Assembly: GCA_015501055.1 (NCBI GenBank)
Contig: JADNYV010000042.1
Span: 204,288 to 268,287 of the forward strand
Direction: 5' to 3'
From: Mucidula mucida
Lineage: Eukaryota; Basidiomycota; Agaricomycetes; Agaricales; Physalacriaceae
Length of the DNA stretch: 64,000 bases
Shown here: in pieces, positions 1 to 64,000 of the stretch
Numbering within the stretch: position 1 is the first letter of the stretch
Layout: each line of letters opens with the position of its first letter
The notes under the pieces: generated by a model
Seen by the model: the letters and a program-made list of their open reading frames with translations, nothing else
What the model was told of the DNA's origin: nothing
Databases searched by the model: none
Position numbers and translations under genes: made by a program

Positions 1-439
1 GGAAAACGCACTGTGATGAACGGGCGGGTGTCAACATGGATGATAACGAAATACCTTCATTCCCTCAAATATGTTTGTGGCGTATTGTAGACATGAGCTC
101 ATTGGATCTAAAGGTATAGGACCGTAAGGTTTTATTTCCGGGGTGCCCCATCCCGTCAAGGGATCGAAGCTGACCATGAGCATATGATCTGTGGGGGTCT
201 TGAAAAGGAGTGAACAAGGATAATCGCGATCCACAAGAAGAGCTGACCTGGCCAAAAACAAGAGTCTCCGCCTCAGGTATGGGCTTCAAAGTCTCCGCCA
301 ATGTTATAGTTAATTTCGACGCCTGAAGTCTGCTTGAGCATAGTTCGTATGTACCTTGGATGAATGTACTTACATCGAGATCTGGGACACTCGAGACACC
401 CTCAAGATACTTGCTACCGACTGTTTTCCAGAGAGCCAT
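1..439 (-). CDS. Branched-chain amino acid aminotransferase, partial (5' exons only)
   Basis: This is the N-terminal part of a PLP-dependent branched-chain aminotransferase, which interconverts leucine, isoleucine or valine with their 2-oxo acids. Three exons can be read on the minus strand: 439-374, 322-248 and 198-55. Each has the same phase as the complete copy at 3212-4587, and exons 2 and 3 have the same length (75 and 144 nt). The third exon contains TDHML and SSCLQYATNIFEGMK, both typical of the family. The gene leaves the window in or just after its third intron, so the catalytic lysine is not visible. The protein differs from the 3.2-kb copy mainly in its first exon (MALWKTV versus MVAVTNG). 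It is either a second functional isozyme or a truncated duplicate; the window cannot decide this. Confidence 0.85.
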
Positions 440-679
440 GGTCAGAGTGAGAAACCGAAAAGACGTGATACGAGTGGGCAGAAGTGGAGAATGTTTCGAG
501 TCATGGTTGCCTTTCAAAACTTTTTATGTTCTGATAATCTTATCTCGGCTTTATCGGTGATAGCCCTAAGAAAAGAGCGCTCCCATGTGCTGAGAACGAA
601 AGCATCAAAAACCTCTATACATCTAATTATAAGAGGGAAGCGTAGTATTAGGTCAATACTGTAAGTAACCGGTCATCAG

Positions 680-2674
680 TCATGATTTGGCGTCGACAAG
701 TCGGAGAATGGCGACCGACTCTACGTGCGACGTCTGTGGGAACAAATCGAAGCCCCTCAGACTCTCGAGTACGTAGCGCTTTTCCATCCCAGGCAGCTTC
801 GTTTTGCTCAACAGCTTTCCAATGTCGCGCGCCTGTGAGTGTACATTACAACTCACGTACGCCACCGTCTGCGGTAAAAACGTCACGACCTGTTCCAAGA
901 AGTCATCGTCGCAACCTTTCGCGGGGGATCTATAATGATTGCTGTCCGTTCAGATGGGAAGTCCTTGACCTTAGCAAAAATATCGGTAGCATCGCCTGCC
1001 TGGAATGATATCTTGGTGGAGGGAATCTTGTTGACCCGAGCATTTCGTTTCGCATACATGATGGAATCGGCAGATAGCTCGACGCCGGATATTTTCTCGA
1101 AGTGCTCCGCGAGGGTGATGCCAAAGAGACCCGCACCACAGTACGTATCGATCAGGTGAGTGGGTTTCTCGACGATGCCTGGAGGAAATATGGCGTCCTT
1201 GATGTAATTCGTCAATGTCTCGAGAATACTATTGTTGTTCTGGAAAAAGGAGCCGCCGTTAAACTCGAAGAACGTGTCGCCAACACGCTCCCGGACAGAG
1301 GCTTGATTGTGCGTGACCGCGATTTTAGTATTGCGGGCGTCCTCAATGTCAGCCTCTGACATTGCCGACGATAGTGGGAGGGGAATATCTGTTTTCAGCG
1401 ACTCCGAAGGAGTAACGTCGCTCCGATACGGTATGTCGAAATATTACTGTAAGTGAATCAATATGGCGTGGATGCGATTCTGATAGTGCGTACTCATGAA
1501 CTTTCTGACGGGATAGGCCAAGTTCCTGATTTATAGAGGTAGTGGCGATCGGGCACTCCTAGAAAATCGTGTCAGAGGAAATTTAATGGCACAGAGAAAC
1601 AGAGCAGACTTCGATGTCAACGACGCCAGGTCCTGCTACGTTATTGAAGCCAATGTTGACCAGATTGACATCATCCTTTTTCGATAATTGGAAGTGGGGT
1701 GTTATTTTTGTTCGGTAGTTGTACTGTAATGGTGAAGCAACGGTGGTCCCACTTCTGGCACCTCGGATGCGTCCAATTCTGTGGCACATTAGACAGAGAA
1801 CAAAGCACGGAAACGACCTCACTGGAGAATGTTGTGTACGCCTTGACAACAACATCACGTTTGATGCGCAACTGCCTTTCGTAGGGTAGCATCTACTTCG
1901 AGTGAGATGGACCGAAAAAGACACAGAGGATTAACAGACCTGGTATTGACACCCGCCACATGTTCGGAATACTTGCACTTGACTGCACTTTCGTCCCGAT
2001 ATTCCAGATTAGGTGTAACCACTTCCAAGAGATCGCAGGATGAATGCATTCGATTAGTCCTGTAAACCCGCACGCGAACAGTCTCGCCAGGGAACGCGAA
2101 AGGAACAAGCAACGCCCATTTCTTGCCCTTTGACTCGGGCGATAGTGCCAGGCCCTTTCCTATAGAGAATAAACAAAAATGGCAAACTAAAGAAGGAATT
2201 ATACGCACCGCTGGCGCAAAGCGATAGCACCTGCACTTCGGCCTCCTCACTGTCCTCAAACGGCGAGTCAAACTCTGTCCCCGCAGCAATCTCACTGTCG
2301 ATGGTCTCCTTTCCCAAAAGGTCCACGATATCCTGCCATTGCACGTCCTCGGGACCACATTCGTCCGGATTCAGTTTTCGCAGTCTCTTGATTTTCGCTT
2401 GTTTCTTCTTCTGTTGTCGTTGCGAAGTTGGCTCATCCTCGTGTTTTCTCTTGCCCATCCTTAAAGCCTCCCAATCCCAAAAGACTTCTTCAACTAAAGG
2501 CAGTTCGTGAGGATTTGATGAGGCTGGACGTCGAGGTCGCGGTAGAGGCGGTGAAGGTGATTCTGGGGTGCCTTTGGCCAGGGAACCGCTCTCGTCGCGA
2601 TAGAAGACGGGCTTGAAAAATTGCCGTTGTGTTCGAAGGGAGCGAGTTGCGGAGTAGAATCGACGGCCCAACAT
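680..2674 (-). pseudogene. TRM2: tRNA (uracil-5-)-methyltransferase TRM2-like, frameshifted
   Basis: The reading order matches Trm2/TrmA, which makes m5U54 in the tRNA T-loop. It has a mitochondrial-looking N-terminus (MLGRRFYSATRSLRTQRQFF), a TRAM-like region near ALLVPFAFPGETVRVRVYR, the GCQYQ cysteine motif, YRTKITPHF, GATLLLR, the SAM site DTYCGAGLFGITLA, DPPRKGCD and the catalytic-cysteine segment YVSCNVHSQARDI. At least three introns splice cleanly (for example 2208-2160 and 1939-1893). Keeping these motifs in one protein requires four separate one-base corrections, near 1960, 1740-1748, 1404 and 918; each is a missing base. The gene therefore reads as a recent pseudogene, or as a locus with homopolymer assembly errors. 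It is transcribed away from the BCAT gene at 3212. Start at 2674 is the first ATG of the open first exon. Confidence 0.85.
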
Positions 2675-3211
2675 CCACGCGAGTGGAGGCGGTGAAAAAT
2701 CAGCCTTCCAGATTTAGTAGCTGCCTGATTGAGCGCGATCGACCGCCACAGCCAATCATTCTCGTTCGTTGACTACATACCTTCTTTAAGTTCTTATCTT
2801 AATTCGTTGTTCTGCAACTAGAGAATTTGCACATTTCAGGTATACTTATGTATCTTGCACACAACATTCCTTTGATCTTTTTACCATAACATTGCAGGCG
2901 TCCGTCTGGGCCGTGTACCCACCGACGTTTCTAAACATGGTCCACGGTCAAACACCCATGTTGAATTCGACCCAAATTCGCCAATGCCGCTTCAGGACGC
3001 TGCCTATCTGAGCCTATCTGTGACTGTATCCGACTAGCCGTCACCTGGCCAGTATTCGGCCGATTCCTTATGCACAGCGCCCATTACCTGAAATGTCGTT
3101 CTAAGTTACATAACGAGGCAGGTTTCAACTGATCCTTCTTTCTCGAGTCACAATCACTCAACGAGAAACGCTATCTGCACCAGAGCCACATCGATTACGC
3201 ACAATATCATC
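2675..3211. promoter_or_regulatory. Intergenic region between TRM2 and BCAT
   Basis: This 537-bp region separates the divergent TRM2-like and BCAT genes and should hold both promoters. A pyrimidine-rich stretch around 3137-3150 precedes the BCAT start. I see no open reading frame, RNA gene or convincing TATA box here. Confidence 0.4.
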
Positions 3212-4587
3212 ATGGTAGCAGTAACAAACGGAAACCTTGAGAGCGTGTCCAGCGTCCTGGTTCTCGATGTGAGTCTTGTACGTTTCTTGTATTCAATATG
3301 GACTCAAGATGATCTTAGGCGTCCAAGTTGACCATCACCATAGCAGAGAATTTGCTCCCTATCCCAGAGCCAGAAACACTCGGGTTTGGACAGGTTATTA
3401 CACACACTCCGCCGGCCCTATCGTCGTGTCTTATCCTTAGCTTAGATTCACACAGATCATATGCTGACGGTCAGCTTTAATCCTACCACAGGATGGAGCG
3501 CTCCCGAAATCAAGCCCTATACTCCTGTCACTCTCGATCCCATGAGTTCGTGTCTTCAATATGCCACCAATATCTTCGAGGGGATGAAGGTGAGTTTGCC
3601 TTGCACTACATAAATGGAGCGCGGTTTCAATAGATTCCTACTTAGGCCTATATCGGGCCTAATGGTGAAGCGCGTCTATTTCGTCCAGACCAGAACGTGG
3701 CGCGTCTCGCGAAATCTGCGGAGCGTGTCGTACTCCCCGTAGGTCCTTCCCTTCTCATAACTTGCGTCGAACTTAATTTTGCACAATAGTCATTCGACCA
3801 AGAGGAGCTCCTGAAGCTCATTCAAAAATTAGTCGCTCTCGAGAAACGATGGATACCCGTAAAGGAAGGTTACAGCTTATACATCCGACCCACCATGATC
3901 GGTACTAGTCCGGGCTTGAACCTCGTCCCTTCAAACAACGCACTCTTATACGTAGTCCTCTCTCCAGCCGGCCCTTTCTTCCGTTCGGGTCTAAGACCGC
4001 TTGCTCTTCTGGGAGTCAAGGATAACGTTCGCGCATGGCCGGGAGGCACAGGTGCATACAAGCTCAGTTTGAACTACTCCCCCGCCTTTCTACCTCAACG
4101 TCTCGCTACAAAGAAGGGCTATGACCAGATCCTCTGGCTTTTAGGAGACGTCGTCACTGAAGCTGGTGCCATGAACTTTTTCGTGATCTTGAAGCGGGAT
4201 GACGACGATGGTATAGACGTTGTGACGCCCGCATTGGATGGCACTATCCTCCCAGGAATCACTCGGTCATCATGCCTCACCTTGTGCAAAGCTCATGGTG
4301 AAAGCGCCATCTTTGAGGGCCTCCCGAAGATGCATGTAGTGGAGAAAAGGATCACCATGAACGATCTCAAGGCGTGGAATGAGGGCGGAAAACTTCTAGA
4401 ATCGTTTGCTGTAGGAACAGCTGTGATTGTGGCTCCGGTTGGAAAGATTGGGCATGACAGCGGGGACTTGATATTACCGACGTTCGAGGCTGGCTTGGGG
4501 CCCGTCGGATCTGCACTCTGGCGTCGTCTACTTGATATACAAGAAGGGAAATCAGAGTGGGAGAACTGGAGTGTTGTATGCAAGTAA
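3212..4587 (+). CDS. Branched-chain amino acid aminotransferase (class IV, PLP)
   Basis: Five exons (3212-3268, 3319-3393, 3446-3589, 3646-3738, 3790-4587), all phase 0, give a 388-aa protein, normal for the family. It transfers the amino group between branched-chain amino acids and 2-oxoglutarate. Visible landmarks are TDHML and YATNIFEGMK in exon 3, then RLFRPDQNVARL, and in exon 5 the segment WPGGTGAYKLSLNY, whose lysine is the expected Schiff-base residue, followed by GYDQILWL and TEAGAMNFFV. No mitochondrial presequence is evident, so a cytosolic form is likely. The usual GGNY after the lysine reads SLNY. A partial paralog lies in opposite orientation at the left edge, and a solo family-B gene begins 100 bp downstream. 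Confidence 0.93.
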
Positions 4588-4619
4588 TTTAAATCTATCA
4601 TGGTGAATAACTTGGATAA

Positions 4620-4686
4620 CCTCACCACGTGATCTTGCCTGATTCGCGACAAGAGTCACGGCCCTTTGTTGCTCTCAACCCCAACC
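4620..4686 (+). promoter_or_regulatory. Proximal promoter of solo B gene
   Basis: The 67 bp upstream of the solo B gene match the B-proximal part of the divergent A/B promoters: a CACGTG E-box running into CACGTGATCTTGC, then TGATTCGCGA and TTTGTTGCTCTCAACC just before the ATG. The A-side half of the divergent promoter is absent, and the element directly follows the BCAT 3' end. Confidence 0.55.
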
Positions 4687-5855
4687 ATGCCTCGATACAC
4701 GCTTGAGCACTTCTCTCTCTCCGAGGATTTCTCTGAACAAGTTGAATCGCATCAGATGCTACTCGACGACAAGAAATATTCTGTGAGTATAGTATCGGCG
4801 TCAACAGATCACCAGTGACGCGTCTCAACAGCTCGACATATTCGAATACAACTGCGGTCTCGTTCGAGGCGAATCTGAGGCCACTGTATCTTTAACCCAG
4901 AATGTTGTGCAAGGTATGTTATCCCAAAGATCATACACCTTCAGCTTTTCATTTATGCCTTAGCTCGCCGTACTCTTATACAACGAATTCGGGCAAACTC
5001 TATCGTCATCTCTCCCCCCGCTTCTACAATTCTTACCTTCGGGCGGATGGTGAATGAAAATAGAAAATGTGATTGCGCCAATCGCCAACGATACGATGAG
5101 GTCAGAAAAGCCCCTTCTCTCAGTGACCTTCCGTTAATCTTATACTCTAGATATTTCCGCACAACGACAGCTACGAATATATCGTCGTCCCTCTGCTGTT
5201 TGACCGAGCCATCTTTGTCCGACACCCCGACACCAACGCCATCACTCGGTTCGATAAGCCGTATGCAGGACTTCCGACCGTTACTCTCACGCTCAATCCC
5301 TGCTTTCTCCTGGTCCAGAACAATGGTCTTGCCCTTCTGGACGAAGCACGGCTGCTCCCAGCCGACATGCGCATGGCTCAGTTACGCATACGATGGACGA
5401 CCTCCCCGCCACTCCATTTTTTCTATGATCGCTGCCTTCCACAAAACTTCCCTGACCGACGTCTCCGGTGGCGCGACGATCAACTGCTGGAGTACGAGCG
5501 AAAACATTTCCCTCCCTCTCTCACTAGCGACTCCTCATCGCATCTTGGCAAGTGTGTACGCTCCGAATCGGAAGACACGGATTTAAATTCGGAGTGGGAT
5601 CCCGATTATAAAGGGCCTTTCTGGTATCCACCTGGAGTCCAGCCTTGGATACATAGTAATACCTCCCAAAGCGCGCGCGCGCCTTGGGACGATGACAAGC
5701 TCGGGGACTATGTCGCCGAGCCTGTGCGAAGCCTTAAGGACGCTTTAGCCCAACCAGCGGCTTGGGTCGACGTCTGGAATAGGCATCGCAGTAAGCGGCA
5801 GCGCAGCGAGTCCGGCTGTCATGTCGGAGATTCGGATACCTCGGATAGTAGCTGA
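4687..5855 (+). CDS. Family-B cassette protein, solo copy 1
   Basis: I do not recognise a named family. Four exons (4687-4782, 4832-4913, 4964-5100, 5151-5855) encode 339 aa, with the same exon phases as every other B copy here. The protein starts MPRYTLEHFSLSEDFSE, continues with an FEYNCG segment and a CDCANRQRYDE segment, then a middle region containing FVRHPDT, RFDKPY and LNPCFLL. The tail is Ser/acidic (SESEDTDLNSEWDPDYKGPF) and ends in a basic, NLS-like RHRSKRQRSES. This copy is the most divergent complete B gene in its centre (for example PPLHFFYDRCLP where others have PPIPFFYHGCFP). It has no adjacent A partner; only a degraded B fragment follows. Confidence 0.75.
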
Positions 5856-6130
5856 GCTGTCTTGTGCATTTTGAAGCCACGTTCTCCTGCGCCCTATCGG
5901 AAGGCCAGGCTCCCAAGGAAAGGGTGTATACAACATCTATTACTGCGACTACAGTGTATTCTATATGTTTTTGTCTTATTCTACTCGTGTCTGAAGTACG
6001 TGCCAGACTTGAACGATTCATTGTGGACGTCGCGATAACTCTAACGATGTACTTTTCGTTCTAACAATGCGACGTCAACCATTGTCTAAGGCTTCGTAGA
6101 GTATCAAACTTCTTTCTGGTAAATGGTGTA
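5856..6130 (+). repeat. B-associated downstream tail, diverged copy
   Basis: The sequence after this B gene resembles the tails after the B genes at 9515 and 14930. Shared pieces are AGCTGTCTTGTGCAT, a GCCAGACTTGAACGATT-like stretch and, at about 6067-6100, ATGCGACGTCAACCATTGTC. It is a downstream sequence that travelled with B in several duplications. Small open frames inside it are not conserved. Confidence 0.5.
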
Positions 6131-6249
6131 CGCAAATATACTGATTCCGCAAGCCTTACTCCGCACAATCGCGTGAGGCTTAGGGTGCTCTTTTTTGTAC
6201 AAGTTCACCTCTCAAATAACAAGTGCTGACAACATGGTGCTAAACACTT

Positions 6250-6425
6250 CTCTTCTACAGGAGACTCAGTGTTCCATGAATCGATACTTGACAACCAAAC
6301 GTTTGATCCATCATGCATCACCGTTCGACCTGACGCGTCTCTGTAGCTCGACCAATCCGAATATCATTGTGGGTTGACTCGCGGTCAATCTGAGAAGTCT
6401 AGTCCTCCAGCGCTAAGTGCTCAAT
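6250..6425 (+). pseudogene. Degraded remnant of a family-B gene (exon 1-2 region)
   Basis: From about 6330 the sequence reads GACGCGTCTCTGTAGCTCGACC and then an FEYNCG-like, RGQSE-like stretch. This aligns with the intron 1/exon 2 junction of B genes (CTCGACnnnTTCGAATACAACTGCGG). Exon 1 sequence around 6255-6290 is only faintly recognisable and the frame is broken. The remnant ends before the 3' flank of the A gene at 6664. It is probably the decayed B of an older unit. Confidence 0.45.
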
Positions 6426-6663
6426 ATATTCGCCCGATTGATCGTGCTATCAGTGCGAACAGTGAGTATTGATAAATATATTGAATGAGGTTATCTACAA
6501 GATTCTGAGTACTGAGTGAGATATTCAACAGGACGGTAATATGATAATGGACATAGAAAGAAATAGGATACAAGGAATGTGGTTAGGATGACGTGCTTCA
6601 ATACATGCGGAAGGAATGAATGTGATGCATACAGGAGTCGATTGGTGGCAATGTCGTTACTAT

Positions 6664-8039
6664 CTAGTCATTTCCAGATCGACTCGGAGCGCTGCGGCCA
6701 GGACGCGACTTGCGTGGTCGAGGTTCCGGCGGTTGGGAAGAGGTGGTGGGATTCGCGTTGCTTGCGGTCGAGCCGGCGTACCTCGACTTACGCTTTTGAC
6801 CAGCGGTTGGATTGGTAGCAGAACGAGCCCCCGTAGACTTGCGGCTTCCCTCGGCAGGCTTGTCGATGTCATCGCCCTCGCCCTGGGTGGTGACCTTGCG
6901 GGTGCGCAAAGAGTGGACGGTCTTCTCCTCGTCGCTTTCAGAGCCAGGAATGAAGGCGGGCTGATCAAGTAGAGGCACGGGAGGGTTGTAGAACGACACC
7001 GGAGGTTGCAGGGATTTCCACGCAGTGGCTATCTCCTGGACTGCGGCAAGGAGTCCAAGTTGCCCTTGTGTGCACAACACAGAGGGCTGTTGGGTGTCCA
7101 ATTTCTGTATAAAGTTCCAAAGCACATAGGGAAGGCTCAGGTGGCTGTCCACGAGCAGGCTCGCATATGGAGCAGTGAATGTCACTTGTTGACCTGTGGG
7201 TTCATTCTCTGCATCCAAAAGTTCCCGAGTGATGGGATGGTTGAAGTTACCAAACGGAAATACGCTATACTGGTGACGGCCTGCCTCACAAATGTCCTAA
7301 CACGAGGATCAGAGACTTGGATATACTTTCGTAGAAAACGCACCGCTCTGTCCCAGAACGCAGAGATGCTCCCAGCATCATACCCTGTCTCAGCGACTTC
7401 GGTGTAGAAGGCTGCTACCTTCCACAGAAGGCTCCTAGCTGGGAGCAGCCCCCAGCTATCAGTAGGAGCGTCAAAAGGCTCGTGAAGGGCATGGATACCT
7501 GGTGATCCATTCAGACACGTTCGGAGATTGTGAGAGGAACATTCCTACCAAACATCAAGTTCGACGAAGAGTCGACACAGATTGAGTCTGGGTCCTTGCC
7601 TAAGATGTATTCCAGGGATCTGATCTATACGATGCGTTTAGTTAGAGGAATGTCATGAAAATGGCGCAAAACATACGAGGAGTTCCTCTGATGCTCTCTG
7701 GACAACATGCATTAGCTGCACCTTGGATTGATCGTGGATGTTGTCGCCTTTGGTCGCTGCAACATGAGTCAAGGCACATCGTGCTCCAATCAACGAAACT
7801 GTTTCTGCACGTTTACGCGCATCATCCGAGATGGCCTGCGTAGGTTGAATGTTCTTTTCAAGCGTAGGCTGGGGCCCCAAGGTCCCCTTTGGCGGACGGC
7901 CGGACGACGACTTAGCGTAGGCTGGGAGAAGATCGTCCGGTTCAGTTTCGGGTTCAGGCGAAGTGGAGGCGGCGCGCGACTGAGAGCCGTTGTTCTTCTT
8001 AGAGCGCTTGCGTGACCGACATGTGCGCAAGGTAGACAT
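6664..8039 (-). CDS. Family-A cassette protein, pair 1
   Basis: I do not recognise a named family. Reading from 8039, exon 1 gives MSTLRTCRSRKRSKKNNG, an acidic Pro/Ser region, and then a conserved helical segment with IGARCALTHVAATKGDNIH. Exon 2 has VDSSSNLM, exon 3 the W-and-Pro segment before an FWDRA end, and exon 4 begins AGRHQYSVFPFGNFNHPITRE. The last exon contains VLWNFIQK and FYNPPVPLL, then the tail ESDEEKTVHSLRTRKVTTQG and a Lys/Arg/Ser/Pro C-terminus. Splice sites for all three introns are intact. It is divergently paired with the B gene at 8348 and is the most divergent of the four A copies. An in-frame upstream ATG (MVSLQKTGHYDC) is also conserved; I prefer 8039 because the upstream stretch is pyrimidine-rich, like a leader. 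Confidence 0.75.
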
Positions 8040-8347
8040 GACGGTAGGGCAGAAAAGTAGGCAGAGATGGGGGGAACAACAGAGAGCGCAGTCATAGTGG
8101 CCAGTCTTTTGTAGAGATACCAAGCGTCGCGTGACCTATTCAGTGCCATTGTTCGGCGAATAATGAGAGAAGCCTAAAGAGCAATAGTCGAGTGGCCTTA
8201 GATGGTGCGGTCAAAGTACGAACAATACGAATGTGACGTGTCACAGCAGAACTTGGACAAATTCATCACATGATCTTGCTTGATTCGCGATTGTGACATG
8301 ACACAAGTCACATACCTTTGTTGCTCTCAACCTTCACCAGTCCAACT
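8040..8347. promoter_or_regulatory. Divergent promoter of A/B pair 1
   Basis: This shared region of 308 bp is nearly identical to those of pairs 2 and 3. It holds an inverted repeat TGTGACGTGTCACA at 8232-8245, which contains a CRE-like TGACGTGTCA, and a second TGTGAC/GTCACA pair with a 9-nt spacer near 8293-8313. Between them lie TCACATGATCTTGCTTGATTC and GCGATTGTGACATGAC. The A side carries the pyrimidine-rich leader and the B side TTTGTTGCTCTCAACC. These look like binding sites for a bZIP-type dimer, an inference from the ACGT core only. Confidence 0.65.
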
Positions 8348-9515
8348 ATGTCCCGATACACACTCGAGCATTTTTCTCTATCAGAGGATTTTTCTGAGAA
8401 AGTTGATTCACATCAGATTCTAGCTGAAGACAAGGGTTTTTCTGTGAGTTTCTCCGCATGAATATGCCTCCCCACTGACGCGTCTTTATAGCTTGACCGA
8501 TTCGAATACAATTGCGGCCTCAATCGCGGGGAATCTGAGGATGACATATCCCTGCCAGAGAACACTGTATATGGTGTGTCTTGCCAATTTTCCGCAATTT
8601 GGTTGTTAATACAGATCTTAGCTCGTCGTAGTATCATGCAGAAGATTCGTGAAAACGGCATAGTCCTTCTACCGCCTTGCCCAACGATCACGGCCTTTGG
8701 GTCCATCACGAGCCGAAATCAAACATGTGATTTCAGCGTTCGCCAGCGATACGATGAGGTCAGTAGTTTCCGTTCCCCATTCCTCCTCTTTGCATTTATA
8801 GTTGCTACTTTAGGTACTCCCCCTCACCGATAACTATGAGTACATGGTCATTCCTTTGACATTCAAGGAACCCATATTCGTACGACATCCCGACACCCGC
8901 ATCATCACGCGGTTCGACACACCGTATACAGAACTTCCGACCGTTACACTTTCTCTTAACCCCTGCTTCCAACTGGTGCAAAACAAGCGCCTCTTATACT
9001 TGGAAGAGGCCCTATCTCTTCCCGCTGAGCTAGTTGACGCATTGTCGCTTGTACGATGGACGATTGTCCCGCCCATCCCCTTCTTCTATCATGGCTGTTT
9101 CCCGGAGAACTTTCCTAGTCGCCGTATAACGTGGCGTGACGACCAGCTTTTAGCGTACGAACGATTACATCTACCTCCGTCTCTTACGACCGACTCTTCG
9201 TCGCCTTTCGGCAAACGCTCTCGCTCCGAATCAGAAGATACGGATTTGGATTCGGAATGGGATCCCAACTATAAAGGGCCATTCTCGTACTCACCTAGAG
9301 TCGACCCTTGGGTACACACCACCTCCGAAAACGTGCGCGCGCGTTGGGAAGACGACGAGCTCGAGGACTATGTCGCCGAGCCTGTGCGAAGCTTCAAGGA
9401 GGCTTTGGCCCAACCAGCGGCTTGGGTCGACGTCTGGAACAGGCATCGCAGTAAGCGGCAGCGCAGCGATTCTGGCTGTCAAACTGTAGACGCGTCGGGT
9501 AGTGACGAAGATTGA
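8348..9515 (+). CDS. Family-B cassette protein, pair 1
   Basis: Exon 1 is 8348-8443 and the last exon runs from about 8814 to 9515; the four exons encode about 338 aa. The order is MSRYTLEHFSLSEDFSEK, LDRFEYNCGLNRGESEDD, RNQTCDFSVRQRYDE, NYEYMVIPLTFKEPIFVRHP, RFDTPYTELP, PPIPFFYHGCFPENFPSR, then the Ser/acidic tail and the basic end RHRSKRQRSDSG. Exon 4 starts with GTACTC where other copies have ATACTC. The last 300 or so coding bases and the downstream tail are essentially identical to the pair 2 B gene (13762-14930), although the upstream halves differ in many residues, a sign of recent gene conversion. A 5'-truncated GMC gene follows. Confidence 0.8.
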
Positions 9516-9970
9516 GCTGTCTTGTGCATCTTCTCTGAAGCCATGGAGCCGCGTTCTCCTGCACGCTATAGGCAGGTCGGGCCCCCAAAGCAATGGGTGT
9601 ATACAACGAAGATTATCACTGCAAGTGCAGTGGGCTCTATATATTACTGTCTTATTATTATGTATCGTCGCGTTTGCAGTATGTGCCAGCCTTGAATGGT
9701 TTATGGTGGATGTGCCCCGATAACTCTAATAAAATCTTATAATTGCGATCTACGAATTATGCCCGGTTTGTATATCTGGAGCTTGTATGGGCCCTACGCT
9801 ACAGCCACATATCGTGGCGTGCATTTCATCGTAAAAATGCGACGTTAACCATTGTCCAAGGCTTCGTCGAGTGTTGTTACTGCTACACCGACTGCACCGA
9901 CACTCCGCAACACTACACAATTCGGTACAAGAATCTTGATTTTCTCTTCGCGGACGTTTCAGCTGGTATG
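9516..9970 (+). repeat. B-associated tail linking B to the GMC fragment
   Basis: About 455 bp that recur after the B genes at 14930 and, inverted, at 41628, and in diverged form at 5855 and 24427. Across the close copies the homology runs to GCGGACGTTTCAG (9950-9962 here), where the GMC homology starts in two copies and an unrelated sequence starts in the third. Open frames within it (for example one beginning MRSTNYARF at 9743) are similar between copies only because the DNA is. Confidence 0.65.
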
Positions 9971-11232
9971 TTCTCCACCATTTCAAGTCGCATGATGCTA
10001 ATGTCTTCGCTAGCTCATGGTAAAGTGCTACCTCTTTCCTGTTTATGGTGTTTCAATCCTCGTAGCTGTCGGGCATTGGAGATCGAGAACACCTACAACA
10101 GTTTGGAATCGAATCAGTGGTACATCTTCCAGGTGTTGGAATGAATATGCAAGGTGAGACAAGATTTGTATCGTGTCACGGCTGCTTGAACTACCTGGAC
10201 GCCCACGAAATTTCGTTTTTGGGGCGCCGGGCACAGAGAACAGACATCCGGTGCAGATCATGACAAGATCAGCGTTACATGGCGAATGAAGCAGAACTAT
10301 TTGATATTCAATGGTTGTGTTCTCTTTCCGGACCCCGAACAAGGTCCCTGTCTTGCCTATTACCTGGAGGGCCATCAGAACCTATACTCGTTTGGAGGCG
10401 CTATAACATCTGTGACGTCGAAGTCTCGTCCCGAATATATAGAACCTGATATGCTGACATACTGGGAGCCTGCATATTTCCAAGGATTCATCAGAGGTAT
10501 ACCTGTTCTTCTGCGCCAGCAAAAATAACGCCCAGATCCCCAGGCTTCTCGCAGGACCTTGTCGATAATCCCAATACAGTCACGGCCGTGCATTTGAAGG
10601 CTCATCCCTCATCGAAAGGCACAGTCCGCCTGACTGGCTCGCATCCGCAAGATCTGCTTGATATTCAGAAGAATCATTTCCAGGGCGAGAACGGGCTGAG
10701 GGACGTGGAGGACTTGCGGAATGCGATCAAGCATTCGCGGGAGGTGATGAAGACGCTCCCCGTGGCGCTGCATGTTGTCGAGGAGATATTCCCCGGTGAC
10801 GATGCGCAAAGTGACGAAGCCATCGACGCACACATCTACAATAACATATTTGGTTCGCAAAGCCGGTGAATTTGCAGCGAAATGTACTCATGCTGAGTTC
10901 ATGTAGGACATCATATTTGTTGCACAAACGCGATGGGTGCAGATGACGGTATGTGTGCTCTTCATCGGCACTGAGGTCATGATATATGTTAATTTGGTCC
11001 ATGTGTAGATGAGTATGCTGTTCTTGATGGCGATTTCCGAGTGCGGGGTGTACAAAACTTGCGGGTGATCGATGCCAGCTCGTGGCCTATCGTTCCGGGA
11101 TATTTTGTCACTACGCCTTTTTATATGGTTCGTTTGGTCGTTGTCTTTTGGCTTCAGTGACGCTCATCATGTGGTATGCAGGCTTCGGAGAAGGCCGCAG
11201 ACGTGATCATTGCAGCTGCGGGGTCGAACTGA
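9963..11232 (+). pseudogene. GMC oxidoreductase, 5'-truncated copy 1
   Basis: This is the C-terminal half of an FAD-dependent glucose-methanol-choline oxidoreductase. It starts at the last codon of the exon that ends SPQL in the long copy (45005-47443), keeps the 6-nt exon CTCATG at 10014-10019, and then reads LSGIGDREHLQQFG, VWHLPGVGMNMQ-like sequence, YYLEGHQNLYSFGGA, AHPSSKGTVRLTGS, NNIFGHHICCTNAMGADD, RVRGVQNLRVIDASSWP and the end ASEKAADVIIAAAGSN. Splice sites are intact and the C-terminal frame is open. The FAD-binding N-terminus (GxGxxG) is missing, so the copy cannot make an active enzyme. It lies between two A/B pairs. Confidence 0.85.
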
Positions 11233-12110
11233 ACGCTCTTTATTATACCAGTCTTCAAGGACGATTCTTCGACCTCCTCATTGCTCAGACATTATGAGGC
11301 AATCAATCTTGAATCAATTGATGAGAAGTTGGGAAAATGTTAAGTATGGCCTAGTATTCAGATGGTCGTTTAAACCGGTTCATAACCACTGGATTTGAGG
11401 AAGGTTGAACGTCAAGTTGTGGTGAGATTCCTTGGGATTTGACTGCACGGCTGCTTGGGTCGGGCGACGGAATAAGCGACACTGCAACGACCCGGACGCG
11501 TCGTATCGTGACGAGGAGTGAGGAGAGAATTTTGTTCAACTTTTTGGAGATGCGCAAGGCCCAATGCTGAGTAGTACTGTACTAACGCGACCGGATCTTC
11601 ACGGCATGTTACGCGTTATGATTGTGAACTAAATTACCAGTAGTTCATCCAGGGTCCATAGACCATATTGGGAGCCGCGGGAGGCGGCGGCGCGAGCCGC
11701 CGCGGCGAAAATTTCCGCATTTGGGCTGATCCCGACAAAATTTACCGTTGTTACGCGTTATGGAAGCCGAATTAGTTCACTTCACGGGGCCCTGTGACGC
11801 GTTATGTGAATTAACGGTCGCGTTAGTACAGTACACAACACTGCTTTCGCTTTCAACCCGGTGAATAGTAGCATCGCTTAGCTAAGTGCGGCGGCTTGAG
11901 TTGAATAAATATATTGACTGAAGTTATCTACAAGGTTCTGGGTACTGACTACGGGGTGGTCGTATAGTACTCGGTAGGAAAAGAAATGGAACGCAAGGAA
12001 TGTGGTACAGGATGATACGCTTCTATATACGCGGAAGGAAGGAGTGTGATGGCAAAATGAAGAAAATATACTTATATACGAGGGTCGATGGTTGATCAGC
12101 GTGAGTACAT
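11233..12110. other. Spacer between GMC fragment and A gene
   Basis: This spacer holds the GMC 3' flank (about 11233-11573 and 11834-11890), interrupted by a MITE, and then the 3' flank of the A gene at 12111. The motif TGAATAAATATATTGACTGA (about 11904-11922) recurs downstream of the other A genes at 6470, 35922 and 44640. No gene is seen. Confidence 0.6.
11577..11831. mobile_element. MITE with 17-bp terminal inverted repeats and TA target duplication
   Basis: Perfect terminal inverted repeats CTGTACTAACGCGACCG (11577-11593) and CGGTCGCGTTAGTACAG (11815-11831) are flanked on both sides by TA. The paralogous spacer at 44690-44735, read in reverse complement, has GCTGACTAGTACACAACG with one TA and no insert, so the boundaries are set by an empty site. 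The 255-bp element has no coding capacity. Inside it a TTACGCGTTATG-like word occurs three times, and a GC-rich palindromic core (GCGGCGGCGCGAGCCGCCGC) lies near 11688-11707. TA duplications point to mobilisation by a Tc1/mariner-type transposase; no such gene is in this window. Confidence 0.88.
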
Positions 12111-13453
12111 CTAGTCTTTGCCAGATCGGCTAGGAGCACTACGGCCAGGACGTGACTTGCGCGGTCGAGGTTCCGGCGCAGGTTGGGAAGAGGTGGGATC
12201 CGCGTTGCTTGCGGTCGAGCCGGCGTGCCTCGACTTCCGCTTTTGTCCAGCGGTTGGATTGGGAGTAGAACTAGCCCCCGTAGGCTCATCAATGTCGTCG
12301 CCCTGGGTGGTGACCTTGCGGGTGCGCAAAGAGTACACGGTTTTCTCTTCGTCACTTTCCGTTCCGGGTGTGAAAGCTGGTTGCTGAAGAAGCGGCAGGG
12401 GAGGGTTGTAGAATGAGGAAGGTGGTTTCATCGATGACCAGAGTTGATTGAGGTTGTTGAGGAAAACGACAGCTTTGCGCTGTTGTGCAGTGCATAAGGC
12501 GGAGGGTGACTGGGTGGCTACCTTTTGTACAAGGTTCCAAAGCACAAAAGGCACGCTGAGGTGGCTATGAACGGTCAGATTCTCATACGGGGCGGTGTAG
12601 GTCACTGTTCGTCCTGTAGGTTCATGCTGATCGTCCAAAATTTCACGCGTAATTGGGCTGTTGAAGTTCCCAAACGGAAGAAGGCCAAATTTGTGGCGAC
12701 CTTCATTCTGAGCGGCCTGCGGTGAGGATTAGAGAATGAGCGGATATTTTGTTGCAAAGACGGACCTCTTGTTCCCAGAATTTCGAGATAGCTGTTGGAT
12801 CATACCTCCCCGCTATCTTCCTGTAGAAAGTTCGCACCCTGAACAAAAGGTCTATCGGTGGGCACAGCCCCCAGCTATCAGCAGCAGCATCGAAAGGTTC
12901 GTGGAGGGCACGGACACCTGTTGATTCTCTTAGTCGTGAGTAGTTGGTGAGAAGGTCGAGGCACTTACCATAAAACAGGTTCGACGAAGAATCTACACAG
13001 AGGAAGCCTGGGATCATGCCCAGAATATACTCTAGGGTTCTAATCTACGCGTTGATCTGAGTTAGAGGAATGGCGTGAAGATGGCACAGAACATACAGTG
13101 AGTTCATCTGATGCTCGTTTGAGAACGTGCATTAGCTGCACCTTGGATTTCTCGTGGATGTCCTCGCCCTTGGTCGCCGCAACGTGAGTCAAGGCACATC
13201 GTGCTCCAATCAATGAAGCTGATTCTGCACGTTGACGCGCATCATCCGGCATAGCCTGCAGCGGCTGTATGTTGTGCTGTGGGGTGGGCTGTGGCCCCAA
13301 GGCCCTTGTCGGACGGGCAGTCGACGAAGCTACTATGACTTCCTCTGGCTCAGTGTCGGTGTCATGTGCAGGGGAGTCGGCGCGCGACTGAGAGCCATTG
13401 TCCTTCCTGGAGCGCTTGCGTGACCGACGAGAATATGTGCGCAAGTTAGACAT
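12111..13453 (-). CDS. Family-A cassette protein, pair 2
   Basis: Exon 1 (13453-13097, 119 codons) encodes MSNLRTYSRRSRKRSRKDNG, an acidic linker and the conserved ALTHVAATKGEDIHEKSK helix. Exon 2 has EYILGMIPG and VDSSSNLFYG, exon 3 VRALHEPFDAAADSWGLCPP, and exon 4 opens AAQNEGRHKFGLLPFGNFNS. The next segment holds TAPYENLTVHSHLSVPFVL, then FYNPPLPLLQQPAF, ESDEEKTVYSLRTRKVTTQ and a basic tail RPRKSRPGRSAPSRSGKD. All splice sites are usable, giving about 400 aa. The basic stretches at both ends suggest nuclear targeting. Exon 1 and the C-terminal tail are almost identical to pair 3, while the exon 3-4 centre is not. Confidence 0.78.
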
Positions 13454-13761
13454 GACGGTAGGGCAGAAAAGTAGGCAGAGATGGGGGGAACAACAGAGAG
13501 CGCAGTCATAGTGGCCAGTCTTTTGTAGAGATACCAAGCGTCGCGTGACCTATTCAGTGCCATTGTTCGGCGAATAATGAGAGAAGCCTAAAGAGCAATA
13601 GTCGAGTGGCCTTAGATGGTGCGGTCAAAGTACGATCAATACCAATGTGACGTGTCACAGCAGAACTTGGACAAATTCATCACATGATCTTGCTTGATTC
13701 GCGATTGTGACATGACACAAGTCACATACCTTTGTTGCTCTCAACCTTCACCAGTCCAACT
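13454..13761. promoter_or_regulatory. Divergent promoter of A/B pair 2
   Basis: 308 bp, differing from the pair 1 and pair 3 promoters by only a few bases. The inverted repeat TGTGACGTGTCACA lies at 13646-13659, and the second TGTGAC/GTCACA pair follows TGATTCGCGAT near 13705-13727. Conservation here exceeds that of the flanking coding centres. Confidence 0.65.
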
Positions 13762-14930
13762 ATGTCCCGATACACACTCGAGCATTTTTCTCTATCAGAG
13801 GATTTTTCCGAAAACGTTGAATTGCATCAAATGCTACTCGACGACAAGGACTATTCTGTGAGCTTACTGCCATTATTACGATCACCACTGACGCGGGGTT
13901 AACAGCTCGACCTTTTTGAATACAACTGCGGTTACGCTCGTGGAGAATCCGAGGATGTTATATCTCTACCGCAGAATACCGTCTATGGTATGTGCTCAAA
14001 ATAGAACAGACGATGTGGTATCTAAACGCGTGCTCTAGCCCGTCCTAGCTTCATGCGTGGAATACGAGAAAACTCCATTGCCCTCTTCCCACCTTGTACC
14101 GCACTCACTTCCTTGGGAGACATAACCCGTCCGAATCAAACTTGCGACTTCACCAAACGCCAACGATATGACGAGGTCAGTCCTTCCGCTTCTCTATTGC
14201 TCCCAATCATCCATAGCTGCTGCTTTAGATACTCCCACTTACCGGCGTCTACGAGTATATGATGATTCCTCTTGCATTCGAGGAACCCATATTCGTACGA
14301 CATCCCGACACCCACACAATCACTCGGTTCGATAAACCATATACGGGACTTCCAACTGTTACACTTGCTCTCAATCCCCGCTTCATATTGGTCCAGAACC
14401 AGGATCTTACATACTTGGAGGACATATCACTTGTTCCATCCGACTTAGTGGATGCTATGTTACTCATAGACTGGTCAATTATTCCGCCCATTCCTTTCTT
14501 CTATCATGGCTGTTTCCCGGAAGATTACCCCAATCGCCGGATTATCTGGCGTCCCGATCAGCTAGAGGAGTACGAGCGACTCCATCTTCCTCCTTCTCTC
14601 ACGACCGACTCTTCGTCGCCTCTGGGCAAGCGCTCTCGCTCCGAATCAGAGGACACGGATTTGGATTCAGAATGGGATCCCAATTATAAAGGGCCATTCT
14701 CGTACTCACCTAGAGTCGACCCCTGGGTACACACCACCTCCGAAAACGTGCGCGCGCGTTGGGAAGACGACGAGCTCGAGGACTATGTCGCCGAGCCTGT
14801 GCGAAGCTTCAAGGAGGCTTTGGCCCAACCAGCGGCTTGGGTCGACGTCTGGAACAGGCATCGCAGTAAGCGGCAGCGCAGCGATTCTGGCTGTCAAACT
14901 GTAGACGCGTCGGGTAGTGACGAAGATTGA
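13762..14930 (+). CDS. Family-B cassette protein, pair 2
   Basis: A four-exon gene of about 338 aa, with its last exon at 14229-14930. It begins MSRYTLEHFSLSEDFSENVE and has FEYNCGYARGESEDV, RPNQTCDFTKRQRYDE, YEYMMIPLAFEEPIFVRHP, RFDKPYTGLP, LNPRFILVQN and FYHGCFPEDYPNRR. From about 14600 to the stop, and through the 3' tail, it is nearly base-for-base the pair 1 B gene. Upstream it differs in many positions (for example DISLVPSDLVDAMLLIDWSII here). It is divergent from the A gene at 13453. The function is unknown; the tail suggests a nuclear protein. Confidence 0.8.
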
Positions 14931-15393
14931 GCTGTCTTGTGCATCTTCTCTGAAGCCATGGAGCCGCGTTCTCCTGCACGCTATAGGCAGGTCGGGCCCC
15001 CAAAGCAATGGGTGTATACAACGAAGATTATCACTGCAAGTGCAGTGGGCTCTATATATTACTGTCTTATTATTATGTATCGTCGCGTTTGCAGTATGTA
15101 CCAGCCTTGAATGATTTATGGTTGATGTGCCCCGATAACTCTAAAATCTTATAATTGCGATCTACGAATTATGCTCGGTTTGTACATCTGGAGCTTGCAT
15201 GGGCCCTACGCTACCTGAAGCTGTGGCACATATCGTGGCGTGCATTTCATCGTAAAAATGCGACGTTAACCATTTTACAAGGCTTCGTCGAGTGTTTTTA
15301 CTGCTGCACCGACTGCACCGACACTCCGCGACACTACAACAGCGGCCACAATTCGGTACAAGAATCTTGACTTTCTCTTCGCGGACGTTTCAG
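14931..15393 (+). repeat. B-associated tail, copy 3, with GMC portion lost
   Basis: This is near-identical to 9516-9962, with a small insertion (CTGAAGCTGTGGC near 15215). It runs to GCGGACGTTTCAG at about 15380-15392. Beyond that point the sequence is unrelated to GMC, so this marks the right end of the left-arm tandem array. Confidence 0.6.
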
Positions 15394-16788
15394 AGCACAT
15401 CAAATTTCCATTGCCTTTCACGCGCAGATTTCGGTCGCTGTTTCGCCACCGTCATCCGAGTCAACTACTGTGCACAGCCTACTGCTGAGAAACGACTATG
15501 TCTCCTGTAGCTTGCTTGTAGTGCCCATGTAGTGCGTAAAGAGCTGCCTATCGTAGGCAGTAGACATTGACATTGACCGCGACGATGTTCCAATGTGGCG
15601 TAATCCTGATAGTAGATCCTCCCGTAGCCGCAGAGTATCCACTTCCATTTACCACGTCCTAGCTAACATACCTCGGGCATTGTGCGTTTTGGAAATTTCT
15701 CGAAGTGAGTGCATTATACTGTGCTAGGAGCTCGTTCCGCTGTCAGATCGAGGTAAGCCTTTGGGCTCGGGAGGTACTACCCATATGAGTCCAACCGGGT
15801 GCGAAAATGGAGAAAGATGTGCTTACCTCGTACTAGTGGCACTCATGCAGACGTCTTCGGATAATGATGATAAGACGCGAATATTTCGGGACTTGTTGAC
15901 ACGTAGCGATTTGTCCGGACCGGGCGGTATGACGAGTTTGTGCGAAAGTACTCCACGGTAGTCGCCGTCAACTCCACGACGGTGTAAGAATACCACGTAT
16001 GTTGTAGGTTTACCGTCTGCGATGTGCTTATCGCGCGAGAGAGTCAAGTACTCAAGACGGACGTGACAGAGTCTAGAGCGCGATCAACAATCGACAAGAT
16101 ATTGAGCTTTGATCGAAATTTTGCCTCGTGTATCCGAGTTTAGTGGGCACAATGCTTTAGCAATGCATGACGACGACGAATATGAGCTAGTATGAGTGAA
16201 CTGTCCACTAACACGCGTCTGTAGACGGCGTAGACAGAGCGGCTTCAACTCTCCAGTCCCGAGCGGACATACGTATCGTTCGGATTAGTGAAACCGACTC
16301 AGACGGCGGGATAGAAAGCAGGAAGACGAGCAGAAATGAAACAGAGGTTGTCGTCGTGCGCAGGGGCATCAGACTCTCATTAAGTAGGGCTGGGTTTCAG
16401 GCGCTCATAGACGAGAGAAGCAACAGCCGATAGCGTCGAATATTTCGTGGAGGCGCGAATATCGTACGACCGTAGTACTTGGTAACCTAGTGAGTGCTAC
16501 GCGCACGCGTTTCAGTGTCGGAGACACCGCCGCACAGATCCAAATGGCGGGACTCGGTGGCGATGGTCGGTGAAGAGCAGGAGATGGAGATGGAGATGGG
16601 GATTCAAAATGGGGGGATACATCAAGAGAAACAGATCGATAATTAAATCCATGCAGCTAGCAGCCATACCGGAAATTGAATTGGAAAAAGGAGGTAGGGA
16701 AGCCGGACATTGCGTCCGCTTAGTCACCCAATAATAAAAGTAGAGGTCCATCAGACTTGACGGTTGCCTCCTTCCACGACGTCCAGCG
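15394..16788. other. Gene-poor unique region
   Basis: Right of the duplication breakpoint I find no coherent exon chain, RNA gene or terminal repeats. A short purine-rich (GGAGAT)n run lies at about 16579-16602. The last part should contain the promoter of the gene at 16789. Confidence 0.4.
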
Positions 16789-17400
16789 ATGCATCTGCTC
16801 ATTCCCGTGGACTGCGCCTCGTCGTGTGCCTTTTCGGTGCTTTCGTTAGCACTCGTCGGCCTTTTGCTCGTCGTTCTCTGGGCTTACCGATGCCACCGCG
16901 GTAATAGCGGCAAGCTGTCGCTGTGGGGCGTGCTCACACTGGAGAACCTCCCTGACGAGGCCCGGTCACTGCATGGCTCCCTCGCACGCAAATTCACAGG
17001 AAAGTCGTCCGGCGACAACAAACTGTCGCTGGAGATGGTCGAGGCTCGGCGTCGTGCGTATCTGCTCTCTTTCTGCGGTGGCAATTTCCGTCTCATAGAG
17101 CACACAGGTGTTGTATACGAAAAACAGCCACCAGTGTCCATGGCAAAGATGATAATGTCGCGGCATGTATGTCTCCTCATTCTCTTGGATGTGAGGGCAT
17201 CTACTGACTGGTGCATACAGACATTCCGTCGGCCGACCCCGAAAGTCATACCCCCGCCACCCCGGATACCCACTACTACTACTACTACGACTCAAGGGCC
17301 TGCTACCGCGACGCCGCCACCTCGTCGCTCGCGCTCACTGTCCCCACCTCGACAGCAGCCTCCAGCGCATCCACGTCAGCCCCCATCCACGATGGTGTGA
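16789..17400 (+). CDS. Hypothetical single-pass membrane protein
   Basis: The 203-codon open frame starts with a hydrophobic segment at residues 10-32 (SLALVGLLLVVLWAY core) followed by YRCHRG, so it looks like an N-terminal signal anchor with a soluble C-terminal part. A GTATGT...ACAG pair at 17167-17220 could be a 54-nt in-frame intron; removing it joins SRH to TFRRPTPKV. The C-terminus is rich in Pro, Thr, Ser and Arg and covers an ACT trinucleotide run. No family is recognised. The open length, hydrophobic start and plausible intron support a gene, but there is no conserved domain to confirm it. Confidence 0.45.
   Translation: MHLLIPVDCASSCAFSVLSLALVGLLLVVLWAYRCHRGNSGKLSLWGVLTLENLPDEARSLHGSLARKFTGKSSGDNKLSLEMVEARRRAYLLSFCGGNFRLIEHTGVVYEKQPPVSMAKMIMSRHVCLLILLDVRASTDWCIQTFRRPTPKVIPPPPRIPTTTTTTTQGPATATPPPRRSRSLSPPRQQPPAHPRQPPSTMV
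17272..17288 (+). repeat. (ACT)n microsatellite
   Basis: A run of ACT triplets, encoding a Thr stretch in the frame of the hypothetical membrane protein. It is probably length-variable between strains. Confidence 0.8.
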
Positions 17401-17999
17401 CCCATTCCCACGGAAGGAGATATGTATAATATGAGAAGCAAGACAAGAAGTTCACGTTGCCCATGTTACCACACGATATTTTATGGTCACTTTATTAGAC
17501 GCGCGGGCCTGAGCCCGACGCGAGGAGGAGGATGAGAGGGGCCTCAATCAGGAGTGCATCCAATTAACGAGGAGCTGCTTTCCCGGACTTTTTCGATTTA
17601 CATTCGGATAGTTTTCGTTGTTTTTTTATCGTCGTAAATTTATTCAGCTATACATATGGACTTTTTAACTCGGAGTAAAGACGCAGACTTTTGGTCGCTA
17701 TCGCGGCGCGCGTTCGGAGCATGCTGAAGAGCTAGAATGGCCGGGAGGTTGGTATCTCCCCATGGGCGTTTCTCGGTATCTTCATCAGGACGACTGCCAT
17801 CATCTGTTCGTCATAAGGAGTATCTCTGGCGGAGTTGCGGCGTTCGAGGGCCACCTTCACGTTGCCTGTCACCATAATGAAGAGATTAACCCCGTTACTT
17901 GCCGTCATCTGTGATGAAACCGATGAGCGAGATAACACAATATGGTCCATTGTCCACATCTTTCCTTCTTACAGTTGATATATTCTAACGCGTTCAAGT
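17401..17999. other. Intergenic region, no gene seen
   Basis: This lies between the 3' ends of two convergent genes (16789 plus, 18000 minus). Apart from AT-rich stretches around 17600-17680 I see nothing. A 75-aa minus-strand frame at 17732-17959 has no support. Confidence 0.4.
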
Positions 18000-19181
18000 C
18001 TAACTGAACATCTTCTTGAATGCCTTCTTGGCCTTTTCCTTCTTCTCCTTCATGCGAGCGCGCGTCTTGGCCAGTTCGCCAGAGATCGCAGCATCGGAAG
18101 GCACTAGCGCGTTAGCCGCGACCAGGTCCTCTTCTGCTTCTTCGTCGTTCTTCAACGCGGCGTGTGACAAGGCGCGGCGGTAAAGTGCTTTCGCTGCAAG
18201 ACCTTTAGTATACATTGCACACACAACACATAGAAACACCGTACCTTTATCGCCGTCAGAAATAGGTGGCACCATATCAAGTGCTCTCGAAGCGAGCGTT
18301 ATGCCCGTTCTAGGGCGCACTTTCGCCCCGGCAAGTGCACCGTTAAGGAGCAGCGCACTCTTCAGAGTCGCGTACTTTTCTCTAATCTCCGCTGGCGTGT
18401 CCTCGGGCAACACAGGATTCATATCTAGATACCGCAGACTCTTTTCCCACTTGTCCAGCGCCTCGGCGTGCTGCCCCGCTTTGAACGCGGCGTTCCCGAG
18501 CTCGCGTATTGCGCCCGCAATCTCGAGCGCGACCGCGGGCTTGTCCGTATCGTGGTCATCATCCTCCGGATAGTCCTCGTACACGTCGCCCGTGCCGCCC
18601 TGCTCGAGGGCCGGGAGCGCGTCGAGCGTGCCGCAGTCCGCGATCAGGACATCCTTGGACGGCTTGTCCTGTGCGCCGGTGGGCAGGTTCTCAATCTTGC
18701 GAACGATGCTCTTCCCACTGACGACTTCCCCGAACACGACGTGCTTCCCGTCGAGATGCGGCGTGGGCACCGTGGTGATGAAAAACTGCGATCCGTTGGT
18801 GTTGGGCCCCGCGTTGGCCATGGAGAGTAGGAACGGCTTTGTGTGGTTCACCGCAAAGTCTTCGTCTGCGAATTTCTCGCCGTAGATGCTGATCCCGCCA
18901 GTGCCGTCGTGCTTGGTAAAGTCACCTCCTTGGCACATGAAGCTGTTGGCGCGTGAGCCACAATCTCGCAGGTGCCACAGGAGATCTTACCCTTTAATGA
19001 CGCGATGGAAGCCAGATCCTTTGTATCCAAGAAAGACGCCATCGTCGTTGGTCCGTCCTTGACAGAGCGCGTAAAAGTTGTCTGTCGTTTTCGGTACGAG
19101 ATCAGAGTAGAGCTCGAATATTATGCGGCCTGCAGGCTCGCCGCCGATTGTAATATCGAAATAAGTCAGAGATCTCGCCAT
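18000..19181 (-). CDS. CPR6: Cyclophilin-40 type peptidyl-prolyl isomerase
   Basis: It starts [20 protein letters not shown] at 19181. The cyclophilin domain has [16 protein letters not shown] spanning an intron at about 18994-18946, then [35 protein letters not shown] with the active-site SQFFIT block, and HVVFGEV. After an acidic linker ([11 protein letters not shown]) comes a C-terminal TPR region ([28 protein letters not shown] and later [19 protein letters not shown]), ending in a Lys-rich tail. A second short in-frame intron lies near 18243-18196. This cyclophilin-plus-TPR arrangement defines the Hsp90 co-chaperone Cyp40/Cpr6, which isomerises Xaa-Pro bonds and docks on the Hsp90 MEEVD tail. 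The length of about 370 aa is normal. Confidence 0.93.
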
Positions 19182-19449
19182 GAGATAGATCTAGCAAGGA
19201 AAACGCAGAAAGCAAAGGTGAGAGTAGCTGTCGAGCAGCTTAAATGCAGTTTGGCTTAGTCAGCAGAAGCTTCTTGAACTTTCTGGGTAGCTGTTCAAAC
19301 GTTCAGATACAAAACGATACATTGACACAGCAGATACAAGACAGCTACAGTAGACTTAAATAAGAGTAATACAAAACAACATACAAGCATTAAAACATAA
19401 TTTATCGTGATAAAAGTCACTCCGATCCACAGAGCATAATGGATGACAA

Positions 19450-22071
19450 CTATCTGCCAGCTTGCACAGTAGCAAACTGGTTGCTGTAGCTGTCTAGCAT
19501 TGGCAAATCGGCGAACAACATATCAATGTCAGTCGTCGATCCCATGGTCTGTGGTGACGCAGATAAAAACGAAGGAGAGAATCCATTCGTCTGCGGATAG
19601 AGGCCCTTCAATTGGTCCTCCAACTGCAGCTGGATGTAGTCCGTATCAAACAACCCAGCTACAGTCGCAGACTGGTCTGCAGTAATAGCGGCTTCAAATT
19701 TGAAAAAATCGTCGACGTATCCCGGTGGTGGTCCAGGAGGGGGTGAGTATCTAACCTCTTCCTTGTTCAAGTTTAGAGAGTGGGTGGCAGATGGCGTGCT
19801 TGCTGCAGAAGAAGGCCCCACTTGCTCTTCAAGCAGCTTGGACAGAATAGAAGCAATCTTGAGAGCGCATTTCCACGAGCGGCCGATCTCCTGGAGATAC
19901 CCAATGCAAAGTTCGACCTTGACAATGTGAGCACTAGTGGGCCGGGACCCAGAGCCATCCGAAGGCGCGCGGGCCAACGGTACGGAAAACGCAGAAGCGT
20001 TCGAAGCCGACCCGTTGCGCGTGCGAGAATTACCCCTGGAGCGAGTCGCCTGTCGGTGTAACAAGAGAAAGACAGTACCCGCGCTGAAAACAGCTTGGAA
20101 AAGGGTAATAGGCACGTAGCGGAGCGTATAGAGTTTCTGCCAGGTTTCCAGAATTGACATGATTCTTTCCGCGGCACGTTTGCACAACTGGTGTTCTGTC
20201 AGTCAACCTCGAACCAATCACATCAATCTAGAACAAATACCTTGCGATGATCAATCAGTCTCCCCGCATGTTGCTGCTTGCGATGGAAAAACGGCCGATG
20301 AAGGAGCACAAACATCAATTCGTACAAGAGATGCATCATTAAGCGATGCGGCGTTGCTGATGCACGCGAATGGTTGTTCAGGTCCAACTCCGGTGATAAA
20401 CTGGACTTCCAATGGTTCAGTTGTACGCTGTATGAAGATTAGATCATGTCTCGAATAGCAATAGTATGAACGTACTCCATTCGACTAATCAATTCATCAT
20501 TGACGATGTCCCCTCTACCGCTCGAACTGGAGCCGAAGCCGTTCACGACACCCATCACACGCCGCGCGACGACTATCAGTTCGCAGGTCGCAGCAAACGT
20601 CTTGCTGAGATAACTGGGCTGTGGGGAAATGTTGGCCGTGTGATGATAAAACGGAATTTGGTCGAATTCAGAATCCACGAAAGGCACGGGTATATCCTCG
20701 ACGTGAGCAGGAATTGGTACGGAACAGTCTCTACCGACGTAGAGTGACCAGCACACGTCCAAGCTGAAAGTGGTCCAGTGCGCCCAGTTCCTGTCAAGCA
20801 TGTCATCGTGACTGATCGTACCGGCCTTGACCAACCGTGAACAATCAACGCCTAGTCCCAGAATTTGACTGATTTTGGTACTCATGCCTGTAACACCATC
20901 AAATGATTAGCGCCTGGTTCTTGGTGAGACAGTATCTACTGACCGAAGTAGAGATATCCCAAATTCTGATCTCCTTGAGACGAATGAAAGCTGCCAAGAA
21001 GACTGAGAGCTTGAACAACACAGATGTTGGGCTGTGAACACTCGTCCTCGAGATAGGCTTTAGCGCGCTGGGCGTACATGACTCGATTTTCCCACTTGTT
21101 GATCAGGGGATCGTCAGAAAACGCGGTGGCCAGCGCGATGAGAGCATTATGAAGCATGGGTGAATAGTGAGGTGTCTTAGTATGCATTCCTGGGGCCGAA
21201 ATATAGCGGTACATGTCGCGCAGAAAGAGGACGGGCACGACGCGGAGACACCAGGAGGTAAAGAAACGGAAGAGAAGGTCAAGGATCTTGTCATGTTCTT
21301 GGCGGGTAAGAGGCCCGCTTGGGAGATGACGCGACCAATCAAAGGAAGGATTGACGATTTCGGTCGAAGGAGGTGTCGACGGTATGGATGGGATCCACAG
21401 CAGATAGTGAGCGGTGGGGTCCTCAAAGATTTCAGAGAACCTGCGGGTTTGGTGCACGGGAGAATCCGCAAAGCGGAAGGGCGCAGCAGTACCATAGAAC
21501 ACGAGATCACGGTCCTCGAGCTATAGATTGATCATGAGTCAAGGTGGAGACAACAGTAGAGACTGCATACCTTGAGGTTCTCAGTAGTGACAACAAGATC
21601 CTGTGTGGAATCATCGTTGTCCTCAGTAATGTCGACCTCAAACTCGTTGACGGGTCGGAGATCTAGATAATGAGCGTGTTCCGCGCCATGTTCCTCGCGG
21701 CATTTGTCGACAATGCTCTCGAGCAGAGTAGAGTACGCCTCAAGGCTATCAATTCTCTTGCGCAGAGCTTCGAAGTGGGCCTCCGTACGCGGTTGTCGCA
21801 CGAGTTCGCCTGTCCAAGCGCACTTGCCATCGTCAGCTTTGACTAGAATCTTGAAGGGAGCTGACAGACCTCGTTCTGCCGCTTGGACGCCGAACACGGA
21901 CCACATACGGGCCTCTGATCGTCACAGCGTATCTTCCTGCGAGACTTTTGAGCTGACTGCTCGACGTCTGACAAGATATGACACCCACTTTCGTCTGCAG
22001 ATATCACAGGCCTGCGATGCATACGGAGCGCGAACTCTGTTGGTGCTACGGTGCGCGGATGAGCGACTCAT
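19450..22071 (-). CDS. Zn2Cys6 fungal-type transcription factor 1
   Basis: It starts MSRSSAHRSTNRVRAPYASQ at 22071. The zinc cluster is split by an intron after ACDICRRK and continues SRRKIRCDDQRPVCGPC, giving the six cysteines. A coiled-coil-like segment (ALRKRIDSLEAYSTLLESI) follows. The fungal-specific regulatory domain has HYSPMLHNALIALATAFSDD, QALSLLGSFHSSQGDQNLGY and DVCWSLYVGRDCSVPIP, and the C-terminal exon has LYTLRYVPITLFQAVFSAGT. It stops at 19450. The protein is expected to act in the nucleus as a DNA-binding regulator; the target genes are unknown. A clear paralog lies at 30877-33669 in opposite orientation, about 45-55% similar by eye in the matching blocks. Confidence 0.9.
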
Positions 22072-23869
22072 GGTCGTCGTTGAAGTATTCGCGCTCGTTG
22101 TCGGGAGCAATGGTGGGCAATTGGAGAGAGGTGAATGTCATAGAAAGTAGACGGGGCCTTTTATACTGATCGAAACCTGTGTGATGCCTATCAGAGAACG
22201 CGTTACCGGTCTTCGGACCGAACGGAGGCATTCAATTTCATTTAACTCCCTTATGCTAGCTCGTGTTTTCATGCTTATTCGAGGACGGCGATTCCTTCAA
22301 GCTCTTTGTGCATTATCTGTATAGAATGTCTCCACTGAGGAATCTTGAATCACACTCCGCAGAAGCGCGCTATATCCGATTTGTCCCGACTCGACAGGTC
22401 ATGAGGGCGTCCCCACAACTCCCTATAGTAGCTTTATTCTACAGGTATAGGGATATCGCGCTTAGACGGCCCCATCCTCGCGGTAAACACGAGGCGGCTG
22501 TTATCCGTCTGGGACCAGTGATGGCCAAGGCAAATAGCACTCATTCTGTCATCCCAATGTCATCCCGTCCGGACTGGAACGGGTAACTTACAAGAGCACG
22601 CGCGGCTGACGCTTTCTGACTCTCCTTGCACAGCCGCAAACATCTTGGAGTATTCTGCGTGGCGTGGGGCATGGACCCCAGCGCAAAGATGGTTGTATAC
22701 CGTTGTAAAGCGACTGATCACTAACAGCATGATATGCGTTCTCCCAATACAGTTCAAACCTTGTTTGTCTTCACAGGATCGATGCACAGTTACTGCCAGC
22801 GGGAGTCCATATGCTACACCCTCGCGACGCGCCACGAATGACGTTCACGATCTACTCTGCCTTGAACATTTTCGGAAATTTTGGCCCTGACAAGGACATT
22901 GAAGGGAGCCACCAACAACGTCTTACCCTTGCTCAGTTCAAAACGTGCGGATTGCTATCAGATCGGCATTGTTCCTGTCAGTGGCCGCATGTCGCATGCT
23001 GAGGCCCTCACACGAGCTCATTTCCCTCGAGGCAAAAAGAGCTCAAGGACCTGGAAAGCATTCGGCACTCGGATATAAATTTTACATGACGGACCTCTCG
23101 GAAACATATCATCATGATCCTCGCGAGTTGTCAGACTTGCCCGAGCGCACCTTGCATTTAAAGATCCCCGATCAGATCAGCGCGTCGTGCGAGTTACACC
23201 GCCTCTGTCAATGTGCTTGAACGAAGTAAAGCGTCCTTTATTTCCCTCGGGACTACAGTTTGAATGTGTTGTTAAGCAAGGAGATGATTTCATAGATACA
23301 TCTCAACCTGTGATCCAGACAGCCCACCGTCTAGTATTTCTTGTTCTTTCCACTGCAAAGATGGAAGAGACGGACCGGGTACATCGACGCGTTTCAAAGC
23401 GTGCTCCAAGTTGAAATGCGATGTCTTGGGACATGGGAGACGCTGATGATGTGGCGGGCTGTGCCTACCGTCAGCAGTTAAACAGAAGGACTTGTGGCGT
23501 CCATCTCCTCCGCAGCAAGAGGGCACCCCACCTCCACCGTCTCAAGCGATAGCACTATGAGGGGCATTGAGACGCTCTGAATATGCACGGAACAGCAAGA
23601 ACTATGCCTAAAGTTTACCGAGCTGCCAGCTAAAAGTGTCGAATGTCAATTGAAGAATCAAAATGTCACGTCATTCTGGACGTATTGAGGTCCCCGTCCA
23701 GCGCCGCGGTTTCAAATTGAAGAGTTAGTCTCGTCAATGTTATGCGGTATGACGAACGACTCCTACGCCACACAACGTACAGGAAAGTTCGCCATCGGCC
23801 CAGTAGAAACTTGCAGGTGTATCGATTGTGTCAGACTGCATGCTTACTCGAGGCAAGGACCTATGGCAC
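22072..23869. other. Gene-poor region upstream of TF1
   Basis: Open frames here are all under 110 codons, overlap in several frames and contain no recognisable motif or coherent splice chain. The first few hundred bases should include the promoter of the transcription factor starting at 22071. Confidence 0.4.
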
Positions 23870-23949
23870 GGTTCAGTGGTCTAGTGGTTATGATTTGTGT
23901 CTCACATGGCGTTCACACAAGGTCCCCGTTTCGAGCACGGGCTGAATCA
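23870..23949 (+). tRNA. trnV-CAC: tRNA-Val (CAC) with a 7-nt intron
   Basis: The acceptor stem is GGTTCAG paired with CTGAATC plus discriminator A. The D arm is GTC...GAT with loop AGTGGTTA. The anticodon stem is TGTGT/ACACA with loop CTCACA-C, so the anticodon is CAC (valine). The T arm is CCCGT/ACGGG with loop TTCGAGC. Seven extra bases (TGGCGTT, 23907-23913 approximately) sit just 3' of position 37, the canonical tRNA intron site. The mature length is 73 nt before CCA addition. Confidence 0.85.
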
Positions 23950-23950
23950 T

Positions 23951-23967
23951 GTTTTGACTTTTTCCTA
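23951..23967 (+). terminator. RNA polymerase III T-run terminator
   Basis: TTTT at 23951-23954 and TTTTT at about 23959-23963 directly follow the tRNA 3' end, as expected for Pol III termination. Confidence 0.7.
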
Positions 23968-24249
23968 TAGTTTCTGCCAGAGTACAACGAACGTCGATTG
24001 TCGAATGACAAATGTAGGCATGATTTATTTAAATCCTACGTATTATGGTTCATAGTTGTAGCCCACTGAGCATGTGATGTGCTTTTACCGCCTTCCGTGT
24101 GGCGCATGCGATGTGATTCGTCCGCCCTCAACCCTGTTCCATGTAGACGATGAGTACCTTGTGAGGATCATTTTGATTGCCAATGTAGGTTTTGCGTTTG
24201 ACCAGCAGCGCGCTTACTGCAATTGTACGAATTCTTCCAGATGATAAAG

Positions 24250-24427
24250 ATGAAAACCCATCAATACGATAGATCCCAACGATCATTATAGAATAAGACA
24301 ATAATACATAGAACCCATTACAGTCGCAGTAAGAGATGCTGTCTACACCCAGTCCTTTGGGGGCCTGACTCCCCGCCCGCAGGAGAACGTGGCTCCGTGG
24401 CTTCAGAAAAGATGCACTGAAGACGAC
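24250..24427 (-). repeat. B-associated tail, diverged copy
   Basis: Read on the minus strand, the sequence after the solo B stop matches the tail at 9516 (GTGCATCTT, GAAGCCA, GTTCTCCTGC, GGCCCCCAAAG, TATTGTCTTATT). It fades out near 24260, so no GMC sequence is attached here. Confidence 0.55.
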
Positions 24428-25601
24428 TCAGTCCTCGTGACTATCCGAGGCATTCGAGTCTACGAATTGACAGCCGGACTCGCTGCGCTGCCGGTTACTG
24501 CGATACCTGTTCCAGACGTCGACCCAAGCCGCTGGTTGGGCTAAAGCGTCCTTGAAGCTTCGCACAGGCTCGGCGACATAGTCCTCGAGCTTGTCATTTT
24601 CCCAACGCGGGCGCGCGATTTCGGAGGTATCGCGTACCCAAGGCTTGACTCTAGGTGAAAACCAGAAAGGCCCTTTATAATCGGGATCCCATTCCGAGTC
24701 CAAATCCGTGTCCTCTGATTCGGAGCGAGAGCGTTTGCCCAGAGGCGACGAAGAGTCGGGCGTTAGAGAAGGAGGAAGATGGAGTCGCTCGTACTCCTCT
24801 AGATGATGGGAGCCCCACCTGATTCGGCGATTGGGGTAATCCTCCGGGAAACAGCCATGATAGAAGAAAGGGATTGGCGGGACAATTGACCACTCTACGA
24901 GTAACATACCGTCCACTAGGTTGGCTGGAAGAAAGGATCCCTGGTCCAGAAATACAAGGTTCTCGTTGTGAACCAGTAGGAAGCGGGGATTAAGAGCCAG
25001 TGTGACGCTCGGAAGTCCCGTATATGGTGTATCGAATCGTGTGATGATGCGGGTGTCGGGATGTCGTACGAATATGGGCTCCTTGAATGTAAGAGGAATG
25101 ATAATGTACTCATAGTTGTCGGCAAACGGGAGTATCTGAAGCAACAGCTATAGATGATTGGGAGCAATAGACAAAAGGAAAGACTAACCTCGTCGTAACG
25201 TTGGCGTTGGGTGAAATCGCTTATTTGATTCGGACTGGTAATTTCTCCCAAGGACGTGAGTGTGGTACAAGGCGGGAAGAGGGCGATGGAGTTTTCTCGT
25301 ATTCCATGCATGAAGCTAGGACGGGCTAGAGCACGCATTTAGAAACCAAATCGTTTGACGCATTTCGAGCACATACCATGAACAATATTCTGCGGTAGAG
25401 ACATAACATCCTCGGATTCTCCACGAGCGTAACCGCAGTTGTATTCGAAAAGATCGAGCTGTTGAGGCACGTCAGAGGTGACCGTGGTGATACTGGTAAA
25501 CGTACGGAATACTTCTCGTCGTCGAGTAGCATCTGATGCAGTTCGACTTTCTCAGAGAAATCCTCTGATAGAGAAAAGTGTTCGAGGGTGTATCGGGGCA
25601 T
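24428..25601 (-). CDS. Family-B cassette protein, solo copy 2
   Basis: Exons 25601-25506, 25458-25377, 25325-25189 and 25135-24428 give 340 aa, all with intact GT-AG junctions. It reads MPRYTLEHFSLSEDFSEKVE, DLFEYNCGYARGESED, SPNQISDFTQRQRYDE, EYIIIPLTFKEPIFVRHP, RFDTPYTGLP, LNPRFLLVHNENLV, PPIPFFYHGCFPEDYP and a long acidic/basic tail ending SDSHED. It has SDF where the other copies have CDF, so a conserved cysteine is lost. The coding sequence is close to pair 4 B in its first half. There is no A partner; a GH28 gene starts its 3' end about 250 bp upstream. Confidence 0.8.
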
Positions 25602-25685
25602 AGTCAGACTGGTGAAAGTTGAGAGCAACACAGGTATGTGACTTGGGTCATGTCACAATCGCGAATCAAGCAAGATCACGTGGTG
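25602..25685 (-). promoter_or_regulatory. Proximal half-promoter of solo B copy 2
   Basis: It contains GTCATGTCACAATCGCGAATC and AAGCAAGATCACGTGG, the B-proximal part of the paired promoters. Similarity stops just beyond the CACGTG box, and the distal TGTGACGTGTCACA element and the A leader are missing. Confidence 0.55.
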
Positions 25686-25856
25686 GCGTCATCCAAAGAT
25701 CTGAGGCTTTCTTCATTCATCGCCACTCAGAACAACGCGACCTGAAATTTGCACACGACTTCGCTGCTTGAAGCTGTCAATGATCACTCTCACGTAAGTT
25801 CGGTCAAGGACGAAGAAGTCGACGTTTTCGATTTGAGAGAGTAAGTACCACCGTAC

Positions 25857-27634
25857 TCATGTTACTGTACAATCGGGAAAGAGGCCCGCCGCATTACCCG
25901 TGAGATTGACATTTTGGCACTTGTACGTCGCAGTGCTTTTTCCAGCGCTGGTCAAATAGGAGCGTGAGCTGTCCGTCCAACAGCCAAGACAGAGAGACGC
26001 ACGTCAATTCCAGATCGTTGACATTGATGTTACTGCATCGTCCATCCGGCGAACACGAGAGCGAAGCCACTGTGGAACCCGACGACGTGCCCGAGATGCT
26101 GAGGACAACATCGAGTCAGTTGCGACAAGATCTCGTTCAAGGACGCGGCATTACCCATTAAACCAGATATCCTCGATGAAGGTATTCGATGGAGAGGCAG
26201 AGCAGTCGGCTGCACTAGTCATGTAACACTAGAGGAATCAAGGCTTAGCGCTTCGCAGCTTACCTCTTGAACTGACTACACACCTGATCAATGACAACAG
26301 GATTGGCAACGTTGGACACCACGAAGTTATTAAAAGTGACGTTTCGAACGATCCCACTCCCAACGTCCGGTCCGGCCCATGCTTTGATTCGCGCGCCATT
26401 TTGAGCATTTGCCATCTTGACATCGCTGGATAAAATATCAACTAAAAGTGGCAGAGAACGGGAGTACGGCCGTACGTGGCAGTGACATTCTCAACAATAT
26501 CAAAGAACTCTGGATATTGGCCGAGGGAGCTGATGTGCCTTTGTCAGCTTTTGTAGCGTCGTACAAGGAAATGAATCCCACCCAACAGAGATACCACTTG
26601 AGTACGAGTCAGTATATAAGGCTTCTCGTAAATGAAGACAGACGTACTGTGAGCCATCACAATTCAGATCAGAGACAAGAACATTGGTAGCATCTGAAAG
26701 ATGTATTGCTCAATCCTATATTGTGACGGAAGAAAACATACGTACTAGGTTTAAAGGCGACACAGTCATCGCCGTTCACAATCACAGAATGCTCAAGGGT
26801 AACGGTATCGCTCCGATAGATATTCCAGCCATCCGTGTTGTGGGTGTCTGTCGCCGCCGTGATGGTCATATTGTTGTACCTCACGTCGTTGCTTTCATAT
26901 ATCTATAATGATAGACAGTAAGTACCAAGACACCAAAATTTCGTTGCAGACATACAAGGTTAAACCACTCGGGACTATCGATCATCTCAATGTTCTCAAC
27001 CAAGACGTGGTTGCCTTGGTAGATCGTCAAGATGATCGGGCGTGGTAGAGACGAGTTGGCTTCGCTTCTCGCGTAATCAGAGAAGTACGTGAAAGAAGAT
27101 ATAAGAGTTAGCGTACAAAGCATCATACCAAGCCTGACAGGGAGTCAGTCAGCGGAGTCGAAGACAGCAGAAAGGTGAACGGACTTGGCCGGCGCCATCC
27201 AATGTACCTCCTCCATTCAGGACAATATTCTCACCGCCCAGCAACCAGAATGTTACCTGTGTTTGGAACTCAAAGGGAAATGCATTCTGTCAACCATCGT
27301 CAGTTTCAGACCATACGATTTAGACCATGCCTGACCTCTACCCAGTACGGAATGTCTGGGTTGAAACGAATCGTTCCCTCGAGGTTCTGTGCAAGGATTG
27401 GTCCCCAATCTATTAATACTGCGCGCAAAGGCTCACAATCGTGACGTCGCTCAACCCGGTCATGTCAAGTCGCGTCGAGATGTTGAGGGTCGTGTCCGAG
27501 GGAATGTTTACTATGCTGCAAGATTGAGCCGCGGCAATGAGCTGAGACGCGTCATCTGCACCGGACGCCTCGAGGATACATTGCGCCCATGCAGTGCTCG
27601 CTGTAAGAAAACCGAGTAGAGGGAACCACAACAT
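25857..27634 (-). CDS. GH28 exo-polygalacturonase-like pectinase
   Basis: It starts with a signal peptide MLWFPLLGFLTASTAWAQ at 27634, so the enzyme is secreted. GH28 hydrolyses alpha-1,4 galacturonosyl links of pectin. The four family motifs are readable across exons: HNTDGWN, GDDCVAFK, a GSHGISVGSLGQYP segment split by two short introns, and ARIKAWAG. The catalytic aspartates are in the first two motifs. The C-terminal exons contain CYMTSAADCSASPSNTF and end NAAGLFPDCTVT at 25857. The pattern NGDDCVAFKP with GSHGISVGSLGQY is more like exo-acting members than endo-polygalacturonases. At least eight short introns are needed and I did not place each base. Hexokinase lies 190 bp upstream on the same strand. 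Confidence 0.88.
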
Positions 27635-27822
27635 TCTTCTGGGTATCTCTCAACCTTCGCTTTCTCCGTTTTAAAGGCCAAGCGAGAGCGGGCCGTCACC
27701 TCATTCCGAAAGTGCCGTATGACCTTTATAATTATATGGCGCGGGCCCATCATCTATATTGCTTCGAAAGACACAGTACGGAAGTAACAGGTTCAATACA
27801 GCATACACATACAATTCTGTTG

Positions 27823-29994
27823 TCACACTTTTCTTCTTTCCTTCTTCCTCGACACCGAACAGTAGCGATTAGACGTGGCATACAGCCCAGCATCTTTTCT
27901 AATCTTCGTCATCGCTGGGGAAAATGTCGGTAAAAGCCACATGTGAGAGGTCATGGACTGCTCACCTGCAATGATCGCGCTTCCCACACCACTACCATCT
28001 TCTGCGTGGTACGTTACAATGTTCCTGTTATCCGGGGTCAGTATATCTTCATTACCAACGAGAGACTGAGAAGGTACGTACTTCCCCTTATCGCCGAAAA
28101 TGTCTTGCAATCCTTCATGTACGCGATCTGCGAAACCGGGATATTTCTGGGAGTACGATCTGAGCTCGGGCCTGCTGCAAATAAGGAATAGACCCACATT
28201 GTATAACGAACCGTCGGCTCCCACAGCGCAACCTTCATCAAGATAACCCATCTTGCTAACAATGGCAGCGATACCGCATGAACTCAGACGAGCAGCGCGC
28301 CGACCTATGAGTTTTGCGAGCGCTTTGAAGAACTGACGCTCGGCAAGAGTCGTTTCGACAGCGAAGAAGTGGGTGAATATGCCGATGATCATGAGCAGTT
28401 CGTCAGTAGGGTCACTCTCCATAAGGGACAAAAAGGCTGTCTCGAAAACGTATGGCGTCTCGAGCTTGTACGTTTCTTGACCAAGGAAGAGTACACCCTC
28501 ATCAATCAGTTCGCAAATAACGAGACGAAGAATTTCTCCAAGGTAGCGTCCAGAAATGAGTTTCTAGGCGTCAATATTAGTGACATTACAATGACTTATA
28601 TGCTGTTAGTACCTCAAATGCTTGCTCGCCTGGCTTGTTCGACGTTTCATCAACGATGGTGTCGTATTTTGTACGAGGAAGATGCTCGTGTTGGAACGAG
28701 TCAAATGCGCCCTGTCAAGTATGAGTCGAGCGACTGGTTGACCGCCGAGACGCGTACCCATTCACAGTTAATGGCCATTTCGGCATCGTCATTGATACCA
28801 AGATTCTTCATTTTGTCTATGCTGCTCATCTTCTCCATATAAGCCGCATTACAACCTGTCCCGAATATGACGGCGATCTTGGTCCTAGGGTTGACATAGT
28901 GAGAGGCAATCAGAGTCCCCGTTGTGTCGTTGATTAAAGCCGTCAAGGTGATAGGCAATTTCTAAGTTATGAACTGCAAGGTGAGACTGGGAATGACTTG
29001 ACGCCAAGGAGGAGACGCGTACATATTTCTCAAGAGATTGGCGGAACATTGCGGCTACGTCGCGACCCTCCGTCGCGCCTGCGCCGAAGCCTTTGGTCCA
29101 TCTAATAAGTACGCCGTGATCTATTTTCTCTTGGCTGAAATAAAGACTCATCAATATTGATCACCTGGCGCGATCTCTAGAGGCTCACCTGCAAGGATAA
29201 GAGAACTAGGAAATGCAAGGATCAGCTAGGCGAAGTGAAGACCGTCGCAGGGCAGCGACATACTGTGAATCCAAGTGGTAATGTTTCGCCTGGCTTCAAT
29301 GACACGGCACCAGACTCATCGGCAAGGTTGGTATCAACAAAAGTTTTAAGGCATTCGGCACAGAAATCGAAGAGTTTCTGGCCATCATCCTGCTTCTGTT
29401 CCTCTGTAAGACGGTACTTGGCCTGCGTGATCTCGAATTTGCCCTCTCCTTGGAGAGTGACAAGACAGACACGAAGGTTGGTTCCACCTGAAGAGAATTT
29501 AAGTAAATTGCTACCTGAATGATGTAGACACGTACCAAGATCTAGAGCCAAGAAGTCGCCTACTTCGTGGCCAGATGGCCATCCGAAGACGAAAGTCGGA
29601 ATCATCGGCTATGGACGAGATATGCATTCAATATTGAAGACAATCGAAGAAACGTACAACAATCTGTTCAGGCTTTTGAAGGCCGAGTTCCAAAGTGTCC
29701 TTGAACGCCTCGACGATCATTCGCATGCGCTGGGGTGTCAAGGTGAAGCTGCCCGCTTGTCAAGAATGACGTCGCGCGCGAGACTGGCTACGCACAGACT
29801 CTCGTATTTTCGGAGGTGGTCAGCCATCGTCCTAGAGACATTTCGTCAGTCCGGATGGTCGCGATGGGCCAGCAGATTGCATACTTTTTGGTGGCATGGG
29901 GCAGCTCGTCCTCATCGTGCGTCCTGGTGTGGATGGCCATCGTCTGGCCTGACGGCAGCACAATGCTGCCACTGCCACGGCGTGAAGCGACCAT
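27823..29994 (-). CDS. HXK: Hexokinase
   Basis: It phosphorylates glucose and other hexoses at C6 with ATP in the cytosol. The N-terminal exons give RRGSGSIVLPSGQTMAIHTR, MADHLRKYESLFTLTPQRMR (joined over a 46-nt intron) and PMIPTFVFGWPSG. Then come the phosphate loop LALDLGGTNLRV, the sugar-binding LGFTFSYPCSQ, WTKGF, NDTTGTL and FGTGCNAAY, and a C-terminal lobe with GVGADGSLY-like and AEDGSGVGSA-like sequence, ending at 27823. FSYPCS comes from a 17-nt exon at 29189-29205. I chose the ATG at 29994 because MVASRRGSGS follows in frame; an additional upstream exon is possible. It is divergent from the uL14m gene at 30088. Confidence 0.92.
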
Positions 29995-30087
29995 ATTGGC
30001 GGGTTCGGTGAATTTACAGAGGTAACAGTGGTGGTAGAAGGGAAACAAGCGTCGGCAGTGAGTACGCGTGATCTCTCTGCTACCGCC

Positions 30088-30591
30088 ATGATTGGCCTCA
30101 AGTCAACACTCAATGTACGACTTTCTTCGTGTTTTGTTGTCTATTTTGACTATTTTCCAGGTCATAGACAACTCGGGGGCCCTCCTCATTGAATGCGTCA
30201 ACGTTCTCAAAAATAAAGTCAACAACGGCTGGGGCTCAGTCGGCGACGAAATCGTCTGCGTCGTCCAAGACGCTCGCCCAGTCTCTGCGGCTGCGCAGGC
30301 GTCGTTGACGGCCGTCAAGGTTCGCCGTGGCGACGTGCGACGCGCCGTTATTGTCCGCACTAGAAAACCGGTCCGACGACCAGACGGGCGTTGGGTCCGC
30401 TTCGACGACAATGCAGCCGTTCTATTGAACAACAAGCGGGAAATGTTGGGAACGCGTATAGGCGGTGTTGTCAGTGCCGACCTACGGATGAAAGGCTGGG
30501 GGAAAATTGTTAGTCTCGCGCCTCGGGTACGTTGGCTTGTTGTGTACGGCCCAGTTGGCACTACTTACTGACTGTTCCACAGGTAGTATAG
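30088..30591 (+). CDS. MRPL38: Mitochondrial ribosomal protein uL14m
   Basis: Three exons (30088-30114, 30161-30526, 30583-30591) encode 133 aa. The start MIGLKSTLN joins to [16 protein letters not shown], followed by [45 protein letters not shown] and [13 protein letters not shown], ending PRVV. These are the signature blocks of bacterial-type L14, which binds 23S-like rRNA at the subunit interface. The length and organellar-type sequence indicate the mitochondrial large subunit. The intergenic space to the hexokinase start is only about 94 bp, so the two genes share a compact bidirectional promoter. Confidence 0.93.
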
Positions 30592-30876
30592 CAGTCGCTG
30601 TATTTTATTTGCATCTAATTCCCGCTTCTTACACAACATTATTGCGTCCCTTTCTTCGATCCCGTAACGCTCAGACTGCGGTATGGCCATCCTAGCGACA
30701 ATACAGGGCATTATGCCCGCCGGAACGGACTATCAGCGCCCCATCTGTAAGCATGAATAATGCTGAAATCTTGGGCGAGATAGGCAGTCAACTCGCTGTG
30801 TCGGAAAACAGACGGAATAGTGACGTATAAATACTTTTCTTCCGTTCTTGTTTCTGACGATCACGTCCTGCGGCAT
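30592..30876. other. Intergenic region upstream of TF2
   Basis: This contains the 3' end of uL14m and the presumed promoter of the transcription factor that starts at 30877. No other feature is seen. Confidence 0.35.
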
Positions 30877-33669
30877 ATGAAGCGCGGAAGTGGCTCTACC
30901 AAGAAACAAACCACCCAGCGTGGTCGTGGAACTTATGCCTCGCATGCTTGTAACGTGTGCAGAGTAAAGTGCGTGTAGAGATCCTCATGATGTGAGCCCT
31001 CTAGATATCTTTCGCAGGCGAGTGAAATGTGATGAGGCGAAGCCGGTATGCACATCATGTCAATCATCCGGGCGAGAAGACGAAGTCAGCTGCCAACTAT
31101 CATTTTCGAGATTTCACGAATAACATCTGGTTAGTGTTCCTACACTGCCGAAACTGCGCGCCGGCCAAGGACTGAGGCACATTATGAAGCAATGAGGAAG
31201 CATGCAGATGCTCTCAAGTCCTATGTGGATCTTTTAGAGTCCTTATTGGAAAAATGTCGTTTGGAACACGGGGGTGTATCCGATGAACATACATCCTATC
31301 TTCACTTCAAACCTTCCGACGAGACCGGACTACTTGAAAGCGATGCAATACCTCATAATGAAAACAAGGAACCGTCCACCACCGATGGAGATGATATCGT
31401 GTTGGAGCTCTGTGTACCTGCACGCAATCTCAAGGTCAGCAATAATTTGCCTCCTTGTATGTTGACCAAACTGATGTCTCTCTACCAGCTACAAGATCGT
31501 GATTTATTTTTCTATGGCATAGCAGCACCATTTCGCTTCGAAGAAGTGCCCATATCTCCAGAGACGAGATCTTCGTCAAGGTTTCCAAAGATGATGAACA
31601 CACCCCGTCATGTCCTACAGCTGACAGATAGCGATGGAAGCAATTACGACCCAGATTTCGACTGGTCTCGCCATCTCCCTGATATTGTTCCTCTTGACAG
31701 AAAAGAACATGACAGGTAATCATCTAACCATTCAAAGAAACATTTTCCTAACAAAAGCAGGATTATCAACCTGCTTTTCAAGTTCTTCACTTCGTGGTGC
31801 CTGCGCATCGTTCCCGCGCTCTTCTTGCGCGATATGTATGTCGCTCTGAGTGTTCCTAGACACCAGACGCCTCCCAAGACATCTCACTACTCCCCAATGC
31901 TACACAATGCCCTCATGGCACTGGCCACGGCATTTTCAGACGACCCCAAAATACGAGACTTCAAGTCTCGTAAGTATTTCTCCGATGAAGCTAAGCGACT
32001 ATGGGAATCGGAATGCGCCAAGCCAAACATTGCTGTGGTGCACGCATTGTCATTATTAGGGAGTTACCACTCGACCAATGGTGAGCAGACCATTGGGTAT
32101 GTGTATTTTGGTATGAGCACCCGTCTGTCACAGGCTCGTGAGTGCAGTATGTGTTCAGTCTTTGTCTCATGTTTACAATCTTTCAGTCGGCCTCAGTTTC
32201 GATAGTTCAACCTGGGTGCAAGCTGGTTTGATTACACATGACGATATGGTGGATCGCAATTGGGCGTACTGGACACTATTCAGTCAGGTAGCCCTCTTGT
32301 ATAGTTCATTATCATTTCCTCACTGTATTTTGTAGGATGTCTGCTGGTCCCTCTATGTCGGGCGTGACTTTGGCGTCAGCTTACCATCAGAACGGAATGT
32401 ACCGGTTCCGCTTATAGACAAAGACTACGACGAATCGCCTTGGATATACCCACCCTCCAATACGGTCTCTCAACCAAATTGTCTATCTAGGACTTTCGCT
32501 GCAACATGTGGGCTAATGCAGATTGCTAGACGCGTAATGGAAATCATGTTTGTAGGAGTTACTCTTCCGCCGCCGTTCGTTGATGTTTCCACAGATCAAG
32601 CAGTCTCAGCACACATTCAACCGGAACGAGGATAGATTTAAGCGATGCTGTGATTAGCAGGATCGAGTGAGCAGGCTCCTCGACCTCTGCGTGCCTTCCG
32701 GACTCAAATCCTTCTTTCAGTCTGCAACTGCACGAATGGAAGAGTCAGTTACCACCGGAAGTCGAACTAACGATACACAATCGTCCGTCTGCCACTCCGC
32801 ACAAATTAATGGTCCATCTTGCCTTTTGGTCGGTGTTCATTCTCCTGCATCGACCATTCTTCCACCGAAGAAAACGCGATTCCGAGGCTGTTGATCATGT
32901 CAAGGCATGTCGGCGAGCCACCGAGTCTCTTTGTCATACTAATCATCAAGTCCCATATCTCTAGCTATGCAAACGTGCTTGTGATAATATAATGGAACTC
33001 ACCGCAACATGGCGAAGCCTCTATACTCTTCGCTATTGTCCGGTCACGATGATGCAGACTATATTTTCAGCTGGGACGGTATTTCTTCTCCTGGCGAACA
33101 AAGCCACGTCGGGATTACGGGTCGCAAAGAAGGATCTTGAGACTTGCTCGGCACAGGCCGAGCTCTGTATACAATACCTGAACGAGATCGGCAAATCCTG
33201 GTATTGCGCCACGAACATCGCCGAGATCCTAACCAAGTTGTCTCGAAAGCAACTTGAACCTTTGATCGAGAAACGTACATCAAAACGTTGTTCAAAAGGA
33301 AACCAGCGACGAACGGAAAACGAGGCAGGGGCACACATCACTAATTCTTCTGAGTCGACGCCACCAGGGTCTGTGTACATGCCGCCAGCAGCGGTGATGA
33401 ACTTGCCCCCACCGCAAACGTGGTCCACCCACACAAACCCGTCTCCCGATCTGACGAATCTGGGCTCATTTGGGTACCTTGGGATGCTAGATGGAAACTT
33501 AGATGAACCTTTCATGCCGGATGTAGATTTAGCGTTCGACTATAGCGTTGGCATGGACTTGGATTTCGACATGGCGCCAAATCTTGAGTCTACACCTGCT
33601 ACATTACACGAAGGCGATGTCCGGGGTGATGAATTCTGGTCGCTTTTTGGACACCCCGCTACGTCGTGA
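30877..33669 (+). CDS. Zn2Cys6 fungal-type transcription factor 2
   Basis: It starts MKRGSGSTKKQTTQRGRGTY at 30877. The zinc cluster is CNVCRVK joined over an intron to RVKCDEAKPVCTSC, which keeps all six cysteines. Next come ADALKSYVDLLESLLEKCR (coiled-coil-like) and the fungal-specific domain with HYSPMLHNALMALATAFSDD, VHALSLLGSYHSTNGEQTIGY, DVCWSLYVGRDFGV and FAATCGLMQIARRVM. The C-terminal exon is MELTATWRSLYTLRYCPVT with FSAGTVFLLL. It stops at 33669. Block order and intron positions match TF1 (19450-22071), so the two arose by duplication and lie in opposite orientation. Target genes are unknown; the pectinase and hexokinase between them are possible but unproven targets. Confidence 0.88.
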
Positions 33670-33962
33670 TCGGACTGTTGATGTGTACGAGAGCGATATA
33701 CTCTAGAGTAATCAACTGATACCTTTCTTTCCCAATCGCTTCAGGGGGGCGGCTGCACTACGTACGTCAAACGCTGCGCATATTCCAAATAGGGAACGTG
33801 ACTTATCTTTATGCACGAACGTTCGTCGCGATTCTTGATGATGAACATTTGTGCGGTAAAAACAGCGCCCTTCCTCCGAATCGTACCTAGCGTGTATTTC
33901 AATTCTGATAGCCGATGAGCTTTTTGAACGGCCGTTTCTTTCCAGCTTACCCTGTTGATACG
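33670..33962. other. Intergenic region
   Basis: 293 bp between TF2 and the membrane-protein gene on the same strand. No feature is seen. Confidence 0.35.
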
Positions 33963-35166
33963 ATGTCGAGCTCTGAAGATACAGGATTCAGTGCCGCGGA
34001 GGCTCAGGTTGTTGGGATGTTTATGGAAAACGTGTTGTACGGGTGCGTGCCATTCAACAACTTCGGTAGTCGTACTGGACTGATGATCTTCAAGTATGTT
34101 TCCGGTTATGAACGTAATCTCATTTCCTCGCTCATGCATAGTGCCAGGGATCTTTCTCATTTCGTTTCTACTCTGCATGAAGACGCTCGTCTGGCACGAT
34201 GGCTATTTCAAGAGGGCGCATCTCCTAAACTGGCCAATGATCCTCGCCACGATCACGCTCCTTGTGTTCGCGACTCTCAACGCCTCCCTCAGCGTTCGGC
34301 TGAATCTGGAAGGGTTTATCTACTACGGCGGGGATCCCTCAGACTGGTTTAACAATATGGGGAACCCTATTGCCATCATAAAAAGAGTGGACTACGTCGG
34401 ACAGACATTCATGGGGGATTGTATACTCGTATGTCCGCGATACCGATTGTGATGCGCCCTGGCTCATACAACTTGATTAGATCTACAGGTGCTGGGTTAT
34501 ACATGGGCGTAAGGTAGTGGTTATATTCTTTCCTACGTTGTTCTTGATCGCGGAGACAGGTCCGACTCTTTACGCCTGATACTGCCCCCTCACACTGACA
34601 ATGGGTTAGTTTGCGGTGTGATGACTGTCTATACTCAAGCGCATCTTGACCCCGCCGAGGACATTGATTCACAGTTGACGCCGTACCTGATGAGTATGCT
34701 GTCGTTGACCTTGTCGACCAACGTTCTCACTACGTGTAAGCTTTGATCTCGTTTTTTTGAATGTGTAGGCTAACACATTCATCCAGCGATGATCGTCTAC
34801 CGTCTTCACGAGATCCATTCTGCTGTTGCAGATGCAATCTTGGATCGCCATCCTGGCACTCTCGTGAGAGTGAAGGTGATGATGATTGAATCCGGACTGC
34901 TGTACACCATGACAACTCTCATCTTTTTCGGCATGTACGTCTCGTCAAGTAACGCATCTTCTCTGATGCAGGACACGGTGAGTTGTTCCCTCTATGGTTT
35001 GATGATGTGCTCAATCGGTGTCTCTAGATCGTGCAAATAATCGGGATAACGTTCAACTTGATTATCGTTTCGGCTCTCGTGATGCAGCTCCAAAGGCGCG
35101 AAGCTCTCTTAGTATCATTGTGGGACCGCGCGCCTCTTCACAGTCGGCAATATCAGTCATCCAGAT
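33963..35166 (+). CDS. Multi-pass integral membrane protein, basidiomycete-type hypothetical
   Basis: It starts MSSSEDTGFSAAEAQVVGMF. Later exons give hydrophobic helices with WPMILATITLLVFATLNASLS, then VDYVGQTFMGDCILVYRCW (joined over an intron), HGRKVVVIFFPTLFLIAETG, SMLSLTLSTNVLTT, SMIVYRLHEIHSA and GLLYTMTTLIFFGMYV, and a last helix GITFNLIIVSALVMQLQRRE. About seven membrane segments are likely. Mushroom genomes carry many proteins of this organisation (AEAQ..G.F.E...YG start, GDCILVYRCW centre) without an assigned function. The exact end is uncertain: one frame stops near 35166, while another intron choice extends to a SWEMSSYATSG tail ending at about 35255. Confidence 0.75.
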
Positions 35167-35255
35167 AGCGCTCACGCGACGTCCAACAAGTCGGTTGCGC
35201 GAAGCTGGGAGATGTCCAGCTACGCCACCAGTGGCACCATAGGAGAATTCAAATG

Positions 35256-36119
35256 AGTGCAAAAAAACTGCCATTATTATTATTATTATCCCAGATACCA
35301 ACTAGGGGGCCATAAGTCAAGGTCTGAAGATCTGATGTCCAATGCATAAGCGTATTACTTACTTGTATTCAAGACGAGGATGAAAAGCAGTATTCTCGTA
35401 GCGTGACCAGAGTGTCTCTACTTTATTTATAGGTAGTCGAAACATTGCACGATTATAGACCTCGCTCTCACCGCGCTTTCGTCAATGAAGCACACAGGGT
35501 GTTTGTTCGGTGGCCGCCTTTCTGCCGCCAATCATTTGATAGGCAATCACGACGGTGTGCTGAGAAGTGACCTCCATGCTATGTTATTCGGAAAGCAGCA
35601 GTACTATCCTGAGTCCTCTATCGTGGGACGTTATATCCTAGCAGTTTCATTCCCGTCGAATGGTTGATTGATGACTCACAGATGCCAATCCGTAGATTTC
35701 TAATTCTAATGGAGCAAACCCAAAATTTCTTACACTAACAAGTAGATTGCGAACCTTCTCAGCCCTCTCTGGGTCTCCGACCTCTTCTCGACATCCAATC
35801 ATCCGTGACGCTATGCTATCAAATGGATTCAAAACCATTTCCGTATGCATGCACCGCACTCCTTGTTATCGCTTCAATATTGTTCCTTTCCGTTATGACA
35901 AGTCGCGGCTTCTGTTAAATAAATTATATTGACTGAGGTTATCTACAAGGTTCTGAGTACTGACTACGGGGTGGTGGTATTGTACTCGGTAGGAAAGAAA
36001 TGGAGCGCAAGGAATGTGGTACAGGAACGCTTCTATACACGCGGAAGAAAGGAATGTGATGGTAAATAAAGAAGATACACTTATAAACGAGAGTCGATGG
36101 AGGATCAGCGTGCATATGT
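35256..36119. other. Intergenic region with (ATT)n run and A-gene 3' flank
   Basis: An ATT microsatellite lies at about 35273-35290. From about 35915 the TAAATTATATTGACTGAGG stretch begins the conserved 3' flank of the A gene at 36120. Small open frames at 35485-35932 lack support. Confidence 0.45.
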
Positions 36120-37480
36120 CTAGTCTTTGCCAGATCGGCTCGGGGCACTACGGCCAGGACGTGACTTGCGCGGTCGAGGTTCCGGCACAGGTTGAGAAGA
36201 GGTGGGATCTGCGTTGCTTGCGGTCGAGCCGGCGTGCCTCGACTTCCGCTTTTGGCCAGCGGCAGGATTGGGAGTAGAACTAGCCCCCGTAGACTGGCAG
36301 CTTTCCTGGACAGGCTCATCAATGTCGTCGCCCTGGGTGGTGACCTTGCGGGTGCGCAAAGAGTAGACGGTTTTCTCTTCGTCGCTTTCCGTTCCGGGTG
36401 TGAAAGCCGGCTGCTGAAGGAGCGGCAGGGGAGGATTATAGAATGTGGAAGGTAGTTTCAGCGATGACCAGAGTTGACTTATCTTCTTAACGAGGCCGAG
36501 AGCCATGTTCTGTTGTGGCGTGCATAGTACGGCGGAGGGTTCCTGGGTTGCCACCTTTTCCATGAGGTTCCAAAGTACAAAGGGCACACTCAGGTGGCTT
36601 TGAACGACCAAATTTCCATATGGAGCGGTGTATGTCACTGTTCGTCCCGTAGGTTCATGCTTATCGTCCAAAAGTTTACGCGTAATGGGCTTGTTGAAGT
36701 TCCCAAAAGGAAGAAAACTGTACGTGTGGCGACCGGCAGTGGCCTATCAGGAGGATTAGAGGCTAAGCTGATAGATCGTTGCAAAGACAAACCTCTTGTT
36801 GCCAGAATGCCAAGATGGCTGTAGCATCATACGCCTTTCTCATTGCTTGGTATAAGGTGTGCGCCCTGAACAAAAGCTCTCTCGATGGGCACAGCCCCCA
36901 GCTATCAACAGCAGCATCGAAAGGTTCGTGGAGGGCACGAATACCTGTTGCTTCACTTAGTCGCGAGCATCTGAAGGGAAAATCGAGGCACTTACCATAA
37001 AACAGGTTCGACGAAGAATCGACACAGAGTAAGCCTGGGATCATGCCCAGAATATACTCTAGGGTTCTAATCTACGCGTTGATCTGAGTTAGAGGAATGG
37101 CGTGAAGATGGCACAGAACATACAGTGAGTTCATCTGATGCTCGTTTGAGAACGTGCATTAGCTGCACCTTGGATTTCTCGTGGATGTCCTCGCCCTTGG
37201 TCGCCGCAACGTGAGTCAAGGCACATCGTGCTCCAATCAATGAAGCTGATTCTGCACGTTGACGCGCATCATCCGGCATAGCCTGCAACGGCTGTATGTT
37301 GCGTTGTGGGGTGGGCTGTGGCCCCAAGGCCCTTGTCGGACGGGCAGTCGACGAAGCTACTATGACTTCCTCTGGCTCAGTGTCGGTGTCATGTGCAGGG
37401 GAGTCGGCGCGCGACTGAGAGCCATTGTCCTTCCTGGAGAGCTTGCGTGACCGACGAGAATATGTGCGCAAGTTAGACAT
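36120..37480 (-). CDS. Family-A cassette protein, pair 3
   Basis: Exon 1 (37480-37124) is almost identical to pair 2 (MSNLRTYSRRSRKLSRKDNG). The central exons diverge: ADSWGLCP is followed by SRELLFRAHTLYQAMRKAYD, and the last exon reads TAPYGNLVVQSHLSVPFVL, then ATQEPSAVLCTPQQNMALGL. The C-terminal tail again converges (FYNPPLPLLQQPAF, YSLRTRKVTTQGDDIDEP, RPRKSRPGRSAPSRSGKD) with a short extra QESCQS segment. Splice sites are intact. The product is unknown and probably nuclear from its basic ends. It is divergent from the B gene at 37789. Unlike pairs 1, 2 and 4, no GMC sequence lies beside this pair. Confidence 0.78.
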
Positions 37481-37788
37481 GACGGTAGGGCAGAAAAGTA
37501 GGCAGAGATGGGGGGAACAACAGAGAGCGCAGTCATAGTGGCCAGTCTTTTGTAGAGATACCAAGCGTCGCGTGACCTATTCAGTGCCATTGTTCGGCGA
37601 ATAATGAGAGAAGCCTAAAGAGCAATAGTCGAGTGGCCTTAGATGGTGCGGTCAAAGTACGAACAATACGAATGTGACGTGTCACAGCAGAACTTGGACA
37701 AATTCATCACATGATCTTGCTTGATTCGCGATTGTGACATGACACAAGTCACATACCTTTGTTGCTCTCAACCTTCACCAGTCCAACT
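37481..37788. promoter_or_regulatory. Divergent promoter of A/B pair 3
   Basis: 308 bp, almost identical to the pair 1 and pair 2 promoters although the pair lies 23 kb away. TGTGACGTGTCACA lies at 37673-37686, and the second TGTGAC/GTCACA arrangement is at about 37733-37754. Confidence 0.65.
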
Positions 37789-38956
37789 ATGCCCCGATAC
37801 ACCCTCGAACACTTTTCCCTTTCAGAGGACTTCTCAGAGAAAGTCGAATCGCATCAGATGCTACTCGACGACAAGGAGTATTCAGTGAGTTTACCAGTAT
37901 CGCCACGGTCGCCTCTGACGCGCCTCGACAGCTTGATCTTTTCGAATACAACTGCGGTTACGCTCGTGGAGAATCCGAGGATGTTATATCTCTACGACAG
38001 AATACTGTCCATGGTATGTGCTGGCAACGATTCATGCGGTTTGGTCGTTCAACGTAATTTCTAGCTCGTCCTAGCCTTATAGATCAAATACGAGAAAGCT
38101 CCATTGCCATCTTCCCGCCTTGTTCCATACTCACGACCTTGGGAGGCATAACTCGTCCGAACCAAACCTGCGACTTCACCATTCGCCAACGTTACGACGA
38201 GGTTAGTCCTTCCTCTTCTCTATTGCTCCCAATTATTCATAACTCTTACTTTAGATACTCCCGTCAACCGACAACTATGAGTACATGATCATTCCTCTTA
38301 CATTCAAGGAGCCCATATTCGTGCGACATCCCGGCACCCACACAATCACTCGATTCGATGCACCATATACGGGACTTCCGAGCGTCACACTTGCTCTCAA
38401 TCCGCGCTTCTTGCTGGCACATAACATGGACCTTATATTCTTGGAGCAGGGATCCTTTCTTCCACCCGACCTAGTGGACGCCATGTTACTCGTAGAGTGG
38501 TCAGTTGTTCCGCCCATCCCCTTTTTCTATCATGGCTGTTTCCCGGAGGATTATCCTAATCGCCGGATGTGCTGGGGCCCCGATCGTCTCGAGGAGTACG
38601 AGCGACTCCATCTTCCTCCTTCCCTAACGACCGACTCTTCGTCGCCTCTTGGAAAGCGCTCGCGCTGCGAATCAGACGACACGGATCTGGACTCGGAATG
38701 GGATCCCGATTATAAAGGACCTTTCTGGTTTTCACCTAGGGTCACGCCTTGGGTACACGAGACCTCCGCAAAAACGCGCCCGAGTTGCGACGATGACAAC
38801 CTCGATGACCATGTCGCCGAGCCTGTGCGAAGCCTCAAGGACGCTTTGGCCCAACCAGCGGCTTGGGTCGACGTCTGGAACAGGCATCGCAATAAGCGGC
38901 AGCGCAGCGATTCTGGCTGTCAAGTTGTAGACGCGTCGGTTAGTGACGACGGCTGA
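37789..38956 (+). CDS. Family-B cassette protein, pair 3
   Basis: Four exons, the last 38255-38956, encode about 338 aa. The order is MPRYTLEHFSLSEDFSEKVE, DLFEYNCGYARGESED, RPNQTCDFTIRQRYDE, EYMIIPLTFKEPIFVRHPGT, RFDAPYTGLP, LNPRFLLAHNMDLIF, PPIPFFYHGCFPEDYPNRRM and a tail with SRCESDDTDLDSEWDPDYKG and RHRNKRQRSDSG. All splice junctions are intact. Its downstream tail is much diverged from the 9516 tail and has no GMC homology. Confidence 0.8.
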
Positions 38957-39428
38957 AGCGTCTCCTGCGGCTTTCTGCCGAAAACATGGAGCACATTCTC
39001 CTGCCCGCTATTGGAAGGTCGGGCCCCCAAAGAATGGGTGTATGAAACATGGAACACTCCGAGAGGGGGTTAATGTGTTTTCTACTTTGTATCGTAGAAA
39101 TTTAGCAGTATGTAGCCGAAGTACCTCAGCGGAATGTCAGTTCTGAGTATCATCGTATTTTAATCATGATGAACGCGTTTGGAATGCAATGTGGCGTATT
39201 CAGACCGGAAGCAGAGTTTGGTTACAGGCCCTCACATGTATTATCCCAGGCACTTCATAACAGATGACGTGAGGTTGTTTCAATCTCGAAGACTGAATAG
39301 CGAACTCTACTGCAAAGGCACGTCTTACAACAGATTCCAGAAGCCTGCTTCGACAAAGTCATTACATGATCTGATCCACGACGCAAGTCACATCCTTTTG
39401 TTACTCTCAACCTTCATCAGTCCAGCCA
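38957..39428. other. Diverged B tail and proximal promoter of a B fragment
   Basis: The first part (to about 39040) retains weak similarity to the B tail (GTTCTCC/ACATTCTCCTGC, GGTCGGGCCCCCAAAG). The end (from about 39360) is a B-proximal promoter with ACATGATCTGATCC and TTTTGTTACTCTCAACC. No independent gene is seen. Confidence 0.45.
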
Positions 39429-39694
39429 TGCCCCGATACACACTCGAGCACTTTTCTCTATCAGAGGACTTCTCTGAGGAAGTCGGATCACATCAGATGC
39501 TACTCGACGACGAGAAGTATTCTGTGAATATACCAGTTTCAACGCGGCACCACTGACGCGCGCCAACAGCCCAACAGTTTCGAATACAATTGCGGATTCG
39601 CTCGTGGAGAATCCGAGAATGTTATATCTCTACCGCAGAATACTGTCCATGATATGTGCTGGAAATGATTTATCCGGTTTGGTCGTTCAACGAT
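39429..39694 (+). pseudogene. Truncated family-B gene (exons 1-2 only)
   Basis: Exon 1 is intact (MPRYTLEHFSLSEDFSEEVG), with a GTGAAT donor. Exon 2 reads SFEYNCGFARGESEN, but its donor is ATATGT where all other copies have GTATGT. Homology to pair 3 B continues into intron 2 and stops at GGTCGTTCAACG (about 39683-39694). It joins directly to the inverted GMC 3' flank, so exons 3-4 were lost at a rearrangement breakpoint. Confidence 0.75.
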
Positions 39695-39969
39695 AGCACT
39701 ATTCACCGGGCTGATAGCGAAAGCAGGAGCGTTGTGTACTAAGTACTTAGCACTGTGTCGCTTATTTCGTCGCCCGACCCAAGCAGCCCTGCAATCAAAT
39801 CCCGGGAAATTTCACCAGAACTTGACGTCGAAGCTCCCTTGAATCCACGCGGCTGTGAACCGGTTGACCATTTAAATGCTAGGTCAAACTTAACATTTCC
39901 CCAACTTCTCATCAATCTCATTATGTCTGAGCAATAAGGGGGGTCGAAGAATGGTATAACAAAGAGCGT
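39695..39969 (-). other. Inverted GMC 3' flank at rearrangement junction
   Basis: ATTCACCGGGCTGATAGCGA and AGCGTTGTGTACTA match the GMC-A spacer at 44690-44725 and, in reverse complement, 11834-11875. Here the spacer meets a plus-strand B fragment instead of an A gene. No gene is seen. Confidence 0.6.
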
Positions 39970-41181
39970 TCAGTCCGACTTCGCAGCTGCAATGATCACG
40001 TCTGCGGCCTTCTCCGAAGCCTGCATACCACATCATGAGCGTCACTGAAGCAAAGAGACAAGCACCAAACGAACCATATAAAAAGGCGTCGTAACAAAAT
40101 ATCCTGGAACGATAGGCCACGAGCTGGCATCGATCACCCGCAAGTTTTGTACACCCCGCACTCGGAAATCGCCATCAAGAACAGCATATTCATCTACATG
40201 GACCAGGTTAGCATGTATCATGACCTGCCGATGAAGAATACATACCATCATCTGCCCCCATCGCGTTCGTGCAACAAATGTGATGTCCTACATGAACATG
40301 AGTACGTTTCGCTGCAAATTCACCGGCTTTGCGAACCAAATATATTATTGTAGATGTGTGCATCAATGGCTTCGTCACTTTGCGCATCATCGCCGGGGAA
40401 TATCTCCTCGACAACATGAAGCGCCACAGGCAGCGTCTTCATCACCTCCCGCGAATGTTTGATCGCATTCCGCAAGTCCTCCACGTCCCTCAGCCCGTTC
40501 TCGCCCTGGAAATGATTCTTCTGAATATCAAGCAGATCTTGCGGATGCGAGCCAGTCAGGCGGACTGTGCCTTTCGATGAGGGATGAGTCTTCAAATGCA
40601 CGGCCGTGACTGTATTGGGATTATCAACAAGGTCCTGCGAGAAGCCTGGGGCTCTGGCGTTATTTTTGCTAGCGCAGAAGAACAGGTATAGCTCTGACGA
40701 ATCCTTGGAAATATGCAGGCTCCCAGTATGTCAGCATATCAGGTTCTGTGTATTCGGGACGAGACTTTGACGTCACAGAGGTTATAGCGCCTCCAAATGA
40801 GTATAGGTTCTGATGGCCCTCTAGGTAATAGGCAAGACAGGGATCCTGTTCTGTGTCCGGAAGGAGAACACAACCATCGAATATCGAATAGTTCTGCTTC
40901 ATTCGCCATGTAACGCTGATCTTGTCATGATCTGCCATGTTTTCCGGCGCCAAAAACACGGGCTCCATAGAACATGACCATCTTGTCTCACCTTGCATAT
41001 TCATTCCAACACCTGGAAGATGTACGACTGATTCGATTCCAAACTGTTGTAGGTGTTCTCGATCTCCAATCCCCGACACTACGACGATTAGAACACCATA
41101 AACAGGAAAGAGGTAGCACTTTACCATGAGCTAGCGAAGACATTAGCATCATGGGACTTGAAATGGTGGAGAGCATACCAG
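39970..41181 (-). pseudogene. GMC oxidoreductase, 5'-truncated copy 2
   Basis: This has the same extent as the copy at 9963-11232, inverted. It begins at the CTG-intron junction after the tail, keeps the CTCATG 6-nt exon at 41125-41130, then GIGDREHLQQFG, YYLEGHQNLYSFGGA, AHPSSKGTVRL-type sequence (as THPSSKGTVRL), GHHICCTNAMGADD, YAVLDGDFRVRGVQNLRV and ASEKAADVIIAAAKSD. One base is missing at the start of the exon after the 6-nt exon (TGTCGGGG for CTGTCGGGC). The FAD-binding N-terminus is absent. Confidence 0.85.
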
Positions 41182-41191
41182 CTGAAACGTC

Positions 41192-41628
41192 CGCGAAGAG
41201 AAAATCAAGATTCTTGTACCGAATTGTGTAGTGTTGCGGAGTGTCGGTGCAGTCGGTGTAGCAGTAACAACACTCGACGAAGCCTTGGGCAATGGTTAAG
41301 GTCGCATTTTTACGATGAAATGCACGCCACGATATGTGGCTGTAGCGTAGGGCCCATACAAGCTCCAGATATACAAACCGGGCATGATTCGTAGATCGCA
41401 ATTATAATATTTAATTAGAGTTATCGGGGTACATCAACCATAAATCATTCAAGGCTGGCACATACTGCAAACGCGACGATACATAATAATAAGACAGTAA
41501 TATATAGAGCCCACTGCACTTGCAGTGATAAACTTCGTTGTATACACCCATTGCTTTGGGGGCCCGACCTGCCTATAACGTGCAGGAGAACGCGGCTCCA
41601 TGGCTTCAGAGAAGATGCACGAGACAGC
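41192..41628 (-). repeat. B-associated tail, inverted copy
   Basis: This is near-identical to 9516-9962 in reverse orientation, linking the pair 4 B gene to the truncated GMC copy. The GCGGACGTTTCAG end lies at about 41180-41195. Confidence 0.65.
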
Positions 41629-42795
41629 TCAATCTTCGTCACTACCCGACGCGTCTACAATTTGACAGCCAGAATCGCTGCGCTGCCGCTTACTGCGATG
41701 CCTGTTCCAGACGTCGACCCAAGCCGCTGGTTGGGCCAAAGCCTCCTTGAAGCTTCGCACAGGCTCGGCGACATAGTCCTCGAGCTCGTCGTCTTCCCAA
41801 CGCGCGCGCACGTTTTCGGAGTGGTGTGTACCCAGGGGTCGACTCTAGGTGAGTACGAGAATGGCCCTTTATAATTGGGATCCCATTCTGAATCCAAATC
41901 CGTGTCCTCTGATTCGGAGCGAGAGCGCTTGCCCAGAGGCGACGAAGAGTCGGTCGTGAGAGAAGGAGGAAGATGGAGTCGCTCGTACTCCTCTAGATGA
42001 TCGGGGCCCCACCTGATTCGGCGATTGGGATAATCCTCCGGGAAACAGCCATGATAGAAGAAAGGGATTGGCGGGACAATTGACCACGGTACGAGGAACA
42101 TGCCATCCACTAGGTCGGGTGGAAGAAAGGATCCCTGCTCCAAGTATACAAGATTCTGGTTGTGAACCAGTAGGAAGCGGGGATTAAGAGCCAGTGTGAC
42201 GCTCGGAAGTCCCGTATATGGTGTATCGAATCGTGTGATGATGCGGGTGTCGGGATGTCGTACGAATATGGGCTCCTTGAATGTAAGAGGAATGATAATG
42301 TACTCATAGTTGTCGGCAAACGGGAGTATCTGAAGTAACAGCTATAGATGATTGGGAGCAATGGAGAAGAGGAAGGACTCACCTCGTCGTAACGTTGGCG
42401 AATGGTGAAGTCGCACGTTTGATTCAGACTGGTTATATCTTCCAGGACCGTAAGTGTGGCACAAGGCGGAAAGAGGGCAATGGAGTTTTCTCGTATTCCG
42501 CGCATAAGGCTAGGACGAGCTAGAGCACGCATTTAGAAACCAGATTGTTTGACCTATTTCAAGCACATACCATGGACGGTATTTTGCGGGAGAGAAATCA
42601 CATCCTTGGATTCCCCACGAGCGTAACCACAGTTGTATTCGAAAAGATCGAGCTGTCGAGGCGCGTCAGAGGCGACCGTGGCGATACTGGTAAACTCACT
42701 GAATACTCCTTGTCGTCGAGTAGCATCTGATGCGATTCGACTTTCTCTGAGAAGTCCTCTGAAAGGGAAAAGTGTTCGAGGGTGTATCGGGGCAT
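41629..42795 (-). pseudogene. Family-B gene of pair 4, frameshifted near the C-terminus
   Basis: Exons 1-3 and most of exon 4 (from 42329) are intact: MPRYTLEHFSLSEDFSEKVE, FEYNCGYARGESKD, LNQTCDFTIRQRYDE, LEQGSFLPPDLVDG, PPIPFFYHGCFPEDYP. Near 41819-41822 one base of a CACC/TCC context present in the pair 1 and 2 copies is missing (ACCACTCCG against ACCACCTCCG). The frame then changes after WVHTT and stops at 41655. The normal tail (RARWEDDELEDYVAEPV to SGSDED, ending at 41629) is out of frame. About 60 conserved C-terminal residues, including the basic RSKRQRS, are replaced. The protein may still be made with a different tail. The divergent partner A gene is intact. Confidence 0.78.
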
Positions 42796-43091
42796 AGTTG
42801 GACTGGTGAAGGTTGAGAGCAACAAAGTGTCATGTCACAATCGCGAATCAAGCAAGATCATGTGATGAATTTGTCCAAGTTCTGCTGTGACACGTCACAT
42901 TCGTATTGTTCGTACTTTGACCGCACCGTCTAAGGCCACTCGACTATTGCTCTTTAGGCTTCTCTCATTATTCGCCGAACAATGGCACTGAATAGGTCAC
43001 GCGACGCTTGGTATCACTACAAAAGACTGGCCACTATGACTGCGCTCTCTGTTGTTCCCCCCATCTCTGCCTACTTTTCTGCCCTACCGTC
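42796..43091. promoter_or_regulatory. Divergent promoter of A/B pair 4, with 12-bp deletion
   Basis: 296 bp. It keeps the inverted repeat TGTGACACGTCACA at 42886-42899 (same element, other strand). On the B side the other promoters read ACACAAGTCACATACC before TTTGTTGCTCTC; here about 12 bp are missing (ACACTTTGTTGC), which removes the GTCACA half-site of the second repeat. Confidence 0.65.
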
Positions 43092-44434
43092 ATGTCTAAC
43101 TTGCGCACATATGCTCGTCAGTCACGCAAGCGCTCCAGGAAGGACAAGGGCTCTCAGTCGCGCGCCGACTCCCCTGCACATGACACCGACACTGAGCCAG
43201 AGGAAGTCATAGTAGCTTCGTCGACTGCCCGTCCGACAAGGGCCTTGGGGCCACAGCCCACCCCACAACGCAACATACAGCCGTTGCAGGCTATGCCGGA
43301 TGATGCGCGTCAACGTGCAGAATCAGCTTCATTGATTGGAGCACGATGTGCCTTGACTCACGTTGCGGCGACCAAGGGCGAGGACATCCACGAGAAAACC
43401 AAGGTGCAGCTAATGCATGTCGTCCAGCGAGCATCAAAGGAACTCACTGTATGTTCTGCGCCATCTTCACGCCAATCCTCTAACTCAGATCAACGCGCAG
43501 ATTAGAACCCTAGAGTATATTCTGGGCATGATCCCAGGCACACTCTGTGTAGATTCTTCGTCGAACCTGTTTTATGGTAAGTGCCTCGACCTTCTCACCA
43601 ACGACTCACGACTAAGAGAATCAACAGGTGTCCGTGCCCTCCACGAACCTTTCGATGCTGCTGCTGATAGCTGGGGGCTGTGCCCACCTAGACCGCTTTT
43701 GCTCAGAGTGCGGAAATTATATACGGGCATGGCTGAGGCATATGATCCTAGAGCTATCTCGGAGTTCTGGGAACAAGAGGTCCGTCATTGTAACAAAATA
43801 TCAGCTCAGTCTCTAATCCTCACGGCAGGCCGCTCAGAATGAAGGTCGCCACCAATTCGGCCTTCTTCCGTTTGGGAACTTCAACAGCCCAATTACGCGC
43901 GAACTTCTGGATGACAATCATGAACCGACGGGCCAGCAAGTCACCTTCTATGCCCCATATGCGAACCTAATCGTTGAGAGTCACCTGAGCCCGCATTTTG
44001 TGCTTTGGAATCTTTTACAAAAGGTAGCCAACCAGGCGCCCTCCGCCTTATGCACTGCACCACAACGCGTGGTTGTTAGCTTCCTCAACAACATCAATGA
44101 ACTCTGGTCATTGATGAAACCACCTTCCTCATTCTACAATCCTCCCCTGCCGCTTCTTCAGCAACCAGCTTTCACACCCGAAACGGAAAGTGACGAAGAG
44201 AAAACCGTCTACTCTTTGCGCACCCGCAAGGTCACCACCCAGGGCGACGACATGGATGAGCCTACGGGGGCTAGTTCTACTCCCAATCCAACCGCTGGAC
44301 AAAAGCGGAAGTCGAGGCACGCCGGCTCGACCGCAAGCAACGCGGATCCCACCTCTTCCCAACCTGCGGCGGAACCTCGACCGCGCAAGTCACGTCCTGG
44401 CCGCAGTGCTCCGAGCCGATCTGACAAAGACTAG
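43092..44434 (+). CDS. Family-A cassette protein, pair 4
   Basis: Exons 43092-43448, 43489-43576, 43628-43779 and 43829-44434 give 400 aa with consistent phases. The first intron is only 40 nt. Sequence order is MSNLRTYARQSRKRSRKDKG, IGARCALTHVAATKGEDIHE, EYILGMIPGTLCVDSSSNLF, GVRALHEPFDAAADSWGLCP, NEGRHQFGLLPFGNFNSPIT, YAPYANLIVESHLSPHFVL, FYNPPLPLLQQPAFTP, ESDEEKTVYSLRTRKV and the basic end RPRKSRPGRSAPSRSDKD. SSSNLFYG..ALHEPFD resembles, in my reading only, the N..L....H..FD part of HNH-type folds, but no complete HNH motif is present. The centre differs strongly from the other A copies. Confidence 0.8.
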
Positions 44435-45004
44435 ATGTACGCACGCTGATCAACCATCGACCCTTGTATATAAGTATATTTTCTTCATTTTGCCATCACA
44501 CTCCTTCCTTCCGCGTATATAGAAGCGTATCATCCTGTACCACATTCCTTGCGTTCCATTTCCTTTCCTACCGAGTACTATACGCCCGCCCCGTAGTCAG
44601 TACCCAGAACCTTGTAGATAACCTCAGTCAATATATTTATTCAAACCAATCCGCCGCACTTAGCTAGACGATAGCTCTATTCACCGAGTTGATAGCGAAA
44701 GCAGGAGCGTTGTGTACTAGTCAGCATTGGGCCTTGAGCACATCCAAACAGTAATCAATCTCTCTTCACGATACGACGGATGGTCGCAGTGTCGCTTATG
44801 TCCCGACCCAAGCAGCCGCTCAACCTCACTCAAATCCCTGCGGTTTCAGCCATACGCCATACTAGGTATAACTTGACATTGCACCCTACTTCTGATCAAG
44901 CGCTTTACGATTTATTGCTTCATAGTGTCTGGCCAGTACAGAAGTCGAAGAACCGTTCTTGAAACTTGAGGCTTGTGGACTCGCTACTGGTATAGTAAGA
45001 GCGA
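44435..45004. other. A-gene 3' flank and GMC 3' flank
   Basis: The left part is the conserved A 3' flank (ACCTCAGTCAATATATTTATTC near 44620-44641). The right part is the GMC 3' flank and contains the TA empty site that defines the MITE of the 11.6-kb paralog (GTGTACTAGTCAGC near 44712-44725). No gene is seen. Confidence 0.6.
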
Positions 45005-47443
45005 TCAGTCCGACTTCGCAGCTGCTATGATCACGTCTGCGGCCTTCTCCGAAGCCTGCAAACCACATCATGAGCGTCATTAACCAAGAGACAACCACCA
45101 AACGAACCATATAAAAAGGCGTATTGACAAAATATCCTGGAACGATAGGCCACGAGCTGGCATCGATCACCCGCAAATTTTGTACACCCCGCACTCGGAG
45201 AAATCGCCATCAAGAACAGCTATTCATCTACATACGACAAGATTAACATGTATCATGACCTGTTGATGAAAAATACATACCATCATCTGCGCCCATCGCG
45301 TTCGTGCAACAAATGTGATGTCCTACACAAAGGCTTCATGAGTACGTTTCGCTGCAAATTCACCGGCTTTGCGAACCAAATATGTTATTGTAGATGTGTG
45401 CGTCGATGGCTTCGTCACTTTGCGCATCGTCACCGGGAAATATCTCCTCGACAACATGCAGCGCCACAGGCAGCGTCTTCATCACCTCCCGCGAATGCTT
45501 GATCGCATTCCGCAAGTCCTCCACGTCCCTCAGCCCGTTCTCGCCCTGGAAATGATTCTTCTGAATATCAAGCAGATCTTGAGGATGCGAGCCAGTTAGG
45601 CGGACTGTGCCCTTCGATGAAGGATGAGCCTTCAAATGCACGGCCGTGACTGTATTGGGATTATCGACAAGGTCCTGCGAGAAGCCTGCGGATCTTAGCA
45701 TTATTTTTTGCTGCCACAAAAATAGACAGGTATACCTCTGACAAATCCTTGGAAATATGCAGGCTCCCAGTAAGTGAGCATGTCCGGTTCTGTGTATTCG
45801 GGACGAGACTTTGACGTCACAGAGGTTATAGCGCCTCCAAATGAGTATAGATTCTGATGGCCCTCCAGGTAATAGGCAAGACAGGGATCTTGTTCTGGGT
45901 CCGGAAGAAGAACGCAACCATCGAATATCGAATAGTTCTGCTTCATTCGCCAGATAACGCTGATCTCGTCATGATCTGCATTGTGACTGTTCAAAAAAAC
46001 GCTACATAAGACAGACCTTTTGCCTCACCTTGCATATTCATTCCAACACCTGGAAGATGTACGACTGATTCAATTCCAAACTGCTGAAGGTGTTCTCGAT
46101 CTCCAATGCCCGACAGCTACGACGATTAGAACACCATAAACAGGAAAGAGGTAGCACTTTACCATGAGCTAGCGAAGACATTGTCATTAGCATCAAGCGA
46201 CTTGAAATGACGGAGAGTATACCAGTTGAGGACTCTGGAACGTCCCGGCACTAACAATAACCTCCTTCTTCGCTTTGACGACAGTCGCATTCAAATCTTG
46301 CTTTCCGTGAAAATTACCGGCGACAGGAAGCGCTGCCCCGGGGACTATTTCCACGCCATAAGCCTTGACCGAACCGTTCGTGGTGGAACTGTCGTTGCAC
46401 GTCAGAACCTTCGTCACTAGTGTCTCGAATGTGAAAGTCAAACGACCACTGGTCTCTCCGACATTGACCAATCGATCACGAACAGAAGACCGCGTGTAGT
46501 TCTCCGTAATAGTGAAGCTAGGCATAGTCACACCAACAGCGTCGTCCCCAGCAATACTGTTGAGATCGAGGACAGGAAGACCAGAGAGGGTGACTGAAGC
46601 GATGAAGTCGACGATTTGCAGATCTTTAGGAACTCATTAGAGAGGCTGGAGAAATCCGCAATGTCAATAGTACCTAAAAACATGGGGTTCAACACGGTGA
46701 GGACAGGGTTCAGATTCGTCGTAAGCCACCCATCGTTGCCGTGATCATTGTTGAGGACAGGATAGACGTGTCGTTCGATCTTCTTGAAGTAGTTTTGCAT
46801 ATTGTCTCTCGACCACGTCGAATCGTTGAACATGGAAGCGAGGCCGTCAAAGTCGGAGCGCGTTTCGGCGATAATGTTGATCATCGCGTTGTGTATCTGC
46901 TCCAAATTGAATTGAGGGCGTGGAAGTGAGGGATGGATCACTCACAGTAGAACCTCCAAGGCCGCGCGCTCGAGGATACCACGAGCTTTTTTGGAACTCA
47001 AAGTCTGCAGGATATTCACTGAGGGTATAAGCCAGTTCAAGAGCTTCATCTACGGAGACGTTCACTGTCACTCACACAAGGAAGATACTTTCACGTACCT
47101 TCGACGGAGCGTGTAAAGTAGAGGGGGATAGTTGTATTGATACTTTTGATGTCGTGGCCGGCGTCGACTACGAGAACTATCAAATCTGAGTAAGACTTCG
47201 TTCTACACGCAAATACTGTAGACACACCGGAAAATCCGGCTACAGCTAAACGAGCCGCAACAGGCCCACCACCAGCACCTTGTTCACGATGGGATTAGCG
47301 CGACGTCATACCAGAAAGTATACACGGATACCTGACCCAACGACTATATAGTCATAGTCCGCATCCGCGACGTCGGGGCACTGAGCCTGAGCAATAGGGA
47401 AAAGAAAAGAAAGAGCGGCGAGGATAGAGAGCGACGAGAACAT
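45005..47443 (-). pseudogene. GMC oxidoreductase, longest copy, disrupted near the C-terminus
   Basis: A secreted FAD-dependent alcohol/sugar oxidoreductase type. It has a signal peptide MFSSLSILAALSFLFPIAQA at 47443, then DYDYIVVGSG joined over an intron to GAGGGPVAARLAVAGF (dinucleotide fold), ARGLGGST (first GMC signature), NAMINIIAETRSDFDGLASM, MPSFTITENYTRSSVRDRL and AGTFQSPQL + LM + LSGIGD, where LM is a 6-nt exon at 46163-46168. Then come YYLEGHQNLYSFGGA and a C-terminal catalytic region. Near 45215-45225 a base is lost (GAATAGCTG for GAATATGCTG), making an in-frame TAG. Two bases are gained at about 45198 (TTTCTCCGAG for TTTCCGAG). The last 60 or so residues are therefore out of frame. 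Confidence 0.85.
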
Positions 47444-48002
47444 TGCAATGTTGGAAGTCTTGAGCTGGGGGCTCCACAAACATTCGACAAAAACAAACAA
47501 CGTCAGTCCCTCTTAAATGTACCCGACATCAGATGTCCTCGCGGGCATGTGGTGCCAAAAAGGGCAAGTCTTAGAACAGCAGTTTGCGTCAACTGATATG
47601 CCGGAAAACATTTTTGATCCCAGTGCGGACCGATGAACTCAACTACCGTATCGGTTATCCCAACGACGCCGGTGCACCTGAGCTTTGATGTCCCCTCCAG
47701 TGAGACAGTATCCTAGGTCTTGCCAACTCAGGGCTACCAGATACCTTTGGAACGCAAGACGACCAAATACTCCTGCTTGGCACAGTGTAGACAAATGCGA
47801 CGGGGCACACGTGAGATGGAAAGATCGGTCACTGGACACTCCTCTCAAGTTCTTCCATGGGTCGTTCTTGGAGCAGAAGGAATGATCTCCCACAAACCTC
47901 GATTTTCATCCATTAATAAGTCTAAGTACGACACTGCATCACTTCGTCAATGCGATTCCGAGTATTGGAGAAGTAGACGTACCATCACTACTTCGTACAC
48001 GC
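47444..48002. other. Intergenic region between GMC and ATP3
   Basis: This holds the GMC promoter and the ATP3 3' end. Small frames at 47639-47893 on both strands overlap each other and have no motif. Confidence 0.4.
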
Positions 48003-49063
48003 TCACAGAGCACTAGCACCTGAGAACAAATCAGTCCGATTTTATCCACTGGAAGCATCAAACACGAACCAGTAATAATGTCGACCAACTCATTGGTGAT
48101 AGCGGCTTGGCGACCACGGTTGTACTGCATCTGGAGTGAACCGATCATGTCTGTCGCGTTCTTGGACGCGTTGTCCATGGCATTCCGACGGGCAGAGATT
48201 TCAGACGCATGACCTTCAACAAGTGCAGAGTAGATGGCGTTAGCGAGGGAGAATTGGGCGAGGTCTCTGGTAAAGTCATCCTCCATCTCGTACACCTTGA
48301 AATTCTCGCTAGCAGCCAAAGCCTTCTCTCCCTTGATCTCGAGTGCGCGAGACTCGTACGAGATAGCGGACATGAACTTGTTGTATACCAGAACAACAGA
48401 GTCGTACTCGACACCGCTGGTGATGATGAGGTCGGCGACGCTTGCAGCGTCGGCAAATGTCGGGACGTCACGACCAATTTGGTTGAAGGTGAGCTGTATG
48501 TTCTTTGCATGCACACGGGAGAGTTGAGCCTTTGCCTTGTCGCCAATGATCATGATGGGCGTGTCCTCCTCGACTTTGAAGGAACCAAGTGGTGATTCGA
48601 TGCCAGTGTATGCGCGCCGGGTGGCTTTGGTGACCGAAGAGTGTATACCACCGCAGAGACCTTTGTCAGAAGAGATGACAACAAAGAGCTTCTTGCCCTC
48701 TGAAACCTCATCAGAGGTGGCAAAGACCTCTGGAGCCCAAGGTCAGTATTTGACCATGGTTGACTGGTATTTTCCGCACCCGCGTTGGCGTCACCGTACT
48801 GTTTGGCGGCCACCATGGCACGCTGAGCCTTGGCCAGGCCAGCGGACGCAATCATTTTCATAGTCTGCAGAAATCGTGAATAAATCCAATTTTCCTAGCA
48901 GAGCTGGTGGGCGTACACCGGTAATTTTCTGGATGTTGCGGACCGACTTGAGACGCAGCTCAATTTCACGGAGGGTGGCCATATTCCTGGCACCGCCGCG
49001 AGACGCTGCCAGCGCCGACGACGTTTGGGCGGCGACCCGAGAGAGCGACTGGCGGGCAAACAT
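48003..49063 (-). CDS. ATP3: Mitochondrial F1F0 ATP synthase gamma subunit
   Basis: It starts MFARQSLSRVAAQTSSALAA at 49063, a mitochondrial presequence. ATLREIELRLKSVRNIQKIT follows and joins over a short intron to TMKMIASAGLAKAQRAM. Then come LFVVISSDKGLCGGIHSSV, the domain with AQLSRVHAKNIQLTFNQIGR, and the C-terminal helix with EISARRNAMDNASKNATDMI and QYNRGRQAAITNELVDIITG. A final intron joins ITG to ASAL, stopping at 48003. Gamma is the rotor shaft of ATP synthase; its N- and C-terminal helices form the coiled coil. It is divergent from eIF2-beta. Confidence 0.94.
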
Positions 49064-49171
49064 GATGATGGCGAGTAAACTGAGGAAACGTCGGACAGAT
49101 TCGGCAACCCCGTTCTCCTTCCGAATACGGCATTTTTCCCACCCTTGAGTCACCTCATCCTCACCATCATC
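49064..49171. promoter_or_regulatory. Bidirectional promoter of ATP3 and SUI3
   Basis: Only 108 bp separate the two start codons, so both core promoters must overlap here. No TATA box is seen; a pyrimidine-rich stretch precedes the eIF2-beta start. Confidence 0.5.
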
Positions 49172-50436
49172 ATGTCTGAAGAGCCGCTATTCGATCCCTC
49201 GCTGAAAAAGCGCAAGAAAAAGATTGTCGCGTTTACTGAGGATCCCCTCGGCGCCGACGCTGATCCCACTGCACCCGCTCCCGAGACTATCGACAACACC
49301 ACCATTAATGGCGAAGCGGTTGATCTCGGTTCCACTACCGCCCACGAACAGATGAAGCTCGGCGGTGACGAGAAAGAGAAGAACGAAGATGATGAATTCA
49401 AGGCAATGTTTGGCGACATGAAGAAGAAGAAGAAAAAGAAGGAAATCCCGCTGGATTTGGTATGATCTGGGTTCATACATAAAGTACTCACTGATCGGCA
49501 CCTAGGGCGATGACTCTGGTACTTCGACACCAACTGCAGTACCAGCTGCAGTTGGTGACGATCTTGACTTTTCCGATCTTAAAAAGAAGAAGAAATCCTC
49601 CAAGAAAAAGGCCGCGTTTGATCTGGAGGCGTTCGAGAAGGAGCTCAACGAATCCAAGGCAAAGGACGAGGATGATGACGAAGACGTCGAGGGAAACGTT
49701 AATCTTGACAATATCGATGAAGCTGAGCTCGGCGATGATCCGTTTGCGCAACATGACGCACCGCCAGTTGAAGGAAGTGGAGGTGAGGCATGGCTAAAGA
49801 GTGACCGAGACTATATGTATCCAGAGGTAAGGCATGTCTGCAACAACATGGCCTGCGTTGACCCTCGTTCTGCAGCTTTTGACGCGCTTCTACTCTCTTC
49901 TTCATGCGGCCAATCCATCTCTTCTCTCAACCTCATCCGGCAAGCGGTACACCATCGCCCCTCCTTCTATCCACAGAGAAGGAAACAAGCGTTCCATCTT
50001 CGCCAACGTTACAGATATTTGCAAGAAAATGCATCGACAGGTAGTCAACTATTCGTACTTTCCCAACCCATGACTCACAGCTCGTCAGCCCGAACATGTC
50101 ATAGCATTTCTCTTTTCCGAAATGGGTACCACTGGTAGTGTCGACGGTGCTGGTCGCCTCGTCATCAAAGGTCGTTTCCAGCAGAAGCAGGTTGAAAACG
50201 TTCTTCGACGATACATCGGTATGGGCTGCCTATGATGTTCATGCGCTGTCATTTATATTCTTTCAGTCGAATACGTCACTTGCAAGACCTGCAAATCCCC
50301 GGATACTCTTCTAACAAAAGAGAATCGTATTTTCTTCATGTCGTGCGAGTCGTGCGGGAGTCGGCGCAGTGTGAACGCTATCAAGAGTGGTTTCCAAGCA
50401 CAGGTCGGAAAACGGAGCAAGAACAAGACGGGTTAG
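49172..50436 (+). CDS. SUI3: Translation initiation factor eIF2 subunit beta
   Basis: Exon 1 (49172-49459) starts [17 protein letters not shown] and ends with a Lys block [14 protein letters not shown]. Exon 2 (49506-49826) has a second Lys block [13 protein letters not shown]; these lysine blocks are the known contacts to eIF5 and eIF2B. The later exons carry [59 protein letters not shown] and the zinc ribbon CKTC...CESC, ending [10 protein letters not shown] at 50436. eIF2-beta is part of the GTPase complex that brings Met-tRNAi to the 40S subunit. The family usually has three Lys blocks; here the first is short (KKRKKK). Confidence 0.95.
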
Positions 50437-51689
50437 ACGGTATAGACATTTGTATGTTACGATTTCGCATACACGCCGCATTCTTGCATTGGAAGTTCCA
50501 TGGTGCCGCGACGAGGAGCGGTGCATTCTTCGAGCCGGATGGGCTTTACCTAGTTATGATGTGCGCCGTCAATGTGATCATCACCAGATATGCGGGAATT
50601 GCCAACGGTCCTGCGCGTCTTCTCGCCCATAATTCCGTTGACAGCGATGGACGAGTTTAATTGGGCGCTGCGCTCGTGTTTCTCTGCTTTCTCATTCGAA
50701 GCTAACTCATGGAATGCCCTCTCAAGGATGGTAGGGACATCTCTAGTATCCCACTGGCTTTGGGTGTGTGTCAATCTACGTTTGAGACATCTCTTCATCG
50801 TTCTTATAGGTTTCCTTACTGGTGTGCTCTTACAGAAGTTTACAACATCGGCTCAGACGTGCTGAATCTGTTTGTAAATCTGGATGTCGTGGCGTCTCCG
50901 AACGTTTCGAAGTTTAGCGTCCAGCCTGTTCGTCCCTAATCCATTCTGTATCCTATGCTAAGAGTTCCTGACAAAGGCGATCACGACTCCCACCGCCCAA
51001 GTGATGCGCTAGCACACAGACCTCTGGCAAGGAAGTGGCAACGGCAAAGAGAGGAAAGTGCTCGCTGTCCTCGGAGACGCGACAACTCAGCAGGCCAAGT
51101 ACCTAAGAAGTACGCGTTTGATTTCACCTTTTGTGGTTTCGAGTTGCTAAGGAAGATGTAGAGTCGTGGACGTAATGTTCCGGGAGGAGGGACTAGAGGG
51201 ATGGCATACATCCGCGGAACCAATCATTGTGGGGGTCGTTGGGACAATAGCGCCTGCGATCAGTTCGAACCTCTCCTTTCAATAACGCGTCGTATAACGG
51301 CGCCTTTATTGCGGACTAAAGGGGATCTCTAGATGTCCATATTTCATGGACTGGTCAATTCTCTGTTCGATAACGGATAAGCGCGCGACGCGACGCGATT
51401 GCCGGTATGCGTTCGTCGACTCGTAAGGACTCGGACGGTGCTGGAGATCAAAGTAGAGTTGGATACTACGCAGGTGTCATCTTCAGCGCCTCACGAAACG
51501 TACTTTGTCAAGTGAGAAAAGGGGGATCCTTACTGGGAACAATGCATGGTAGCACGAACACTTGACCCACGAATTTCGTAAGTTGATGTCTTTGGTTTCC
51601 CAAGATACGTGACTTGTGCGCGGAGGCCTTGGGTTTAAAAGTCAGGGTACGTGGGAACATTGGCTTCTTTAGCTCCTTTACCCCTCACC
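50437..51689. other. Intergenic region, no supported gene
   Basis: Frames of 60-142 codons overlap on both strands, but I see no motif or splice chain that builds a protein. The first bases are the eIF2-beta 3' end. Confidence 0.35.
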
Positions 51690-51970
51690 ATGTCGTCCAA
51701 GAGCGCGAATACCAAGACCAGCAGCGGTGAAGGCTCTGGGTACCAAGAGAGTCCAAACGACTCCTATTACGGGCCATATGGGTACGCGACGCGTCGTAGA
51801 AGAACTCGGATGATAACCTTCTACTCATGGGTTGGCCTGGCTTCATGCATTCCCATGGTCTAAAGACAAATGACCTAGACGACGTCGAGGAAGGGAAGGC
51901 GATCATTCAAGCCTTCAAAGATGTAGACAGAGCCGACTTTGAAGAACAAAAGGCTCAGAAGACCCAGTGA
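51690..51970 (+). CDS. Small hypothetical protein, structure uncertain
   Basis: MSSKSANTKTSSGEGSGYQE opens a frame that runs to 51863. A second frame (MGWPGFMHSHGLKTNDLDDV, then a charged helix KAIIQAFKDVDRADFEEQKA) ends at 51970. The two look like parts of one small protein, joined by an intron whose donor I could not place, or by a frameshift. The pyrimidine-rich leader CTCCTTTACCCCTCACC just before the ATG supports a real start. No family is recognised. Confidence 0.35.
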
Positions 51971-52349
51971 AAGTAAATGATGACTGAGTGCGTCCCTTCG
52001 TCCCCTTTTCGGCGCCGAAATGAAGCGAAAATCCAGAATTGTACATTAACCATTTTGAATGTCAATCGTTGCAGGGCATTTTTCCGCGCACATCTGTCTT
52101 ATTAATTCGGGAATTAACGTCCCGGAGCCTGGGCGTGTCTGTTATCGAAGCTTCACTATTGTTTGCTCTTCTTATTTTTCGGATTTAGGGATCGCCGGTC
52201 GCTACTACTGCGTGCGGTGCTCGTCACCTGAGCGGCAGTCTCTCGTTCTATTCGTGTGCCTGCTACGCTGCAATGTTTTCCGTTCGCGATAAATGCTGTG
52301 GGTCTCCGTAGGTTAAAGATTAAGCGAACAAAACTGCCCTCTCAATTCT
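51971..52349. other. Intergenic region
   Basis: This should hold the promoter of the methyltransferase gene. No other feature is seen. Confidence 0.35.
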
Positions 52350-53300
52350 ATGGCGCCAGACACGCGCGCCAGCGAGCGATGGTACAACCCTGCCCCAGAT
52401 GTAAAATACCTGCTACCCTCCGATGAAGCTGAACGGAAAAGGTGCGCGTTCCATCATCTGTTGGCTTGATCTAACTCATCTATCCGTAGACTTGAGCTCC
52501 AACACAAGTACCTGACCAGGAAATTATGTGATGGTCATACAATCTTTGCCCCAATTGCTGTATCCAGAAGTGATCTCAAAATTCTTGATTCTGCTACAGG
52601 CACTGGTAAGTGAAAGTTCACCGTCGCATGGTGGAAAATTCTCATGATTGTTGATGTAGGAGCCTGGATAAACGAAGTATACAACGAAGTGCCTATTGCG
52701 GACTTCATCGGCATCGACATTCAAGATCGTCTCTTCCCGACAGTTGCCTTCAAGAATGCTTCCTTTTCGGTCCAATCGGTTCTCGACTTGCCTTTGGACT
52801 GGAGCAACCGATTCGACCTGATCAACCAGCGTCTCCTAATGACAGCATTTGCGGAAGAACAGTGGAAAACCGCATTACGCGAGATTCACAGAGTGCTGGT
52901 TCCAGGCGGCTACGTCCAATTCGTCGAAGTCTATCCATGGCTGGACAATATCGGTCCTGCTACTGAAGCTCATCACAAGGTTCTCAGGAAGCTACATGTG
53001 GCGAGGAACCTGCACAGTAACATCGCCCAGTTGTTGCCCGGCATGCTACGCGATGCGGGATTTGTAAACGTCTGGAGCGAGACGCGCTCGTTTCCGTTGG
53101 GTAAATGGGGTGGCGAAGATGGACTCGTTCATGCGGATTTCATCATTCGCGTCTTCTCTGCCTTCAGAGGACCTGTGTTGGGTCTCGGTCTTGTCGCGGA
53201 CGAGGCAGAGTACGATGCGCTTCTTGATGCGATGCGAAAGGAGTGGGATGAATGCCCAGGTATTGGGCTGAGCTGGACAAAAGCGTATGCGTGTAAATGA
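52350..53300 (+). CDS. SAM-dependent class I methyltransferase
   Basis: Exons 52350-52441, 52490-52605 and 52660-53300 give about 282 aa. The N-terminus is MAPDTRASERWYNPAPDVKY. Motif I is KILDSATGTGAWINEV (a DSATGTG variant of the usual GxGxG, split by an intron in TG|A). The acidic SAM ribose site is IGIDIQD, motif II-like FDLINQRLLM, and the post-motif is IHRVLVPGGYVQFVEVYPW. This is a Rossmann methyltransferase of the type common in fungal secondary metabolism (LaeA-like, UbiE-like). The substrate cannot be read from the sequence, and no biosynthetic cluster is evident next to it. Confidence 0.85.
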
Positions 53301-55101
53301 TATGGCTCACTTTGAACGGCCACTGAAAACGTGTTTTTTTGTTTACTCGCGCAACGACGCGTCTGTACGCGTATTGTGTTGTTCAGAGAGCCCGATTGGC
53401 GTCGTGGCGTGTCATCTATAAATTTCTACCCTCCGGTAATAACCTCTCTTTGGATCAGGTTCTGGGCGAAACGTTTCCCTCGCTTCCTTCAGTGCTGTCT
53501 ACGATGGAAACCTGACAGCTTTTCATAGAAAGTATGTTGACTCCACTGGTCGATGAGATATTCTTTCTGATGATTCCGTGTCCCAGACGACACCCACAGT
53601 CTACGAGGCGATTCCTGGCAGGAAGCCGCCTCTAACCGCTTGAAGCCTGCTGTGGACTAAGTGCCAAAAGGTCTCGACTGTTGCCAATGCTATAGAAACA
53701 CCCGAATTTAGTAACAGAGGTGCGTCTAGAGTTTCGATTCTATGTTTGCCGCGTCACAGACTGCAAAGAAGGATTGAGTTCGCAGGCTGAAAGGCGATCA
53801 TCGCTTACCTTTATCAGGCTACGACCTCTCGGTAAACCCCCAAGAATCTCGCTTCAACATCTTTGCGTTCAGGCAGGGCGCAGAGCATAGTACGCAAAAA
53901 CAGTCTGATTGCGCCACTCTGTTCTATCAGTCCATCAAGCTTCGTCAACACTCGTATTACGGAGGGTAAAATTATGGGGATGGCGTCACAAGTATTTCCG
54001 AGCGCTCTGTTGACCATCTTCCTAATGAAGTTTAACTCAAAGCAGCTGGTGCACTTCTTCCATAAATCAGTCTACTTGTTCCCACCGCGCTGAGACTATT
54101 CATGATTCTATGATCAGATGGGGTGCAAATGTACTACTACCATCGTATCAGAATCATCATTTGGATTGCTGTGGTAGAACTCATTGGAGTCAAGTACGTA
54201 TACTTTTACTCTTTGAAATTGAATGCTTGCAACCCTACGCGCGCTAGTCTCAGGCTGTGAATCTGAATAGCAGACGTCTTCACCCGGTAGATACATTGTC
54301 AAGTCGAACCTGGTTCAGGCTGCTGACGGCTATACGGACTTTATTGTGGAGAACAGAATCGTTACGAAAGTAAATGCCTCCGATCTTGTCTGAGTGATAC
54401 TTGGACGAGGTACAGACATTATTAGACGCCAGGTATCCAATCGGACGCAGTTCAGAACTGCTTCAAGTTGGATAACACAATAGTAGCTCGAACTACTTGC
54501 GAGCGTAGTGGCATCAATTGAGTTAAGCTGATGAAGGAACGCTGATCGCTTCTGACCCTTCACCCACGCAGGCTTGACAATGCGTGGGAGATCAACCACG
54601 AATCATGATTTCCTCGTGAAGATCTGCGCCATGGGTGACAACGAACTGATTCATTATCACAGTCCTGCGCCGCCGAACTCGTGAGGGTGTCTAACCGTGC
54701 TACACCAGGCCAGTTGCGCCACGGATCTTCAAGACACGTTCCTTGATCATCACAGAATATGGTGTATTTGGGCGATATTGACTGATGCGAACTGACAAGA
54801 TTCCAGAACGCATACATTCTACTTCCCTCTGAGCGCGGAGGATGTTGTGCGCCATGAAACGCATTCGGTACCCACGATGAATTAATCGGCCATTCGCTTC
54901 CAGCGTCATCAGACAAGAGAACCAATCGGTTATACATTGAAGCCGCGTGTAGATTGGGCGCTCGCAGTGGGCGGTTAGATGAGAATCAAGAGTGGTATCA
55001 CGGGAAGGCAGTAATGTACACAGGCTTGTAAGGTGGTGTATTGATATCGATACAGCGAAACGGAGAATCATACTGAATGTCAGAACTGAGTTGTATCGAT
55101 A
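53301..55101. other. Gene-poor region
   Basis: Several minus-strand frames of 60-125 codons overlap (for example 54560-54937 and 54700-55071), without shared motifs, splice logic or family resemblance. I found no repeat ends. Confidence 0.35.
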
Positions 55102-55880
55102 TCACGGCATGCGTGTTCGTAAGTCGCTCTCTCGGGTGCGAGGACGAGGCGGCTGGTGATCAAACACCCGCGATTTGTACGGTTCATGGAATGAACGGCT
55201 TGACGAAGACGGACTCTGCGGGGATGCCGGAGGAGTAGATGATGAGTAGTGTTGTACGTGACGAGATGCACGATCACGACGGGAAGTGGGGTAGGGGGCA
55301 GGTGAGGAAGTGGAGGGGGGAGGAGGAACAGCGTCCTCTTCCGACTGGCCGGTTGATCCCGAGGTTGAATGATTCCTGTAGTGGCGTCGCATATTACTGT
55401 TCACATTGAACTCGCGACCACAGCCAGGGAAAGGACAACGGAAAGCTAGCCACAAATCAGACAAGGCCTCGGCGGTAAGGGAACAAGGCACTCACGTGTG
55501 GCACCAGTATGGGTGTTAATGTGGATTCTCAGGCTACTGGGACGGTTGAAGCGCTTGTTGCATGTAGTGCACAGATGCTTCTTAGAGCCGATATCATCTT
55601 CGCCGTCGCTCCCTTCAGATCCATCGCTTGAAGGCTTGGCATCGTTATCAGCCGCGGAGACGGGCGTCAACGTGGAAGCAGACGGGTCGGACCGCAAGAC
55701 ATTGTAGCTGCACTCGAGCTGCAGATAGGTGGGTGGTGCACTGCCCCGCACGCGCGCCTCTGGTGAGACGCGCATTAGATGTTCTAGGCGGCCATGAACA
55801 CCAGCAACGAAAGGAGAATGAGAGCAATACATACCAGGGAACATTTCGTGGATACTAGGGAGAGAGAAAACAGTAGCCAT
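55102..55880 (-). CDS. C2H2 zinc-finger protein
   Basis: It starts MATVFSLPSIHEMFPG at 55880. A likely intron (donor GTATGT after MFPG, acceptor CACCAG) skips to EARVRGSAPPTYLQLECSYN. Two adjacent C2H2 fingers follow, CTTCNKRFNRPSSLRIHINTH and, after a second intron removing a non-conserved stretch near 55491-55446, CPFPGCGREFNVNSNMRRHYRNH, with a TGAT/TGAx linker. The C-terminus is Ser/Pro/Arg-rich. A pair of fingers with CPFPGCGREFNVNSNMRRH is common in agaricomycete regulators. It is probably a nuclear DNA-binding protein with unknown targets. Confidence 0.85.
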
Positions 55881-58800
55881 GGTTGGTGAGAGCTGCGTGG
55901 ATCGCGGCTGTGAATGGCATATATATGCGCCGGCAAAACCCTAGATGGCCGGTGGGAGGATCGACGTCACCGTGCCTCGATGATTGTCAAGCGCGACGTT
56001 GGAGATGGATCTCTGAGCAAGCCACCGGATTTGCTCTGTTTCGATGGTCTTCGATGCCCATCGGATCCGCTGAACCCGAGGCCCTGCCCCATTCAGTTTC
56101 TTCGACGCCATGCCGGGAACACGCCTTTCCAAATTGATCCTGCCTGCTCCATAATTCCTTCTTGACCGAGCCGTGTAAATCTTCCCAGTCGGCCATCTTT
56201 AAGGTTCCAGGCTCGGGCGCGAATCCGAACGCAGAGTACCACCACGGATAAACGGGACCCGCGAGGATCCGGAAGAAATAATTGATGGCTCGAGTAAATC
56301 AGCTCCATGCACGAACCATGAATCGATCAGCTACCTGCGCCACGCTCATTCCCGCGGACTGGTGTGGCTGCAACGTTGGAGATGGCTACGATTAGTTCGA
56401 CTCTTCACTTTAGCTTTTACTGGAATACCTGTATTGAGGGATGGCTACCAGTGTATTGATGATCACACTGCGGGATAGAGTCATCAGTGCGCGATCTCAG
56501 CCTTCGGGAAGCTAACCGTCAGAAAACCCGATGTCTGTAGCAGGGGGAACTTGACCAGCCGATTATTGCAAGTTCTTGAATAACTAACAAAAGGACCCGC
56601 CCGAGTGCGAAGGATTGACGAGACATGACGGCTTGTCATCTCCTGGTCAGAAGTATCATATTGAGGCATGCATGTCAGCAGATGGGGTCTTGCGGCTTTG
56701 AATAGCTATCGACTACTAACACCGACAGGACTGTGAGCACACATGCCCAAGAGGGTAACGGGTTTCCCAAGAACTCACGCGTCTGAGTGCAGCTGGGACG
56801 CACTAAAGAGGTTTAGATCCAGGTAGGAACTTGCGCGAAGTTATCCTACTCCGCGGTCCAATAACCGATTCTCAAGAAAGGCTCGTCTGCGAATCTGGAC
56901 CGGTAGATCCAAGGAAAGCCTTTCTGCTCCCGCAAATCTGCCATGCTGCAGACTCGTGCAAATCGAAGTTGTCGAAGCGGTTAACAGTTGCAATGAAATG
57001 GACCTGGGCCTTGAGTCTTCAAGTGGATTGGCACTTACCCATTACCCATATTGCGACACCAACGTGTCGTAAGCTGTGTCAAGATGACAATCCAAGAAGC
57101 AACAGGACCGTTGCAACCTTCAACGTTTGAAGGTTGCCGGCGGCACACACGTGCCACATTCTCACCCTTTTTCCATTGCCCCTGCCTTTCATGGGGTACT
57201 GAGTTAAATTGCTTAGCGCATATATGTTGGTGGAAACAGAAGACAATACATGTTACTTATCCTGCGCAATCTTCTGTGCCGCAGTAAGCTCCCATATAAT
57301 CGCCGTTAGCGCGCTGACCTCAAATTCTTTACAGCACACTCAATACCAGACATGCCACAGTCGCCTGACAAGTGTCACCACTGGGAAATCAGTTTCTTTT
57401 GCTTCTAGGGATGTGAGGTAAAGTGAAAAAAAAAATCACAGACGTACGTACCCAATCAAATGCGAAAATAGTTGCAACGCTTTCAGCAATGATTGACATC
57501 GAATGGTGCGCCACTCCGACATTCGGCGAACATTCTCCGCGTCGTGACTGCACTATCTTTGATCTCTCTAGTCTTTCAAGGATTTTCAGTCCGCCAGTAA
57601 ATGCCAATCATCGGCGTACAGTGCAGGAGGTCATGGCCATATTCGGGCTTTCAATTCGGTGTTTGAAATGAGCCCAAACCTCGTCAACAAGTCGCAACAA
57701 CATACCACAAAAACCAACAACTTTCTCCTCGGCTACGCGTGGGGAAGATCCCGCGATGTGTGTGGCTTCTTGCAATCTTCCCGCTGTTCTGTAACTCCTG
57801 TCTGACTGAGTCCTCGCAGTGAAGGATATTGCATACTACAATTAGAAGGACACGCCGGCCGAGCCCTACCGCCTGTGCTTCGCGCATATGGATTCAATGC
57901 CTTGTTTACATATCTGATCGCCGCCACCGAACTTGATGGGTTCTTGAAAAGCCCGTTCAACGTTGACGTTGCCTTTCTCGATGTGCCGGTTGTTCGACTT
58001 CCAAACCCGTGGTACTATGGGCTGCACGGTAACGGGCAGGGGCGCGATTCCATCGTCGTGTGATTAGAGGGCAGCGATCCCTCAAGCTCGAGCGCTTGGG
58101 TTCCGGATCCACGCCTTATTCGAGGTTGACTAATAGTGCGCGTTTCCAGGTTGATGAATCTAGAGCGCATTGACTTCTCGCCGCAAGTGGGTATGAGAGG
58201 TGTTGCGCTCCAATCTGGCTCCAACATCTCAATGACACGAAACGCCGAGGAGGTTCACGTTGGATTGAGAAACCCTGTCGACCTGGAACTTCCATGAGCA
58301 GTCGGAACTTGGGTGCACGCGTAAAGTAAAAGCTTTGAGTCCGGTAAGGTGGCGAACATCTTGATGCTAAAGATATACCTCTACCTGACGGTACACACGC
58401 CGCCGGATTCAAGGAGGCTATTCTCGACTATCTTTGTGTATGCTGTACTGCATCTCCCGTGTCTTTCATTTCGACACTGGACATGTTATTACGACGTGTG
58501 TCTGCTCGGAACTGCCCTTCACCGACGCTCGTTCGAAAACTGATAGCCAAGTGCGAATCATTCACTACTTTAGGTAGCAAGTGTCTACTGTTAGAGGACA
58601 CCTGTACTCATTGCCTTTCTTTCTATAGTGCCTGTCAAAGGGGTCGAAGCCAGTTGTCTTCCACCCAGTTCCCATCCTGACCGCACTGTTATTAATCTCG
58701 GTAAGTCGTGATACACTGGATTCGAGCTGGTAGCTAAGTGTAATGCTGCGAATGGCTTATAGTGCTTATTAACCCGCGATCCACTGTGTACAGCTTCACC

Positions 58801-61800
58801 TCACCGGAGGGTTCTCGACAGGATAGGCATAACGACCCGTTAGGAATGCCGCGATCCAACGTGTTTGACTGCCTTTCTTTGGTTGGCAAGACGTGTAGGA
58901 GAGGGCGAGATACTCTGTTCCTTATGTGAGCTGCTCATCTGTAACCCGGTAACGACGGACATTCACGAGACAGCTTGTCAAGTATGTCTTTTCTGATCTA
59001 CATATGCACATCTCTATGACCGTCGCAGCTTCTCTACTTCACAAGCGTACTATTAGTAGCTGTCGTGACAGCGAGGACACGGTCAAATGAGCCCACGAGC
59101 TAAATCAGTCGCTCCGGATGCAGGTGAAGGCCAAAAAGACACAGGCCGACAATCCTGACTGACCCCGAAGAACATGATGGGATTTGCGATGTCTCACGCA
59201 ATGTAGTACGCAAGTATCCTGTCACCGGAGAACCTATATGACGGTCGTATGGTGTGAAAGTAAGCGTCTTGTCCACTCTGGCGTCTATTTTGACGCTTTG
59301 CTTGTGAAGCTTTGTGATCACGCGATGGCCGTAGCTGACGCTGTGCCTTTGATCCCTCTTACTTGGATGACATGCGGACAATCACCTGTGAAGCCTGACA
59401 TTCTGACCCGCAACGTTAAGTAACTTCAATCATGACGACGTACGCACAATATTGAATACAGCAGCCACTGACAGTCCCGATTCAAACCAGGTATCTACCA
59501 CTCTAGTGGACGGTAAGATTTTACAGCATGATTCTCGCTTCTGAAGCTGCTTAGCAGCGTCTATCAGGTCATCGCAAAATGAAGCTGTAGATGAACGAGG
59601 AGAACGTCATTCGGAAACTTCCAGCGGTGAATAACGGCTTACAATGCGTTGTCTGTCGGCTCGACCAACGTTCAAGGAAGAGGACGTTCGCCGAGGTCAA
59701 GTCGAAGACGGACCTCTTTAGTGAATTGAGTTGATTCCCGGACAGGTCAAGGTAAACAACAATCGATTGATCAGGTAAGCCCCTTCATGGACTCATATGC
59801 TAAGGACCCCTCCGTTGCCTCCTCTGGCGCCAGTCCCAGTTACTGTTCTTGTCCCCATTGACGGAAGCAGGTATACGACGTATACCAAACTCGATAACGT
59901 TCTCAGTGATTTATCATCTCTTGTGATCATTGTCAATTGTTTCCTACGTGTTGATCATAAGCTTCGGCAGGCAACGTTTCTGGCATCTCTCAGTGTGGCG
60001 GTGCTTTCTTTAGGACGAGATCTCTGTGAAGACGTCTCTGCGCTGAGTCCTCTGAACCACATCCTCGAAGTGATTCCCCGCGTGTTTGGGTGTATCGTCT
60101 TCGCCTTTCGTCTTTCCGTTGCGATTGTTGCTGGGAATGCAGCGTCGTCGCAGTCATTACACGCGCGACTAGGCCATCGCGCGCGTGAAATCACCTCATC
60201 GCAACTTCTTGATAGCAAACACAGTCTATGTTGAGCATGTTCACCGATGTCTTCACCTAGCATACGAAGTCTGCCTAGAGCAACAACCTTCAGCGTCGAT
60301 GACAGAGTCCGTTATGATGGTAGTTGCGACTCGACGATGGTTGGGCTGTTGAATGCAGACACACCGGCTCCATGCAGACCCCACCTTACTTACCACTGAG
60401 GTGATATTGGCGCAGTAGACGTCGGTTTTCGACAATTGTTGATAGTAAATGGCTTCACCTCCGCGCTAGAGAAAAACATGCGCTGGGAATGCGGAATCAT
60501 GTTGACGGCATGATAGAAGAAGGTGTCGGACCAAAATCGCAGTATCTTCAATGCCATCGCATTGAGTATTTGTAGGTATATTTGGTAGAGTTCAGAGGAT
60601 ATGAAGGGATGTGACCACCATGGCATGACTGTGGCTCAGTGAAGGATGAAAGGCAATTGCCGCTGTGATTCGGAAGCCGAAACAGACCGTCACCACGCAG
60701 AACCAAACTTTCAAAGGTGGCGCATTTCGATCTCCCGTTGTAGTGAGAGGCATGCTCACACTTTGTAATTCCCTGCGATAAGTTCTTCCGAGGGCTCAAG
60801 AAGTTGAAGAAGCCATTCGTATCATGATTCCTAAACTATCTTCAAGTCCAGCGTTATCATCAGACTAGCGTCGTAAAGCGGGAGAACATCTGCATGCGGA
60901 GGCTTCCCGTCCAGCTGAACTGCGCTTTGTATGGGACACAAGCGAATTATGATCATGTCCTGCAGGCAGTACTATTCATGATATCTGTCAATCCAGATCA
61001 ATGTAATGTGGACAGCAGCGTCTATGGCATCCAGATATTGTCGCACCAGCAGAAGCAGCCCATTTCGTGAGATATTTGAAGGATTGCGGGTGATAAACAA
61101 AAAATTTGCACGATGTCGATGTCAGTAGGTCAGCGGGATGATCAACAGCATGGCATTCACACAAAGGACATATACAGTAGCATGGATGCTAGAAATGCGT
61201 CAAAAAATGAGCCAATGAAATGTAAACCAGACTCGCTTTCAGCGCGTCGTTAGGAATATGGGGTAAGATGTTGAATCAAAGTAAGGTCTCGCCGTTTCAA
61301 CGCTGCGACTGCATACTTGGGACGTGTGAGATCGGCGTTCGATTTTAGAACCGACTTGAAGAGGCAAAGACGAGGGGTACCCTTGGGTACTGGCAGGGTA
61401 CTGGGTACGTCGGATTTTCGTATCAGGTACGAGTACCATGATGATGCATAGGGGAGAGTAAGCCGTGTTTGCCTCCGTCAACAACCCGACGGCAAATGCA
61501 GATCCCGATGCGGTCGGAAAATACACAAGTGTTACTTACTTTGACACGAATTTGTTCTCCTCTCGAACACTCCTGACGCGACGGAGTGTTCAGAAAAGCT
61601 ACGGCTTAGCTGACGCCAGCACAGGTCTGCATGCTTTCACCCTTCATACGAGGCGCCACCAGAACTTCCAAGTCTTGCAGCCCTTCGCCTGCTGAGCTCA
61701 TCCGTAGGCGTCACAGCGGAAGACATGGAAATGAAAAGATGTAGATAGATGCGAAGCCCACCGCATTTAGAACTGACTCCTCCCGCTTTACCGAGGCAGC

Positions 61801-62022
61801 CCAGCGCCAACTCCATCTGCACACGCCGGACTTGGAACTGGTTGCTCACCCGATGACGGCTCGTGAATTTGGCTGATCACCATGAAGGATGCGCTCCGCG
61901 TTGACATCCGAGAGCCTGCATTTTAACGTCACCTAACCGGGATGGGCGTACGTCTCAACTAGGACCCTCACAGTACCTTGCAGCTCAAGGAGTACAACGA
62001 CACCACGCCCATCTAGAAACCG
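55881..62022. other. Long gene-poor region (6.1 kb)
   Basis: No recognisable protein family, RNA gene or terminal repeats were found. The longest frame (59797-60234 plus, 145 codons) has a Pro-rich start and a hydrophobic centre but no conserved motif or splicing partner. Many short frames overlap on both strands, which suggests decayed or non-coding DNA. Confidence 0.35.
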
Positions 62023-62040
62023 CCAATGGAGGGGTATAAA
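62023..62040 (+). promoter_or_regulatory. CCAAT and TATA boxes upstream of the 62.1-kb gene
   Basis: CCAAT at 62023-62027 and TATAAA at 62035-62040 lie 37-54 bp before the ATG at 62077. This is an unusually clear and compact core promoter for this window. Confidence 0.6.
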
Positions 62041-62076
62041 AGTGAAGCCTCGGCGTAAGTGCTCCGTGTTCAAACC

Positions 62077-63464
62077 ATGTTTCCTGTGGCTGATAGATCG
62101 CGTAGTTGCTACTCCACTACTCTCAAGTTTCTCAATGAACCGCTCAACGCGACCGACCTCTGCGACACCTTCAAAAAGCTGGCCCACCGACAGACCGCAG
62201 TTGTCCCCGCCCTCGCCAACGTCATGGAACAGATAGTTGCATTGGACCTACAGCGTGTAGCGCCCCCAATGCAGCCGACATGGTCTCGCTTACAGACGGT
62301 GTGTTCTTCCTTCCTGGTTGATTTTGAGAACGCGTGCACTTATTCTCTTCTAGGAATTCACCCAGATGCACGCAGTATGTCGCAACAATGCTGGATATCT
62401 ACATGGCCGTTTCAACAGTGCGTCGGCGTTTCGCGTCCTGGGTATTCAGCATGTTGACATCTAGTGTCAGTGTTCTCGGCTATGATTCTTCCCTATATGG
62501 CGAAAAATCTGACCAACGAGACGCCACACATGCGGCGGGAAAAGGCGCAAGTTCTCAATTCGTTTGTCGAGGTAACAATGAATGTCTCGCTGCTGGGTCA
62601 AACTCAGCCTTCATAGATCTCACTCTCGCATGCAGCGTATACTGCATCTTGCGTAGAGACGTTTCTCGACTCGGTCGGAGGACTAACTTCGTTCCACCAC
62701 GATATTGTCCAGTTGTCTTCCCAAAGAGTGTCTACCGGACATCAAGAAAGGCTAAACTTATGCTCCAAGTTTCAGCAACTTGTTGCTGTCACGAAAGAGT
62801 AAGGGTTATCCTACTGCGCTGACTCGGTCTCTGATAAAATCCTAAGGCTGTACCACGATGTAGGTCAACCGTCATCATAATTGTTCGGCGGCATCAGTAA
62901 ATGACTTAATCACGTTTTCAATCCAGGTTCGGCAGTCGAACGGCATAGTCGTATTCGTCTGTTCAACAACGCGTTTGCTCTCATCTTTCGGACATCGAAA
63001 GTCAAAATCGACTCTTCCGACTGCAAGTACCTTGTTCCATGCACAACGCTATCTAATATTCTGTTCAGGAGCCCGAAATATTTGAACGGTTTGACATAAT
63101 CTACAGCGAAGCTGTACATGCCAATTATGCTGCGCAGGTCTCGCAGCGACAAACAGATGCTCTAGCGGGTACGCGTGCCGCCATCTCCTCTTTTGCCTTC
63201 GACGTGTCAGCTCTGTTTAATCATGCCATGATATTCCTGACGAGCGCCTGGCTAGTCCTAGAAAACGACTGTAGTCAACTTGCAAGTTGGCTGCAGTCTG
63301 ACGATACAGTGAGTCCTTCTCTCATCTCAGGTCACGCTATTCAGATTCTTTAGGATGTACCTGCTTGTCTAGAGATGTACATGAATCATGGTCGAACTCT
63401 TTATGGACCAATCGTAACGGCTTTAGAAACGTACCTTGCCGAATGCAGTCATCCTTCTGGTTAG
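62077..63464 (+). CDS. Multi-exon, mostly helical hypothetical protein
   Basis: Exons can be chained by phase: 62077-62298 (MFPVADRSRSCYSTTLKFLN..., 74 codons), 62354-62417, 62465-62571 and 62617 to about 62801. A less certain middle follows, then an exon with RVCSHLSDIESQNRLFRLQ joined to EPEIFERFDIIYSEAVHANY, continuing ALFNHAMIFLTSAWLVLEND, and a last exon DVPACLEMYMNHGRTLYGPI ending at 63464. The predicted protein is dominated by long amphipathic helices with one more hydrophobic stretch near IFLTSAWLVL. I do not recognise a family. A helical-bundle fold with a hydrophobic hairpin is possible, but that is inference only. The gene has its own TATA and CCAAT boxes. Confidence 0.6.
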
Positions 63465-63503
63465 GGGGCTGAACTGGCCATGTATATCATATAGCATCCG
63501 TCT

Positions 63504-64000
63504 CTAAACCCATGGACTTTCCTTTTGTCTACTACGAACGAGCCTTGCCGCGAGGAAAAGGATACCCGCCACCACCATGGAGCTGCCCGCAAACACCGTC
63601 GGCCGCCACCAGATATACGAATCGGTTAAGAGTCCTCCAGCTATAGGTGTTCCTTGGGGTATGCGTCAGTTCGGCCGCGTATCCGTGCATGCATGACCCT
63701 ACCGATGAGACCCCCAACCCTTTGAAGTAAAAGTGATCAACAATGATACTAGCCACGCAGTTGAGCCTTCAGCTCACCAGTCACGGCGAAACCAATTCCC
63801 AGTCGTGCCCCAATTTCTGCATCTGTGCGAGCCAGTGATCCGATCATGGGTGCAAAGATGCCCATAACTAGAAGATGATCCGAGATGAAGTGGCGGCTAC
63901 TAGCTAGCGCGATAGAAACGTACAGGCACCCCCAAACAAACCATACAGGACCGCAAAAGTGACGTCGCTGCAGCGCCAAATATCGCCAGCGCAGAGAAAA
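63504..64000 (-). CDS. MFS transporter (monocarboxylate-transporter type), 3' part
   Basis: Read on the minus strand from the right edge, the exons give FSALAIFGAAATSLL, GIFAPMIGSLARTDAEIGAR, LGIGFAVTG joined over an intron to GVGGLIG, then TPIAGGLLTDSYIWWRPTVF and AGSSMVVAGILFLAARLVRS, ending KESPWV at 63504. The EIGxRxGIGFxVTG...GTPIAG block is the conserved TM10-11 region of fungal monocarboxylate-transporter-like MFS proteins. The N-terminal part lies outside the window, and the substrate cannot be inferred. Confidence 0.85.

Follow-up and report, generated by a model that had tools for sequence, protein, structure and literature searches.

Nucleases of the HNH superfamily are characterised by a catalytic triad of His, Asn and His in which about 8 residues separate the Asn from the last His. 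The HD1/HD2 homeodomain mating-type genes of Agaricomycetes lie in head-to-head pairs, present in several copies, whose two members share a short intergenic region. These systems, together with nuclease toxin/immunity pairs (polymorphic toxins, toxin-antidote drivers), were compared with a cassette of two genes, A and B, of the wood-decay mushroom Mucidula mucida, of which no description was found in the titles and opening lines of abstracts of the open-licence PMC literature. The A/B pairs are likewise multi-copy, head to head and separated by a short shared intergenic region, but they carry no homeodomain, are homologous to each other and are HNH-like. With the toxin/immunity pairs they have in common a nuclease-like gene with an adjacent partner, as well as arrays of the partner alone; they differ in that the nuclease-like protein and its partner are paralogues, that the genes are divergent rather than in an operon, and that they are intron-bearing eukaryotic genes.

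In the window (the whole 64-kb stretch of DNA that was analysed), A and B stand head to head as four pairs, and B is present twice more on its own. The pairs share 77–91% identity across about 3 kb, and dN/dS is 0.32–0.45 among the A copies and 0.18–0.48 among the B copies (the top value involving the frameshifted B4), which is more than chance would give. Splice sites common to the copies served to define the gene models. Each of the ten models comprises four exons, separated by introns of 47–55 bp with GT-AG ends, and six of them (A2, A3, B1, B2 and both solo B genes) are letter-for-letter equal to NCBI Mucidula mucida proteins, so that the original prediction of four pairs plus solo B genes, each with four exons, was borne out. 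Pair 1 consists of A1 (408 aa, minus strand, 6664..8039; exons 8039–7677, 7624–7549, 7498–7344 and 7296–6664) and B1 (338 aa, plus strand, 8348..9515; exons 8348–8443, 8492–8573, 8622–8758 and 8814–9515; NCBI protein P0003). Pair 2 consists of A2 (396 aa, minus strand, 12111..13453; exons 13453–13097, 13044–12969, 12917–12766 and 12716–12111; P0011) and B2 (338 aa, plus strand, 13762..14930; exons 13762–13857, 13906–13987, 14039–14175 and 14229–14930; P0001). In pair 3, A3 (402 aa, minus strand, 36120..37480; exons 37480–37124, 37071–36996, 36944–36793 and 36743–36120; P0012) faces away from B3 (338 aa, plus strand, 37789..38956; exons 37789–37884, 37932–38013, 38065–38201 and 38255–38956). 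Pair 4 is inverted, with A4 (396 aa) on the plus strand (43092..44434; exons 43092–43448, 43501–43576, 43628–43779 and 43829–44434) and a broken B4 (329 aa with an aberrant tail) on the minus strand (41655..42795; exons 42795–42700, 42652–42571, 42519–42383 and 42329–41655). The solo B genes encode 339 aa (plus strand, 4687..5855; exons 4687–4782, 4832–4913, 4964–5100 and 5151–5855; P0005) and 340 aa (minus strand, 24428..25601; exons 25601–25506, 25458–25377, 25325–25189 and 25135–24428; P0004).

Compared with a copy on contig C138 that is 99.9% identical, B4 has a deletion of 1 nt in exon 4, and its tail is therefore out of frame; the end of this gene as first proposed, at 41629, hides the frameshift. 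A4 is intact next to the frameshifted B4, and the reverse state is found in the C138 copy; either an individual copy can do without its partner, or the frameshifts are errors of the assembly. Two B remnants had also been proposed. That at 39429 is real (plus strand, 39348..39692; 74–85% identity to the upstream end of B and the region of exons 1 and 2), and that at 6250 came down to a weak 65-bp match (plus strand, 6330..6394; 78% identity to the beginning of exon 2 of B1).

No family in Pfam or NCBIfam was passed by A or B at the curated cut-offs, as anticipated in the original prediction, which had recognised no domain that would name either protein; what it missed is the HNH-type pattern of residues in A. 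The three residues are invariant in all seven A proteins aligned (H96, N132 and H141 in P0014, with 8 residues between the Asn and the last His) a result repeated in two joint A+B alignments; other alignments of A, which included incomplete gene models, show the triad as only partly invariant (one His, or both His and not the Asn). It was found in all four A genes of the window, as H111, N143 and H152 in A1 and as H109, N141 and H150 in each of A2, A3 and A4. Two of the seven family members, the A relatives on contigs C211 and C838, show the pattern CxxC..AH..N..CxxCH and match Pfam HNH_2 (PF13391) over nearly the full profile below threshold (E 0.082, 13.2 bits, cut-off 21). The window A genes that were scanned gave no match to an HNH family profile, and the A genes of the window lack the paired cysteines of these two relatives. 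When the A profile was compared with the genome's own accepted HNH_2 gene (contig C271; 33.7 bits, cut-off 21), a score of 34.0 was obtained, against at most 25.8 for 200 shuffles and at most 24.3 for unrelated open reading frames of the window; with a different profile setting the score against HNH_2 was 27.8, barely higher than the best of 20 shuffles (27.6). The C-H-N-H order, the C211/C838 pattern and the near-whole-profile match thus liken A to HNH_2, and the failure of every A protein to pass the cut-off, the cysteines missing from the window copies, a further C-terminal domain and the paralogous partner set it apart. Judged by its residues, A may be called HNH-like, though it is not filed here as a member of HNH_2.

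Other searches gave little. PADLOC returned no match and NCBIfam a single irrelevant weak one, and the A profile matched no solved structure. Weak Pfam matches (SOG2, H_lectin, Mcm-like_N, TspB, DUF4100 and Rpb2_45) were below cut-off, in one protein each, and were taken as chance. AlphaFold2 models were of low confidence (mean pLDDT 36.9 for A and 31 for B) and uninformative on the fold.

Alignment of the A and B profiles with hhalign (probability 95.4%, E 1.8e-8; 92.5% and 5e-7 under another setting) identifies the two genes as paralogues of common origin, and three introns lie at alignment columns 127, 155 and 212, in phases 0, 1 and 0, in both A and all four B genes tested. The last His of the triad is lost in all 11 B proteins aligned, being replaced by M, I, F, K or R, and the Asn is retained in nine of the ten B proteins covering that position. 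In all six B genes of the window a His stands 11 residues ahead of the end of exon 1, the same spacing as that of the first catalytic His of A; this residue was aligned with the first His of A in one alignment and was one residue off or unaligned in two others. An equivalent is absent from Hymenopellis P0008 and from the B models on contigs C154, C926 and C971. The window B genes may thus keep the first His and be less degenerate than "dead". The A–B paralogy, the triad in A and the loss of the last His from B had all gone unnoticed in the original prediction.

The proposed head-to-head arrangement across about 300 bp holds for all four pairs, with distances of 308, 308, 308 and 296 bp in pairs 1–4. 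These intergenic regions, each presumed to be a bidirectional promoter, are 98.6–100% identical, yet dS nearby exceeds 1. In pair 1 (8040..8347) the word AACAATGG lies on the minus strand at 8146–8153, and CACATGATC starts at 8267, 81 bp before the ATG of B1. The corresponding words are at 13560–13567 (minus) and from 13681 (plus) in pair 2 (13454..13761), at 37587–37594 (minus) and from 37708 (plus) in pair 3 (37481..37788, 100% identical to the region of pair 1), and at 42978–42985 (plus) and from 42864 (minus) in pair 4 (42796..43091). The solo B genes at 4687 and 24428 are preceded by CACGTGATC, from 4626 and from 25682 (minus), respectively. CACRTGAYC occurs six times in the window, exactly before its six B genes. 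Thirteen upstream regions of B were scored, not all of them independent (some are allelic or close copies), and 12 have this word 45–94 bp ahead of the B start. AACAATGG is present in all 11 A/B intergenic regions scored, a set that leaves out C71 (the region could not be cut), C211 and C838. The 9-mer GAACAATGG is common to four lineages and was found in none of 300 shuffles. Both GAACAATGG and CACRTGAYC persist between pairs that are about 25% identical in protein. The words also co-occur at three loci outside the A/B search hits (5 places with apparent copies) and are therefore not exclusive to the cassette; these 5 places, on contigs without A/B hits, came from a genome-wide search for the composite pattern at a spacing of 20–50 bp, which excludes the A/B family's own, and the reversed control gave 0.

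Across the assembly, in which about twenty divergent-pair loci are present with both haplotypes counted, a divergent B was found within 1 kb at 21 of the 23 counted A loci (hits 297–924 bp apart). The two A loci with no detectable B are on C570 and on C349 (a hit with an internal stop); the count excludes a fragment of A type at 115517 on C882, which covers exons 2 and 3 and has internal stops. The strict pairing originally proposed is hence nearly true of A and untrue of B, for which an A was detected at only 21 of 54 loci. Searches for A reach less far than those for B, 8 of the 54 B loci are shorter than 500 bp, and a contig end truncates one; some of the 33 B loci counted as solo may therefore have an undetected A. 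On C211 some solo B genes form arrays on one strand, and the gaps of about 0.55 kb between them leave no room for an A gene. Within the Mucidula mucida genome A and B were found to be neither mainly unlinked nor members of a known transposon or housekeeping family, the outcomes that the original prediction had named as counting against it. Protein searches, which rely on shared 5-residue words and do not imply absence from other taxa, found A in Mucidula-named records or unnamed short-contig records and B also in Hymenopellis radicata, the only two genera with name-matched members.

The original prediction had also taken the pairing and common promoter as signs of joint function, and this gains support from the pairing of distant paralogues and from promoter words common across lineages. 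The explanation that we favour, and to which we give an even chance, is that A is an HNH-like nuclease co-regulated with a dedicated, probably inactive sister, B, which acts as its inhibitor or partner. A single HNH-like gene would have been duplicated long ago, in divergent orientation, to give the cassette. Retaining the triad, A would most likely be a nuclear metal-dependent DNA nuclease or nickase, the nuclear location being suggested by basic ends read by eye; B, minus the last triad His, would probably be inactive. Produced together from one bidirectional promoter, B would most likely bind A via their shared domains and then restrain, position or target it, possibly in genome defence or intragenomic conflict; the recognition or selfish role first suggested for the cassette is conjectural. 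That A is rarely alone and B often alone matches what is predicted for an inhibitor or antidote partner. With a possibly active enzyme and an altered sister at about twenty loci, the family offers a tractable candidate for a nuclease-partner or conflict system in eukaryotes. Should A cut DNA under the control of B, this would be an unusual system for fungi, and the toxin-antidote question could be tested directly through the solo B arrays.

In a selfish toxin-antidote system, A would be a self-damaging nuclease neutralised by B, and the solo B arrays would be orphan immunity genes. The asymmetric pairing favours such a system, as does PMC3482391, in which Tox-DHNNK, an HNH/EndoVII-fold toxin domain, is listed as present in fungi and fungal use of such domains in conflict is suggested. 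With A4 intact beside a broken B4, and with an undetected A possible at some solo B loci, we regard it as rather unlikely. Similarly doubtful is an obligate heterodimeric DNA-binding or regulatory complex comparable to HD1/HD2, in which the HNH remnant would be a non-catalytic DNA-binding fold. The multi-copy head-to-head pairs with conserved ends and divergent middles, the intergenic region common to A and B, the basic ends and the window copies without paired cysteines would all suit such a complex, but the H-N-H residues are invariant over a large divergence, which pure DNA binding would not need, and solo B arrays fit an obligate partner badly. A homeodomain mating-type pair as such is unsupported: the Pfam homeodomain is absent from the two A and two B proteins scanned, the genome's four Homeobox_KN hits are on other contigs (C826, C86, C451 and C209), and contig C405 has neither a Homeobox_KN nor an STE3 hit.

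A more far-reaching and more novel reading, which we consider unlikely, is a nuclear-encoded, multi-locus nuclease-immunity system. An HNH-like nuclease would be paired with its own inactivated paralogue, the latter serving as the cognate immunity protein, and both would be driven by a conserved bidirectional promoter that carries an HMG-box-like word (AACAATGG) and an E-box-like one (CACRTGA). Arrays of orphan immunity genes would lie elsewhere in the genome, and the system would diversify between haplotypes and, in a dikaryotic mushroom, act in conflict within the genome or between self and non-self.

Passive expansion, in which an old pair was spread by segmental duplication with a GMC-oxidoreductase fragment and has no joint function today, is improbable. 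The duplicated blocks take in a GMC-oxidoreductase-like stretch (blastn; 9959–11357, 39952–41185 and 44859–46229), of which a piece at 45363–45968 matches GMC_oxred_C; a remnant and frameshifts are also present. Against it stand the dN/dS values among the A copies (0.32–0.45), the promoter words kept across lineages of such low protein identity, and the 21 A loci that are still paired. Even if A and B are not a nuclease and its partner, they remain a good case of a shared promoter outlasting protein divergence. A homing-type or transposon-derived nuclease, with the pair as a mobile element, is very improbable: HNH nucleases are frequent in homing elements and the loci are many and dispersed, but Tandem Repeats Finder found no tandem repeats in the window, the local copies sit within duplications that also carry host gene pieces, and three spliceosomal introns have been retained.

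Gene models for the two divergent genes, A and B, were rebuilt from splice sites conserved among the copies in bases 204288–268287 of contig C405, which belongs to the 59.9 Mb assembly of the wood-decaying mushroom Mucidula mucida. Four head-to-head A/B pairs (A1/B1 to A4/B4) and two solo B genes (4687..5855, plus strand; 25601..24428, minus strand) were recovered in agreement with the original prediction; of the ten models, six match an NCBI protein in every letter, namely A2, A3, B1, B2 and the two solo B genes. The A proteins comprise 396–408 aa and the intact B proteins 338–340 aa. Compared with its copy on contig C138, B4 has lost one base of exon 4 and is thereby broken; in that copy B4 is intact and A4 carries a one-base insertion in exon 4. 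These frameshifts may be real or else assembly errors. They are reciprocal between window positions 41655–44434 and the C138 locus (408000–416730), the genes there being 99.8–99.9% identical.

No match to A or B was obtained at the curated thresholds of Pfam and NCBIfam, and to this extent the earlier statement that no domain names the genes holds; it fails in that A carries an HNH-type (His-Asn-His) triad and that relatives of A give a sub-threshold match to the endonuclease family HNH_2. This match (E 0.082, almost the full profile, under the cut-off) was found for two of seven A proteins, those of contigs C211 and C838, and these distantly related A genes within the genome display the classical CxxC, AH, N and CxxCH elements. 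H96, N132 and H141 (numbering of the A protein P0014) are the sole invariant His/Asn columns among the seven proteins; in two earlier alignments with less complete A models, one His was invariant in the first, and both His residues, without the Asn, in the second. All three triad residues are present in each of the four window A genes (A2: H109, N141, H150). When the A profile was compared with the genome's own accepted HNH_2 gene (C271), a score of 34.0 was obtained, 200 shuffles of that gene reaching at most 25.8; under an alternative profile setting the values were 27.8 and 27.6 (20 shuffles), and the comparison is weak on its own because this margin vanished. Against 89 window ORFs (120–300 aa), A exons took ranks 1–10, followed by three B exons (at most 28.3), with the best unrelated ORF at 24.3. 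A is classed from its sequence as HNH-like on account of the triad and the Cys pattern, not of the C271 comparison alone. AlphaFold2 models of A and B were unusable.

The profile of the seven A proteins was aligned with that of ten B proteins by hhalign with a probability of 95.4% (E 1.8e-8), or 92.5% (5e-7) with a different setting. Three introns lie at identical columns (127, 155 and 212; phases 0, 1 and 0) in A2, A3, B1, B2 and both solo B genes, as determined from a plain MAFFT alignment, which is blind to introns. Judged by these profiles and introns, A and B are sister genes. When A and B were aligned jointly, in two alignments, Asn occupied the N141 column (A2 numbering) in nine of the ten B proteins covering it, and all 11 B proteins had M, I, F, K or R in place of H150; B has lost the last His of the triad. 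Eleven residues before exon 1 ends, at the position of the first catalytic His of A, each of the six window B genes has a His; it aligns with that of A in the MAFFT alignment and is one residue off or unaligned in the two joint alignments. This His is absent from the Hymenopellis B protein (P0008) and from the B models of C154, C926 and C971. The window B genes may keep the first His of the triad; B is probably inactive because the last one is lost.

Across the genome, A loci were counted from matches to A-type exon 1 and B loci as clustered B-type matches, both haplotypes being included. A divergent B-type locus accompanies 21 of the 23 A loci (297–924 bp between matches; exceptions on C570 and C349), whereas only 21 of the 54 B loci, or 20 of the 46 of at least 500 bp, have an A; some B loci may have unseen A partners, since the A searches reach less far than the B searches. 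The strict head-to-head pairing originally proposed is thus near-strict for A and does not extend to B. Tight same-strand B-like arrays, to which some of the B loci lacking an A belong and which include a few A/B pairs, were seen on C211 (about 2–23 kb) and C882 (94–116 kb); these similar arrays are perhaps two haplotypes.

A would most likely act as a nuclear HNH-type nuclease, and B would most likely be its dedicated, probably inactive sister, which restrains or targets it. An obligate heterodimer would fit less well than an inhibitor or antidote, because A is seldom found without B and B is often found without A. If the B4 frameshift is real, one-to-one rescue by B would not be strictly needed, since an intact A4 adjoins the broken B4. 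HNH nucleases and nuclease–partner pairs are already known. Literature searches of open-access papers turned up no mushroom HNH-like gene with an altered paralogue, divergent, multiplied and with promoter words in common, and a naming model for such a pair is absent from Pfam, NCBIfam and PADLOC.

The proposed common promoter is supported by the four A/B intergenic regions, which are 98.6–100% identical, and by words common to distant lineages. Between A copies dS is 0.16–0.70 over whole genes, and it exceeds 1 when the middle of A1 is compared with the other copies; B1 differs from four other B genes in its first 50 codons with dS of 0.76–1.5. The 3' coding ends are closer (dS about 0.2 for A1 against the others, 0–0.1 for some B pairs), and among A2–A4 so is the start of A. 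Each copy is thus a mosaic whose middle has diverged. dN nominally exceeds dS in a few windows of 40–50 codons, for example in the first 50 codons among A2–A4 (dS 0) and in codons 250–300 when B3 is compared with the second solo B gene.

The lineages of C438, C926 and C971 have about 25% protein identity. CACRTGAYC, a word chosen by eye, lies 45–94 bp upstream of the B start in 12 of the 13 B upstream regions scored across these lineages and the window, several of which are close copies; the exception, C154, has CACATGACT. Each of the six occurrences in the window lies at one of the six B genes. An unpicked search with one region from each of four lineages returned one common 9-mer, GAACAATGG, and three 8-mers, with none of either length in 300 dinucleotide shuffles. 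AACAATGG was present in all 11 A/B intergenic regions scored, and four of its six window occurrences fall within those of the pairs. The words presumably resemble HMG-box and Cbf1/E-box sites. They are not exclusive to the family: GAACAATGG and CACRTGAYC lie 20–50 bp apart at three loci outside the A/B search matches, two of which have an apparent second copy; the contigs concerned are C61, C770, C91, C302 and C316.

Among ten window ORFs, the Pfam matches obtained include tRNA uracil-5-methyltransferase, class IV aminotransferase, cyclophilin-TPR, fungal transcription factor, hexokinase, ATP synthase and GMC oxidoreductase; matches to Homeobox_KN and STE3 were located on contigs other than C405. 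Parts of the window recur with 97–99% identity on C866 and C138, and C138 matches the far flank at 82–93%. Together with this flank match, the inclusion of the ATP-synthase gene (47942–48742) in the C138 copy suggests an allele of the window rather than a remote duplicate. A GMC-oxidoreductase-like stretch (9959–11357, 39952–41185 and 44859–46229) was duplicated, both directly and inverted, along with the A/B cassettes; segmental duplication therefore accounts for at least part of their local spread. Similar-looking ORF sets lie in opposite orientation at 19453–21520 (minus strand; Fungal_trans match at 20939–21520) and 31135–33666 (plus strand; piece 31135–31716 without a Pfam match), and are perhaps a further local duplication.
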